Assembly (NCBI GenBank): GCA_030272155.1
Contig: CP126204.1
Coordinates: 1,913,501 to 1,977,500 of the forward strand
Reading direction: 5' to 3'
Source: Tetradesmus obliquus
Taxonomy: Eukaryota > Chlorophyta > Chlorophyceae > Sphaeropleales > Scenedesmaceae
Length of the DNA: 64,000 nucleotides
This document shows positions 1 to 64,000 of the stretch, in pieces; position 1 is the first letter of the stretch, and each line of letters starts with the position of its first letter. The position numbers were made by a program, and so were the translations under genes. Below the pieces are notes generated by a model that was given only the letters and a program-made list of their open reading frames with translations, ran no database searches and was not told the origin of the DNA.

Positions 1-3000
1 CGTTGAGCTTCATGGTGCAGGAGCCCAGCGGGATCATGGAGTGCGCCAGGCTCAGGTCGCGGTTCTCCAGGCGCTTCAGGTAGCGCAGCATCTCGTGCTC
101 GCTGCGGCAGCAGAGTAAGAACAAGACATGATGAGCCAGATCAGCGCGTGCAACAAATCATGAGTGCGCCAGGCTCAGGTCGCGGTTCTCCAGGCGCTTC
201 AGGTAGCGCAGCATCTCGTGCTCACTGCGGCAGCAGCAGCACAAAGTTGATGTGTGATCTCTTGATGTCAACATGCAGGAACCGTGCAGCTGGTACTGCA
301 GCAGTGCACAAGTACACAAAGAGAGCAGCGCAAAGCGCCGGCTGAATTACAGCAGTACCAGCTGCTGTGTGTCTGAAAAGATCAGAGTATATTGGCTTAG
401 CCAGATCACCCGTAGTAGCTGTTGCAGATCATCCACAGGAAGGGGCTGCTGGTGTGCATGTTATAGTAACACGTTATGACAAGCTCACCAGTGGTGGCTG
501 TTAAAGATCTGCTGCTGCAGGAAGGGGCTGCTGGTGTCAATGTTATGATCACACGTTATGACAAGCTCACCAGTGGTAGCTGTTGAAGATCTGCTGCTGC
601 AGGAAGGGGCTGCTGCGCTGGAAGGAGCCCAGCGCGGGCTGCACAGACGGCGCCAGAGAGGCGGCGGTGAAGCCGGCTGCCTTGCCGCCGTTGAGCACCT
701 GCGCAAGCATGGGAATGCAAATGCAGTTGATACAGAACAGGCGCATGCATGTGTGCGTGCATGTGTAAGAAAGGGGCCCTGGCGGCCACGTTGCACATAG
801 GACATAACTTATCTAAGATAGTGAAGAGAGTTGATATGCTGTAGACTAGGAAGAAAGAAAGTTCTGAACCATCCTCCATCCTCACCTTAGCAGCACGTCC
901 ACGCCAGCCAGGCGCGTTAGGACATACATTACCTTCGATAAGGTCAATATGCTGTATCTTGCGATGGAAAATGGAAAACAGATCTGATCCAATTCTCACC
1001 TTGAGCAGCACGTCCACGTCAGCTAGGCGCGTTAGGACATACATTCCCTTCAAGTAGGTCAATATGCTGTAGCTTACGATGGAAAATAACAAACAGTTCT
1101 AATCCAATTCTCACCTTGAGCAGCACGTCCACGTCAGCCAGGCGCGTGGTCTCGTCCAGGCTCACACCCACGTGGGTGGCATCCACCTTGCGCAGGTTCA
1201 CGCCGGCAGCCACACCAGCAGACAGCACCGCATCAGCAGATGGCACCTGCGGACAGCACACCAACACATACACGCACCGCTCTCAGCTCAGGGGCATGAG
1301 CGGCAGCATCAGGGGTAAGCGACAAGGCGTGCAGCACAAGGCACGTACTGCAGCACAGCAGTATGGCCCACACCATACCTGCTTGCAGAAAAGGAGCATG
1401 GCCAACCGCGGCTGCACTTGCCTGTTACATGCAAGAGCATGCAGCACAAATGGTCAGTGTGCCGAAGAAGTTGCTTGCTGGCCCACATGACATTCAGCCA
1501 CAGCTAACAGCTGTACACTCCCTAGATTATTGGGTTAGCGCACCTTGATGGTGAGCGTGTCGAAGAAGTTGTTGGCAGTGGGTGCCAGGCCCAGCTTCTT
1601 GGCTCCAGCCGCCAGCACAGCAGTCAGGCCGTGCACGCGGTCAGCGATCTCAGTCAGGCCCTTTGGCCCGTGGTACACTGCGTACAGCGCCGCCATGTTT
1701 GCCAGCAGCGCCTGCGCCGTGCAGATGTTGGAGGTGGCCTTGTCGCGCCTGATGTGCTGCTCGCGCGTCTGCATGGCCATGCGCAGCGCGGGCGCGCCCG
1801 TGGCGTCAATGGACACGCCGATGATGCGACCGGGCATCAGCCTGCGTGGCAAAGAGTGGGAAAAATAAGCAGGTGTGATACGTATGCGTGTACACATGCA
1901 GGTGCGTTGTGTGGCGTCGATGGACACGCCGATGATGCGGCCAGGCATCAGCCTGCATGCAAAAGCGTGGGAGATCAAACAGGTGTGATGAATATGCGTG
2001 TACACATGCAGGTGCGTTGTGACCGGTCGATGGGCATGTCGATGATGCGCCCGGGCATCAGCCTGCATGCAAAAGTATGCAGCAAGAACAGCGTGATGAG
2101 CATGCGTGTACACATGCAGGTGTGTTGTGTGGTGTTCAAGGACACGCCGATGATGCGGCCGGGCATAGCCTGCATGCGAAAATATGCAGCAAGAACAGTG
2201 TGATAAGCATGCGTGTACACATGCAGGTGTGTTGTGTGGCGTCGATGGACACGCCGATGATGCGGCCGGGCATCAGCCTGCGTGGCAAAGCGTGGGAAAC
2301 CATACAGGTGTGATGAATATGCGTGTACACATGCAGATGTGCTGTGTGGCGTCGATGGACACGCCAATGATGCAACCGGGCATCAGCCCGCGGAACAAGA
2401 AGAAATAGTGCAGTTCAGCAGCAACATGAATGCACGCACACACATGCTGCCATGCCTGCCACGAAGCATTGATGGACACGCCAAAGTTGCAGACAGGGAT
2501 GTGACTTCCGGCAACATACGCAGTTGCCCGTCCCTACGTAGGTGCAATCGACACACCTCTTGAACTCGTCGTGGCAGGACAGGAAAGCTGCGTAGGGCCC
2601 ACACAGCCACGCCATAGGCACGCCGAAACTCACACACAACCAGCCGCCTGCACATGCTACATAATGCAAATCAACTAGCGCACCTCTTGAACTCGTCGTG
2701 GCAGGACAGGAAGGCTGCGTGGGGGCCGCCATAGCCCATGGGCACGCCGAAGCGCTGCGCACTGCCCAGCACGATGTCTGCGCCCCACTCGCCTGGCGGG
2801 GCCAGCTTGGTGAGCGCCAGCAGGTCAGTGGCCACGCACACCTTAACGCCCGCCTTGTGCGCAGCATCCACCATGGACTGCAAATCCGAAGAGTGTACAG
2901 TGCAGCGCAGCCGATGGCAGCAGGTGGGCACAGGGTTGCTGCATGGCGACTTCAGAATTCAAGCGCTGCCAACGTTCACAGAAGCTGACAGCAGTTTCCT

Positions 3001-6000
3001 GAGGCTTCCAAAGCACCAATTCCCGGCGACGGCCGACCCGGTCGAACGCAGTCAAACTAACGCACCTTGTAGTCGTTGACCGAGCCGGTGGTGTCGGGGT
3101 ACTGCACCAGCACGCCGCACACGTCCTTGCCAAATGCCATGCTGCCCTCATCCACCACCTCAGCGACCAAGCCCAGGCCCTCTGCGCGCGTCTGGCACAC
3201 AGCAATGGTCTGCGGGTGGCACTTGGACTGCAAACAGCAGCAGCAGCAGCAAGAAGTGCGGCAGGCAGCCATGGTGGCAGGGTGTGAAACAGCAGGGCCG
3301 CAGAGACGGTGCGCCAGTTTTGTGGTGCTTGCAGGATCCGGCAGGAGCTGCGATCCAGCGCCATCAACGAAGCAAGGAATGCCACACAGCTCGCTACCAA
3401 TGCTGCAGCTGCTGTCACCTGCTCAGCTGCTGCTACCCGCTGCATCCTGGCGCACAGCCCGGTGCTGCCAAAAGCAGCATTACACGACCAGCACAACTCT
3501 TCTGGTTCGGCCCTGGCTGTTGTGTGCTGCTTTTCTGCTGCTGAAAGATAATGAAGCCCAAGGGACTTTCAACAAAGCTGCAACTCACGGACACCAGGAA
3601 GCCCGGCTTCTGCTGTGCTGCTGCTGCATGTGGCTGCCGCACGCAAGCATGCTGCCGCACGACAAACCAAACTCCTATTAGCCTGCAAGGAGCTGTTCAC
3701 AACGAAACAAAGCGCTTCTCATTTTGAAATCATTGGCTGCAACTCACGGACACCAGGAAGCGCGGCTTCTTGCCGCGTGCCACGGCGCTGCACATGGTCA
3801 TGGCCTCAGCAGCGGCAGTGGCCTCGTCCAGCAGCGAGGCGTTGCTGATCTGCATGCCCGTGAGGTCGCAGATCATGGTCTGGAAGTTCAGCAGGCTCTC
3901 CAGCCTGCAATTGTTGACACGGTTGCAGCAACCAAAAGATGTTATTTATTAGTTGGTGAGAAGCGAGCGCAAGATTTTACAGCAACAGTGTTGCTGTGCA
4001 GAACAAGCCATTGCTGTTACTGGAAATACGCAGTTTGTTGCCCTGCCCGTTTCTCGCTGTATGCATGCTGCTTCCAGTAATTGCTGCTGCACAGTGTGTG
4101 GCGAGCAGCGCCGCACGAAGCGCGGCACCAGCTGTTATTGAAGCCTGTGCCATCTCTACCCGGTATGACGTGCACTGCATGTACCCGGTACGCACCCAGC
4201 ACCCAAACATTGCTGCACAAGCAGATTGTTTCTTAGCGCCGCACCTGCCCTGCGCGATCTCCGCCTGGTATGGCGTGTACTGCGTGTACCATCCCGGGTT
4301 CTCCAGCACGTTGCGCAGGATGACGGGCGGCACGTGTGTGTCATAGTAGCCCATGCCGATGTAGCTCTTGAGCACGGTGTTCTTCTCAGCCATGTTCCTG
4401 CAAGCAGAGACATTACATCCGTGCTAGATAAGTCGAAGACATCAAGGCCTTGTTGCATAAGCAGTAGTAGCCCATGCCGATGTAGCTCTTGAGCACCGTG
4501 TTCTTCTCAGCCATGTTCCTGCAAGCAGAGACATTACATCCGTGTTAGATAAGCCGAAGACATCAAGGCCTTGTTGCATAAGCAGTAGTAGCCCATGCCG
4601 ATGTAGCTCTTGAGCACCGTGTTCTTCTCAGCCATGTCTCTGCAAGCAGAGACATTACAACCATGCTAGATACGCCGAAGACATTAAAGCTTTGTTGCAT
4701 AAGCAGTAGTAGCCCACTCCAATGTAGTTCTTGAGCACCGTGTTCCTCTCAGCCATGTTCCTGCAAGCAGAGCACAGCAATGCATATTGAACGCGCGTGT
4801 CAGCCAAGTTGTAGCAGCCCATGCCGATGTAACTCTTGAGCACAGCGTTCTCTTCTCAGCCATGTTCCTGCAAAAGAGGTCAAAGGCTTGTCAAACAAGC
4901 AGCAGAAGCCCATGCCGATGTAGCTCTTGAGCACAATTCATCAATGGCATGTTCCTGCAAGCCGGCGCAAGTAGGTGGTGCAGGCACTGCCAAGGTTCAG
5001 TCTTGGGCAAGCATGCGTGTTTCTGCTAGCATATGCGAGGCGCTGGTAGTCCTGCCATTGCAGCCAAAGCGATCTAAACAGCTTCAGTCGGGCAGCCACA
5101 CAACTGCAGTACATCGCTTGCTTCCAGAGGAGGTGTTGCTGCTTTACATGCTTGTTGCATGCAACCATTGCCTCTGCTGCGCTGCCGCCCACTGCCAGCG
5201 CTGCACTGCTTGCCCGGCACATTCCCCAGCCAAGTTCCCGCCAAAGTTCCCACCCAACTTCACGCCAAGGTTCTCACTTGAAGAAGCCCAGGAACTCCGA
5301 CTCCGTCATGCCCTCGCTGTAGATGCCCATGTCCATGGCGTCACCACGCCTGATGGACTTTGGCACAGTAGCATCAATCAGCGCATCCATGCTGGCAAAG
5401 CCGGTGGCCTGCGGCAGCCATACAGCACGGCCCACAAATGTCAGCATGTCAGCCATGAAGAAAACACAAAGGGGTGCGCATGGTGGCGTCAATCAGCGCA
5501 TGCATGCTGGCGAAGCCGGTGGCTTGCGAAAGATAGACAAGAACAACGACATAAAACAACTCACACAGCCCACAGAGGTCAGCTCTCAGTCACAATTTCA
5601 TAGTATGCAAGTTGCAGGAGCTGTGCGTGGTAGCTTACATGACTTGCTTGAGCACCCACACACAACGGGGCGATGACACAAGCGCTGTTGTCAGCCAGTA
5701 CATAGCCTGCCACACAGTACACATGCACAGAGGGACAGCGCAGCCACTGCTCAGCTGCGCCACACAGCACAGTGCAGGACCAATCTGCGGTACAGAGACA
5801 CCATGCGACCCTCTGCCTCTGCAGCTGCAGCAGCTGCGCAGACTGTACGCGCTGCGCTGTCTCGCCTCGCACCTGGACCATTGCTGCCTCCTCCTCTGTG
5901 TGAGGGGTAATTGCCGACTGGCATTCACTGCTTCATCAACAGATCAAACTTGCTTGCTGTAACTACTGCTACAGCTTTAGCCTCGCACCTGGACCATGGC

Positions 6001-7066
6001 TGCCTCCTCCTCAAGAGTGGTGCTGTTGTGGCGCGGCACAAAGCTGCACACACAGCAGCAGCGGCAACAGCAGCAGCAATGAGCAAGTATACTTGGAGCA
6101 GACACTGAATGTCAGCCTTGCGGTTATGCTGGGATGCAGCCAGCTTTTAGTATAAAGCATGACTTGACAAGGTTGCTTTATGGACGTGCAGCAGCGCAAT
6201 GGAAGGGCGTGGGAGTCGTGGGCATGTCAAATGTGTGCGGCAAGCACATGTGTGTGCTGAACAGATGACGTGTTGTTACCACTAAAATAAAGGATGGAAA
6301 CAGGGACAAAGAGTGGTGCATATGTATGCAGTGTTTGCAGGACATAGCTTTGTGTGGAAGTACAAGGCTGCATGGTGGATGCAGCAGCTGCTGCATCGTA
6401 GGAGGGTAGAGGCACCCACAGGCACTTTACACAACATGGCGTGCATCAACCACAAGCATATGCGTTCATGAATCTTCGTGGTTGTGATGATGTCAATACG
6501 TAGCAGTGCCCAAAGCCCCTTGCACGTCCACAATGGCTGAAGGTAATTTGACTCTGTGCTTGTCACAGCCATGCACTGCTGTGCTGCTGTTGTGCACACT
6601 ACTACATGCCTGCTGGCAGTGGTACAGCTTCCAGCAGGGATTCCAACCATGTGCAAAGCATACGTATGCAGCTACTCAAGCTTCAATTGCTTGACCAGCT
6701 GCACATGGCTGCCCAGCATGTTTCTGTTGCTGCCGAACCTACTTGTCTGATGGCTTCAGGGCGTCCAGGGAGATGTGGCGCACCCCCTGCGCTGCCAGCG
6801 GGATCGGCATCCGCCATGCTGACACTCCAAGCAACGAGCGGCCTGCGAAAACCAGGCGAGCACACGTATGTGACTGGCGCGCTCCACCTGGCGATGAGCA
6901 GAGGGGTATGCCGGTAGATCAATCACACACCTGCGCCAGCTGCGGCCAGACCAACCCCATTGGTGCTAATCATTCGCCGAGCCACATATTGGCCGCTCTG
7001 CTCTGAAGTGCGGGCTGCCTTCGCTGCAGCCCTGAGCAGGGAGCTGACAATCCGACCACGAGACAT
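1..7066 (-). CDS. GLDC: Glycine decarboxylase P protein, mitochondrial (N-terminal part; 3' end outside window)
   Basis: PLP-dependent P subunit of the mitochondrial glycine cleavage complex; it decarboxylates glycine and passes aminomethyl to H protein in photorespiration and C1 metabolism. Twelve exons were read on the minus strand: 7066-6931, 6842-6743, 6043-5989, 5408-5278, 4397-4245, 3904-3748, 3227-3066, 2877-2684, 1841-1544, 1246-1115, 698-571, 101-<1. All junction phases agree and give 582 codons. Residues 1-45 form a basic, Ser/Ala-rich presequence ([20 protein letters not shown]). Then follow family landmarks [105 protein letters not shown] and [14 protein letters not shown] at the edge. 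The catalytic PLP lysine lies further on, outside the window. Eight of eleven introns hold partial copies of neighbouring exon edges. The start codon is the only one that gives a presequence in phase with exon 2. Confidence 0.95.
158..236 (-). repeat. Intronic copy of the 5' edge of the twelfth glycine decarboxylase exon
   Basis: About 75 bp nearly identical to the exon at 1-101, including its acceptor, lying just upstream of it in the preceding intron. It encodes the same [20 protein letters not shown] stretch and is then lost in unrelated intron sequence. Confidence 0.8.
420..570 (-). repeat. Two decayed copies of the 3' edge of glycine decarboxylase exon 11
   Basis: The exon 3' end with its GTGAGC-type donor (real edge at 571) recurs at about 484-530 and, more degraded, at about 430-465. 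They are spaced roughly 80-85 bp and both lie downstream of the true donor on the coding strand. Confidence 0.7.
880..1035 (-). repeat. Two copies of the 3' edge of glycine decarboxylase exon 10
   Basis: The segment encoding LADVDVLLK plus its GTGAG donor (real donor next to 1115) is repeated at about 1000-1030 and 885-920. The following ~80 bp of intron is also similar, so the duplicated unit spans exon end plus intron start. Confidence 0.75.
1860..2395 (-). repeat. Five-copy, ~110 bp array of the exon 9 5' edge (glycine decarboxylase)
   Basis: Upstream of the true exon edge at 1841, the acceptor and first ~45 nt of exon 9 ([15 protein letters not shown]) are repeated with copy edges near 1952, 2061, 2168, 2278 and 2388, a period of about 110 bp. 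The intronic filler between copies is repeated too. Copies carry scattered substitutions and one has a 3 nt deletion. Confidence 0.85.
2555..2630 (-). repeat. Copy of the 3' edge of glycine decarboxylase exon 8
   Basis: About 70 bp copy of the exon end ([15 protein letters not shown] in the copy) with a GTGTGT donor, downstream of the true donor next to 2684. It is imperfect: GVPMGYGG has become GVPMAWLCG. Confidence 0.75.
3575..3612 (-). repeat. Copy of the 3' edge of glycine decarboxylase exon 6
   Basis: Short copy of the segment ending in PGFLVS plus GTGAGTTGCAG, matching the true exon end and donor at 3748. Confidence 0.7.
4398..4960 (-). repeat. Five-copy array of the exon 5 5' edge (glycine decarboxylase)
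   Basis: Upstream of the true exon 5 edge at 4397, the acceptor plus [18 protein letters not shown] segment recurs with edges near 4520, 4641, 4761, 4869 and 4956. Spacing is about 120 bp, shortening at the far end. The two farthest copies are the most degraded. The filler between copies is also repeated. Confidence 0.85.
5470..5535 (-). repeat. Copy of the 5' edge of glycine decarboxylase exon 4
   Basis: Encodes [14 protein letters not shown] behind an AG acceptor, upstream of the true exon edge at 5408. One D to H change relative to the real exon. Confidence 0.75.
5868..5896 (-). repeat. Copy of the 3' edge of glycine decarboxylase exon 3
   Basis: Repeats EEEAAMVQ plus the GTGCGAGG donor of the real 55 nt exon at 5989-6043, but lacks the upstream [10 protein letters not shown] half. 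This shows which copy is the true exon. Confidence 0.75.
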
Positions 7067-8373
7067 CTTGGAGAGCCTTTTTAAAGTTTAGGCCCCCTTT
7101 GGTGAAAGTAAAGAAGATGGTGACGAGGCCAGCTTTCGACATGGACTCGGTCCCAGCAAATGCTACTACTGCCACACCGGGTGCGTACACGAGGTTCAAG
7201 CGCAACAGTGCCAGCAAGCTCAACACCGTCATACACCAGCACACGTATTACGGATGTGCTGCGTAGACCAATGCGATGACAGACCATCAGGGTCGAAGCA
7301 CAGCTGTTTCGGACCATCTTCCCCTGAACCAGTCCCTGGTCGACTGCAGGGAGTGCATGCGGGGATTAAACAACCTTAAACTGTTACTGTACACTATTGC
7401 GTCCAGGGTGGTCCTTTCGGATTCTGACATCAAGGGTTGAAGTCAACCAACTGCACACCACTGGTGTGCATGTGGCACACGCAAGATGTACAGTCTCAGC
7501 CATGTTTGTTCATTACTCATATCTACACATAGTATGCAAATAGGTGGCATCAGCATCAACTGGCCCTTGTGTGCTTCAAGTCACCTGCCTGCCAGGCAGC
7601 CAGGCTGCAGCGCCGCGGAGTCTGCATTGCTGTGGTTGGTGGAGAAGAAATCGATCCAGTGCATGAGATTTTAACCACCGCAGCACCTACTCGGCTGCTT
7701 AGTCAAACCAGATGAAGCCCTGCTGCAACACAGGACACGCAGTGCATGGGCCCCCGGGGGCCCCATAGGGTTTCCCTTCGGCCAAAATCCGCCATCGCGT
7801 CTTGCAACCGGAGTGCAACCGGAGTGCAACTGCCAAAATGGAATCTTGAGGAATTTACGGGTCTGCACCCTCTGCGAGCCAAAAAGCCCGGATTCGGGTT
7901 CTGCATGTTCGAAAACCTTTGTTGGCCCAGTTTCGCGGCCGGGCGCTTTATATTATGCAAGAAATCCACGATGGAATCTATCAGAAATGCAACCGGAGTG
8001 CAACGGGAGTGCAATTTCGGGCCAATGGCGATGGCGGGTTTTGGCCAAAGGGAAACCCTATGGGCCATAGGGTCAGCCCAAGCAGCTGGAACCGTTGCAT
8101 CTTGGCCCAGCGCACTACAGCAGCCGTCAAACATTTGAATGAAGCAACTATTCGATGTCCTGGCTGGACTGCTATGCTGATTCGCAAATTTGAAGTCCCT
8201 CACTCCTGTTCCTCGCCCCTCCCACTTCCGCCCTGCTCCCCGTGACCCCGGGATTTGATGTGCTGCGGTCGGCACTTTCGGGGCGCACTGTCCTTGTTCG
8301 GTTAAGCTGCTCTCAACCAGCACACACATCATGCAAGCTAAGCCACGGTCTCAGTAACATCCAGCCCTCCGTC
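7067..8373. other. Divergent spacer between glycine decarboxylase and the STE20-like kinase
   Basis: Holds the two 5' flanks (the genes are transcribed away from each other) and the inverted-repeat element at 7762-8064. No conserved protein was recognised in any frame. Minus-strand ORFs around 6966-7320 are the glycine decarboxylase first exon read out of frame plus its 5' flank. Confidence 0.6.
7762..8064. mobile_element. MITE-like non-autonomous element with ~37 bp terminal inverted repeats
   Basis: The left end (7762-7798, beginning CCCATAGGGTTTCCCTT) and right end (8028-8064) are inverted repeats of about 37 bp with only about two mismatches. The ~230 bp interior has no coding potential but contains a direct subterminal motif (TGCAACCGGAGTGCAAC) near both ends. 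Size and TIR structure fit a miniature inverted-repeat element. No target-site duplication could be defined with certainty. Confidence 0.65.
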
Positions 8374-9125
8374 ATGGACGCATCCCGGTTATGGAAAAGC
8401 TTCATCGCAAGCGGCAAGTCTGGAGGCAGGCTAAGACAAGGAAAAGCTTCCAAAAGCCTCGACCTCATCCCCAGGTACACGATGCAGCTTGCAGGACTCT
8501 GTGCTGGGTCCCAGCCAAGCTCCCCATTTAGCACACTAGTGCTGTTCACTAGCCACAGCTGAAACAGCATGCTGCTGGGCACTGCAGGTCTTGGCCCGCC
8601 GAGGCTGACAGCTATGAACTGCAAGAGCAAGTTGGCACCGGGGCTTTTGCAGTGGTGAGCGGAGCCGGCAGCAGCAGCAGCAGCAGCTAGCATGCATAGC
8701 AGCTGGTGTCACTGCCAGATGCACGACATCAGCAGCGTCAAGCTGGCAGGGCGAGGCGGCAGAAACACCAACAGCTGCCCAGAAGGATATTCAAAGCATG
8801 ATCCTGAACAGAAAGTGACAACATTCCAGTCACAGCGGCACACATCAACATCATTGGCCGTAATGATGTCCTGTCACCAGGGAACGCAGCCAGCACACGT
8901 CATAGGCTTGGCACTTGAACAGTCGCGCAACTCCGCATGTTATAACATGACACCAAAAGCCCACTGCAATGCAATACATGCCATGCCATGCAATTCAATG
9001 CCATGCAATGCAATGCAACACCACTGCAGGTGTACAAGGCGCACTGCAAGCCGCTGGAGGCAGTGGTGGCGGTGCGGGTGCTGGAGCTGGACTCCCCAGG
9101 CCACAGCGCTGACCTGGTGAGGCCC

Positions 9126-9175
<50 letters not shown>

Positions 9176-9896
9176 AAGCAACAGCAGCAAAAGCAACAGC
9201 TGCTGCAGATGCGGTGCTCACTGCCTCTGTCAACAGCTGACCTGGCATTGACTGTGTGCGGCTGGCTGCTGACTGTGCTGCTGCTGCTGCTGCTGATGCC
9301 GTAGGCTGGCCTGGTGCGCGAGGCCACGCTGTTGCGGCGCTTCGACCACCCCTGCGTGCTGTTGCTTGCCAACCCTTGATTGACTATGTGCAACCAGTTG
9401 CCTGCTGTTGACCGTGCTGCTGCTGCAGGCTGGTCTGGTGCGCGAGGCGACGTTGATGCGGCGCTTTGACCACCCCTGCGTGCTGCCGCTGCTGGCCAGC
9501 TTTGTGGCAGGGCGGCAGCTGTGGATGGTCACTCCCTTCATGGGCCAGGGCAGCATACGCAGCATCATGCTGCGCCAGTTCCCGCAGGTGGGCAAGCATG
9601 CTGATTCCATGTTGATACCAATGCTGCGAGTTTAGTCGAGTTCAACATTGTTTCTAAGTTAAGCCTGCCTACATTATGCTGTGACAGGTGCTGTGACATT
9701 AGCTGAGACAGCAGCTGAGGCAGCAGCCGCGGCAATAGCTGAGTCGACAGCTGCAACAGTTGCTGTGACGGTAGCTGCGGCAACAGCTGTGATTAGCTGC
9801 ACACCAAAGAGGTTTGCAGCAACCTCGGTGCTGCAAACAGGCTAGGCCATGCATCACTCAGCAAACTTTGCATAGTACATGTATCTGCAGGTGGTG

Positions 9897-9947
<51 letters not shown>

Positions 9948-10525
9948 GCCTGGAAGAGGTGGTGGTCGCCAGTATCATGCGCTACGTGCTGCTGGGGCTG
10001 CTGCTAACTTGCTGCTGCTGCTGCTGCTGCCAGGGCCTGGAGGAGGTGGTTGTTGCCAGCATCATGCGCTACGTGCTGCTGGGGCTGCAGTACGTGCACA
10101 AGAACGGCGGCATACACAGGGACATCAAGGTGAGCTGCTGCCTCCGTGGATGCTGCGCTGCAACAGCAAAGTGTTACATTACAATGTTACCATGTCACAT
10201 TTGTAGACGCGTTGCAGCTGGAACACACCAGCAAGGAGAACCAGATGCTTCAAATCTGAGTGCAGCTCAGCAGCAGCAATGGCTGCGGATGTCAACGACT
10301 TGGCCCGGCAGCACAGCATGTGCTGCGAATAGGTGGCTGAGTTGCTTGACCCGCCGAAAACAAATTGCGGGTTGTAACCAGGTATATCCTTGTGTGTCCC
10401 GCAATATCATTATGAAATTGCTTGCAGGCCGACAACATACTCATCTCTGAGGCGGGCCAGGTGTGCCTGGGGGACTTTGGCGTGGCAGCAACCTGCCTCG
10501 CCAGCCTGATGGACCAGCAGCAACA

Positions 10526-10587
<62 letters not shown>

Positions 10588-12782
10588 GCGGCTGCCCTGA
10601 GGTGGTGCTGGCTGGGTTGGGTCTGTCAGGGGAGCTGCGGGCCAAGACGTTTGTGGGCACGCCTTGCTGGATGGCGCCTGAAATACTGGCGCCAGAGGAC
10701 GATGAAGGGTGAGCGTTGGAGCGTCACCTTGCATTCAGGAGCAATGCGTGTGTGTTGGATTGTATCCCATGTACGATGCAACTGCGGGCATCTGGTCTTT
10801 CGGCGTCACCCTGTTGGAGCTGGCCATGGGCAAGCGAAAGTCAACAACCCTAGCCACATCACTCCAAACACTGTCACTCCAAACACTGTCAATTCAAACC
10901 ATCACAAATTACGGAAACCTTCAAATTTTGGTTCAATTTGTGCTGCAGTTATGATGCGTCTGCGGACATCTGGTCCTTTGGCATCACCCTGATGGAGCTG
11001 GCCCTGCGCAAGCCACAATGAACAACCCTAGCCAACCCTAGCCAATCACCCTAGCCAATCACAAAATTTGATTAAATGCTGTTGCAGGTACGATGCGTCT
11101 GCGGACATCTGGTCCTTTGGCATCACCCTGATGGAGCTGGCGATGGTCAATCACGTATTCTGATCACTTTTATCTTAACTGTATTGCAGGTACAATGCGT
11201 CTGCGGACATCTGGTCCTTTGGCATCACCCTGATGGAGCTTGCGCTGGGCAAGCCGCCCCTGGCCAAGCTGCCGCCGATGCGCGTGATCCTGGAGACAGC
11301 AAACAAGCCGCCGCCAGTGCTGCAGGACAGTCCAGACGGCCGAACCTTTTCAAAGGTGCGCTGATGCTTGAACCTTGAAAGTGTCTACGCTCTCTTTCCA
11401 ACAAAGGGCAGGCAAAGGACATGGCCGCAGCAGTGCGCTGACGCTTGCTCATGGGTGTGCTTTGTAGCACCAATGTGTTGTAGTTGTTGTCCTCAAGGCT
11501 TTGCATGCAATCTCCACAGCGGTTTCAGCTTGAACCTTTGGATGTTGCAGCCACCTAGATGCTCACGTTCAATCGCACCACAAAATAATCGCGCAGCTAC
11601 TCTGCTGCCGCACGCTGCGCCACTGTCACCTTTTTTTCAGGCCTTCAAGGACGTCGTCGCCGCATGCCTCACCAAAGACCCCCGCGCCCGGCCCTGCGCC
11701 TCTGAGCTGCTGGGCCAGCGCTTCTTCAAGCTCGGTTACTGACACTTTTGTCATGTGCAGGGACTTGCAGACTCGCTTGCGTCGCCCTGCCCAAATCCAC
11801 CAACCTCCACAGTGGCTGCAAGCACATACGGAGCCAAGTGAATGTGCACAGATCCATACAAACACTGATGCGCTGCCGATGCGTGTGAATGCCACACAGG
11901 CCTTTAAGGACATCGTCGCCGCCTGCCTCACAAAAGACCCTCGAAGCCGGGCCTGCGCCTCAGAGCTGCTTGGTCACCGCTTCTTCAAGCAAGCCAAGGA
12001 CAGTGCCTTCCTGCAGAAGCATTTCCTGAGCGGAGTGCCGCCGCCTGCGCCCTCACACAGAGCACGCGTGAAGCAGGGGCTCAAGGTGTGCGAGGCAAAG
12101 AGTGACTTGACAACGTTGTCATTATTGACATGTTCAGTCTGATGACCTGATGATCGGGTTGGAGCTTTGCACCACCCATGACTCAGGTCACACAACCTGC
12201 ACACAATTGCAGCGGAACATGCGTAACAACCTGAAACACTGAGCCCTACACAATGCACATCTTGTTAGTTGCAGGACGTGATGTCTGGCGGCTTAGCTGG
12301 CTCAGGCCGCAAGTTGTGTGTTGCCTGCACTTTGACACACAGCCTGCAGCACTGATGACACATGCAGGCAAGGTTGCGCACAGTTTAAGGTACCTTGCCC
12401 CACCCGCACCAACAGGAACCCATGACCACAGCCTGCGCCCAGCCCTGAGCCCCTGCACCCTGTGCATTGCGCATCCATATGAATCTAATGCTTTTTTCCA
12501 TTTTCAAATGCAGGAGGTGATGTCTGGCGGCTTGGCTGGCTCAGGCCGCAAGTTCAGCGAGTGGCTGTTCCCAGCAGCGGAGGCAAGGGAGCATCTGCAA
12601 AGCTTTGCAGCTGATGATGCTGGTGCTGATGAGGCCAATGGTGACCAGCACCACCAGCTGCCTGCAATCGCTGCAGAGTCCAGCAGCGAAGAAGCAGCGG
12701 CAGCTGATGCAGAGGATACGGATGCAGCAGCAGCAGCAGCAGCAGCGGCAGCAACAGGTGCAGATGCAGGCGCGGACAGTGT

Positions 12783-12823
<41 letters not shown>

Positions 12824-13104
12824 TGCAGGAGCGCCACGTATGCAGTCCAGCGACAGACATAGCTGCTGCAGCACCGAACGGCAGTACAGCAAGTGGGGTA
12901 CTGCTGGAAGGGGAGCAGCAGGAGCAGCAGCAGCAGCGTTTGCTGCTGCATGGGCTGCACAACAGCTGGCGGCGCCTCAAGTCAAAGCTGCAGCCAGGCG
13001 GCGGCGACAGCAGCAGCAGCAGCAGAAGCTCTGGCAAGGGAGCCCATGTAGGTGCAGCATTGCATGCAGCCAAGGCAGTCATAACAGCGAAGCAGGGCGC
13101 ATGA
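8374..13104 (+). CDS. OSR1/SPAK-like STE20 protein kinase with altered VAIK lysine and poly-Gln activation loop
   Basis: Nine exons: 8374-8474, 8588-8654, 9030-9116, 9429-9587, 10034-10129, 10428-10708, 11190-11355, 11900-12085, 12514-13104; all phases agree (577 aa). Kinase order: Gly loop GTGAFAVVYKA (about 50-60), VAVR where VAIK is expected (Arg72), IHRDIK (165-170), DFGVAA (186-191), TFVGTPCWMAPE, ADIWSFGITLMELA, and LTKDPRSRACASELLGHRFF at the end of the domain. TFVGTPCWMAPE and the PPM motif are typical of OSR1/SPAK/Fray and plant BLUS1-like kinases. The CAG-encoded Gln run sits inside the activation segment between DFG and TFVGTP. The C-terminal exon is low-complexity (Ala, Gln, Ser). 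In the family these kinases act in osmotic/ion or light signalling; the role here is inferred. With Arg72 it may be catalytically impaired. Confidence 0.88.
9300..9362 (+). repeat. Copy of the 5' edge of kinase exon 4
   Basis: Encodes AGLVREATLLRRFDHPCVL behind an AG, 125 bp upstream of the real exon at 9429. It then departs into intron. Confidence 0.8.
9895..10005 (+). repeat. (CTG)n tract plus copy of the 5' edge of kinase exon 5
   Basis: About 16 CTG units run into a CCAG acceptor followed by GLEEVVVASIMRYVLLGL. The real exon at 10034 has the same layout with a shorter CTG run. The duplicated unit therefore includes the acceptor microsatellite. Confidence 0.8.
10768..11160 (+). repeat. 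Three copies of the 5' edge of kinase exon 7
   Basis: YDASADIWSFGITLMELA-type segments at about 10770-10845, 10950-11020 and 11088-11150 precede the real exon at 11190. Similarity rises toward the real exon. The first copy is the most diverged (YDATAGIWSFGVTLLELA). A CCCTAGCCAA-type short repeat lies between copies. Confidence 0.8.
11641..11742 (+). repeat. Full-length alternative copy of kinase exon 8 with in-frame stop
   Basis: Behind a good acceptor (TTTTTTTCAG) this encodes AFKDVVAACLTKDPRARP and continues through ELLGQRFF, then reads KLGY and a stop at 11740-11742. It is phase-compatible with exon 7. Using it would give a kinase truncated just after the catalytic domain. Confidence 0.75.
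12274..12318 (+). repeat. Copy of the 5' edge of the last kinase exon
   Basis: Repeats DVMSGGLAGSGRK behind a TTGCAG acceptor, 240 bp upstream of the true edge at 12514 (EVMSGGLAGSGRK). Confidence 0.75.
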
Positions 13105-14118
13105 ACGGACAGAAAGGTGTGTATGCAGACAAGTCAGGTGCACATGTACGTCCCAGTCAGCTTCCTTTGCTGTTGAACTGCAGCAGCTCTGGCTTGTGCA
13201 ATGGGGGAGAATGGGTGGCAAGCATTGATGCCATGCACAAGAGGAAGACCAACCCTTGTCCAGTGATTCCAAACAGGGGCTGATGAACTTGAACGCCACA
13301 CATCGTAGTTGTGCATGGTTGTCCTGGATTTTACACACATTTATTGATCAACCCTCCCACCATGCATGGTGCGTGGGGTCAGCACGACAAGAGTCCACTC
13401 TTCATTCATTGGATGGCAAACCCTCACGTTTGTGATATTCTTGTGTCTTTTGTGTGGTGTTTTAGGGTTCACTGACAGGCTGGTGCTCGCAAGTTGGATG
13501 TCACACGGCGGTGACATTGATTGGTTTCAAGTTGTGGTGGTTGAACAAGGTGCAGTATCGCAATGCACCCGTTGTGGCACATGAAACACTGATCAAGTTG
13601 GAGCCATCAGCTGCCCTCAGCTGCCAGCACCGTACGAGCTGGTTCATGATTGTGATCACGTTGCTGTCTGCAGCGCAAATGTCACGGAATACAGCTGATA
13701 TGATGCGGAAGCACAGGCTGCTACTGTTGTTGTTTTGTACGTGATCATTGGGTGTGCAGTCTGCTGCGTCGACCTGATCGAGTACTGCCAGGCCAGCAGC
13801 ACTAACTTGCAGTACAAGAGAGCAGCTGATGATGCGCGACACGGCAAGTCTGTTGTTCGTAATGCTTACAAGTTACAATACAAGGTTCTGCCCGTTCTGC
13901 TATATTTGGTAGAGATGCGCTGTGCTTCGCGCCCCGCAACATGCAACATTGACAAACACCCTTAACATTTGACAAACCTGACAGCAGTTGGCAAGTGACA
14001 CCGCGTGATCTTTCCGAGCACTGGGTCTTGCAGCTCTCTTACTTTCGATCACGCAGATACTTCTATTAGGCTTCCTTGACGAGCGATAGGCAGGCATTCT
14101 TTGTGATTTGCTTTCAAA
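13105..14118. other. Intergenic region
   Basis: About 1 kb between the kinase stop and the start of the GH16 gene. AT-richer than the genes. No repeat or coding region was recognised. Confidence 0.5.
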
Positions 14119-17100
14119 ATGGGGCAGTCACCCTACGCGGTGATCAGCCTTTTGCTGCTGATTGTAGCCACTGCAGCAGCTCAAACCCGTGAACTGAAGC
14201 AGGCAAATGCACCAGCAGTAGCTCCCAGGGCACAAACTGGCGTAAGGACCCCTCCGTTGCAGCCCAAAAACTTCAAACTAGTCCGTGGTGCCCCGGTGAA
14301 CACCGAAAACGGTGCCTACATCGGATGCTTCAACGTTGCAAAGCTGATTGGCATCGATTGGGGTTCTCAGCACCAGCCAGAAAAGATCACGCAGTGTAGG
14401 AAGGTGGGGGCTGCTGCAGCAGCTTTAGCTAGCGTCACTGCAGCAGTAGCTGCCCCTGCAGCAGGCATCACTTGGACAGCTATGCCAGCAAGTCCCATCG
14501 CATGCTGCACAAACCTGCCAAAGCAGATTTACTGTTCTGTGCTGCATTAAAAGATGCTCCAAATTTGGCATGGTGCAGAACCAATGCTGCTGCACATCGT
14601 TGCTATGGTGTTGCCTGAAAACCTTTCTCCTGAACAAATGCTGCTGTGTCTGTATCGTGCCTGCTGCCGCAAATTTGTCATCTGGTCATGCAGTACTGTG
14701 AGGATAGGTGAGAAAATCAGGGGCAGCAGTGCCGTTGCAGCACTGAATAACTCAATCCTCTTCCAGGGTTGGCAGCGACTGCATAATCCAAGCGTATCAA
14801 CCTTTGCATAGCAGACATGCTGCACAGGTAGCATCACTCGCCCAGCAAGGCAGCTTGACCGAATATGCGGCACGCAGGCCAATGCTGATATTGAAACTGA
14901 TTTCAACATGCGCTTGTTAATACTTGCTTGACCACCAGCTCGGAACGGGGTTCACGCATCAGTTACGATTGTGTTGGATTGTGTGTCATCTGCATGTTAC
15001 ACGTCATGTTATATGACGACTCATTGTCGTTACATGCAGATGGTACGCCTTCAACATCATCAAGGCCTGGGGAGCCTGCCTCTGTACCATGGAAATCCCT
15101 GCAGCAGCAGCGCGCCTGCAGGACAGCGTCTGTGACAGCAAGAGCAGCAGCAACGCAGTGGCAGTGTTTTACAACGACTATAACGCAAATGCACGCGCCT
15201 GCCGCATTGTGGAAACTGAGATGTATGGCTTCCTGTGGGCCTATAACCAGGTGGGTGCTGCTGCTGCGCTGACGTGGCGGTGTTGGTTTGCTTGATGTAA
15301 CAGCTGTGGCATCAGCATGCACAGCATTTAACACTCATGTGTGCCAGCAAAGCAGACGTATTTAGAACGATCCGTGCTGGGTGGGTCTAGCTTGCAGTCT
15401 GGTATGCCGATGGCGTCTTGAGCATCCGCATGGTGGCGCCAGCAGTATGCGCATGCACAATATCAGTCACATTGTGCTTGTAACTACTGCATTTGTGCTG
15501 TACTTGATGTTTTGTAAGCTGCTTTCTCTGCCTGACAGCCTCCTCTGATGTGAGCCAGGACAAAAATTGCACTGCAATGTTCCTGCAAGACAAGACCAGC
15601 TTTGCCAATGGCTTGATGGGATTTCAGATGGATGGCGACAGCGGCATACGCATGCAGCACACCAGCCATCCCGTTTTCAAGCGTGCACAGTTATTGCACA
15701 CTGCACTTTCCTGCAGGACAAGACCGGCTTCGCCAATGGCTTGCTGGCAATCCAGATGGATGGTGTCAGCACCATACGCATGCAGCACATCAGCCCCTCG
15801 GTTTTTGATCCGATTTTGAACCTGGTACTGTTGTTGCGTGCTGTACTTTCCTGCAGGAGAAGACCAGCATGACAACAAGGGCTTGATAACCATCCAGTCC
15901 CCCTTGTTCTGCTTGAATGCTGTGCAATCTTGCAGGAATAGACCAGCTTCGCCAATGGCGTGATGAAAATCCAGATGGATGGCGACAGCGGCACGCACAT
16001 ACACCATACCAGCCACCCCGTTTCCAAGCGTGTACTGTTATTGTACACTGCACTCTCCTGCAGGACAAGACCAGCTTTGCCAATGGCGTGATGACAATCC
16101 AGATGGATGGCGACAGCGGGGCTCGCCTGTACTACCCGCTGGCCCTGCAGTATGGCCTGGTTGAAGTGTCTGCTAAGGTGTCTGGAGCTTCTGGGGTGGT
16201 CTCTGCTTTCTATGTAAGTGGTGGGTGCTTTTGTTGCATGCAGTGTTGCGCCTGGTTACATCAAACTGCATGTTGCACACGTTGTGGGAGGAACAGCAGC
16301 AGGCTTGTGCCAGCGGCATAATTTTTGGTCAGCTCTGTGCTTGTGACCCTGAAATGACAGCATCTGCCGCATGGCCTGGTTGAAGTGTCTGCCAAGGTGT
16401 CTGGAGCCAGCGGGGTGGTCTCAGCTTTCTATGTGAGTGGTGGGCGCGTATGCATCCACAATTGTTACATAAAGTTCGCGCCATGGCACACGTTTGGAAA
16501 GAACAGCAGCAGGCTTGTGCCAGAAGCATCAGCAGCCACTGTTTGTGGTTTATGGTTAAGTAATACTGCACATGTACACCAACATTTAGCAAATGCTGTT
16601 TTATTGTGCGCTTAGAATCTTCAAGATGACAGCGGCCGCAGCATGGCCGGTTAGAGGTGTTTGCTAAGGTGTTTGGAGCTTCCGGGGTGGTCTCAGCCTT
16701 CTATGTGAGTGAGCGGCTGGAAGGCGTCAACCAGTGGCATAAATTGTACAACATACTGTACAAGATATTGTGTCGTTGTACGTCACACTGCCTAGGTGGT
16801 CTCAGCCTTCTGTGTAAGTGAAGCGGCTGGAAGCCGTAGCTCGATAGGACTCAAAGTGCAACATGCTGTGTCTCGTCACGTTGGAGCGCCTTATGCACAC
16901 ACCGTGGACAGCACGGCAACTGGCCTGTGCCAAAGGCATTGTCCTCACCATTGTCATCGTCTGTTTGTTTGCGTTATCTGCATGACAGTAGCTGGCAACA
17001 GTCGTCCCTGCAGCCGTTCCACAGCAGCTTCCTCACCTTGTGAACTCGGTGTGCTGTTGTGCCATGCAGCTGCGCAGTGACACCATGCAGGAGACCACAG

Positions 17101-17590
17101 ACTTCAGCGAGGTGGGTACTTCACAGTGAACAAAACCCACATGCATTCTCTTCACAGTGAACTTCATAGTGAAGACGCACAGCCATGGCAGCTGCCACAA
17201 CACAGCTTGCACTGCAACCACAGAGGCACAGCTGACCTTTGGCACTGCTGGCAGCAGTCATAAGCTGCAGATTGTGATGATGGGTTCTGCTGCCAAACAG
17301 CCAGCTGGCCGGCTGTACCTCTCACACCCTCATGCACACGATCAAAAGCCTTAGGGCAGGGGGACAGTCTGGTCCAGCATTGCTTGCAGGTGCGCAGTTG
17401 TGCATTTACCATGCCTTAAACCGTCATTTTACACGATCAGGCTGCATCAACCTCAGCCTGACACCCCACGCTCACTTTCACAATGCTGCCCTCACACATG
17501 CTGCTGCTGCTGCTGCAGATTGACTTTGAGTTCCTCAACGGCCACCCGGGCGTGCCTGGCAGCCTGTGGACCAACAGGTGCAGCGCTTGC

Positions 17591-17629
<39 letters not shown>

Positions 17630-17792
17630 GCAGCGGCAGCAGCAGCAGCGGCGGCAGCAGCCCTGAGGCTGCGCACAACAGCCTTAGGCAAAGCAGTGCA
17701 GCCCTGCAACAGGGAGCAAGGGGAGTGGTTAAGTGTGAGGCTCTTCACGAACTCAATTGGCACAGATCACTCCAGGGTGAATGAGGTGTTGC

Positions 17793-17840
<48 letters not shown>

Positions 17841-20800
17841 AGCTTCAAGGGTGGCACCAGCTTTGGTGAGCGCATGATCCCGCCTGGCTCATACAAGAGC
17901 ACCCTGGGCACAAAGTGTGCCGTAACTGAGTGCTGGTATAACTTCAAGATCAATTGGCAGCCGGTGAGCATGTTGCATTATCAGTGCAGAATGTGCTGCA
18001 GCAGAGCTGACGTAGTGCTGTGCCATCGTTGATGAACATGTGACCGGGTGCTGGTTCAACCTTGAAATCAAATGGCAGCCGGTGAGTGACAGCAATACAA
18101 AGCATATGAATCGTATAATCCGTGGTTTCTCAGCATCATGTGCCGCAGAACCAGGGGGTACCACAGGTGCTGGCAGAAGTGCAGACTTGAGGCTATGCAA
18201 GCTCTGACAAATAGGCCATGTGCGCAGCTGCTTTGGACAGCATCATGCAGCATGATGCTGGCTGGCTGGTGTGAGTGCAAGGTGGACTGTTGGCTTTTGT
18301 GGAGGCAGGCAGGTGCAGCTGCTTACGATGCTGCTTTGGTGTGCGTGGTGCTGCTGCTGCAGAACCAAGTGTCCTGGATTGTGAACAACAGGGTGCTGCG
18401 CAGGTGATGCCCGCTGACTGTCAGAGAGTTGGGTGTGGTTCCAGACTGAGTTTGATTCCCAGTCATGGCAGTGTGTATGCCAGCTTTTGCAATACAGCGC
18501 AGCATGTGCAGGTGTGAGTGTACGTATGTGCAGGATCTGCTAGCCGGGCAACACTGTTTGAATACAACCGTTCTACCTGAGGACGCTTCCCTGCGCTGCA
18601 ATGTGCCTTGCAGGAACTACTACGACCAGAAGGTTGAGTGGTGTGACATGCTGGGCAAATGCACCACCAAGGCCTTCAGGTGCGGCGCAGACAGCACGAC
18701 AACAATGCACGGCCATACCACCAGTCAGCTGCAATCTCCAGCTGCAGAAGCCTAGCAGCCACTGTACAGGTACACTTTGTTTGCAAGAAGGTGGGACTGA
18801 TGGCTGGTTATCGACTGGTAATCGGCAGTTCAGCATGATCATACTGCTGAGCGTCTAGATCATGAACTTTACCTGCTGAAGCAGTTTGATGTTGTCTGCG
18901 TGCTTGCTGCTGCTCAGGCCGCCCACCCTGCCATCCTTCCCAACCTTCTCCATGTGGCACGACGTGGACAATGGAGGGTGAGCAGCACTCAGTCACAGGC
19001 CTGGCTACGAAACTGCATAATGCATTTGCTCTTGGGTACATGCTCGCACCCACTCTGCAACGCCACTCAGCGCAACTTCAGCACACACCCGCATCCCTGC
19101 CACATTGGCAAGGACAAGGGCGGTGCTTGCAAGCAGTGGATGCTTGTTTTGACCTGGTCACCAGAGTCTAGTGTGGCGCCAATGGTCGTAGGAGTGAAGC
19201 TTGACTGTCAACAATAACCATTTCTGCCACATGCAGCACGTTAGTAAGAGCTACAGCTGCCAGCACAGCTGTAGCCCAAATGCCACACGTTTGTAACACC
19301 GTGTGGACCACTGCGCGCCTGCTGCAGCTTATTTGGCGGCCAGCTGGGCCCTGGCAGCCCATTCAAACTCACTGACACTGTTAATCCATTTGATGATGTG
19401 CGTGTGCGCTCAACTGCCTGCTGCAGCTTGTTTGGCGGCCAGCTTGGCCCCGGCAGCCCCTTCAGCTCATCTGGCAAAGGCACAGCAATAACCCATTTGA
19501 CACAATTCATTTGTTGGCCAGCTGGGATCTGGCAGCCCCGCCAGGCGATATAAGAAAGGCACAGCAACAACTCATTTGGCATCCGTCATACTGTTTCTGT
19601 GTGATTCACTGCGGCTGCTGCAGCTCGTTTGGCGGCCAGCTGGGCCCCGGCAGCCCCTTCACAACTGCTCGTACAGCAGTGAATGAAACTCAAACCTCTC
19701 TCAAAAATGTGCATACATTCATATTGCTGCCTGCTGCAGCTCGTTTGGCGGCCAGCTGGGCCCTGGCAGCCCCTTCACTTCAAGCTTCAAGGGTCTGCGC
19801 ATGGTGGCATGTGACAAACCACTGACAGCCTACAATGGTGAGGCCCCTGCAGCAACTGTACAGCATGTCACTGATGCATATATGTGCTTGCGTTCCTTGG
19901 CAGCAAGTTTGGAATGCCAAAGTGAGCCAGGCAAGCGAGTGTGACACCTGCAGTAGTGACCCCAGGTGTCCTATGCAGCACATGATTCAGCTAGGCACAG
20001 CAAGCATTTCTCTGACCTCACGCTGTGTCCTCTTGTGGTAACTAGCAACGTGGCAGGGTTAGGGGGAGGGGCAGCGCCTCCGTAGGCCCAGGATGGTCCT
20101 GCAGGGTGGCAGTGAAGCAGCATGAAAACACAGAATTTTATTCCTGTCTTACGACAGGAACTCCAGCAAGTAATCGGCTGAAGACCGAACTATCTGATGT
20201 TGTTGCTTGCATGTCATGTTTCTTGCATTGTTTGGCGACCTGCAGGACCATCCTGGACTTTTGGTGGCACCGCACCTCCTCCCACCCCGGCCCCCACCCC
20301 AGCTCCCAAGCCAACCCCCGGCCCCACGCCAAACCCTACTCCAGCGCCAAACCCCACTCCCAGCAGCTGCAGCAGCACTGTTGCGGGTTGGGCGCAGTGC
20401 GGAGGGGCCGGCGGGCAGTGCATGCCAGCAAAGACATGCAGGTATGTCTATCGCTTAATGGCGTGATGCCGGATTGCTGTGCTTGCTTTAACAGCCGACT
20501 CGGAGCATCAGGAGACTCTGGGCGGGGGTGTCATGGTCCAGCATTGCTTGAAGTTTTAAAAGTTGCAGTAATAGCGCATGTAAAAAAGTGCACTTACTGT
20601 ATATGCAAAATCGTGTTTTTCCATGCAGGGATGGGCCCTGGGTGGGCTACTGCTGCGCGCCTGGCTACAAATGCACCAGGAAAGACGCCTAGTAAGTGAC
20701 GATGCAGTGGCATCCGTTGAATGGTGCAGTGGCTACAGCTCTGTTCGCTTTTTGCTGGTGTGATTAGATACACCAGCGCTGCACAGCGTTCTTCAGGTCG

Positions 20801-21036
20801 TGCCTTCCGTGTGCTGCATGCAACGGCATGTGCGCCTTCAGCACAGCAGTACTGGCTGCACTTGCATGTGTAGAGAGGCAGCAGCTGCCAGCACCAGCAC
20901 AATATCCATACAGTGAGCATATGCTCATGTGGCAGCATCTGGTGTGCCGTTTCATGCTCTAACCATTTGATGTACTGCACGCCCTGCCGTTGCTGCCTGC
21001 TGCTGCATGTGCAGCTATTGGCAGTGCATTGGATGA
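14119..21036 (+). CDS. Secreted WSC-like / GH16 glycosyl hydrolase / CBM1 protein
   Basis: Fourteen exons: 14119-14403, 14694-14707, 15040-15250, 16064-16213, 17070-17111, 17519-17577, 17843-17963, 18363-18403, 18614-18679, 18918-18977, 19740-19837, 20246-20441, 20629-20691, 21015-21036; phases agree throughout (475 aa). Residues 1-22 are a signal peptide. About 70-115 is a Cys-rich WSC-like module (YIGCF, QCRKYC, ACLC). The GH16 fold follows, with GVVSAFY and catalytic EIDFE (Glu234, Asp236, Glu238; the first Glu ends an exon), NFKINW and SWIVNNRV. A Pro/Thr linker (about 391-421) leads to a CBM1-type module (AGWAQCGGAGGQC, GYKC, ending YYWQCIG). GH16 enzymes cut or transfer beta-1,3/1,4-glucans or galactans, so a role in the cell wall is likely. 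The 14 nt second exon and the exact join before 16064 are the least certain parts. Confidence 0.85.
15580..16063 (+). repeat. Four copies of the 5' edge of the GH16 exon at 16064
   Basis: Segments like DKTSFANGLMGFQMDGDSG behind CAG or CAAG acceptors begin near 15591, 15718, 15858 and 15939, with the real exon at 16064. Some copies are decayed: one reads EKTSMT and another has a stop right at its start. Confidence 0.8.
16375..16820 (+). repeat. Three copies of the 3' edge of the same GH16 exon
   Basis: LVEVSAKVSGASGVVSAFY plus a GTGAGT or GTAAGT donor recurs with edges near 16433, 16705 and 16815, downstream of the real donor at 16214. Later copies are shorter and more diverged. Confidence 0.8.
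18035..18085 (+). repeat. Diverged copy of the 3' edge of the GH16 exon ending at 17963
   Basis: CWFNLEIKWQP followed by GTGAGT copies CWYNFKINWQP plus donor, about 118 bp downstream of the original. Confidence 0.7.
19320..19739 (+). repeat. Four-copy array of the 5' edge of the GH16 exon at 19740
   Basis: CTGCAG acceptors followed by a SFGGQLGPGSPF-type segment occur near 19328, 19428 and 19619, and a shortened form lies near 19510. The real exon is at 19740. Spacing is about 90-120 bp. The copy nearest the real exon is almost identical to it. Confidence 0.8.
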
Positions 21037-22714
21037 GCGAAGTGGGGCCATCTACTAGTTGTAAGCACACCACGGTTGGCAGCAAGCCACTTCAGCGCGC
21101 CTCAAGACTTGGCTGCCAGCAAGGCCTGCCCACAGAAGGAGCAGCAGCAGCACACAGCAGCTGCAGGACTGCACAGAGGCTGCGATGTGAGTGCAGGCAC
21201 CTGTTCAACAGACAGCACCCCAGAGGCTGTTGTGCAACTTTAGCTCAGCCCACATCATGCTGGTGTAGTCCCTGGATCTGGCGTCCAAGGTGCAGAATCT
21301 TGATAGGTGCAACTTGCACATGATGACATGTTGCAGGTATTGCATACTTGTAGACTAGTTAGCGAGTTCTTGGTTGCAGACACTCTACACTGGTAGACTA
21401 GTTAGCAAGTTCTTGGTGTTGTTGTAGAATGTACATTTTGCATGCATTTGACAGCATTGCATGACAGGGATCACCCTGCACTGTTGCTGTGTCACAACGC
21501 ATGAAACATCATAAGCATGAACTTGAATCTGATACGCATGCATGACCAACACCACATGATCGATGGCTTGCTGCCCATTGGCATGCGCCAATCAGCAGCT
21601 GATCCTGCTAGCACCAGTTTTGTTATTTGTTGTTATATCACAGAAGGTATGTCACATGCTTGTTACAACAGGTAGAGTTGTTACATGAGTGCCACCATAC
21701 ATGCATCAGAGGCAGGCAGCACCAGTATCATGTATGGTTGCAGTTTCCTGAAATGCCAACATGGTGCTGCAAACTTGCAGCCTGTCATATGGCAGGCTGC
21801 CAGTTGATCACCATGACTTGGCCAACATGAGAATATGAATGCCGTGCGAGCCATGGTGTCACCACAGCCTTGCAGCTGGCAAGCAAGGCACCACGTGCCT
21901 CTTTGTGTGGACACATACTCAAAGTTCAAAAGGCCGCCTTCAGTGCGGCGCTGTTTGCTGCGTGCCTTGTTGCAGCAGCATACGTGCTTGTGAGACTGCT
22001 GGTTTTGCGGGACGCCTGCAGCATTGCCGCAGTGGCTAACTTGAGCCAGACCGGGCAATACTACTGCCACTGCGGCACTCTTTGGACTGCCAGATCTGCC
22101 ACCCACTGGCACTGGCAGGTACTGCTCTTTGGACTGCCAGATCTGCCACCCACTGGCACTGGCAGGTACTGCAGCAGTACCTGCCAGTGCCAGTGGGTGG
22201 CAGATCTGGCAGTCCAAAGAGATGCTTGTTGCTCATAGGTGAAGCATGCTTCGGATGCAGCGGACACATAGCTGAAATTTTGTACATCGTGATCAATGTC
22301 AGGCGCAGCTGCAGCACATGACGGTTGGCACGGCAGTGGGGTCACCTTGGGTCAATCTGGGGGGCCCGCCGGCACCAAAGTAACTGAGCGACCGCTGCAC
22401 CCGAGCAGTGATGCATACTGGTCAATATGCAAAAACTGCTCAGATCGTAGATTTTGGCTGCTGTTTCGTGACTGAGGTGACTACGTGACCTTCAACCGCC
22501 AGCTGACATGTCCGATGAAGCGGGAAGTGCGTGTTGAAGCTATGGTGAATCTTTCCCAACATGATGCAATATCTTATTTGTTTTTCGCACATGAAATCGC
22601 CCCTTGCTGTGAAGATTGTGCTCCAATCAGGGACCTGCGACACCAGGCAGCTTCACCCGTCCAATTCGCTGCCTTGACAAACACACATAGCTTTTTGCAC
22701 ACTACTGATTACAA
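21037..22714. other. Intergenic region with tandem and palindromic repeats
   Basis: No gene recognised. It contains a duplicated ~35 bp segment around 21340-21420 (TAGACTAGTTAGC twice) and the palindrome at 22078-22221 described separately. The right end is the 5' flank of the prolyl hydroxylase gene. Confidence 0.5.
22078..22221. repeat. Three-copy 48 bp unit: direct repeat plus 97 bp near-perfect palindrome
   Basis: A 48 bp unit (starting CTCTTTGGACTGCCAGATCT) occurs at 22078-22125, again overlapping by one base at 22125-22172, and then as an exact-looking reverse complement at 22174-22221, with a single A (22173) as spacer. The last two form a 48 bp-stem hairpin with a one-base gap. No ORF or splice logic explains it. 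Confidence 0.9.
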
Positions 22715-24250
22715 ATGGGCGATGCACCACGCCGGTTAGCTGCGATCGTGCTGCTAGGTGCCTTGTGCTGCTGCTGTTACTACACCCAAGTCAGCAGGGC
22801 AGAAAGTGTAGGCTATGGCGAGCTAGAGGTACGCTGCACGGCCAGATGACGCCACTGCATGTCCATGTGATTCATACTGCAAGTGAAGCTTCATGCAGTG
22901 ACGCTGGAGAGGCAGGGGCAGCTTCAGCAACAACAAGCAGTTGGCAGCAGCATGCTGCAAGTACCCATGCACACAGCAACACAGAATACCACACGACCCA
23001 GCATACTGTTAGTAAAAAAATCAACTTGCAGGAAGAGTGGCGAGGCGAGGTGGTGCAGCTGTCGTGGAAGCCACGCGCCTTTCATATAAAGGGCTTCTTG
23101 TCAGAAGAAGAGTGCGACCACATCATCAACACTGTGAGTTGCAGTTGTATTTTGTTGCTGCATTGGTGCAGCAGACATGGCGGCAGCTGCACCGGCATGC
23201 ACAGCGCACAGCACAGCACGGCAAAACAAATGAGCAGCAGCAGCGTGGGCTTGTGCTGCGTGGACGGCCCAGCAGCACCGATGCCTGGCAACCAGGAGCA
23301 GCTGTGCTGCTTCAGCAAGAGGCAGCTGGTGAGCAGTACCTCTGGCGGCCGTACCTGCTTGCAGGACGGTGTTGGGCGCAGTTTGATGTATCAAGCAGCG
23401 CTTGGGACATACGCGCTTTCTCCCGGCAGCACCATATGCTCAGCAGCTGCCCAGAAAAGCCGCTCAGCCTACCATAGAGCGCCCTTGTAAAGCTCCTCTC
23501 GTGCCTTGGTCACGACACAGGAAGCCCGCGACAGGTGCATGTTCTGCTGATAGTTGACTGGTGTGCACGCCAGTCGGAGGGCAAGTAATAGGCTTTATGT
23601 GCCGCCCTGCCTGCAGTCAAAGCCACAGTTGGAGGAGTCCCTCGTGGTCAACAGCGACACTGGGAAGTTCATGAAGAGCACTGTGCGCACCAGCTTAGGG
23701 GCGCAGTTTGGGCGCGGTTTTGATGCTGTCTTCAGGCGCATTGAGAAACGTATCGCATCCGTCACCATGATCCCCGTAGGTAGGGATAGCGGAAGCAGTG
23801 CCACCTGCACTGCATGCCTGAGCTGCATACATGTGTGAATTTTGTCTCCGGCGCATTGCGAAGCGCATCGCATGCGTCACCATGATCCCAGTCGGTAGGG
23901 ATAGCGGAAGAAGTGCCAGCTGCGTTGCATGCCTGAGCTGCATACATGTGTGAAAGTTTGTCTTCCGGCACATTGAGAAGCGCATCGCATCCGTCACCAT
24001 GATCCCCGTAGGTAGGGAGTGCGGAAGAAGTGCCAGCCGCGCTGCATGCCTGGGCTGCATACATGTGTGAAGTTTGTGTTGCGGCGCATTGAGAAGCGCA
24101 TCGCGTCCGTCACCATGATCCCCGTTGGTGCGAGATCAAGTGACAGCTGGCTGCATCTCGGCTGCCAGCACCACCTACCGTAGTAGTATGGCGGTGGAGT
24201 TGGAGATGCTTGGCTTGCTGGCGGGCAGCATAATGCTGCTGGTGCCTTCA

Positions 24251-24281
<31 letters not shown>

Positions 24282-26312
24282 ATCCTGCTGCTGCTGCTGC
24301 TGCTGCCGCCGCCGTGCCTGCTGGCCACAGAGCACCAGGAGGGCACGCAAGTGCTGCACTATGTGAATGGCCAGAAGTACGACGTGCACTACGACACTTT
24401 CCATGACACAGTCAACTCCCGCAAGTGAGTTGTCACGTGCTGCAGAACATGGTGGTCTCTGGCTTGCAGCAGCAGCAGCAGCAGCAGCAAACACGCCAAA
24501 GTCTTGGTGAACGCTGATGAGCTTAGCTGACCTAACAACGCAGGTCAGTTTCCTGCAACGCAGGCACACAACAAGCTGCTGCTGCCGCTGCTGTCTTTTG
24601 ACAACGCAGGGAGAATGGCGGCCAGCGCATTGTCACTTTCCTGATGTATCTGTCCACACCAGAGGAGGGAGGCGAGACAGTGTTCCCCTTTGCAGACCTC
24701 AAGGTGAGCTTGCAGCGCTGCAAGCAGCCTTGGTTTGCTTTTTGCGTAACACTGCACATATTGTGCTGCCGGCACTGCGCCGATGCCACCAACCATACCA
24801 GATGGCAGCGTGGCAGCATCTTTTGCAGAGCTCTGTGTGTGTATTAGGCACCAGCATTGCAAGATGCCCCTGCTGCTGAACCTAGCTACTCTGGTACAGC
24901 GCACAACTGCAGGTGGTGTAGGTGCCACTGTTGGTTGTGCTGGTGCCAGCGTCCGGGCTACTGCGGCGGTCTCCCTTTTCAAAGTTTCGAGCGAGCTTGT
25001 TCGTCCATCAAAGAATAGGCTGCATCATAAAGCTGGTGTGTTGGTGTCGGGGCGCGGCGTGCTGCAGGTGTCAGGGCCTGGCTGGAGCGAGTGTGCGCTT
25101 CAAGGCTTTGCACACAAGCCCAAGCGTGGCGACGCCATGATGTTCTACAGGTGCGCAGGTGGTAGCAGATCACACAATGACCTGGCATATATCAAGAGTG
25201 TCGCTGCTGCAGTGGAATATATGTGCAAGGACGCGGCTTCAGGGCTGGACGCGTGTGTGAGCAATGCACCGGCACTTGCAGCGTACGTGCAGCTGTTGCA
25301 GCCAATTTCAGCTCCAGTTCAATCCCGCTGCACTTCATCCGCATGTGCTGCTGCTGCTGCTACTGCTGTGCTGTTCCAACAGCTTGACGCCAGATGGCAA
25401 AGTTGACCCAGCCAGTCAGCACGGCAGCTGCCCCACGCTCAAAGGCACAACGTGGAGCGCCACAAAATGGATCCACATCTACCCAATCGTGCTGCTGCTG
25501 CTGCTGCTGCTGCTGCTGCAGCTTGACGCCAGACGGCAAGGTTGACCCAGCCAGCCAGCACGGCAGCTGCCCCACGCTGAAAGGCACAAAGTGGATCCAC
25601 ATCTACCCAATCGTGCTGCTGCTGCTGCTGCTGCTGCTGCCGCTGCTGCAGCTTGACGCCAGACGGCAAGGTTGACCCAGCCAGTCAGCATGGCAGCTGC
25701 CCAACTTTGAAAGGCACGAAATGGAGCGCGACCAAGTGGATCCACATCTACCCTTTTGGGATGGCGCCGCCAACACCAGACCCCAACGGCTGTGAGGACA
25801 CCAATGAGAGCTGCGCGGAGTGGTGAGCGACAGTGTATGTGTGTGCGTGCGCATGCGGTTTTGCGTGTGTCCATGGGACTGTGGGCTGACGTGTAGTTGT
25901 TGAGCGGGAGCGGAGCTGTGCTGTGGTTGACTTTTGTGTGTGAGTCTCAACAGCAGCTAAGCTAAGCTGATGGACAAACAAAAGTTGACCGTTGTAATTG
26001 CTGTGGTGTCTGGGGCGGCACTATCAGCCATGATCAGAACAGCAGCAGGAGCCCTGCCGGGCGCCCTTGTGCAAAGCACAACCGAGTGACCCCTGCTTGT
26101 TCCGGCAACAGTGACTCAGCACGCGATCCTCATCATCTGGCTGCCGTTTGTGTCTGCAACGTTCCTGCAGGGCCTTCTTTGATGAGTGCACGAAGAATCC
26201 GGGGTACATGCTGACTGGCTGCAAGAAGAGCTGCAAGACGTGTGGGCCTGCTGCTGCGGGTGCCCAAGCAGAGCACAGTGCAGGAGCCAAGGAAGCATTG
26301 AAGACTGCATGA
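22715..26312 (+). CDS. P4H: Prolyl 4-hydroxylase with signal sequence and C-terminal ShKT domain
   Basis: Eight exons: 22715-22828, 23032-23133, 23617-23779, 24331-24424, 24610-24703, 25068-25150, 25652-25822, 26171-26312; phases agree (320 aa). A 2-oxoglutarate/Fe(II) dioxygenase that hydroxylates proline in secretory-pathway proteins, in algae and plants typically Hyp-rich wall glycoproteins. Residues 1-30 are a hydrophobic signal or anchor sequence. WKPRAFHIKGFLSEEECDHI starts the fold. Iron ligands are His146 and Asp148 (VHYDTF) and His230 (SQHGSCP); the 2-OG lysine is Lys240 (GTKWSATKW). Residues 264-298 have six cysteines in ShKT spacing (CEDTNESCAEW ... CKKSCKTC), common at the end of plant and algal P4Hs. 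The ER/Golgi location is inferred. Exon 3 has three downstream edge copies and exon 7 two upstream ones. Confidence 0.93.
23780..24130 (+). repeat. Three-copy ~116 bp array of the 3' edge of prolyl hydroxylase exon 3
   Basis: RRIEKRIASVTMIPV plus the donor region is repeated after the real edge (23779) with copy edges near 23894, 24011 and 24127. The filler, with a conserved CATACATGTGTGAA motif, is repeated too. The last copy has lost the GTAGGTAGGG donor context. Confidence 0.85.
25378..25651 (+). repeat. Two copies of prolyl hydroxylase exon 7 edge separated by (CTG)n acceptors
   Basis: Segments encoding LTPDGKVDPASQHGSCPTLK and on to KWIHIYP begin near 25383 and 25522. Each copy runs into CTG repeats ending in CAG, which form the next acceptor; the real exon starts at 25652. 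Both copies retain an open frame over the exon part. Confidence 0.85.
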
Positions 26313-26801
26313 GCTGCTGCTGAAGGACTCTTTAGGTTCTACCATGGTGGATTCGTCGCTTTGGGGTTGTAGTTTGGCCACGAGTTGCACTCTGTTGACG
26401 GTGGCAGGCCCACCAGGCACATGAGGGTTGTGAGGGTTGTTTTATGCTCTACAGCAGCGTTTGCGTCCGAAAGGACTGATGGTTTGAATCAAATTCGATT
26501 AAAAGCCAAAAGGCTGCGTGGAGATGTTGCGTGTAGGCAAGCTGTTGTGGCCTCAAAGATGCTTTGAAGCCGTATCTTGGTGACAGGGTGGTCAGGGACC
26601 CACGTGCTGCTGACGGCAAACCCCATGTGCACGATCTGGCGCTCACTCCGTTCCAAATCACTCGTTTGTCTGACATTGTCTGCTACATTAGGTCTCTGGC
26701 GAGATCCCCTGAACAGCTGCGAACGAAGTCGCGGGTGACCCACACAGTCCAGCCTCAGTACTCAATTCGCTCGCAGTAATTGAACAGCAGCTGTGACTAC
26801 C
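26313..26801. other. Intergenic region
   Basis: About 490 bp between the prolyl hydroxylase stop and the ankyrin-kinase start. No feature recognised. Confidence 0.5.
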
Positions 26802-27743
26802 ATGCATGAGGCGCAGCCCGATGGGGCGCGCCGCACCTCTTTCAGTCTCATGGAGCGTGCAGTAGCAGCAGACAACAAGTCACCGCCTATAGGAGACGAC
26901 ACCAGCACGCACGGAGCCTCTTTGCATGGAGAGAACGCAGCTCGCCGCCAGGTGGGGCTGTTGGGCTGTACCGTGTTCTGCCATGCCCCCCATGTGACTT
27001 GCTGCTGCTACTGCTCACATGCACCCCTCATCTGCTTCTGGTTCTTATAGGCATGTGAATTGCGTCGTGTTGTTGTTTGCAGGCTATTACCGAGCTGCTG
27101 TTCTTTGCTTCTGTGGGAGATGTGAGCCGGTGCAAGAAGATCTGCAAGACATGGCGCATCCAGGTGTGCACACGCACAGCAGAGTATGCTTGCACAGTCG
27201 CGGCGGGCAGGTCAGCCAGCAACTCCAGATTGCAGCGCTATTGAGCAACGCACATTAATACGAACTACCCCCACAGAAAAGACTTGACAGCACAAGTCTT
27301 GCAGCGCAATGCAAGGGCTTGTTCCTGCAGCCATTAGACATGCCCAGATGGCTGGCACCTTGCTTGGTGTGATTGGCTGCAAGAGGGCCCACACATGCGC
27401 AGCACAAAGGCAGCAGCATGTTTGCACTTCACTCAGTTAGCAAGCCTTAATTCATGACGCGGCTTGGCTTGCAAGCTCTGGCATGAGCTGGTGTGCTGCC
27501 GGCAACAGCATGTAACTGTCAACACATGTTCACCCGCAGGCACACATCTGCAGCTCTGCTACACCATAGCATGGTGTGACGTATGACACCATTCATAGTC
27601 TCAGTTTTGTTCCGTTTGCCTTATTGACTGCTGTGCCTGCTTGGCTGCTGTGACTGCAGCCACAAGAGGCGTCCTGCTGCGACTATGACAAGCGCACACC
27701 ACTGTGAGCAGCGGCTGCATCTGCCGCAGCTGCGACAATGCAA

Positions 27744-27778
<35 letters not shown>

Positions 27779-28203
27779 GTCATCCGACTGCTCCGGTGCA
27801 GCCAGTTGCTATGTCTGGCAGTCTGAAATGGTAGATGACAGTGACATTTGTGAATCAAGCAATACACGTGCTCAGGGGTGACTGTTGCAGGCTGCAGTGT
27901 GTCCAGTGCAGAAGAGCAGCTGGTGGCACACTGGGTTGCAGTGGAGTGCAGCGACCAGTTTACAATGCTTGCAGCCGCACTGGCATGGCGGTAGCGTGCC
28001 AGCCAGAGCAGCAGCAGCAGCAGCAGCAGTAGCTCAGCCGCATCAATCAGCGTGTGTGTTGCTGCTGATCAACTGCACACACCATGTGTGCTGGCCTTCC
28101 AGCCACCTATTGGCACCCACAGCTACAACTTGTCTTCCTGTGGCGCTGACACAACAGCTGCTGCTGCTGCTGCAACGGCTGCTGCTACTGCTGCTGCTGC
28201 TGC

Positions 28204-28236
<33 letters not shown>

Positions 28237-31200
28237 GGCAGTCACCTGGCAGCTGCGGAGGGCTGCTACTCAGTGGCGGCGTGGCTGCTGAAGGAGATCG
28301 GCACAGCAGCAAACCCAGTGGACAGGTTCAAGCGCACGCCGCTGGAGGTGCGGTTTGTTTTATAGTTCGGCTGTGAACAAAACAGCAGGCCAACAGCAGC
28401 AACCGCAGGCGAACCAGAGGTTGTGACGTGCTGCTGCTAGGTGTGTCGAATATGGGCCAGTTTGCAAGTGTGCATCTGCCCGGCAGCCAGTCCAGTGGAC
28501 AGGTTCAGCTGCACATTTAAGGAGGTGTGCAGGGTTGCCTGAATACTTCCTGTTGTACTGCCCTTACTCCCATGCGTGTGCTGCTGACTTCACTGCCTGC
28601 AGGATGCTGTGTGTGGCGACCACGGAGAAGTGGTGTCGCTGCTGCTGCTGCTGCTTCTGCACGATGGCGGCACGGTCACCAACACTGCCTGCTGTACTGC
28701 TCTTGTACTGCCTGTGTACTGCAGGATGCTGTGCGGTGGGACCACGGAGAGGTGTCGCTGCTGCTGCACCACGGCGGCAAGGTCACCAACACTGCCTGCT
28801 GTACTGCCCTTGTACTGCCGTTGTACTGCAGGATGCTGTGCGTGGCGACCACGGAGAAGTGGTGTCGCTGCTCCTGCACCACGGCGGCAAGGTCACCAGC
28901 AAAGAGGGTGTGCTGATTGATCTGGGGGACAGCACGCTCAGCGGCAACGTGCGCATCTTTGGAGAGATTGATCCAGAGTGGGAGCTGGACCCAAAGCAGA
29001 TTGTGTTTGAGCAGAAGGTAGGGATGGATGGTTTTAAGGTTCAGAGGTGGAGAGGTGGAGTTGCTTACACAGCTGCGCTCCAGCTGCCTCCACAAATGCC
29101 GCAAATCATTCTCCTCAACTGCTGCAATACACTTAATGCGCGAGTTGCGGTCTGTGACTTCTGCTACCTTGCGGCTGCAATTCTCTGCAGGTGGGCGAGT
29201 GCAAGTTTGCTCGCTGCGTGCTGCATTTTGTGACTGCACAAATCTTCAAGATTGCTGTTTTCCGACAATTGAGGTTTGTGGCTGTGTGATTTCATCATGC
29301 AGGTGGGCGAGGGCGAGTTTGGTGTGGCGACCGCACGGTCCTTGTTTTCTGCTGTTCACACTGAACAGCTTATCTTTTTTGTTGCCTTCCGCCTGTTATG
29401 TGCCGTGCAAGTGGGCGAAAACGAGTTTGGTGTGGTGTACCGCGCCCTCCTTTCTTTTCTGGTGCTATCACCGAAACATATTCAAACTGTGCATTGCCTT
29501 GTGCCTGTGCCGTTCCGTGCAGGTGGGCGAGGGCGAGTTTGGTGTGGTGTACCGCGCGCAGTACCTGGGTACCACGGTGGCAGTCAAGGTGCTCAAGGAC
29601 ACCAACGTGGTGGCGCTGGGAGACTTCAGGTGACAATTGAAGCTGTTATAACATGTTATTTCACATGTTCACATGTGACACGATGGTTAAAGCTTGTGTC
29701 CGCTGCAGTTTTGTGTGTCAATGACCAACAAAAGCAAAGTCCTGTCCTGCGCTTGCACATACGATACTGCTTGCAACACCCTACGCAGCAGCGCTGTACA
29801 CACAAGCTGTGATGCTGGAGCATCACCCATGCTTTGCAATGCTTGATAACGTGGTGTCTTGCATTGCAGTGACAATGTTACGACAAAGTGTTGATGCAGT
29901 AGACGCAATAAACTGCTCTGTGCTGTCCTGCAGGACTGAGATGAACGTGCTGCAGAAGGTGCACCACCCGCACACGGTGCAGTTCTTTGGCGCCGTCACC
30001 AAGCAGACGCCCTACATGATCGTGACCGAGTTCATGTCATGCGGCAGCATGGCTGACATGTTCAGGTGCGGTTTGGGTTTGGGTTTCAAGCTGTGGGTGA
30101 GGTTTTTAGGGTGCAGCATATCATGCTGCGTGATTGTAACCGAGGTCATGTCCTGGGGCAGCATGGCGGACATGGCGTGGTTCAGGTTTGTGGTTGGGAT
30201 GTTAGGTTGAGCATATCATCAAGCATGATTGTGACAGAGTTCATGTCCTGCGGAAGCATGGCCGACATTTTCAGGTGCGTGGTTCAGGCTGTGGTTGAGG
30301 TGTCAGTTTCCAGCTTGTCATCATGATAGACCTTGGCCGATCATGTCCTGCGGCAGCATGGCCGACATGCTCGGGGTTGTGATTAAGGCTGCGGTTGAAG
30401 CTGTGAGGCTCTGGCTTGTCATCACAACACATCAAATGACATTAACAATGATGAATCTCCATGCAGGTCCAAGGAGTTCCCCAGCCTGAGGCGCTCCGTG
30501 CAGCTGGCGCTGGACTGCGCGCGTGGCATCGCCTACCTGCACAACCACAACCCACTGTCCATCATCCACAGGTGCGCCGCACTGTCTTCCATACTCTGTA
30601 TATTGAAATGGACATCATCCACAGGTGTGTACACTGCACCTCCAGAACCTCTAATCATATGCGAACCCATGCATCATGTGCAGCATGCGAGCATCTGGAG
30701 CATGTGAGATTTGTGACGGCTGCCACAACAAAGGGCAGGTGGGATGCACAGATGAACAGTGTCGTAGGGAGCACACAGCCCAGGTGCTGTTGATGTGGCA
30801 GCACTCCCATGCCCCTCTTCTCCAACCCTAAACCACACATGCACACATCCTACCCCTTAACCCCTGCCACACCTGAACCCAGGGACCTGAAGCCCGCCAA
30901 CCTCATGATTGGCGGATCCCACGTGGACACCGACATGCACCGGCGGCTGCTGCTGCACGAGCTCGGCACAGTCAAAATCGCCGACTTTGGACTGTCAAAG
31001 TCGCTCAAACTGAACAAGGGCGGAGATCCAGGCGATACACCGGAGGGTAGCAGGCAGGGTGGCAGCACTGCTGCTGCTGCTGCTGCTGCTTCTGGGGAGG
31101 ATGATTCGGCGCAGCCTCGGCACGAGCAGAAGATGAAGCAGGCGCATAGCTACAAGCTGACGGGCGAGACAGGCTCCTACAGGTGTGGCGAGTATCTAGT

Positions 31201-32373
31201 AGTTGTGTGCATGCTTTGCTTTTGATTTGTTGGTCGGAGACTGGCGCTGCGTGTTTTGTGTGGGGGTGCAACGGGCTGAGGAACTCTTATGAATAGCAGT
31301 TATGGTGAGGCACTGTTCTCACGGCATCATGGCGGATCTGCTCCGGCACTGCTGCAGCTGCAACGTCTGGACTGGAGTTGAAGTGTCAGCGAGCATGATA
31401 AGTGCAGCCAGCAAACCCTCTCGCTCCCGTACCTGTCAAGTCACATGTCACGCTCCTGTGCAAAATGCTGTCACTGTTTTGAATTGTAACAATGCAACAG
31501 GTACATGGCCCCGGTGGTGTTCCCCCACGAGCTGTACAACCACAAGGTGCACCAGTATGCTCCCTCACACACCCCGGACCACTTGTCACACTCTGTCTGA
31601 TCACACTTCTGCCACCTTGCTCTCACTCTTTTCAAAATGACAGGTACATGGCCCCGGAGGTGTTCCGCCACGAGCTGTACAACCACAAGGTGGACCAGTA
31701 CGCCTTTGCCATGATCTGCTACCAGCTCTTCCAGGGTTTGCCGCCCTTCTATACCCTGGACCCGGTGCAGGCGGCTCGCGCAGCAGCACAGCACAGCGCA
31801 CGGCCAGAGTGGAGCGCGCTGAACAGGTGATTAATGCTTTGCATGACAAGTCTGTTTCCAGCTGTCGTTTCCCTGTGATCAATGCTTTACTGTGCTGTTT
31901 AGGGTTTGTCATGTGTGGCTGTTTGAGCAGTGGAAATCATCGAAAGGCTGAGCCAAGGCGATGTCCAAAGACATGCACAGAACTGTGTCATTGGAGCAAG
32001 CAAGGACGTAGTTTGTTGCATGGTTATTCTGGTCGCATGGCGCTTGGTCAAACCTTGGTCAAGGCTGGTGAAGTCAACAGCAGTGTGCTGCTTTTCAATG
32101 TTTCTGCTGTGCAGGCAGCACAGGCGCGTGCCTGATGCGCTGAAGGACCTAGTGGGACGCTGCTGGGATGCGGATTACGACAAGCGCCCAGAAATGACAG
32201 AGGTATGTTACAAATTTACACAAAATAACATGCGGAAGCATCAACCCAGCAGCGGTGTGGGCAAGCTATGGGGCATGATCTGAGCCGCTGCTTGCTGCAT
32301 GCACCTCAGATGAGGCATATGTTCGCATTTTTACTCACGCTGCTGCTGGTGCTGCTGCTGGTGCTGCTGCTGG

Positions 32374-32445
<72 letters not shown>

Positions 32446-32549
32446 AGGTGATTGAAGAGCTGCAGCGTGTGCTGAAGGAGCTTCCGCTGGACTCTTCGGT
32501 GTCACAGCAGCACAGCAACAGCAGCGGTGGATGCTGCAGCATGCAGTAA
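26802..32549 (+). CDS. Ankyrin-repeat protein kinase (plant VIK/ILK-type, Raf-like) with C-terminal CaaX-like motif
   Basis: Twelve exons: 26802-26951, 27083-27163, 27660-27703, 28242-28347, 28832-29017, 29523-29629, 29934-30065, 30467-30571, 30883-31182, 31644-31826, 32115-32202, 32448-32549; phases agree (527 aa). Ankyrin repeats cover about 51-150 (TELLFFASVGDVSRCKKI, DYDKRTPLHLAAAEGCYSVA, VDRFKRTPLEDAVRGDHGEV). Kinase domain: VGEGEFGVVYRA (190-201), VAVK Lys211, HRDLKPAN (His303-Asp305), ADFGLSKS (DFG 338-340), YRYMAPEVFRH, DYDKRPEMTEV. All catalytic residues are present. A 40-residue insert with poly-Ala lies after DFG. The protein ends GCCSMQ, whose last four residues (CSMQ) fit a farnesylation-type CaaX box, suggesting membrane attachment. 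The first ATG is used; an upstream in-frame GTG is not. Family members act in plant signalling; the substrate here is unknown. Confidence 0.93.
28490..28527 (+). repeat. Copy of the 3' edge of ankyrin-kinase exon 4
   Basis: PVDRF-like segment plus GAG and a GTGTGC donor, about 178 bp after the real edge at 28347. Confidence 0.65.
28600..28831 (+). repeat. Two copies of the 5' edge of ankyrin-kinase exon 5
   Basis: DAVCGDHGEVVSLLLLLLLH-like and DAV-like segments behind TGCAG start near 28604 and 28726; the real exon starts at 28832. The first copy has an internal CTG expansion. The GTACTGC-rich filler is repeated with each copy. Confidence 0.8.
29188..29522 (+). repeat. Three copies of the Gly-loop exon edge of the ankyrin kinase
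   Basis: Segments beginning VGECKFA, VGEGEFGVATA and VGENEFGVVYRA occur near 29192, 29303 and 29411; the real exon is at 29523. Spacing is about 110 bp. The decayed copies alter conserved Gly-loop residues. Confidence 0.8.
30120..30375 (+). repeat. Three copies of the 3' edge of ankyrin-kinase exon 7
   Basis: VIVTEVMSWGSMADM, MIVTEFMSCGSMADIF and MSCGSMADM segments follow the real edge (30065), each ahead of TTCAGGT or similar. They are spaced about 90-110 bp. Confidence 0.8.
31498..31562 (+). repeat. Copy of the 5' edge of ankyrin-kinase exon 10
   Basis: Reads YMAPVVFPHELYNHKVHQY behind ACAG, 143 bp upstream of the real exon at 31644 (YMAPEVFRHELYNHKVDQY). Confidence 0.8.
32338..32447 (+). 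repeat. (CTG)n tract, ~110 bp, forming the last acceptor of the ankyrin kinase
   Basis: CTG/GTG units lead without interruption into CAG at 32445-32447, the acceptor of the final exon. There is no separate pyrimidine tract. Confidence 0.85.
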
Positions 32550-34604
32550 GCGCTGAGCACTGCCAGCCTGGCACTTGTGTGGTGGCCTGCAGCAGCGCCA
32601 AAATCACATGCCCTGCCAGGTGTGTGACTGGCAACTTCAGCTGATACTACTGGTATTGCTACACAGCAGCAGTGGCTGCTGTAGCATGCAGTGAGCGCTG
32701 AGCATTTCCATGCTGGCACATGTGAGGTGATCTGCAGCAGCACCGGAGCAACACGCCCTGGGAGTTTCTGTTGACTGCCGCTGATATTACTGGTAGTAGT
32801 ACTACACAGCAGCAGCTGGTGCTGCTGCAGCAGCATGTTTATGCACAGTGGGCAGAAGCTGCTGTCCCCGTGCCCCACACATCTATCAGGGCCGGGGCAT
32901 TGTACATATTCCTTTGATCTGCAAACGGTTGAATGTGTGCGTATGATTTGGTACAGCAGTGCATAGCCAGTCGGCTTGATCTGCTGTAAAGTTGCTTGAG
33001 TCTGTTGCTGCGCATGGGAGGTCGCTGAGCTGCCGACAGAGCGGGAGTGCTTGAATGACATGAGTACATCTGCACTGCATGACATGAGCTTGTTACGTTA
33101 CGAACCGTTACATACTCCACGTAACCGGGGAGCACTGATAGAGTCAGTGCTGCTGCTGCACCATGCGTACAAGGCATTGGCAGCGCGCTGTGTGGCCCTG
33201 CACCCTCCTCAAGGAGTTCGTAGGTGGCTGTCAAGGCGGCCTAGGCTGCCTTTTTGTGTGGCAGTGACGGTTGGTTACTGCGTGTTGTGGTTCTATTTGT
33301 ATGCATGACTGGGGTTTTATTATTGTACTCCCGCAGCTTCATGCAACACGCGCTTAATGCACCGCAGTATGCATCTTATTGGCACGTTATTGGTCCTTGC
33401 AGATCTGCACCAATGATTGGACTCCAGACTTCAATCATTGGAGTCCAGCGTCCAATCATTTGAATGATACTAATGCCGATACAGGCTGACGTGCAGTTGA
33501 GTGCAACACAGGCCGAGCATTTTTATTCGATGCGCACGTTGTGCATCAGTTGCATTCTGCGTTACAGTCTGTGTAGTACTAGTAGCGGTTGAGCTGTGCA
33601 CGGCTGTGACCTTCGCTTACTGCGGAGAGAGTACACGAAACAGCATGTGAAGGCTGGAGTGGTGTACAATGCACAGTTGTTTGGTTGTTTGACGCCTGCC
33701 ATATCTGCCAAACGGTGTGCATGCTGGTGCACTCATGGCTACAGCCTCTAATTGATCACCAGCATGCACACTGGCAGCTGGCACCTGACCAACTTGGTTT
33801 GAAACCTTGCGCGTCCTGCGGTTTGCTGCCATGTACACACATCACAGCTCAACAAACCAGTTGAATACAGTGCTACTGGTGCGTGGTTGTTTGCTGCTGC
33901 TCAGGCTGAGATGATGTTATGTTGGGCTGCCTGTAGGGTGGCTAGCAAGGCATTGGCACCCGGTGCTGGGCCAGCTGGCTGCAGCCTGAACTGCAGTGCA
34001 GTCAGGCGGCCTGACTGTGTCCGCCAGTGGCCGTGCTTGTGCCTGCATGTATTGATACGATGCAATCAATATAATTCATATTTAAAATGTGATGACCTCC
34101 TTCACGGCACCGTGTGCAGCAGCCCAGGGGATGTCAGTGCTGCTGCTGCCAGGCAAGCAAGGCAAGGCTGAGGCAGGGCTACATGACCTTTTCATGTCAA
34201 GAGCATGCGCCCACACGGCGAAACATTGTACAAGCATTTTTATTAAAGCGATATTGATGCCGAGATATAAACAGCATGGACCGGCAGTGAAATGACAATA
34301 GACGAAGCTTCTGACCGCAGGACGCACACCACCGGTCAGTAACACTGCAAGTGAATTTCGACCACCCTGAATCTGTTGGTCAGTCTGTCTCAGTTGAACA
34401 AACAAACCCTGGTCGTGCAGAGCCGTCAGAGACCACTAGCACGGAGTGGTAGTGCTCACCGATTGCCAGAGGCCACTACGGAGACCGCATTGATATATCA
34501 AAACTCACAAGTTCAGAAAAATGAACTGTTTGGGTGGACGCCAGTTGGAAGGGCTTCAGCAGCAGGCGCTGCACACCAGCACACCAGCTGTCGCACCACC
34601 ATGC
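32550..34604. other. Intergenic region with a tail duplication and a stem-loop
   Basis: At about 32640-32760 lies a ~150 bp tandem copy of the end of the ankyrin-kinase gene, again with a GCCSMQ-stop. At 33715-33771 a perfect 15 bp inverted repeat (GTGTGCATGCTGGTG) flanks a 27 nt loop. Around 33410-33465 short direct and inverted copies of ATTGGACTCCAG occur. No gene recognised. Confidence 0.6.
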
Positions 34605-35622
34605 ATGCACCAAGCACACAGAGCGAGGTGAGCCGCCCATTGCTGCCACAGGCCATACTGTTACATCTTTCCACCCTCAGCCCCGACTGAAGTGCCGTCC
34701 CTGGCTTGCAGGCACCACAGATCCCGCCTGCAGCCTGCAGCAGCGCTGCAGCCTAGCCAAGCAGGCTTCAGCCAAGCAGCCGCAGCAGCAAGCAAGCACA
34801 GCAGGCCATCAGTAGCAGCAGCAGGCCGCAGCCGTGGCCGTTCTGTGGTTGTGCACGCTGCTCGGGACTTTTATGACACGTTGGGAGTGCCGCGCACAGC
34901 AGATAAGAAGGCCATCAAGCAGGCATACAGGCAGAAGGCGCGCAAATTCCACCCAGTGAGTGACTCAGCTCTCCCGACTACATGCGCCTCACACTACACA
35001 CAGCAGCTTGCCGTGCATGGCATGCATGCATGAGCTGGGCAGTTGCAGGACAGATGCGGCACAGGCACATGCAGCTTGTGGTTGGCAAGCAGGACGACTT
35101 CCAGATACCTAACTGAGCTCAGTAGAACGTCAGCGCAGCGTGTGCAGCAGTGCTAGTGAGTTAGCAGCTGGAATGCTGTGCAGAGTTGGAGCAGCTGCAG
35201 ATGCATAGCCAAGGGTGGGCGAGGAGGGCGCGAGGCAGCCCGAGAGAATTCCAGAACATGCATGCAGTTGAAACACTACAAGTAGGCACTTGCAGGACAC
35301 AGCTGATGTGCCAGTTGTCAGGTGTGCCTGCATGCATGCGTTGTAAGCGTGTTTTGTTGTGGTTGTCTGTGATGCAATGTGTGCTGCATTTTGTAGAGGC
35401 AGCCTTGGGCTGGCCTAGGTGCCTCGCAGCAGCTATAGCACTGCAGGCGCAGCGCAGTTCCGTGCAGATGAATGGGCTGCTGGCATATCTTCTGCAATGC
35501 TGCTGCTGTCAAGCCATATGCAGACTTGCACAGCTCAGGCCAGGCTGTTGTGAGGGCACGGCTCTTAATGTGAGCAGTGGCGTGTGCTGAGACACCAAAG
35601 GTGCTCATGCCAAACGTACTGC

Positions 35623-35654
<32 letters not shown>

Positions 35655-35842
35655 AGGATGTAAACAAGGACCCAGGGGCGGAGGATACCTTTAAAGCCAT
35701 TGGCGAAGCATACGAGGTGCGCGCACAACAGTCAAAGCAGCAGCATCATGCTGCGCAGTAGTTTGTGCTACAACAATCATAGTCAAAACAGCAGCATTGG
35801 GCCAGGCTGGGCTGGCCAGGCAGGAGTCCTTTGCTCGCGTCA

Positions 35843-35873
<31 letters not shown>

Positions 35874-36459
35874 AGCAACAGCAGCGGGCGCAGCTCAATG
35901 CGTTTGTAATGCTGTCTGTCATGGAGTACTGGCAGCAAGCAAGATCTGGCAACTGACGCCTGAATACAAACCAGCCCCGACCCCTAAACTCTCCGCATTG
36001 CAGGTGCTGTCAGACGACAACAAGCATTCATCCATACAAATATTTGGCTCATCAACAGCACAATTACAATCACAATGCTCAACCATGATGCTCGTTCGAC
36101 GTGCCGCAACGCAGGTGCTGTCAGATGACAACAAGCGTGCCATCTATGACAAGTTTGGAGAAGCAGGCCTCAAGGGAGATGCTTTCGGCGGAATGGGCGG
36201 GATGGGCGGCTTCCAATCCGCCAACCCCATGGACATCTTTGAGTCCTTTTTCGGGGGTGGCTTTGGCGGCGGTTTCGGCAGCATGGGCGGCCAGGACGCG
36301 CGCATGCGGCCGGGAGAGAACGAGACGTGAGTGTGTGTATGTTTGTGTGCCTCAATGGTGGATTGATGTCCTGCATTGTTTGCGCACAGCGTGAGAGCGT
36401 GTGTGTTGTTATGGTTCTTGCTTACGCCTCTTGGACTGAGGAAAGTCATACGTTTGTTG

Positions 36460-36493
<34 letters not shown>

Positions 36494-37636
36494 GCTGCCG
36501 CAGGTATGAGCTGCAGATTGACTTCCTGGATGCTGTCTTTGGCTGCAAGAAGGAGCTGGAGATCATGCACCTCACAGGTGCGCGGCTTACTGCAATGCTT
36601 CACCGCGTGCAGTATAGCACAGTGTGCGGCACCGTGCGTTGACAAGGATTTCGATGGCTACGAAGACGGCAATTGGCAGCCAAGCCCAGCGCACATCGTG
36701 GCGCAGTGCTGCGGCATGGCGGCAGGGCAGAAACAACAGTGCAGCACACGTCAGTAACACAGCAGTGCTCTTGCAGCTCTGCACTGCTTTGCCATTGCAC
36801 CCACTCACTGCGTGTCCACCTGGTGTACCGCAGGCTGCAAGACCTGCACCAGCAGAAGCGTGAAGCCCGGCACCAAGCCCAGCAACTGCAGCATGTGCCA
36901 GGGCCTATGCTCACACTTTGCTGCTGCGTTCTCCTCTGTAATCGCATGCAGGCTGCAAGACCTGCACCAGCAGCGGTGTGAAGCCCGGCACCAAGCCCAG
37001 CAACTGCAGCATGTGCCAGGGCACGGGGCAGCTCATCCAGGCAGTGCGCACACCACTGGGGGCCTTCCAGCAGGTGCGTGTGTGTGTCGCATGTTCTGTC
37101 TGGATATGCTGCGATTGAGCAACACCAGCAGGGCTGCATGCCTCGAGTTTCTGCCATTCTGCACACTGCTGATGTGCGGGCTGCTGCTTTTGTGTTGCAT
37201 GCATTCTGTTTCTCATCTTACGCCAGGTGACCGCCTGCAACTGCTGCAAGGATGGTGGCCAGTCCTTCAGCCACACTGCTGGCTCTGCTGCATGTGCTGT
37301 GCTGCTTTCCGCTCTTCTTGACATCTCTGTGTTTGTGTGTTATGTGTTGATGCCAGGTGACCACTTGCAACCGCTGCGAGGGTGTGGGCCAGCAGTTCAC
37401 ACCATGCGACAGGTGTGGCGGCGATGGCAGGGAGCGTGAGACGAAGCGCATCCAGCTCACAGTGCCCGCAGGTAAGCACAGCGGCGGCTGGGGGTTGGAG
37501 ACTCTACAACACCCAGCTGCATGGCAGTATGCAAGGAGCGATGCGCATGTGGTTCAACAACTGCAGTTGGCTATGCAAGTCAGCAGCTACCACGAGCACG
37601 ATGCATAAGCAGAATGCGAAGCTTACATGCTCAACA

Positions 37637-37714
<78 letters not shown>

Positions 37715-38712
37715 AGGCATCGACAACGGCGCGCGGCTGCGCGTCAAGGGCGAGGGCAATGCGGGCCGGCGCGGCGCGCCCCCCGGTGACCTCATCGTGT
37801 ACATCCGCGTGAAGGACCATGCGGAGCTGCGGCGCGAGGGCATTGATATCCACAGCGACATTGAGATCAGCTATGTGGACGCCATCCTGGGCAGCCTGGT
37901 GCGTGCAGTTTGTGTAATATGGTTTGGTGTGGTGTGCGGTTGTTGGCCCCTGCGTATGTGTGTCTTTCGCTCTGGGATCAGCTACGTGGACGCTATCCTG
38001 GGCAGCCTGGTGCGTGGGAACTGCAATGTTGAAGGATGAACTTGTACAATGTGCTAGAAGATTTAGGGTAGTGCACGCAGCCGGGCACTTTGGTCTCACC
38101 ATTGGTCACCTGGGTTTCACCGTGTTGTCTGCATCTGGTGTGCTGCGCAGGTCAAGGTCACCACAGTGGATGCCCCAGTGGAGTTGAAGATCCCTCCTGG
38201 CACGCAACTGGGCACCTAATACACACCACATTGTTCTCACCGTGTTCTTACCATCACCCTTTGTGTTATGCTGCGCAGGTCAAGGTCACCACAGTGGATG
38301 GCCCAGTGGAGCTGAAGATCCCTCCGGGCACGCAGCCGGGCACCACGCTGCTCATGGCCAAGCGCGGCGTGCCACGCCTGGGCGCCAACAACGTGCGCGG
38401 CAACCACAACGTGAGTGGGAAGGAAGTATGTTTGAGGCATCATGTGCTGTGCTAGCTGTATGCTTTCTGCACGGCACGTCTGCAACTGCTGTCGTGTCTG
38501 TCATTCTGCACTCTCCGTACACTATGCTGCTGCCTCTGCAGGGCTTCTGAGCGTGGGCAACCTGCTTGTTGTTGAATGGGGCAGGGGAGCATGGATGCAA
38601 ATCAAACCGTTGGATCAAGCAGAGGTGAAGCTTATCTTGCCTCAGGGTCTCGTTCCTGCAACCATCTGTGCATCACAGTTTCTTGAAAGAGGTGTTGGTG
38701 TGCTGAACGCCA

Positions 38713-38764
<52 letters not shown>

Positions 38765-38893
38765 GTTACGCTGCTGCTGCAGGTGCATGTGCGTGTGAGC
38801 ATCCCCAAGCAGCTCAGCAGCGAGGAGCGCACACTCATCGAGCAGCTCAAGGAGCAGCAGGCGAAGACGCGCGTGGGGCCATTCAGGTTTTAA
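34605..38893 (+). CDS. Type I DnaJ (Hsp40) co-chaperone, probably plastid-targeted
   Basis: Ten exons: 34605-34627, 34712-34955, 35657-35716, 36115-36326, 36504-36577, 36952-37073, 37357-37471, 37717-37898, 38279-38410, 38783-38893; phases agree (424 aa). The ATG at 34605 is chosen over that at 34601 because only it joins exon 2 in frame. Residues 1-57 are basic and Ala/Ser/Gln-rich, ending VVVHA, a plausible transit peptide. J domain about 59-125 with HPD (88-90) split by an intron; Gly/Phe region about 130-180; zinc-finger cysteines 206/209, 223/226, 249/252 and 262/265; then the C-terminal substrate-binding domain ([20 protein letters not shown]). The first zinc motif is CKTCTSSGV rather than CxxCxGxG. 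The protein stimulates Hsp70 ATPase and delivers clients. Plastid location is inferred from the N-terminus and [10 protein letters not shown] similarity to plastid DnaJs. Confidence 0.93.
35999..36055 (+). repeat. Copy of the 5' edge of DnaJ exon 4
   Basis: [15 protein letters not shown] behind TTGCAG, 112 bp upstream of the true exon ([15 protein letters not shown] at 36115). Confidence 0.75.
36830..36910 (+). repeat. Copy of the 5' edge of DnaJ exon 6
   Basis: Near-identical copy of the zinc-finger exon start ([20 protein letters not shown]) 118 bp upstream of the real edge at 36952. Confidence 0.8.
37220..37275 (+). repeat. Diverged copy of the 5' edge of DnaJ exon 7
   Basis: [15 protein letters not shown] behind CCAG. 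The second zinc-finger cysteine spacing is spoiled (CNCC), so the exon at 37357 ([15 protein letters not shown]) is taken as real. Confidence 0.7.
37639..37716 (+). repeat. (CTG)~25 tract forming the DnaJ exon 8 acceptor
   Basis: An uninterrupted CTG tract of about 76 bp ends in CTAG, which is the only acceptor that fits the phase of exon 8. Confidence 0.85.
37970..38219 (+). repeat. Copies of DnaJ exon 8 end and exon 9 start in intron 8
   Basis: 37976-38011 repeats [11 protein letters not shown] plus donor. 38151-38219 repeats [19 protein letters not shown] behind GCGCAG and then hits TAA. The second is in phase with exon 8, so it could act as an alternative terminal exon that drops the rest of the substrate-binding domain. 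Confidence 0.75.
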
Positions 38894-40256
38894 GGCTGTC
38901 GCTGCAGGGCTTAGCAGGTCCGTTGCGCAGCTACGCAGCAGCTTACGCAGCAGCAGCTCAAGGAGCAGCAGGCTAAGACGCGCGTGGGGCCCTGCAGGCT
39001 TATAAGGGTTTCGCAGCAGTTAAGTCAGGGCTTAGCAGGGCTTGGCAGGGCGTTTCGGCTGAGGCAGCAGCATGTGCAGCAGCCTCCCGGGAGGTGTAGG
39101 GTGCAGCGGGGGCCAGAGTGTGGAGCAGGAGGCTTGCCCAGGTGGGCTGCAGTCCTGCAGCAGCAGCAGCTGCTGCTGCTGCTGCTGGTGTGGCCATTCA
39201 GGGTTGCAGGGTGGAGTGAACTAGGCAGGTGATATTGCCGGGCTACTGGTAGCAATAATGCCAGGCTGGGATGCAGCTGCTGCACATATGGTACAGCATT
39301 GCAAGCAGCTGTTGCGTGCGCAGGCTCATTGGCGGCTTGCCGTGCCGTGTCATAATCGCACCATGGCGGCAGCAACGGCATCGATTGTACTGGCAGCTAT
39401 AGAGGCAGGGTTTGCGTGTTTCAAGTGAGATTGGCGACGTACACATGAGCTGAGACAGGCTGGCTTGATTGGTGGCTGGCATGCAGGAGGTGGCTCAGTA
39501 GTAGTGTGGCACTGCTGCTGGGGCAGCAGGATCGCTGCTCATGTGCCCATTGAGGCATGTGTTTTGTTGCCGATTGCATACTGTGTGCGGAGAGCTCTTG
39601 AATGGTCTGGGTTGGGTCGAGGAGGGTGCATCGTCCCGCTCAGCATTCGAGAGCGTGTGCTGTGGTTTGCGGCGCAACAAAACAACAACTGCCGTACGCC
39701 AGGCGATTGCGCCGACATATCCTCACGAGTGATGGTTGTTCTTTTGTGATGGCAGCAGCCCATGCTAAGTACACACGGATGAGACAGACGTGCACAGCAT
39801 TGCATAACTGGGGTTGTTTGCAGGATGCTGACGTTGTGCAGTTTCACGGTGATTATTCATCCACATGTTGTTGTCATTTGTGCAGCTGGTGGTTGCGCCT
39901 GTAGCCTGCTCGTCTCTTTGTAATGAAGATGTGCTTTCATTGAGTCAACGTCCAGATTGACTGCTGCTGCTGCAGTGTGGTGGTGCTGGTACTTTGGAAA
40001 ACCTGAACCCTTGGCGGTTGTGTCACGGATGGTGCCTTGAGTGCCAAGCTAACCAGCTGATGCAAATGCTGGCATCCACTTAGCATGCCACTGGCCATAC
40101 TTCGAGTTTCTTGGCTAGGCATTAATGCAATATTGCTGGCCTGGCACCTGCCAATATACTGTTGTCTGCACCGTGCAACACCGTATTGCCGGTATAGGCG
40201 TGGCTGCGGCAAAACATGCATCAACTGATAATACATTAACTACTATACATACAGCC
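38894..40256. other. Intergenic region with DnaJ tail copy
   Basis: About 38955-39005 repeats the last DnaJ codons ([13 protein letters not shown]) beyond the stop. 39157-39189 is a (CAG)n(CTG)n hairpin. The rest shows no recognisable gene. Confidence 0.6.
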
Positions 40257-41221
40257 ATGAACAGCTCCAGACGCGTGCTAGCGGGCCTGGAGCGGAATCT
40301 GCAGGTGCGCTTGCCGAAAGGAAGCTGACTGCTTCAGCCACCATTAAGCAGCAGTCGATGAGGGTGCAAATGTTCTGCTTTGCTTCGTGGCTTCCAGCAC
40401 GAGCAGCTGGGCAACCTGCGTATCTCCCGCCCTTGCACCTCAGCACTGCTGGCAGATGTCATCAGCCATGCTGCTGTCCTTTCACTATTTGCTCCCCTGC
40501 TACGTACATGCAGACCCTAGCACGCGAGGTGGGGAGACCTTTCCCTGCCTACTATCTGGCAGCTGCCACTCAAGAGGTCTTGCGAGCTGCAGCAACCCTT
40601 TGTGTCCACTCTATCAGCAGGGCTGGAGCAGCACACAGAGCCAGCAGCCTCAGCACCCCAGTCAGCAGCAGCAGCACCCCGGCAACGCTTGCAGGAGCTC
40701 CAGCAGTGTCCAGCTTGGACCCTCCAGGGCCTGTCAGCGCTGCCAGCTTAGCGAGCAGCTGCTGCTCATGGCGCGCAGTTGACTTTTGCAGCAGCATCCT
40801 AGGGCTGTCTCGCACAGACGCATGCACAGGAGCGCTGTCAACCCTCCTGCAGCACGCACCAGGCGCTGTTCCTGCAAGCCTGCTGCTGCAGCACCACCAG
40901 CAGCATGCTGCAACGCACAGCAGCGGGGCTGCAGGACACCACGGGCAGCACCACCAGCACAGCGTGCATGATGCGCTGTGCTGCCTAATGTATGGCAGGT
41001 CGCTGTTTGCGCTGTATGCAGCAGAACCCAGCAGGGATGCCTGGCTAAGCCTGGCAGCAGCACTGTCAGCACACGAGAAGCTGCAGGCAGAGAGGCCGCA
41101 TGTGCTGCTCTGTCAGAGGAGGGCTGGTGGTCCTCGCATGCAGCCGCAGTGGGTAGCTCGCCGTGTGGCGTTTAGTCAGCAGGCGCCAGCTGCTCAGCCC
41201 CCTGCAGCCAACAGGCGCTGA
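40257..41221 (+). CDS. Possible gene of unknown function (low-complexity ORF)
   Basis: A short exon-like start at 40257-40304 (MNSSRRVLAGLERNLQ, then GTGCGC) may join an acceptor at 40398. Downstream one frame stays open from 40358 to 41221 and reads as an Ala/Ser-rich protein with segments such as AYYLAAATQEVLRAAATL and DALCCLMYGRSLFALYAAEP. The junction between the two parts could not be resolved. Triplet-repeat DNA here keeps other frames open too, so the ORF length alone is weak evidence. No domain recognised. Confidence 0.3.
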
Positions 41222-43305
41222 TGCGGTCTTCAGCGCAATCAAGCAGCAGCAAGCCTATTTAGGCAGCAGACAAGGTAATGGAGCCTGGTTAGAGGCAGAG
41301 GCAGTTCTTGCATACAGCAGCTGCTGCAGCAGTGGCTGCTAAATTGGGGTTGGCACACCAGCAAGCAGGGTAGATGCAGTAGCCTGAGATTACTTCAACA
41401 CAATACAACAAAGAGATATGCAGGCAGGTGCTCATCTATAACTGTGCTTTTAGACCGTGACGAGTACTTGGGGGAGGGGGGCAAAATGCAAGGATTGTTG
41501 TGTCATCCTCTTTTGTATGACCATGCAGACGTGTAGGCAGCAGGCAGCACTTGACATACGTGGCATCGGCACACACTGCTGAAAGTCTGTTGCTGCGATG
41601 CATATTCAATAGAGGCGCATGTGCGGGCGCGCACAATCCGCCAGCCTCTTGTGTTACAGTACTCGGATGACTCCTGTTCTGTTGGTCATGTCTGTCAATT
41701 GCGTGCATCACAATAGTTCATTGTGTAAAATGACGAATTCTAGACAAAGCCAGGATGCCGAAGCACGCTGGTCATGCACAGCTGCGCACCTTCATGCTGA
41801 GCCAGAAGACCCCCGCCAAAGTCTCCTGGCACTCCGAGTGGTGGGCTGCTCATGTACGCACGGCTGCCCGGCACCACCCGTTGTGTCTTATCTTGGCATG
41901 ACAAAGCAGGATGCAGCAATTTACAGCAGGATGCAGCGCATCACCTTTTGCAGCTCAGGAGGCGTCACCTGCTGCAAGCTAGAATGTGGTGGTGTACAGC
42001 AGCATGTGCCGCATGCTCTCTGCTATCGGCAAGACTGTGTGATGCACTAGGGTTGTGTGATGACACGATAAGCTGGCAGGCCTTGCTGGCTGCAACACCA
42101 GATTATGTGTGGACAGCAGCAGCTGCACTTGGTGGGTTCACAGGTTGTCCCTATTCCAGAGTAGAGGCAGTGGCACCTGACGAAGCCATTGTTACTACGT
42201 CTCAGGACTAATGCCTGCCTCAGGCCGCCTGATGATGATCATCCCAGCGAGCCGGCTGTAAGACCGTACAGCATGTGGATACGATGGATGCGTGCTTACT
42301 CTCGCCAGAAGTGGAGTCAGCACCCTTTCCATGTAAACAACGCGTTGATGCTCACGATTAGGCTTCATTGCTCCAGTTGGAATCCCTGCTGGTTGGAGCG
42401 CTGGCAGCAGGGCCGTGGCAATCTGAATCATCCTGTTGCATGTGCAGCATCTAGGAATTCAGCTTCGGTTTATAGGATCGACTGTAATGCTGCGAGCATG
42501 TTGCAGGGCATGAGCACCTGCTACGATTGCCGGCAATACAGGCACGATGCATGGTTCGGGCAGTACATTTACCGTCACATGGCGAGCGTGCACACTCGTG
42601 GTGGCATCAACAATCATGTGATGTGCCTTCACTCCTCATCATGTGCTTTTTTCTCTAATTGGCAGCTGCGCTTGCACGCATTTCAACCATGTGACTTGAT
42701 TCAAACTTCTGCGTGAGGTCAACACGAACATTTTTAATACTAGGCGCCAGATGCCACCCACAGTTTCCAGAATGCGTTGTTGTAATCAAATCGACCATTC
42801 GCGTCCAAAAGGGACAAATTTGGGTCCGCGCTGGCTCTAACGGTAATCACTCCTAAACCTCCCTGATCATACTACGCATTCCTCCTACCATCTACTTAGC
42901 TCCCTCCCACATCCTTCCACTCCACACCATGCCACTATCGTAGATTGGAGATTGCTAGTCAACGTTCAAGCGTGAGTGACTGAGCAGGCCATCGCGCATC
43001 GTTTGCCTTGTCGCTGCTTGTCGCTAGGTCAGGCTGCGCATCGCTGCTGCTGTATGCTGCGATCAGGCTGCCTTGGTCAGCACTTATATGCACAAAAGCT
43101 TAAGAGCACCAGCGATGCGGCTATCTCAGCTTCAGCAGCAATTGAAAGCCCATGTCCCAACCCCGGGCTACTGCCCGTGCCTGGCAGCGCATTGGCGGCA
43201 TCACAGAGCTTCCGAAACATGTAACGTGTTATTCAACTTGCAACGAGCGCAAACTGACGTAGTACTGCCTGCTGGTGCTGCAAACCCTGCAGGAACTTGA
43301 CCACC
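41222..43305. other. Intergenic region
   Basis: About 2 kb with no recognised gene. A 48-codon ORF at 41755-41901 (starting MPKHAGHAQLRTFMLSQK) has an exon-like look, with a possible donor at GTACGC, but no partner exon was found. 42720-42960 is distinctly less CAG-rich than the rest. The right end is the 5' flank of the next gene. Confidence 0.4.
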
Positions 43306-46300
43306 ATGGCTCCCAAGCTGGCACTCCTGCTGCTGCTGGCAGCAGCGCTTCCTGCAGCCATCTCCGCCTGCAACAGCTGCTGCACAGTTGCCGGCTTGAA
43401 GGTTGCAAAAGCTGGGGAGGCGGCAAAGCCGCAGGAGAGTGGCGCGTACGGCATGACAGATGTGCAGTCGCACTTTTTCCAGGTTGATGAGAACCCTTAC
43501 GTGAAGAACACAGAGGCCACATTCGCCTGCGTGGATGCTCGTGGAGACAACCCTTACCTCATGACACCCGGTGGTGACTATGCCGAGGTGAGCTGGTTAG
43601 GTACAGTTAGCTGCTGAAGCACAAGGAAACCTCCTGTGCAGCTGTGGGCAGTGTGCACTGGCAGCATCTTGCTTCAGATCTGGCAAAATCCTGCTTTTAA
43701 AGCCACAACGTCGAGACATAAAACACAGCCTCGCACAACTCCCCCAGCTGCACAATTGCTTGCATCCCTCCTAACCCCTGCTGCGCCTCAGCCGCAACTC
43801 CCCTGCCCTGCTGAACCCTGAACCCTGTGCGCGCCTGGTTTGCTGCTGCTTTGCCTGCCTGCAGCTGTCTGACGGCATCTACGTGTTTGCCAACATCACC
43901 GGCATCAGGCTGAACGCAACAGTGATCGGCCACCTCTTCAGGAACTTCATGCAGAAGGTCGCCTCCCCCAAGGTGCGCCAGCATGCAATGATTTGTTATT
44001 TTGTGTCATTTGTTATTCATGTCACTTTGGAGTTTACTTGCTTATAACCAGACGCTGATGCAGAAGGTGGCCTCACCCAAGGTGCGCCAGCCTGCAGTGA
44101 TGTTTTTGGTATGTTGGTTATTCCTGTCACTTTGGAGTTCACTTGCTTATAAGCAGTCGGTGATGCAGAAGGTGGCCTCCCCCAAGGTGCGCCAACATGC
44201 AATTACATTTTGTTTATTTCATCACGCCTGTCGCTTTGGAGTGCACTTGCGTATATGAAGCTGCTTGTTATGCTGCTGAAGGTGCGCCAGCCTCCGTTGG
44301 TGCTGCTGCTTGTGCTGCTGCTGTTTCTGCTGCTTGTGCTGGCTGTCTCTCTCCTCCACGCTTGCTGTATTTCTACTGCTTCAGCGCCCGTCCTGCTTCC
44401 AAACCGATGAAATCATCTTTCACTTCAAGCCACTTGTGTGCTGCTTGTGCTGACTCTGCTGTACTGATGTTGCTGCTGCTGCTGCCGCAGCGCCCCTTCT
44501 ACTTCCACCTGACAAGACGAAGCTGGCCGGCCTCTTCTCGCAAGATGTACTGCTGCTGCTTGTGCTGACCATACTGCCTCTGTTCTGTTGTTACTGCTGC
44601 CGCAGCGCCCCTTCTACTTCCACACTGACGAGACGAAGCTGGCCAGCCTCTTCTCCGCAGTCAGCAACGCAGGCATCAAGCCCAAGCCAGTGGTCTTCCC
44701 CGCTGTGTGAGTGTGCATTGTGAAACTACTGCTGTTATTCTTGCGTCTGTTGTATTAGCAACTGGAACGGCCGGGTTTGTGCGGGTAATTGCGATTGCCC
44801 AAGTAATGAAGGAGGAACTGGGTACATTTCCAACCCTCATGAGCGGTAGATCGGCTCGCTGGGCTTGTGCCTGAGGTGGGTCCGTCCCATGCCCTTTGGT
44901 ATTGGTATTGATGTTTGTGTCGGTGATGTTTTGTTGTCGCTGAGGGCATCAAGCCCAAGCCAGTGGTCTTCCCCGCTGTGTAAGTGCATTACCAGGCATT
45001 GCTGTATATTGGTGTTACTGGTGACCGTGATGCTGTGCATCTTGAAGGCACCAGGCCCAAGCCCGTGTGCATGTTCATGCAGCAACGAATGCTTTGTTTG
45101 TCAAATGCATCCCAGCCGCACTGCTGCAACATCCGCACCTCAAGCCGGTCACGCTGACGCTGCTGCCTGCCTGCCTGCCTGTCTGCCTGCTGTTCTTCCT
45201 GGTCCCATGTCATGCACTGCTGCAGCATGCCAAGCGACCCCAAGGCTGCTGCCATCTGGCTGACCTACCTGTCCAAGGCAGAGTATCAGGGCTGCGGCCA
45301 CGTGCGCCTCATGCTGTACAAGTGAGTGTTATGTCTGTTATAACGTTGTGTTTTTGGACAATACTATGTTGGGTGTAGGGTTCCCGGTGATTAGACATGT
45401 ACATGTCCAAGGCAGAGTACCAGGGCTGCGGCCACGTGCGCCTCATGCTGTACAAGTACGTTGTTTTGAGTAACACATGTTAGGCATTGTGCTTGGTTCC
45501 CCAGTTTGATTACGGATATGTACCTGTCCAAGGCAGAGTCCCAAGGTTGCAGAAACTTGTGCCTCATGCTGTGCAAGTGAGTGGCGTAAGCACATGTAAC
45601 GACACGCTGTAACGACACGCTTTCAAAGAAGGGCCCTGATCTTGAGCGCAGACAACATGTTACCATTTATACTCAACTCACATTGCGCTGATCGCTGACA
45701 TGTGTTGCTGCACAACCTGCCTCAGGCCTCAGGAGTATGGCCTGTTCAGCAACTACGTGCCCCAAGAGCTCAGCAACTATGCAGTGCCTGTAGTGCATGT
45801 AGTTGGTGCCCTGATCTTCGTGTACTGCTTTTGCTCAACTGCAGGCCTCAGGAGTACGGCCTGTCCAGCAACTACGTGCCTCAGGAGCTCATCAAGCAGT
45901 TCTTCTCCTACTGGTGGCCCACCCCCCTCGGCTCCCCTGAGCGCAAGCGCATCAAGTTCGCCATCAAGCGCGGTGAGTTGTGGTTGCTGCTGTGTCAATT
46001 ATCATTAATTTTGTTTTCATTTGTATCTTGCTCACTGTGATGATGGCAGATCCATGCGCTCAATCTGGCGGTGTATTGAACTGTGCAAAGCTAGTGCTGC
46101 CTCTTTGCCATGTGCGGGGCTCAAGGGAATGTGCATGTGTGCATTGCTACTGCTGGTGTGCAGTCAGTTTTGCACTGCGTTGGAGGCTGACGACCTTGTG
46201 TTGCTGCCGCTGCTGCTGCTGCTGACAGGTCCCCTGCAGGGCAAGGCAGTGGCTATTGTGAACAATGAGGGCCCAGGCTGCCAGGTGGGTTTAGGTTTCA

Positions 46301-46936
46301 GGGTTTGTTTATAGATTTGTGATTGATTGCGGCTGCCAGGTGAGCACAGCAGCAGCTGCTGCTGCACCCCACGCTGCTCTCTGCGGCTGCTTGCTTGTGC
46401 AGCATACGCCTGTGCCATGCCAGGCTGCGCTAGCACGAGCTCATACACATTGCAAGTCATGCTCATTCAAGCACGCATACACGTCTGTCTAATCCACCGC
46501 CAGAGTCGTCGGTCTGTGCTGCCTTTGGCGCCAACTACTCTGCTGCGTGCTGTGCTGCGGTCTGCGCTGCCTGCTTACTGACCCCTCCCTGCTTCTGCCT
46601 GCCGGCCCTCGTCCTGTGGGTGTAATATTTGTGCAGGGTTACTCCCCCAAGTCATTTGCCGCCCACCACGGAAGCTCCATCTTTGTTTACCACCAGAATG
46701 CTGTTGCCGAATTCCGTGCCAAGGTGCTTGCTCCCTTTTTTGCGGAGATGGCAAAGCAAACCTTCTTTACTGGCAAGCCCCTTCAGTTCAACATGGCTCA
46801 GTTCATCAAGCAGTCAGATGCATTGTCAGGCACCCAGCTGGGTTACACCCTCAACAACCTGTACCCTGCGGACTCTGTGGGCCTGTTCTCCGTGAACTAC
46901 GCAACGAAGTTTGACTCGAAGCTCACCGACGAGTAG
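43306..46936 (+). CDS. Secreted protein of unknown family
   Basis: Seven exons: 43306-43587, 43865-43972, 44606-44706, 45226-45321, 45845-45972, 46229-46284, 46637-46936; phases agree (356 aa). Residues 1-21 are a clear signal peptide (MAPKLALLLLLAAALPAAIS) followed by a Cys cluster (CNSCC). The mature part contains SHFFQVDENPY, DGIYVFANITGI (possible N-glycosylation sites NIT and NAT), RPFYFHTDETKLASLFSAV, AAAIWLTYLSKAEY, KQFFSYWWPTPLGS and HHGSSIFVYHQNAVAEF. I do not recognise the family and no catalytic motif stands out. The good codon structure and seven phase-consistent joins show a real gene. Four introns contain edge copies of neighbouring exons. Confidence 0.8.
44040..44295 (+). repeat. 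Copies of the 3' edge of exon 2 of the unknown secreted-protein gene
   Basis: MQKVASPK plus GTGCGCCA recurs with edges near 44081 and 44187 after the real edge at 43972. A remnant (AAGGTGCGCCAG) lies at about 44279. The period is about 105 bp. Confidence 0.8.
44485..44550 (+). repeat. Copy of the 5' edge of exon 3 of the unknown secreted-protein gene
   Basis: RPFYFHLTRRSWPASS: the copy carries a one-base deletion that shifts the frame relative to RPFYFHTDETKLASLF at 44606. Confidence 0.75.
44945..45070 (+). repeat. Copies of the 3' edge of exon 3 of the unknown secreted-protein gene
   Basis: GIKPKPVVFPAV plus GTAAGT at about 44946-44982, and a weaker GTRPKPV copy near 45048. Confidence 0.7.
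45395..45775 (+). repeat. Copies of exon 4 end and exon 5 start of the unknown secreted-protein gene
   Basis: SKAEYQGCGHVRLMLYK plus donor recurs near 45403-45456 and, decayed, near 45520-45577. PQEYGLFSNYVPQEL behind CTCAG near 45726 is a copy of exon 5 (real start 45845). Confidence 0.8.
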
Positions 46937-47789
46937 ATGAGTATGTGTGTAGCTGCTGCTGTTTACGGGATGAGGTGGTGACGTGTCAGCATGTGTTACA
47001 GCTTTTACAGATGCATGTTGGAAGGACGATTGCCTCTCAGCACCACAGTTCAAAGTGCACTGATGCTATTGATTCTGACGAGAGAGTGGAGATGCAGCAG
47101 CACCTTATTGGCTGCGAGTATCAGTCATCTGCCTGTGAGCATATGGCATGCATCTGGCTTGCGGAGAGATGTTGAGAGATGATGTATGCTGAAACTTCAT
47201 CCTTTGAGATGAGCTCTTGCCCATGGCAATGCTTCATGCAGCACCTATGGCATGCATGCATTGTTCAGCTGGTCAACTGCTGAGCAAAGTTGTCAGGAAG
47301 AATCGGAGACACCTGTTATGTTTGGCCATAGCACAACCCTACCCCGTTGTTGTGGCACAGTTGATGCACGAATATACACACAGGGAGAGCAGCACTCTGT
47401 CCCAATCTGAGCTGTCGGGGTGCACCAGATGTTGGGGTGCAACCCCTTGTTGTGACACCTCTTGCGCATGCTCTGGTTTGCATGATTGCACGACCCCAGA
47501 GCAGTCAGCGATACACTATCAGCATCAGCAGAGCAGCAAACCCACTCCTGTCGTTTGTGTGTCGTGCTTTTGCACTCTACATGTTGGCGTGAGGCGGACG
47601 GTTGAGGCTAGCAAACCACGATAGTAATGGCCTATGCAGTTCCAGAGGTACTCGCAAAACTAGCGGCTGCCCCTGCAGCTGTTTGTTTTGATGTCGAGCA
47701 CACTTTATACTGCCTCTCTTTCAACTCAAACTTGTGCACTCGCTGGCTTAAGCAAGCAGCCGGGGAGGTGCTCTGCTGCAGCGCTCGGG
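46937..47789. other. Intergenic region with a HAD-like ORF fragment
   Basis: No gene could be completed. An ORF from 47627 contains APAAVCFDVEHTL, resembling the first HAD-phosphatase motif (as in phosphoserine phosphatase) but with Glu where the second Asp is expected and no downstream motifs before the satellite. At most a broken fragment. Confidence 0.3.
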
Positions 47790-48870
47790 CTTCTGCAGAG
47801 CGATGCTGCATGTAGCGCGTGTTTGTGTCATGTTACGTGCATACTACATAGAGAGGCAACCCTACCTTTGTTTGCGTTGTGTCCAGCTTGCATGGATCAA
47901 ACTGTTTGCCTAGCATTTGCCGTGCTGTGGCTTCTGCAGAGCGATGCTGCGCGTAGCGTGTGTCGTGTCATGTTACGTACACATTACATGGAGAGGCAAC
48001 CCTATCTCTGTGTTGTGTCCAGCTTGCATGGATCAAACTGTTGGCCTAGCATTTGCCGTGCTGTGGCTTCTGCCGGGCGATGCTGCGCGTAGCGTGTGTT
48101 GTGTTTGTATGTTACGTACACATTACATAGAGAGGCAACCCTATCCCTGTGTTGTGTCCAGCTTGCATGGATCAAACTGTTGGCCTAGCATTTGCCGTGC
48201 TGTGGCTTCTGCAGAGCGATGCTGCGCGTAGCGTGTGTTGTGTCATGTTACGTACACATTACATAGAGAGGCAACCCTATCTCTGTGTTGTGTCCAGCTT
48301 GCATGGATCAAACTGTTGGCCTAGCATTTGCCGTGCTGTGGCTTCTGCCGGGCGATGATGCGCGTAGCGTGTGTTGTGTTTGTATGTTACGTACACATTA
48401 CATAGAGAGGCAACCCTATCCCTGTGTTGTGTCCAGCTTGCATGGATCAAACTGTTGGCCTAGCATTTGCCGTGCTGTGGCTTCTGCAGAGCGATGCTGC
48501 GCGTAGCGTGTGTTGTGTCATGTTACGTACACATTACATAGAGAGGCAACCCTATCTCTGTGTTGTGTCCAGCTTGCATGGATCAAACTGTTGGCCTAGC
48601 ATTTGCCGTGCTGTGGCTTCTGCCGGGCGATGATGCGCGTAGCGTGTGTTGTGTTTGTATGTTACGTACACATTACATAGAGAGGCAACCCTATCTCTGT
48701 GTTGTGTCCAGCTTGCATGGATCAAACTGTTGGCCTAGCATTTGCCGTGCTGTTGCTTCTGCCGGGCGATGCTGCGAGTAGCGTGTGTTGTGTCATGTTG
48801 TGCACGCATTACATAGACAGGCAACCCTATCTCTGTTTGTGTTGTGTCCAGCTGCATAGATCAAACTGTT
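47790..48870. repeat. Tandem satellite, ~137 bp monomers in a 275 bp higher-order unit
   Basis: About eight head-to-tail copies of a unit containing GTGTCCAGCTTGCATGGATC and TTACGTACACATTACATAGA. Two monomer types alternate: a 136 bp form with CTGCAGAGCGATGCTG and TGTGTCATG, and a 139 bp form with CTGCCGGGCGATG and TGTTTGTATG. Edge copies are more diverged than central ones. The frame stays open in several copies but is explained by the repeat. Confidence 0.9.
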
Positions 48871-50634
48871 TGCCTAGCTTTTGTGCTGCTGCTGTTACGG
48901 ATCCACTGATCCTTCCAGCACCCAGCGACCATACTTCTGCAGCAGGCGATGGTGTCTGCAGCGCCTCTCTTTTTACTAGAGTGTTATAACAGGTGTTACT
49001 AACACATGTTATGACGTGTACGGCAGATTGGATCCTGGGTGGTGCCTGCCGTGCATTGCACTGTGCTGCTTGCGCCACTCACCCTTGCCTATGCCCAGGG
49101 TGCTAAACCTTACTACTACTTACTGTACTTACTGAAGTGTTACTCTGTTACACTGCAGCAGCAGCATCGCTTGGCAGGGCGTTCACATCATTCAAAATAG
49201 ATGTCGTGCAACTGCTGCTGCTGCAGTGCGGGCGCTGGCATCACAGCCATCTGCCGGACTTTGTGCGCAATTCCCAGCCCATGTGTGCAACAGCAGCCGA
49301 TGGCGACTGCCATGGCACCAGCTGCCATTACCATGGCTGGATTAGTGGTATGATGCTGATGACGAGTGCATCAGCTGTGTGCTGGGTGCGCGGTATACTC
49401 CACCTGGTGCTGCCTGCTCCTGTTACTACGTACTACATACGGTTGAGGGGGCGAGGCTCTGTTGGCATACATGCATGGAGGGTCAGTTGGCAGCCTTTTG
49501 GGTGCTAGGGTTGTGGCATCCTGCACCTGGGGAGGGCTTGGTGTGCTGGAATAATGAGAGAGGATAGTTACATGTGGGTCCTGGCACCATCTTGGATGGT
49601 ATGAGCCAGCCCAATGAGACTGTACAGAGGGGCCTAGTCATCTTCCTAGGTATTCAAGGGTCCCCAGGTTGATGATAGTTTGGTCACAGTTTGCACAGAA
49701 GCGAAGCGTTTGCCGCGGGGTGGCAGTGAGTGGTACACATACATACACGCGCGCCCCCAGCCACTGTGTGTAGTTATATCTAACCATTGTGTACATGTGG
49801 GGTGTCAGGGGTCCCAGCGTGGCCCTTGTTGTGTGCTTGATGCCTGTACAGCTGCATAGGTCAACACGTCAGCTGCTGGGCGGTAGGGGGTCGAATCATG
49901 AGTGAGGCGTTGACTCGTTCAAAGAGGGTGTTGACCGTACGTTGACCAGTGGGCCTGGTGTGTATGCCGGCTTGATTGATCAATCACACTAATTTTGTGG
50001 CTGCACTGCCCACTAGTACTGGGGGCGCTGCCATGTCTCTGTCTGAGGGGTGCCGCCATGCGGCACGTCACCGTGGCTGGCGGCAGTTGTGGCAGTGCCC
50101 TGCAGATGTTTCGAGTTGGTAACCAACGTTGGCAAGTGTACACGCCAAATCGGCTCACTTCATGTGTGAAGTTCAACTGCGTTTGTTACGTGTACGTTGC
50201 TGCCACGGCAGCTGTGTCTGCTGCGTCCTGCGCAAATACCCCACAGTCACACGGTGCACCCCAACAGCTGACACCAAAGAAGGCCTAGTGCCTGACGTCA
50301 CACTGTGCTGCCAACGCCACCAGTAACAACTATTGACGACAATTGCCAGGTAGACTGTTTCAAGTCAGGGCCCCTCGCCATGACCAATCAGCCCTTCTTG
50401 TACACACAGGCCTTCAGCGGCGGCCACTTGATCAAGGCTCATGAGCGCAGCAGCAGCGCCTGCAGCCGCCTGGTGCTGCTTCTTCAGCACGAACACCACA
50501 AACATGCGGTTGGAGCTCCGGCATACATCCTGCTGCACCAGCTTGAAGCCCAGCGCCTGTTGTCGCACACCAACTGCAACAGCAGTCGCGATGATGGTTG
50601 CCAAGTAGGCTGCTGAGGCCCTCGCTGCCGCTGA
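48871..50634. other. Intergenic region, right part with RRP8 tail copy
   Basis: About 1.5 kb without a recognised gene. 50395-50570 is a degraded copy of the last RRP8 exon lying downstream of its stop: it covers the CVYKK and RMFVVFVL-coding regions with a small insertion. Confidence 0.55.
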
Positions 50635-52786
50635 TCAGCGCTTCTTGTACACACAGGCCTTCAGCAGCGGCCACTTGAGCCCAGCAGCAGCAGCAGCGCC
50701 TGCAGCCGCCTGCTGCTGCTTCAGCACGAACACCACAAACATGCGGTTGGAGGCGTCCTGCTGCACCAGCTTGAAGCCTAGCTGCTGCAGGCAGCGCAGG
50801 AACGGCTTGAAGTCCTCGCCGCTGCTGCCACCAAAGCGGCTGCGCACCTGCAAGGCAGAGCCATTTGCACGCAGTATACAAACAATGTTGTACAAAGTCA
50901 CAAGTATGCTCGAATTATAGATTGCAGGCAGCGCAAAAAGGGCCGGACGTCCTCGCCGCTGCTGCTGCCAAAGCGGCTGCGCACCTGAAGGACGTAACCA
51001 CGCATGCATTGCAATGTTACGAGCTGCAATCTTAGAGGTTGCACGCAATTGCAAGGGGCCCGGCGTCCTCGCCACTGCCCATGCTGCCGCCGAAAGGCTG
51101 CGCACCTGCAGGGCTACCATGCATGCACGTTTGTTGATCAGGATATGCGCTGAACAGGTATGCAAGCATGGCAACGGCCGAGAAACTTCGCCGCTGCAGC
51201 TGCCGCCAGCAGCGGCGCAGACACGCACCGGTAAGCGCACACAGCCGTTGCTCGTGCAACGAGGCCACAAGCAAAGGAGGACAGCACGCGCAACAAAAGC
51301 GACAGCAGCAGGAGGAGGAGGCAGCAGAAGCAGCAGCACCACCACAGCAGCAGCATCCCACCTCTGCAATCCACAGCCAGCCGTTTTGCTTCAGCACGCG
51401 CGCAGCCTCCACCAAAAATGCCCCATAGTCCAGGCCCATCAGCGCCAGGCTGAACACCGCTGCATCGACGCTGCCGCTGCTCAGGGGGGTGGCGGCCATG
51501 TTGCAGGCGATGACGCCGGGCGCGGTTGCAACTAAGTCCAGTGAGTGCACTGTCTGCAGGTGCAACAAACGGCACAGAGATGTTAGTCGTTTAGGGATGT
51601 TCAACTTAAATGCAGCCGCCGTGTTGCAGGCAGTGCAGGTGATGGCACAGACTCGAGCTTGCTGCTGCTGTTCAGTTTGTCGTGTGGGGTTTTTGTTGAT
51701 GGTCTAGGGTTGGGCCTCACCTGCTTTGCTCTGGCCGCCAGCCGAGCATCTCCGCAGCCGAAGTCAGCCACACCAGCCAACAGCTTGATGCTCTGTTACA
51801 CCTGGGAGTAGGGTTGTGTTTCATTTTAGGTTGCAGCCTCACCTGCTTCACTGTGGCCGCCAGCCGAGCATCTCCGCAGCCAAAGAAAGCCGCGGCCATC
51901 GACTCCGGCTTGCTGCTGTCGTCGTGTTCAGGGTCTAGGGTTTTGGGGTTCTGTTACTAGTATAAGCTGCAGCCTCACCTGCTTCACTGTGGCCGCCAGC
52001 CGTGCGTCTCCGCAGCCAAAGTCAGCCACGGTCATTGCCTCAGGCTTGCTGCTGAGCCAGGCAATGGCAGCGTCCAGCGGCTGCGTGGGCCACGACTTGA
52101 CCTGCAAGTGCAGCAGCAGCAGCAGACTGTTGCATACAGAAGCACTGTGAAGACGCTTGACCTGGCAAGGTAGCCTACAGGAGGCAGAGAGGCAGCAGCA
52201 AGCAGCCGACAGGAGGCAGAGAGGCAGCGCACAAACAGCTAACAGGCAGCAGACTTTAAAGTGTGACGCAATAACCGTGCATATACGAATGACGTTACAT
52301 AAAGACAATGGACAACGCCCCACCTGCTGCTGGAAGCCCTCATGGTACTGCGTGAACAGTATGATCTGACACATAGCGACCCAGTGCATTGCCATTACCC
52401 ATACAAACAAAAGTAACGTTGCTTGCAAACAGTAGACAACGCCCCACCTGCTGCTGAAAGCCCTCATGGTACTGAGTAAACAGCTCCGGCTGCTGCTGCA
52501 GCATCTCAAACGAGTCATCGCCAGGCTGCGTGTACAGCGCCTCATTCAGCTGCCTGAAGCGGCTGCCTGCAAGACGGTCCTTGAACTGCTGCAGCAGCTT
52601 GCTGCCGCCTGCTGCTGCTGCCGCAGGGGCCTTCGGCTGCTGCTGCTGCTGGTTGGTAGGAGGAGGTTTCTGCTGCTGCTTGCCGGCAGGCATCTTCTGC
52701 TGCTGCTGCTGCTGCTGCTGCTTCTTGGCAGCAGTGCTGGGAGTGGCAGCGCCAGCTGCTGCTGGCTTCTGCTTCTGCTTGCCGGT

Positions 52787-52836
<50 letters not shown>

Positions 52837-53017
52837 GCGCTGGAGGCTTGCTGCTGCTTGGGGTGGCATCAGCAGCAGCTGCTGCTGCTACTGCTTTCTT
52901 AGCCTTCTTCCCTGTTGATTTGGGGGTAGCATGGCCATCTGCAGCCTGCGGCTGCTGCTGCTGCTGCTGACCATGCTCGAGCTGCTTCTGCTTGGTTCTG
53001 CCAGCCTCCATGTTGAT

Positions 53018-53065
<48 letters not shown>

Positions 53066-53635
53066 TAGGAGGAAATCTGGCTGCTTGAACTTGTTCTTTG
53101 ACCTCTTTTTGCTGGGCTCGTCAGCTGCTGCTGCTGCTGCTGCCATGCCCTCTGCTGCAGCTCCCTTGCCTGTTGCTAGGGCTCCTGCAGCATCCAGCTG
53201 CTGCTGCTGCTGCTCCTTCTTCCTTCGTTTCTTTTCCTTCTGTGTTTCTGCCGGCACTTTGTCCTGCTGCTGCTGCTGCTGCTGCCTTTTGACTTGCTTG
53301 CCTGCTGCTGGCTGAGCTACTGCTGCTGCAGGCACCGCATCATCCCCCGCTGCAACCTCCTGCTGATGTTTCCTTTTCTGCTTCTTCTCCTTCTGCTGCT
53401 GCACTGCCGCTGCATCCGCAGCAGCTGCTGAGCCATTAGCAGCTCCGTGCTGCTCGTCTGACTTTCCTGCAAAGCAAACAGTAAAGATGCACACCCCACA
53501 CAGCAGCAAACACATGGCTCAGGACACAACGCTTACACAGCAAGGCATTACCATTGATGCCAACATCTAAGGTTCTAAGGTAATATGATCTGGAGGACAT
53601 TCATAGCATGTTATACACACCTGGATGCTGCTGCC

Positions 53636-53674
<39 letters not shown>

Positions 53675-54014
53675 TGGGCAGCCTGACAGGCTGCTCCAGC
53701 AGCTCATCAGTGGTGAAGAACTCCTTGTGCTTGCGCTTCTTAGCCGTCTTGGCGCTGGTGAAGAGCTTGGGCAGCTGAGGGTAGGCAGGGAGCTCCCAGG
53801 CATCGCCCCAGTCACTCATGCTGCTGGCCTGAGCTGCTGCTGCTGCTGCTGCTGTTACTTCTGCTGCTAGCTGTGTTGCTGGTGTTTGACTAGCCAGGCG
53901 CCGTGCACGTATCTCAATCGGCTGGCTGAGGTCTGATGAAGTGATTGGTGACGTTGCTTGGGCTTTTGATGGGCCGTGCAAAGTGACGCAGTCACCAGCA
54001 GCGGGTTCTGGCAT
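50635..54014 (-). CDS. RRP8: RRP8-type nucleolar rRNA (adenine-N1) methyltransferase
   Basis: Five exons on the minus strand: 54014-53621, 53466-52448, 52101-51979, 51553-51362, 50847-50635; phases agree (646 aa). RRP8/nucleomethylin uses SAM to make m1A in large-subunit rRNA in the nucleolus. Residues 1 to about 430 are a low-complexity Lys/Gln/Ala-rich extension from CAG tracts, probably basic enough for nucleolar retention. The conserved part begins SRFRQLNEALYTQPGDDSFE, then SAM-binding VADFGCGDARLA (496-507), HSLDLVATAPGVIACNMA, VDAAVFSLALMGLDYGAFL, LKQNGWLWIAEVRSRF, LGFKLVQQD and the family-typical end LKACVYKKR. The ATG after an upstream in-frame TTG is used. Introns 2-4 contain exon-edge copies. 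It shares a short divergent promoter region with the uL4m gene. Confidence 0.92.
50925..51200 (-). repeat. Two to three copies of the 5' edge of the last RRP8 exon
   Basis: VRSRFGSSSGEDVRPF-like segments behind acceptors lie near 50930-50990 and 51045-51110, upstream (coding sense) of the real exon edge at 50847. A weaker remnant is near 51170-51195. Confidence 0.75.
51712..51905 (-). repeat. Two copies of the 3' edge of RRP8 exon 3 (SAM-binding exon)
   Basis: GCGDARLAATVKQ plus a GTGAGG donor recurs near 51717-51770 and 51839-51900, after the real edge at 51979. Spacing is about 120-140 bp. Confidence 0.8.
52319..52365 (-). repeat. Copy of the 3' edge of RRP8 exon 2
   Basis: LFTQYHEGFQQQ plus GTGGGG recurs 126 bp beyond the real donor next to 52448. 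Confidence 0.75.
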
Positions 54015-54362
54015 GTCCAAAGTCTCGGCAACATCCTCGTGGAAAATCCGTTATCAATTATTTCATTTGTTGGTAGGTTTATCAAAAATTCTGTGAACTT
54101 TGCGTACGCGATTTGCTGCAAGCAAACATCAAGTGCCACTGCTTGTCAGAGACGTCTGCTCGCTGGCCGACCTGTGACGCGCTCTGCAGTATCACATTTA
54201 ATTTAAACTTCAGATCTAGTTCGTCAAATCATTCTCCTCGGCCTGTAGGCACTACACCTGGGCTGCTGCTCTGGCAGCAGCAGCTGTACAACTTGCTCTG
54301 CTGCAGCCCGTCAGTGATAGCAACAGCTCATTCAAACCGTCCGTTGGTCACACACATTAGTC
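54015..54362. promoter_or_regulatory. Divergent promoter region of RRP8 and mitochondrial uL4
   Basis: 348 bp separate the two start codons, which point away from each other, so both promoters must lie here unless 5' leader introns exist. AT-richer than the flanking exons. No specific element could be assigned with confidence. Confidence 0.5.
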
Positions 54363-56709
54363 ATGCTACCAGTTGTGTTTGCGCGGCAACAAGCCGCGAA
54401 GCTCCTGGCAGCAAGCTGCAGCAGCCTGCTGCGCAGCTGCTGCTGCAGCGGCGTCCTAGCAGCAGCACCTCAGCAACAGCAGCAGCTGCTGCAGCAGCTG
54501 CCGCAGCACCACCACTGGCAGCAGCACGCGGGGTTTGCAGCAGCAGTGCCATCCATACTGTCTGATGCCTCAGTGCTAAAAGGTCCAGCCCCTGGCAAGT
54601 CGGGGCTTGTGGTGCAGTACCCATTTCCTGTAGAGTATTACAGCCCGCGGCGAGTGACACTGTACAACTTAGACAAGCAGCAGCTGGCAGCAGTGGAGCT
54701 GCCTGGAGACATCTTCAATGTGCCAGGTGGGTGACGTGGTTGGATGATATGTTGATTGTTGCACTGGATCTGTAGTGGCATGAAAGTTGAATCAAGCAGC
54801 AGCTGGCAGCAGTGGAGCTGCCAGGAGTCATCTTCGATGTGCCACCTGTGGGAAAAGAGGTTGGGTGATGCAGAGATTTGTTGTAGACATCATCCACGAG
54901 GTGGTGCTTGCTTGATGAGCTGCAGATTGTGTAAAGGTCATCTGCTGCTGCTGCTGCTGCTGCCGGCGCAGTGTGTGGTGGCATCATCAACGAGGTTGTG
55001 CTGCCCTGGCTGCTGTTGTTTGCTGCTGACATCACTGCCGTTTGCTGCTGCTGCTGCTGCCGCAGTGCGCGGGGACATCATCCACGAGGTGGTGCGCTGG
55101 CAGCGGGCCAAGGCGCGCCAGGGCACACACAAGACCAAGGAACGCAGCGAGGTGCGTGGCTGTGTGCTGCATTGAAATGTCAAAATCGAAACAGTGGCTG
55201 GCTTTTATCTGGATGCATCCTCTTGCACCGTGCTGTGTGCGACATGGACCTCAGCGAGGGAGGCGCTTCAAGCCGTGGCCACAGAAGGGGATGATGATGC
55301 AGTAAGCTACATCAGACAGTGGACACTGTAAATATGTAACATTGTAACACCTGCCGCCACAGGTCTCAGGAGGCGGGCGCAAGCCGTGGCCGCAGAAAGG
55401 TAGCGACAGGGCGCGGCACCAATGCTTGCACACTGCCCCCACACTTCTGCTCGACGCCTGCTTGCACGCCCTTTGCACCTCTGCTGCTTGCACCACGACT
55501 ATCAACAAACCTAAACGTAATAAACTAAAAACATAACAATGTAACACCTGCCGGCCACAGGTTTCAGGAGGCGGCCGCAAGCCGTGGCCTCAGAAGGGCA
55601 CCGGCAGGCTGCGGCACCAATGCTTGAGCACTGCTCCCACACATCTACTCAACGTCCGCCTGCATGCCAACAACATCAACAACAAACCAACGGCAAACTA
55701 ACACCTGCCGCTATCTCGGACAGGTCTCGGGTGGCGGCCGCAAGCCGTGGCCTCAGAAGGGCACCGGCAGGGCGCGGCAGGGCTCCAATCGCGCCCCGCA
55801 GTGGCGCGGCGGCGGCATTGTGCACGGGCCTGTCCCTCGCTCGTATGCATACGCGCTGCCAAAGAAGGTGCGTTTGCAGCAGTACTAGTCATGCTGCTGT
55901 GTTGAATTGCACTACATGTTTGTGTGCTTCTGCACCATGCCGTGCTTGATGTCTGCAGCAAACAGTGAAAGCTGCATCAGCAATTGCACGCTTCTGTGTC
56001 GCTGTTGTCCTCACATATTCCTGCTGAACTTCAAACTTTTTCCCCGAAACCTCCTGCACTGGCAAACCCTAAAACCGCAGGTGCGCCGCCTGGGCCTCAA
56101 GTGTGCGCTGTCAGCCAAAGCCAATGAGTGCCGCCTGCTGCTGCTCCCCCACAGACCCTAAATTTCTTCCGCATGCAAACCCTAAACCCTCTTTTACTCA
56201 AACTTCAAACCCTAAAACCGCAGGTGCGCCGCCTGGGCCTCAAGTGTGCGCTGTCAGCCAAGGCCAATGAGGGCCGCCTGCTGCTGCTGGACAGCCTACA
56301 CCCCACCTCGCCCAAAACCAAGGCCATAGCAGCAAAGCTCTCCCACCTCCTGCAAGAGCATCCTCGCCTCAATGCCTTGCTGGTAGACTCAGCAAAAGAC
56401 GGCGATGATGGCGGCGTCATGCTGCGCCGCGCGGCGCGCAACCTGCCGGGAGTCGAGATCCTGCCTTCGATCGGCGCAAACGTGTACAGCATCGTGCGGA
56501 AAGATGTGCTGGTTATGACGAAGCCAGCGCTTGATAAGCTGGTGGAGCGGCTGCGCGCGCCGATTAATCGGCTGGGGGCAGCGGGGCTGGCGTACCGCGC
56601 AAAACTGGAGGCGCGGCGGCAGCAGGCAGCAGTGGAGCGAAGGCAGCAGCGGCTGCAGCAGCAGCAGCAGCAGCAGCAGGTGGCCTCGGATGCAGGCGGC
56701 AGCAGCTAG
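54363..56709 (+). CDS. MRPL4: Ribosomal protein uL4, mitochondrial
   Basis: Four exons: 54363-54726, 55066-55151, 55724-55867, 56224-56709; phases agree (359 aa). A large-subunit ribosomal protein that lines the exit tunnel. Residues 1 to about 60 form an Arg/Gln/Ala-rich leader that fits mitochondrial import. The uL4 core includes [20 protein letters not shown], the tunnel loop [20 protein letters not shown] (about 153-172), [15 protein letters not shown] and [16 protein letters not shown], then a Rossmann-like C-terminal half. The C-terminus ends in a CAG-encoded Gln run. The loop and HGP motif identify the family; the mitochondrial assignment rests on the leader and [17 protein letters not shown] N-terminus. 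Every intron contains copies of exon edges, and the 3' end is copied repeatedly after the stop. Confidence 0.92.
54780..55010 (+). repeat. Copies of uL4m exon 1 end and exon 2 start
   Basis: About 54793-54848 repeats [11 protein letters not shown] and on to FDVP from exon 1. [11 protein letters not shown] segments at about 54887-54912 and 54966-55005 are copies of exon 2 (real start 55066). Confidence 0.75.
55235..55625 (+). repeat. Three copies of the tunnel-loop exon edge of uL4m
   Basis: [14 protein letters not shown] segments begin near 55250 (decayed), 55363 and 55562, before the real exon at 55724. The last two have CACAG acceptors and read [13 protein letters not shown]. Confidence 0.8.
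56081..56161 (+). repeat. Alternative copy of uL4m exon 4 with in-frame stop
   Basis: Behind CCGCAG it reads [20 protein letters not shown] and soon reaches a TAA at 56159-56161. It is phase-compatible with exon 3 and would give a uL4m lacking the C-terminal half. Confidence 0.75.
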
Positions 56710-57345
56710 GCGGCAAGCAGATGGTGCAGTGGTGGGCACAGGCGCTGCAGCAGCAGCAGCAGCAGGTGGCTTCGGCTGCAGGCGGCAGCAGCTAGGCAGC
56801 AAGCAGGTTTTGCAGCGGGGCTGGCAGCATCGGGTGAAGCTGGAGGCACAGCGGCAGCAGTTTAGCAGCGGCGGAGCGGCAGCAGCAGCAGGTGGCGGCA
56901 GTCGGCAGTAGCTAGGTAGCAAGCATGTTGCAGGGGCTTGCGTACCGGGCAAAGCTGGAGGCGCGCAGGCAGCAGCTGGCAGTGGAGCGGCGGCAGCTGC
57001 AGCAGCAGTAGCAGCAGCAGCAGGCGGTGGCAGCTGGCAGCAGCTAGGCAGCGAGCAGACTGTGCAGCGGGACTGGCGCCCGGGCCAAGTTGGCGGCTTG
57101 GCGGCAGCAGCTAGCAGCGGAGCTGCGGCAGCAGGCGGCGGCAGCTGGCAGCAGTTGGGTAGCAAGCAGACTAGGCGGCAGCTGCTGGCAGCACCGTGGA
57201 AAGCTGCAGGTGCGCAGGCGCCAGCAGTCGCCAGCAGGTGGCCTCGCGTGCAACCTAGCAGCGGAGCGCGCACGGACTCCGCTCAGCTCGGAGCTGCTGC
57301 TGCAGCAGCAGGCCCTGGCAGCAGCTAGGTAGCTGGCAGGTTGCG
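56710..57345 (+). repeat. Tandem degenerate copies of the uL4m 3' end beyond the stop codon
   Basis: Four to five units of about 110-150 bp, each with an [17 protein letters not shown] core and a GGCAGCAGCTAGGNAGCAAGCA-like end, follow the real stop at 56707-56709. They keep the CAG-rich Gln/Arg texture but drift in frame. Confidence 0.75.
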
Positions 57346-57972
57346 CTGCGGCGTTGACGGGCGGCATTGCTGTTACTGCCGATCATCTCAAACTTGAAGT
57401 TTTGAAATTGCACCAGTGCAGTGTGCTGCGTCTCTTCGTGAATCTGGCTCACACAAGGGGCAGGCAGTTCTTACGTCTGGCAGTTGATGTAAAGGGTCTG
57501 AGAGATGACAGGCGGATTTCAAGCTGGCACGAGCAGCAGCACTGTTGCTGCCTGTCCAGCAAACTGAAATTGTAACTGTCACCCACAGCAAACCCTGATG
57601 CCCACATGGACATGTGCTGTCTGTCATGATCCAAGTGGTAACGCTGCTTTGATGCGGTCAGATCGTTTTGCAAGTGCAGTCACGAACCGGATATCAGCAA
57701 GCAAATGTGCAGTACTAAGAGCCTCCACTTGAAGAGCTGGTGATCGCAGGCAGTGACACAGATTGTTTCCGTTTGGATTCGAAAACTTATCTACTGTTAA
57801 TTTTTATCGTGTATCACGGCTACCGCGCCTGGGATCCTCGCACGGCCACAGCAGCACGGTTCCTGCAACCGGCTGTCTGGCTCAACTGCTGCTGTTTCCC
57901 CACCAGCTGTGATGTTCAGTCGTTCTTTATACCCATAATCTAGACCTCCGCACGATCTCAGGGCGTGCAGCA
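57346..57972. other. Intergenic region
   Basis: About 630 bp of AT-richer sequence between the uL4m tail copies and the transportin start. No feature recognised. Confidence 0.5.
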
Positions 57973-58189
57973 ATGGCGTTAGTATGGCAGCCCCAAGAGG
58001 CTGCTTACCTGCAGCTGTGCCAGCTGCTGTCAGACTTTCAGAAGCCTGGAGCAAACCAAGCACTGGTGAGACTGCCAAGGGGATGAGTTAGCTGAATGCT
58101 TGCCTGATGGAATTTGGTCAGACTGTGATGCTGCAAGGCTGTAGCTTGGACCGGTAGCATTGCTGGAGATGTTGCAAAGCAGTTGCGTG

Positions 58190-58221
<32 letters not shown>

Positions 58222-58894
58222 CACAATGCAGCAGCATTACAAACGGTGCTGGCATCATGCACGTTATTCTGCATTTGCCTATACCGTTGCTGGCACTGGT
58301 AAGGCGTAATCAACTGCCGGAGCAGCAGCAGCAGCATGCAGCAGCACAGCACACTGTGCGGCATGCACGTAGTGCAGCAGCTGGTGTGCTCCAGCTTACC
58401 CCAGCAGCTCCACTGCAGTTGCTCTTGCTGCTTTGTGAGCTGTAGGATGCGCTGCTGCCTTCTGCCATCGCTTGCTGCTGCTGTATCACGAACCATTCTG
58501 TTTGTTGCGTCGCAAATGCTTGCGCAGATCCTGCAGCAGCTGGACCAGGCAAGGCATGTTGCAGACTTCAACAATTACCTCTCCTTCATATTCTCAAAGG
58601 GAGACAACCTGCCCATGGAGGTGCGGCAGCAGCAGCAGCAGCGGCGGCAGCAGCAGCAGCAGCAGCAGCAGCAACACTTCATACTGCTGGTCACAGGCCT
58701 TGCAGCTGCTTGGGGTCAGCGAGCACACTGAAGCTGCTAGCACTGACATGAACGCGCATGCACTACATCACCGTCTGACCTTCATCAGCAGCTTGCTGTG
58801 AGAATTGCAATGTTGAAAGAGCAGCGCTGGCAAGTCATGTGCAGCAGCAGCTGCAGCAGTCCGCAGTGTGTTTGAAGCTGCAGCCCGCAACCGC

Positions 58895-58946
<52 letters not shown>

Positions 58947-61900
58947 CTGCAGGTGCGCCAGAGTGCGGGGCTGCTGCTGAAGAACAACCTCAAGGAGCAG
59001 TACGCGGGGCTCTCGGAGGACTTCAGGAACTACATCAAGGTGGGGCGCAGCAGCAGCAGCAGCAAGATCAAGCATTGCTGCAGCAGCAAGCGCAGTTGCA
59101 GCACAGCAGCAGCAACAGCAGCAGCACCAGCATCAGCATCAGCAGCAGGGAGAAAGCGTGGCTGCAGCTGCAGCGCAGCAGCCTTGGACAGCGTCAAGCA
59201 TGGTGGCATGTTTGGCAGTTGTGCTGTGATGCACTGAGGCAGGCAGCTGTCGCTGCTGTTGCGTCATGAGTTGCTCATGCTTGGAAGGCGCAGCGGCAGG
59301 CGATGTTGTGCCTGTACTCGCAGTTTTCGGTTTTGCTTGCGTGCATGCATGTATGCAGCTGCAACATAGCCCAGCAGCGCCCACATGCTGACAACCTTAT
59401 GACACTGATGGCGTGTTGTCGCAGGGTGACCTGCTGCACGTGCTGTGCCACCCAGAGCGCGTGTTGCGCCACACCGCAGGCAGCATCACCACAACAGTAG
59501 TGGGCACACTGGGGCTAAGTGGCTGGCCTGAGCTGGTGGTGTGGCTGGGAGCAAGTTTGCAGGGCAGCGGCGACAGCGCTGCCCTTGATGGAGCACTGGA
59601 CAGCTTGGCTAAGATTGTGGAGGACCACCCACATGAGGTGAGCAGTTGGAGTAATAACATTGTTATAACACACTGACAAGTAGCAGTGTATCTACAATGA
59701 GTTAAGCTGGGGTTTTGCTGGTTGCGGGGGCAGCGGCCACAGCGGTGCACTTGATGGAGCACTGGACGGCTTGGCCAGCATTGTGAGAGACCACCCCGCG
59801 TGAGGTCAGCAGTGACGCTTGTGATGGTGGTTCTAACATAATAACGACATGTACCACGTCCGCCTAATCCTGATACATGTTTTAAATCGATTTGTGCCGC
59901 ATCTTTGACCCACCTGCAGATGGACACGCGCCTGGTGGGTGCCAGCTGGGGCCCCGCGCCCGCGCCGGTCAGCAACATGCTGGTGCCGCCGCTGCCCTTT
60001 AAACACCTTATGAAACTGAAAACAACTGAGTTAAGTCCCAATGTTGTGCCTGTCATCATTGCAGATGGACACACGCCTGGTGGGTGCCAGCTGGGGCCCC
60101 GCCCCTGCGCCAGTCAGCAACATGCTGGTGCCGCCGCTGCTGGCTCTGCTGGGCAGCCCCGCAGCCGAGGTGCGGCGGCGTGCACTGGCCGTGCTCAACG
60201 AGATGTTTGGCCAGATGCCTGCTGGCTTCCAAGCAGCACTGCCGCAATACACAGAGGTAAGTGCATAGATTTTGCCGGCGTGTTCTCCATTCGTTTGCAA
60301 GGGCAAGAGGATCATGGGCTGTGCTGGTGTTGCATGTGACAAGCGTGCTTCAACGTGATGAGGCCGCTGCTGCTGCGAGGTTGTCGGCCACAAATCATAG
60401 CTAGTTAGTGTCAGGTTGTGGGCGCTTGCTGCGCTGGCCGTGCTCAACGAGATGTTTGGCCAGATGCCTGCCGGCTTCAAGGCAGCACTGCCGCAGTACA
60501 CTGAAGCAAGTGCATCTACCGCGCCGGCGTGTTCCTTAGCAAGGGCAAGAAGATCATGGGCTGTGCTGGTGTTGCATGTGACAAGCGTGCTCTGGCCTCT
60601 GCTGCTGCGAGGTTGTCTGCCACACATCATACTGAGTTGGTTGGTCTGCTCTCCCAATGACTTCTGCAGGCTGTGTTCAAGCTGGCCACTGATGAGAGCC
60701 CGGGCGTGCGGCGCGAGGTGTGCATCGGCTTCTGCCAGCTCATCGCGGTGCACCCGGAGCTGCTGCAGGCGCAGCTGCCGCAGCTGGTCGAGTACATGCT
60801 GGTCTGCAACCAGGTGAGCCACCTTCTCGGGTTGGTACTTGGGTGTGTTTGGATCCCTTTGTACACGCGGGTGGCGCAGCTGATCAGTAGAGTGCATGCT
60901 GGTCAGCAACCAGCTGAGCCACAAGCCTGCTCTTTTGTTTGTTGATCAGGTTTGTGTGGTTCATTTTGTGTGGGGTGGTGCCGCAGCTGGTCTGTGTGGT
61001 TCATTTTGTGTGGGGTGGTGCCGCAGCTGGTCGAGTACATGCTGGTCATCAAGTGTGAGAGCAGGCTCAGAAGGCTCGAAGAAGGTGCTGCAGGTCATAC
61101 AACAACATCAACCAGCCCCCTTACAGACATTTCTTTGCAGGATGTTTGACGGTGTGGCACTGGAAGCTGCGGATTTTTGGCTGGCTTCCACGCGTCTCTT
61201 CACTTGCATCACACGTTTCTGGCTCATTCAGGTGCTGCTCAGGGCGCTGACGATGAGGTGGCGCTGGGGGCTGCTGAGTTCTGGCTGGCCTTTGCTGCGT
61301 CAATGCTGGTTTGCAATCGAAACACACCATAATAACTCTGAATGTTCTGTTTTCAGTATTGATTGCTTGTGCAATCATTTGCAGGACGCTGACGATGAGG
61401 TGGCGCTGGAGGCTGCTGAGTTCTGGCTGACCTTTGCTGTATCAATGCCATAACAACCCAACACATTACAATGATCAACTAATCAATAATGATTGCTTGC
61501 GCAACCATCTGCAGGATGCTGATGATGAGGTGGCGCTGGAGGCGGCTGAGTTCTGGCTGGCCTTCTGCGAGAGTGATCTGGGCATGGAGCTGCTGGTGCC
61601 GGTGATGTCGCGCCTCATCCCCGTGCTAATGAAAAACATGGTGAGCAATGCGGCCTTGTAGACAAGACATGTTATTGACACGTAATGGACAATTTAGTAA
61701 GTGACATGTGTGACGTAACCTGGGCATGGAATTGAACCTGTGTGTGTCGCTGTTGCATGGCATGTGCCTGGTGCTGCGCTCCGTCCTGCAAGTCAGCAGG
61801 TCGAATTGCATATGCATCTGGGTTTCCTTCGCAACTGGAGGTCTTTGACGAGTACGATGAGGAGATGCATTTGTGCTGCGTGTGATATGCCTGTTGCTGC

Positions 61901-62675
61901 CGTCCTGCAAGTCAACAACCCATATACTCTTCCGTACGGACCATGCCCCGCGAACTTTTTGCGGGCGACTAAAACTCCTCTTGCAACCACAGGTCTTTGA
62001 CGAGTACGATGAGGAGGTGCAAGCAGCAGCAGAACCGGCTGAGCTGCAGCAGGGCCAGCCAGACAGCAAAAAGGGTCTAGGAAGTCAGCAAATCACCTTT
62101 CCATCGCATCTGTGTTTCTGTTGCATATGCAGGTCATGGACGAGTACGATGAGGAGGTGCATTTGTGTTGCATGTGATATGCCTGTTGCTGCCGTCCTGC
62201 AAGTCAACAACCCATATTGCGACTAAAACTCATCTTGCAACTACAGGTCTTTGACGAGTACGATGAGGAGGTGCAAGCAGCGGAAGAGGCTGAGCTGCAG
62301 CAGGGCCAGCCAGACAGTGAAAAGGACATACGGCCCACACACGCAAAGCACGGCAAGGGACGGGCAGAGGGTGGCATGATGGACGGCGCAGCAAACGGCG
62401 AGGGTGGGTGGCAGGGTGTTTGCGGCAATCTGTTTTGTAGTTGTAGATGCTGTTATTGCAAGCTGTGCTTAGCTGTGCAGGCAGGCAGGCTTTGTGTGCT
62501 CGCTGGCGGTTTTGCAGGTTGAGGGCTACGCATTTGCAAATCACATGTATCTTGCAAGCAGCTGCATGCAGCTACAGGAGCTGAAACAGCACCTTGCTTG
62601 CTGTTTGCCTCATGTTGGTTCACTGCTGTTGCGTGGCGCCGGCAGAGTTTGACTTGCTGGCTGCCCTGCCGCTTC

Positions 62676-62709
<34 letters not shown>

Positions 62710-64000
62710 CTTTCACAGATGAAGATGACGGCGATGACGATGACGAGGCCATGCGGGTGTGGAACCTGCGCAAGTGCAGCGCAGCGGCGCTGGACATGCT
62801 GTCCAATCACCTCAACGATGAGCACGTGCTGCCGCTGCTGCTGCCCATCGTGCAGCAGCGGCTTGGCGAGGCAGATTGGCGTGTGCGAGAGAGCGCAATC
62901 TTGGCGCTGGGTGCGGTCAGTGAGGGGTGCCATATGGGCCTGGCGCCCTACCTGACAGATATGGTCAAGATGCTCCTGCCTGTCCTGCAGGTGAGTTGTC
63001 ACTTCTTGTTTGTAAGAGAGTTTGAGTTGAGTGCTATTCTGGCGCTGGGTGCGGTCAGTGAGGGGTGCCATATGGGCCTGGCGCCCTACCTGACAGATAT
63101 GGTCAAGATGCTCCTGCCTGTCCTGCAGGTGAGTTGTCACTTCTTGTTTGTAAGAGAGTTTGAGTTGAGTGCTATTCTGGCGCTGGGTGCGGTCAGTGAG
63201 GGGTGCCATATGGGCCTGGCGCCCTACCTGACAGATATGGTCAAGATGCTGCTACCTGTCCTGCAGGTGGGTTGTCACTTTTTATTTGTCTCTCTCTTTT
63301 TGCCGCGGCTCATGGTGCGCATCATCACGTGCTGGTGCATGGAGCTTGGCGTGATTTGCATACGTTGCACTGACGTTTGTAACGGGTTCTGTTATAACGT
63401 GTAACTGTCTCCCCGTTCCTGCTTGCAGGACCCGCGGCCCATGGTGCGCATCATCGCCTGTCTCTTCCTTTCCCGCTGTTGTACCAAAGCTTGTCAAACG
63501 TGTCACTGTCTCTGTGTCAATGATGTTTGTAGGACCCGCGGCCCATGGTGCGCATCATCACCTGCTGGTGCCTCTCGCGCTATGTGCAGTGGGTGCTGAT
63601 GCCACCCGGTAGCGCTGAGATTGCTCCTGGCGCGCTCCTGCCGCGAGTAGCACCTGAGAATGAGGTGAGTGCGTGACACACGCATAAACATACACACAGA
63701 CGTAGACATACTTCTGTTGGCGCCTTCTTTAGATGCTTCAAGCACTCTGTTGCAGCACTGTGTTGGCGCTCCCCTGCTGCGTGCTAGGCCAGAGAATGAG
63801 GTGAGTGCACGATCAAGGCATACGCGCAGAGCTCTTGGCACACGTAAAGTGGCAAGATGTGTGTTCACCTGTGGTGCAGTGACAAGATGTGTGCTGATCA
63901 CCCAAGTGTAACTAACTTGGAATCCACATGCATCGCTGTTGTCGCTGATTCTTTTCTCTGCCTGATGATTCATATATTCAAACCACGCAGGCGCTGTTTG
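57973..64000 (+). CDS. TNPO1: Transportin / importin beta-2 (N-terminal part; 3' end outside window)
   Basis: Ten complete exons: 57973-58065, 58528-58620, 58953-59039, 59425-59637, 60065-60256, 60670-60813, 61515-61640, 62247-62403, 62719-62990, 63533-63664. An eleventh begins at 63991. Phases agree (503 codons). A karyopherin that carries PY-NLS cargoes such as RNA-binding proteins through nuclear pores under Ran-GTP control. Landmarks: MALVWQPQEAAYLQLCQLL, DFNNYLSFIF, RQSAGLLLKNNLKEQY, RHTAGSITTTVVGT, QLPQLVEYML, EVALEAAEFWLAFCES, SEKDIRPTHAKHGKGRAEGG, an acidic stretch (DEDDGDDDDEAM, the H8-loop equivalent), WNLRKCSAAALDMLSNHL, RESAILALGAVSEGCHMGL and PMVRIITCWCLSRYVQWV. The order of HEAT repeats matches the transportin-1 family. 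At least six introns have exon-edge copies. Confidence 0.93.
59730..60000 (+). repeat. Copies of transportin exon 4 end and exon 5 start
   Basis: 59732-59812 repeats GALDGLASIV-type sequence from exon 4 with a spoiled frame. 59920-59995 repeats MDTRLVGASWGPAPAPVSNM from exon 5 (real start 60065) behind TGCAG. Confidence 0.8.
60422..60515 (+). repeat. Copy of the 3' edge of transportin exon 5
   Basis: LAVLNEMFGQMPAGFKAALP and on to QYTE plus GCAAGT. The donor has changed from GTAAGT to GCAAGT. The intron part after it is also duplicated. Confidence 0.8.
60860..61445 (+). repeat. Copies of transportin exon 6 end and exon 7 start
   Basis: Fragments of LPQLVEYMLV recur near 60870-60915 and 61015-61045, with a 47 bp tandem repeat around 60952-61030. 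Exon 7 start copies (ADDEVALEAAEFWLAF-like) lie near 61140, 61240 and 61385 ahead of the real edge at 61515; similarity rises toward it. Confidence 0.8.
61838..62170 (+). repeat. Three copies of the 5' edge of transportin exon 8
   Basis: VFDEYDEE segments near 61841, 61993 and 62133 precede the real exon (62247). The middle copy extends to QQGQPDSKK, almost the full exon half. The filler is also repeated. Confidence 0.8.
62991..63268 (+). repeat. Two near-identical 138 bp in-frame copies of the 3' part of transportin exon 9
   Basis: After the real donor (62991) the unit [14 codons of intron + 32 codons of exon ending LLPVLQ] is repeated twice, with edges near 63128 and 63267. The unit length is 138 bp (46 codons) and no stop interrupts the frame from exon 9 through both copies. 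Confidence 0.9.
63300..63470 (+). repeat. Copies of the 5' edge of transportin exon 10
   Basis: LMVRIITCWCMELG near 63309-63350 and DPRPMVRIIACLF near 63430-63465 precede the real exon at 63533 (DPRPMVRIITCWCLSR). Confidence 0.8.

What the first reader, a model, noticed from the sequence alone, without database searches (positions are those of the whole stretch)
1..64000. Pervasive tandem duplication of exon/intron junctions inside introns
By eye about 44 of 82 modelled introns, in all ten confident genes, hold one to five partial copies of an adjoining exon edge together with its splice site and some flanking intron. There are two forms: acceptor copies placed before the real exon, and donor copies placed after it. 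Spacing is usually 90-140 bp. Copies range from near-identical to barely detectable, and the nearest is often the best preserved. Because intron filler is copied too, the process acts on DNA, not mRNA. It would lengthen introns stepwise and line up competing splice sites. I know tandem duplication as one proposed route of intron birth, but I know of no genome described where edge copying is this dense.
Basis: partly seen in the sequence, partly recalled or inferred. Interest (0 to 1): 0.88.

Follow-up and report, generated by a model that had tools for sequence, protein, structure and literature searches.

The report
Exon-edge copies filling algal introns
In this green-alga genome about half of the introns examined carry extra copies of the edge of the neighbouring exon, splice site included, which lengthens the introns and lines up spare splice sites without changing the protein.

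Summary
The window lies in the Tetradesmus obliquus assembly with OEZ86 locus tags. In ten gene models 41 of 118 internal exon edges (32 of 59 introns, all ten genes) have junction-spanning copies in the adjoining intron; three mismatched-intron controls gave 0 of 118 each. Of 53 local repeat clusters, 43 hold a splice junction and 3 more the end of a coding sequence with its stop codon. Nearest copies lie about 122 bp away (5-95%: 86-162). Twenty loci from all 17 contigs look alike. Inner array units are whole tandem units, intron flank included; the outermost copy often matches only up to the splice junction, even in a 100% identical array. Exon halves stay similar while flanks fade. The three coding-end cases, found on rechecking, show that splicing is not required. 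My reading: recurrent ~120-bp duplications across borders of coding sequence, harmless because the complete exon is still used, whose coding half is then kept alive by sequence transfer from the functional exon. The duplications are shown; the renewal is inferred. I found no description of this in the papers I could search.

The parts
33..236 (-). GLDC: acceptor copy (157-236) before the real exon edge at ~102
403..615 (-). GLDC: donor copies after exon 571-698, period ~82
878..1147 (-). GLDC: donor copies after exon 1115-1246, period 115
1800..2392 (-). GLDC: five acceptor copies before exon 1544-1841, period ~110; outermost matches the exon only
2554..2751 (-). GLDC: donor copy after exon 2684-2877
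3577..3770 (-). GLDC: donor copy after exon 3748-3904
4344..4962 (-). GLDC: five acceptor copies before exon 4245-4397, period 121
5368..5528 (-). GLDC: acceptor copy before exon 5278-5408
5864..6012 (-). GLDC: donor copy after exon 5989-6043
9278..9485 (+). protein kinase: acceptor copy before exon 9429
9902..10088 (+). protein kinase: acceptor copy before exon 10034, period 85
10761..11255 (+). protein kinase: three acceptor copies before exon 11190
15570..16119 (+). weakly supported GH16-like gene: acceptor copies before exon 16064
16145..16837 (+). weakly supported GH16-like gene: donor copies after exon ending 16177
23727..24165 (+). prolyl 4-hydroxylase-like: three donor copies after exon 23617-23775; outermost matches the exon only
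25345..25753 (+). prolyl 4-hydroxylase-like: three-unit array over exon 5/6; the functional copy is not settled
28597..28901 (+). Raf-like kinase: two acceptor copies before exon 28832; outermost exon only
29298..29558 (+). Raf-like kinase: acceptor copies before exon 29523
30015..30424 (+). Raf-like kinase: donor copies after exon ending 30065
31466..31703 (+). Raf-like kinase: acceptor copy before exon 31644
35993..36136 (+). DnaJ: acceptor copy before exon 36115
36830..37022 (+). DnaJ: acceptor copy, 71 nt of exon at 96% identity, no flank homology found, before exon 36952
37222..37392 (+). DnaJ: acceptor copy before the corrected exon start 37357
37862..38016 (+). DnaJ: donor copy after exon ending 37898
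38141..38344 (+). DnaJ: acceptor copy before exon 38279
38841..39019 (+). DnaJ: NOT a splice site; copy of the end of the coding sequence (last 50 nt, stop codon 38891-38893 and 14 nt beyond), starting 59 nt after the stop
43949..44255 (+). unknown algal gene (OEZ85_004413 counterpart): donor copies after exon ending 43972
44439..44655 (+). same gene: acceptor copy before exon 44606
44672..44986 (+). same gene: donor copy after exon ending 44706
45266..45583 (+). same gene: donor copies after exon ending 45321
45723..45895 (+). same gene: acceptor copy before exon 45845
50387..50782 (-). Rrp8-like methyltransferase: NOT a splice site; copy of the end of the coding sequence across the stop codon (50637-50635), starting 76 nt after the stop
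50786..50987 (-). Rrp8-like: acceptor copy before the last exon (5' edge 50847)
51650..52054 (-). Rrp8-like: donor copies after exon 51979-52101
52292..52483 (-). Rrp8-like: donor copy after exon 52448-52588
54674..54869 (+). ribosomal protein L4: donor copy after exon ending 54726
55329..55779 (+). ribosomal protein L4: acceptor copies before exon 55724
56063..56288 (+). ribosomal protein L4: acceptor copy (65 nt of exon, 97%) before exon 56224
56578..57228 (+). ribosomal protein L4: NOT a splice site; repeats of the end of the coding sequence across the stop codon (56707-56709), CAG-rich
59562..59813 (+). importin: donor copy after exon ending 59637
59915..60140 (+). importin: acceptor copy, 76 nt of exon at 95%, all four differences synonymous, before exon 60065
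60181..60631 (+). importin: donor copy after exon ending 60256
60770..61047 (+). importin: donor copies after exon ending 60813
61240..61569 (+). importin: acceptor copies before exon 61515
61751..62325 (+). importin: acceptor copies before exon 62247
62891..63289 (+). importin: two donor copies after exon ending 62990, period 138, 93-98% identical

Best explanation
Short tandem duplications (about 120 bp, same orientation) recurrently arise across the borders of coding sequence in this alga: splice junctions above all, but also coding ends. They are tolerated because the complete exon is still used (the spliceosome takes the 3'-most acceptor or 5'-most donor; at a coding end the original stop codon comes first), so the protein is unchanged and the intron or 3' end grows by one unit. 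The non-coding half of the copy then drifts away, while the exon half and its splice site stay recognisable because sequence keeps being transferred to them from the functional exon (gene conversion, or unequal exchange between exon-edge repeats, which also adds whole units and gives the arrays). The functional exon is the only part held by selection and so acts as master copy; repeats without an exon part cannot be renewed and vanish. Shown: the duplications, their bias to coding edges, the period, the array anatomy, exon usage in the genes compared. Inferred: the renewal step and its molecular route.
For: 43 of 53 local repeat clusters hold a splice junction and 3 a coding end (random placement of the clusters meets a modelled junction 13.5 +/- 3.3 times, where 45 were counted before correction). 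All 46 clusters that touch curated gene spans hold one or the other. Edges 41/118 against 0/118 in three controls. Coding ends: 3 of the 4 gene ends looked at (DnaJ, L4, Rrp8-like; not the 46.9 kb gene) have a copy spanning the stop codon, 59-224 nt behind it. Twenty other loci: 46 of 74 clusters at predicted junctions, 15 near or inside predicted exons, 11 outside predicted genes, 2 intron interior. Inner units are complete tandem units (flank identity up to 100%); in 12 of the 22 arrays printed the outermost copy shares 9 nt of intron or less (one of the 22 is the L4 coding end, two of the 12 are weak). Flank homology: 34 of 70 copies at p<0.01 (29 of 65 without the coding ends, my subtraction), and 8 of 23 single-copy edges at p<0.05, Fisher p 2e-4 (one search corrected), so flanks were often copied and then lost. 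Copy against copy, exon-derived sequence differs by 13.0%, intron-derived by 21.7% (12.7 and 21.4 without L4). Splice dinucleotides survive in 119 of 136 copies. Indels in the exon part are mostly not multiples of three (16 against 2), so translation does not keep the copies. The protein annotated on this very assembly (OEZ86_008486, contig length equal to C14) uses the junctions I called and no copy; likewise DnaJ and the 43-47 kb gene with proteins of another T. obliquus record set (OEZ85) and transcript-derived relatives.
Against: Differences between copy and exon are synonymous more often than a neutral copy plus a constrained exon predicts: 0.623 against 0.412 (76 edges; expectation). Simple one-genome conversion does not predict this; some constraint on copies, conversion from other alleles, or hypermutable third positions may be needed. 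Eleven of 25 single-copy edges show no flank homology (p 0.5 or more) although the exon part is 80-97% identical, which also fits copying of the edge alone. The narrow ~120-bp period is unexplained. No population or relative DNA was available to see an event happen.
Confidence: 0.53

Rival explanations
1. Purely neutral and untargeted: ~120-bp tandem duplications happen everywhere, are purged from exons, and only those across coding borders stay visible because one partner is under selection. No renewal, no targeting.
For: Border-crossing duplications are exactly those that leave the protein intact, and coding ends are hit as well as splice sites. With short ancestral introns (~220 bp) a simulation gives junction:interior 238:45 or 227:53 among detected repeats. 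Exon copies and fourfold sites of the exon both change, so copies are not frozen.
Against: With current intron lengths the same simulation gives 159:198, 121:140 or 119:54, while clusters touching curated gene spans are 43 at splice junctions, 3 at coding ends and none wholly inside an intron; even at 238:45 the chance of no interior one among 43 is about 6 in 10,000. Introns without repeats still have a median of 311 bp. In L022 the outermost copy is 54/54 identical in the exon with an unrelated flank.
Confidence: 0.22
2. Targeted copying of exon edges: a process tied to splice junctions (for example splicing-linked breaks or RNA-templated repair) copies the exon edge with a few nucleotides of intron, and only later are whole units amplified.
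For: Outermost copies stop within 9 nt of the junction in 12 of 22 arrays printed; direct repeats far outnumber inverted ones; single-copy edges without flank homology; few repeats outside genes.
Against: Three coding ends without a splice site are copied in the same way. A continuum of flank identities from 100% to about 60% at similar exon identity, and significant flank homology overall. The end of the match at the junction may reflect what selection preserves, not where copying began. The exon-internal end varies widely (22-111 nt).
Confidence: 0.11
3. The copies are kept by selection for a function, such as decoy splice sites or regulated unproductive splicing.
For: Synonymous excess, slow decay of exon half and splice site, 0 stops in 1073 codons of 65 window copies.
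Against: Frameshifting indels are common (16 against 2); 7 stop codons in the 63 copies of other loci; 17 of 136 copies have lost the splice dinucleotide; copies also lie behind stop codons; presence in half of the introns of unrelated genes makes a shared function hard to imagine.
Confidence: 0.08
4. Assembly artefact or spread of a mobile element (introner-like).
For: None found beyond repetitiveness itself.
Against: Nearly all copies differ by substitutions or indels and each matches only its own exon (0 of 118 in mismatched introns; 105 of 107 pairs local).
Confidence: 0.01

Closest known systems
Tandem duplication across an intron/exon boundary in the potato RdRp gene (Ma, Lan & Niu 2016, PMC4974935; abstract and Results section read)
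   Same: A tandem duplication that takes in the 3' end of an intron and the 5' end of the next exon, with splice signals carried along; the paper also mentions an 83-bp intronic duplication in the same gene.
   Different: One case, and it created a new spliced intron; here half of the introns examined carry such copies, on donor and acceptor side, often in arrays, and no new intron or exon was seen in the three genes compared.
[quoted passage not shown]
   Same: Tandem duplication of DNA with splice signals, one copy ends up intronic.
   Different: Those start from exonic segments with a proto-splice site and give new introns; here copies sit in existing introns or behind stop codons and exon interiors are rarely copied.
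Small tandem duplications from breaks with 3' overhangs, Pol alpha-primase fill-in (PMC8355091, abstract and passages seen)
   Same: A known route to short direct tandem duplications of DNA.
   Different: Shown in mouse cells at induced breaks; no link to exon edges in what I saw. Whether it acts here was not testable.
Tandem exon duplication / mutually exclusive exons (recalled)
   Same: Exon sequence with splice signals repeated beside the original.
   Different: Here one edge of the exon is repeated, with one splice site.
Introner elements (recalled)
   Same: Genome-wide intron change.
   Different: Introners are one sequence dispersed to many genes; here every copy is private to its own exon.

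Membership tests
Tandem duplication crossing an intron/exon boundary (potato RdRp type) | duplicated segment includes intron end and adjoining exon edge in direct orientation | tested here: met
   69 junction-spanning copies at 41 of 118 edges; inner units with flank and exon edge
Tandem duplication crossing an intron/exon boundary (potato RdRp type) | a new intron is gained | tested here: not met
   annotated and transcript-derived proteins show the original exon joins only, in the three genes compared
Rogers intron gain by exonic tandem duplication | duplication of an exon-internal AGGT-containing segment | tested here: not met
   69 hits span the junction; exon-only hits 17 against 8 in each control draw, some of them near-edge; AGGT content not examined
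Introner or other transposable element | same sequence present at many unrelated loci | tested here: not met
   0 of 118 edges hit an intron of another gene in three draws; 105 of 107 repeat pairs local
Tandem exon duplication | whole exon with both splice sites duplicated | tested here: not met
   exon parts 22-111 nt at one edge; one search dropped hits covering whole exons, one search did not, and the window's copies stop short of the other edge; the 25345-25753 array is unsettled
Concerted evolution by gene conversion | repeats track changes of the master copy | tested here: inconclusive
   exon halves diverge less than flanks, but the synonymous excess is not predicted by simple conversion; needs strain DNA
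Pol alpha-primase type small tandem duplications | dependence on end-joining and CST-Pol alpha | not testable with these tools
   needs mutants

The most novel reading that the evidence does not exclude
Introns of this alga grow by a self-renewing process in which each functional exon edge acts as a master template that keeps regenerating its own non-coding copies, so that intron length and a reservoir of competing splice sites are by-products of selection on the exon.
Probability: 0.32. Interest if true: 0.87.

Novelty: new variant of a known kind. Interest (0 to 1): 0.77.

Why it matters
What makes introns long is an open question, and transposons are the usual answer (recalled). Here a countable unit of about 120 bp, copied from the exon edge, goes with visible growth: introns with repeats are about 160 bp longer (median 475 against 311). 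The published mean intron of T. obliquus is 462 bp against 230-302 bp in four other green algae (PMC5966456, passages seen), and my 59 intervals average 454 bp (a few hide missed exons), so edge copying is a candidate cause of that difference. If the sampled rate holds genome-wide (inference), there are thousands of natural experiments on splice-site choice: similar sites about 120 bp apart, of which one is used. It also misleads gene finders: my own called several copies as exons and three coding ends as donors.

Tried and rejected
Gene finding: the first self-trained model collapsed onto CAG repeats and was dropped; a version with minimum intron length and repeat masking worked, and its extra exons that were copies were removed by hand. 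Exon 61232-61308 of the importin was removed as a copy.

My own errors, found on rechecking: three modelled donors (DnaJ, L4, Rrp8-like last exons) are coding ends. They entered; one search repeats the main numbers without them, with little change. The finding made me lower the splice-targeted rival from 0.17 to 0.11 and the functional one from 0.10 to 0.08, and raise the best explanation from 0.50 to 0.53, the neutral one from 0.20 to 0.22 and the novel case from 0.30 to 0.32. Some predicted donors in the other 20 loci may be coding ends too.

Translation of copies: suggested by the synonymous excess, rejected as sole cause because most indels shift the frame. I tried to explain the excess by CpG and base composition; partly possible, not settled. 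Edge-only birth as the general rule: not adopted because flank identities form a continuum, kept as a rival. Inverted repeats: few. tRNA scan: none.

Rows dropped: leave out, of the 96 hits, loci L005 and L006 (weak hits), predicted exons inside arrays and one uncertain gene (L009, L014, L015), exons with a stop in frame, and copies under 75% identity; one search leaves out only L005, L006 and copies under 75%; itself dropped hits covering nearly whole exons. Searches use 70 copies (at least 70% identity, 20 nt of exon, reaching the junction) of the 188 hits, many of which are CAG-type repeats; the GH16-like gene was not. The simulation used the gene set before these corrections.

Papers: of ten searches, five looked for tandem duplication of junctions or intron growth, two for Scenedesmus/Tetradesmus genomes, for assemblies and intron statistics, for repair routes. 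No listing named dense edge copying; I opened five papers only (PMC5966456, PMC2891723, PMC4974935, PMC7955037, PMC8355091). Subscription papers and preprints were not searchable.


Full report
Where it is. The window is G000:C14:1913501-1977500, in an assembly of 104.66 Mb and 17 contigs. A Raf-like kinase modelled here matches OEZ86_008486 of Tetradesmus obliquus, whose contig length (4,804,715) equals that of C14; another hit has the length of C1. The organism is thus T. obliquus (Sphaeropleales).

Gene models. A small home-made gene finder trained on the glycine decarboxylase gene and then on the window plus 20 loci gave ten genes that I curated by hand: glycine decarboxylase P (GLDC; named from recalled sequence, it was not among the nine proteins), a protein kinase, a GH16-like gene (below the Pfam cut-off), a prolyl 4-hydroxylase-like protein (2OG-Fe(II) oxygenase plus ShK domain; the finer name is recalled), a Raf-like kinase, a DnaJ, an unknown algal protein without Pfam match, an Rrp8-like methyltransferase (Methyltransf_8; Rrp8 is recalled), ribosomal protein L4 and an importin (HEAT and IBN_N). 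DnaJ agrees with OEZ85_004411 except for one stretch of 13 residues that I had missed and one substitution; the Raf-like model agrees at every join with OEZ86_008486 apart from stretches I had missed; the unknown gene agrees with OEZ85_004413 at 98% apart from a missed stretch. Proteins from transcripts of relatives show the same joins where they cover them. None of these proteins contains a copied edge.

The repeats. Same-strand self-comparison gives 107 pairs, 105 local; the opposite strand gives 11 rows. They form 53 clusters, 45 with a modelled junction; random placement of the clusters gives 13.5 +/- 3.3, highest of 300 draws 26. Rechecking moved one more cluster to the junction class (DnaJ exon start 37357) and three out of it: the last exons of DnaJ, L4 and the Rrp8-like gene run on to stop codons at 38891, 56707 and 50637 (minus strand), and the repeats there copy the coding end across the stop codon, starting 59, 224 and 76 nt behind it; the fourth gene end looked at, at 46.9 kb, has none. 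Result: 43 splice-junction clusters, 3 coding-end clusters, 7 others. All 46 touch curated gene spans; the seven others lie outside them (7803, 11638, 12270, 19315, 32518, 47777, 63303), and at least 12270 and 63303 abut predicted exons that I did not curate. By edge, 41 of 118 internal edges have 69 junction-spanning copies in their own intron, and 0 of 118 in introns of other genes, three times.

It is genome-wide. In 20 loci of 10 kb from all 17 contigs there are 74 clusters; 50 overlap a predicted junction, 42 in the stricter count (random 17.8 +/- 3.5), 46 with the retrained models, where 15 more touch or neighbour predicted exons, 11 lie outside predicted genes (at least one of them a long satellite) and 2 in an intron interior. 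These models are ab initio only and, as the window showed, may call coding ends donors. Of 329 predicted edges tested there, 56 have copies.

Anatomy. Over 76 edges without the coding ends, the nearest copy, when under 180 bp (66 edges), lies at a median of 122.5 bp (5-95% 86-162); the exon part is 22-76 nt on the acceptor side and 23-111 nt on the donor side. In arrays the inner units are full tandem units, for example 100% identical over 80 nt of intron and 54 nt of exon at L022 acceptor 7320, whereas the outermost copy of the same array has 54 of 54 exon bases identical and an unrelated intron flank that still ends in a proper acceptor. In 12 of the 22 arrays printed the outermost copy shares 9 nt of intron or less (two of these are weak); in 7 it shares 20-39 nt and in 3 more than 40.

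Decay. Between non-functional copies the exon-derived part differs by 13.0% and the intron-derived part by 21.7% (pairs within an array are not independent; 12.7% and 21.4% when the L4 pairs are subtracted). Flank homology is significant in 34 of 70 copies against flanks of other introns and in 10 of 25 single-copy edges against shuffles, 8 of 23 without coding ends (Fisher p 2e-4). Splice dinucleotides are intact in 119 of 136 copies. Median splice-site scores, computed before the correction, are 8.5 against 9.8 bits for acceptors and 7.5 against 10.0 for donors, copy against real.

Coding pattern. Over 76 edges, one copy each, differences between copy and exon fall on codon positions at 0.065, 0.052 and 0.149, fourfold sites 0.153, synonymous share 0.623 (165 against 100), while 0.412 is expected for a neutral copy of a constrained exon. 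Indels not divisible by three outnumber others 16 to 2, with 2 stops. The window alone gave 0 stops in 1073 codons; the other loci gave 7 in 63 copies. So copies are not simply translated, yet they look more constrained than plain decay predicts. This remains unexplained; candidates are conversion from other alleles, mutation bias at third positions (copy against copy also shows a third-position excess, 118 against 87 and 65), or weak constraint.

Is more than neutral duplication needed? I simulated neutral duplications of 118 +/- 18 bp in these genes, with decay, and searched them much as I searched the window. Detected junction:interior counts were 159:198, 121:140 and 119:54 with current introns (intron decay 1, 1.7 and 3 times that of the copy), and 238:45 and 227:53 with introns shortened to about 220 bp. 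The curated genes show 43 splice-junction clusters and no cluster wholly inside an intron. If the true ratio were 238:45 the chance of that is about 6 in 10,000. Introns without repeats have a median of 311 bp, so the shortened setting is generous to the neutral view. Some bias to coding borders, or renewal of repeats with a coding half, is therefore needed.

Interpretation. I favour renewal: a functional exon keeps its sequence, the copy next to it is close enough for recombination, and each exchange refreshes the exon half and sometimes adds a whole unit, while flanks drift. This accounts for the exon-exact outer copies, the arrays of whole units, the lack of pure intron repeats, the survival of splice sites, and the copies of coding ends, which a splicing-linked process would not make. 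The first event would be a plain short tandem duplication, known from potato (PMC4974935) and explicable by break repair (PMC8355091). Targeted edge copying and purely neutral survival are the alternatives.

Consequence. The published mean intron length of T. obliquus is 462 bp, against 230, 302, 284 and 270 bp in Raphidocelis, Monoraphidium, Chromochloris and Chlamydomonas (PMC5966456, passages with Table 1). My 59 intervals average 454 bp. Edge copying is a direct candidate for the excess.

Limits.

Noticed in passing
window 38841-39019, 50387-50782, 56578-57228: Ends of three coding sequences are copied across the stop codon into the sequence behind them, in the manner of the exon edges but without a splice site; start codons were not examined.
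   Followed up: partly
window 47777-48893: Eight head-to-tail units of about 139 bp (also read as 4 of 275 bp), 92-95% alike, between two genes; period like the exon-edge arrays but no exon was recognised there.
   Followed up: partly
window 7762-8064: A 37-bp inverted repeat pair (95%) about 230 bp apart with an internal 11-bp direct repeat, like a small terminal-inverted-repeat element in DNA between genes.
   Followed up: no
window 22078-22221: A 47-bp unit repeated twice at 100%, with a near-perfect 97-bp palindrome in the same stretch.
   Followed up: no
window, many places (e.g. 10515-10586, 32339-32445, 37638-37714): CAG/CTG triplet runs are very common and misled the first gene finder.
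   Followed up: partly
L020 1-3959 and 4086-6039: Satellite-like arrays with offsets of about 274 and 351 bp, 91-95% alike.
   Followed up: no
window 43402-46936: Gene of unknown function; the named ones among its 15 hits at E<=1e-10 are green algae, the rest unnamed records; no Pfam family.
   Followed up: partly
window 25345-25753: In the prolyl 4-hydroxylase-like gene three array units all look like the exon; which one is spliced is unclear.
   Followed up: no
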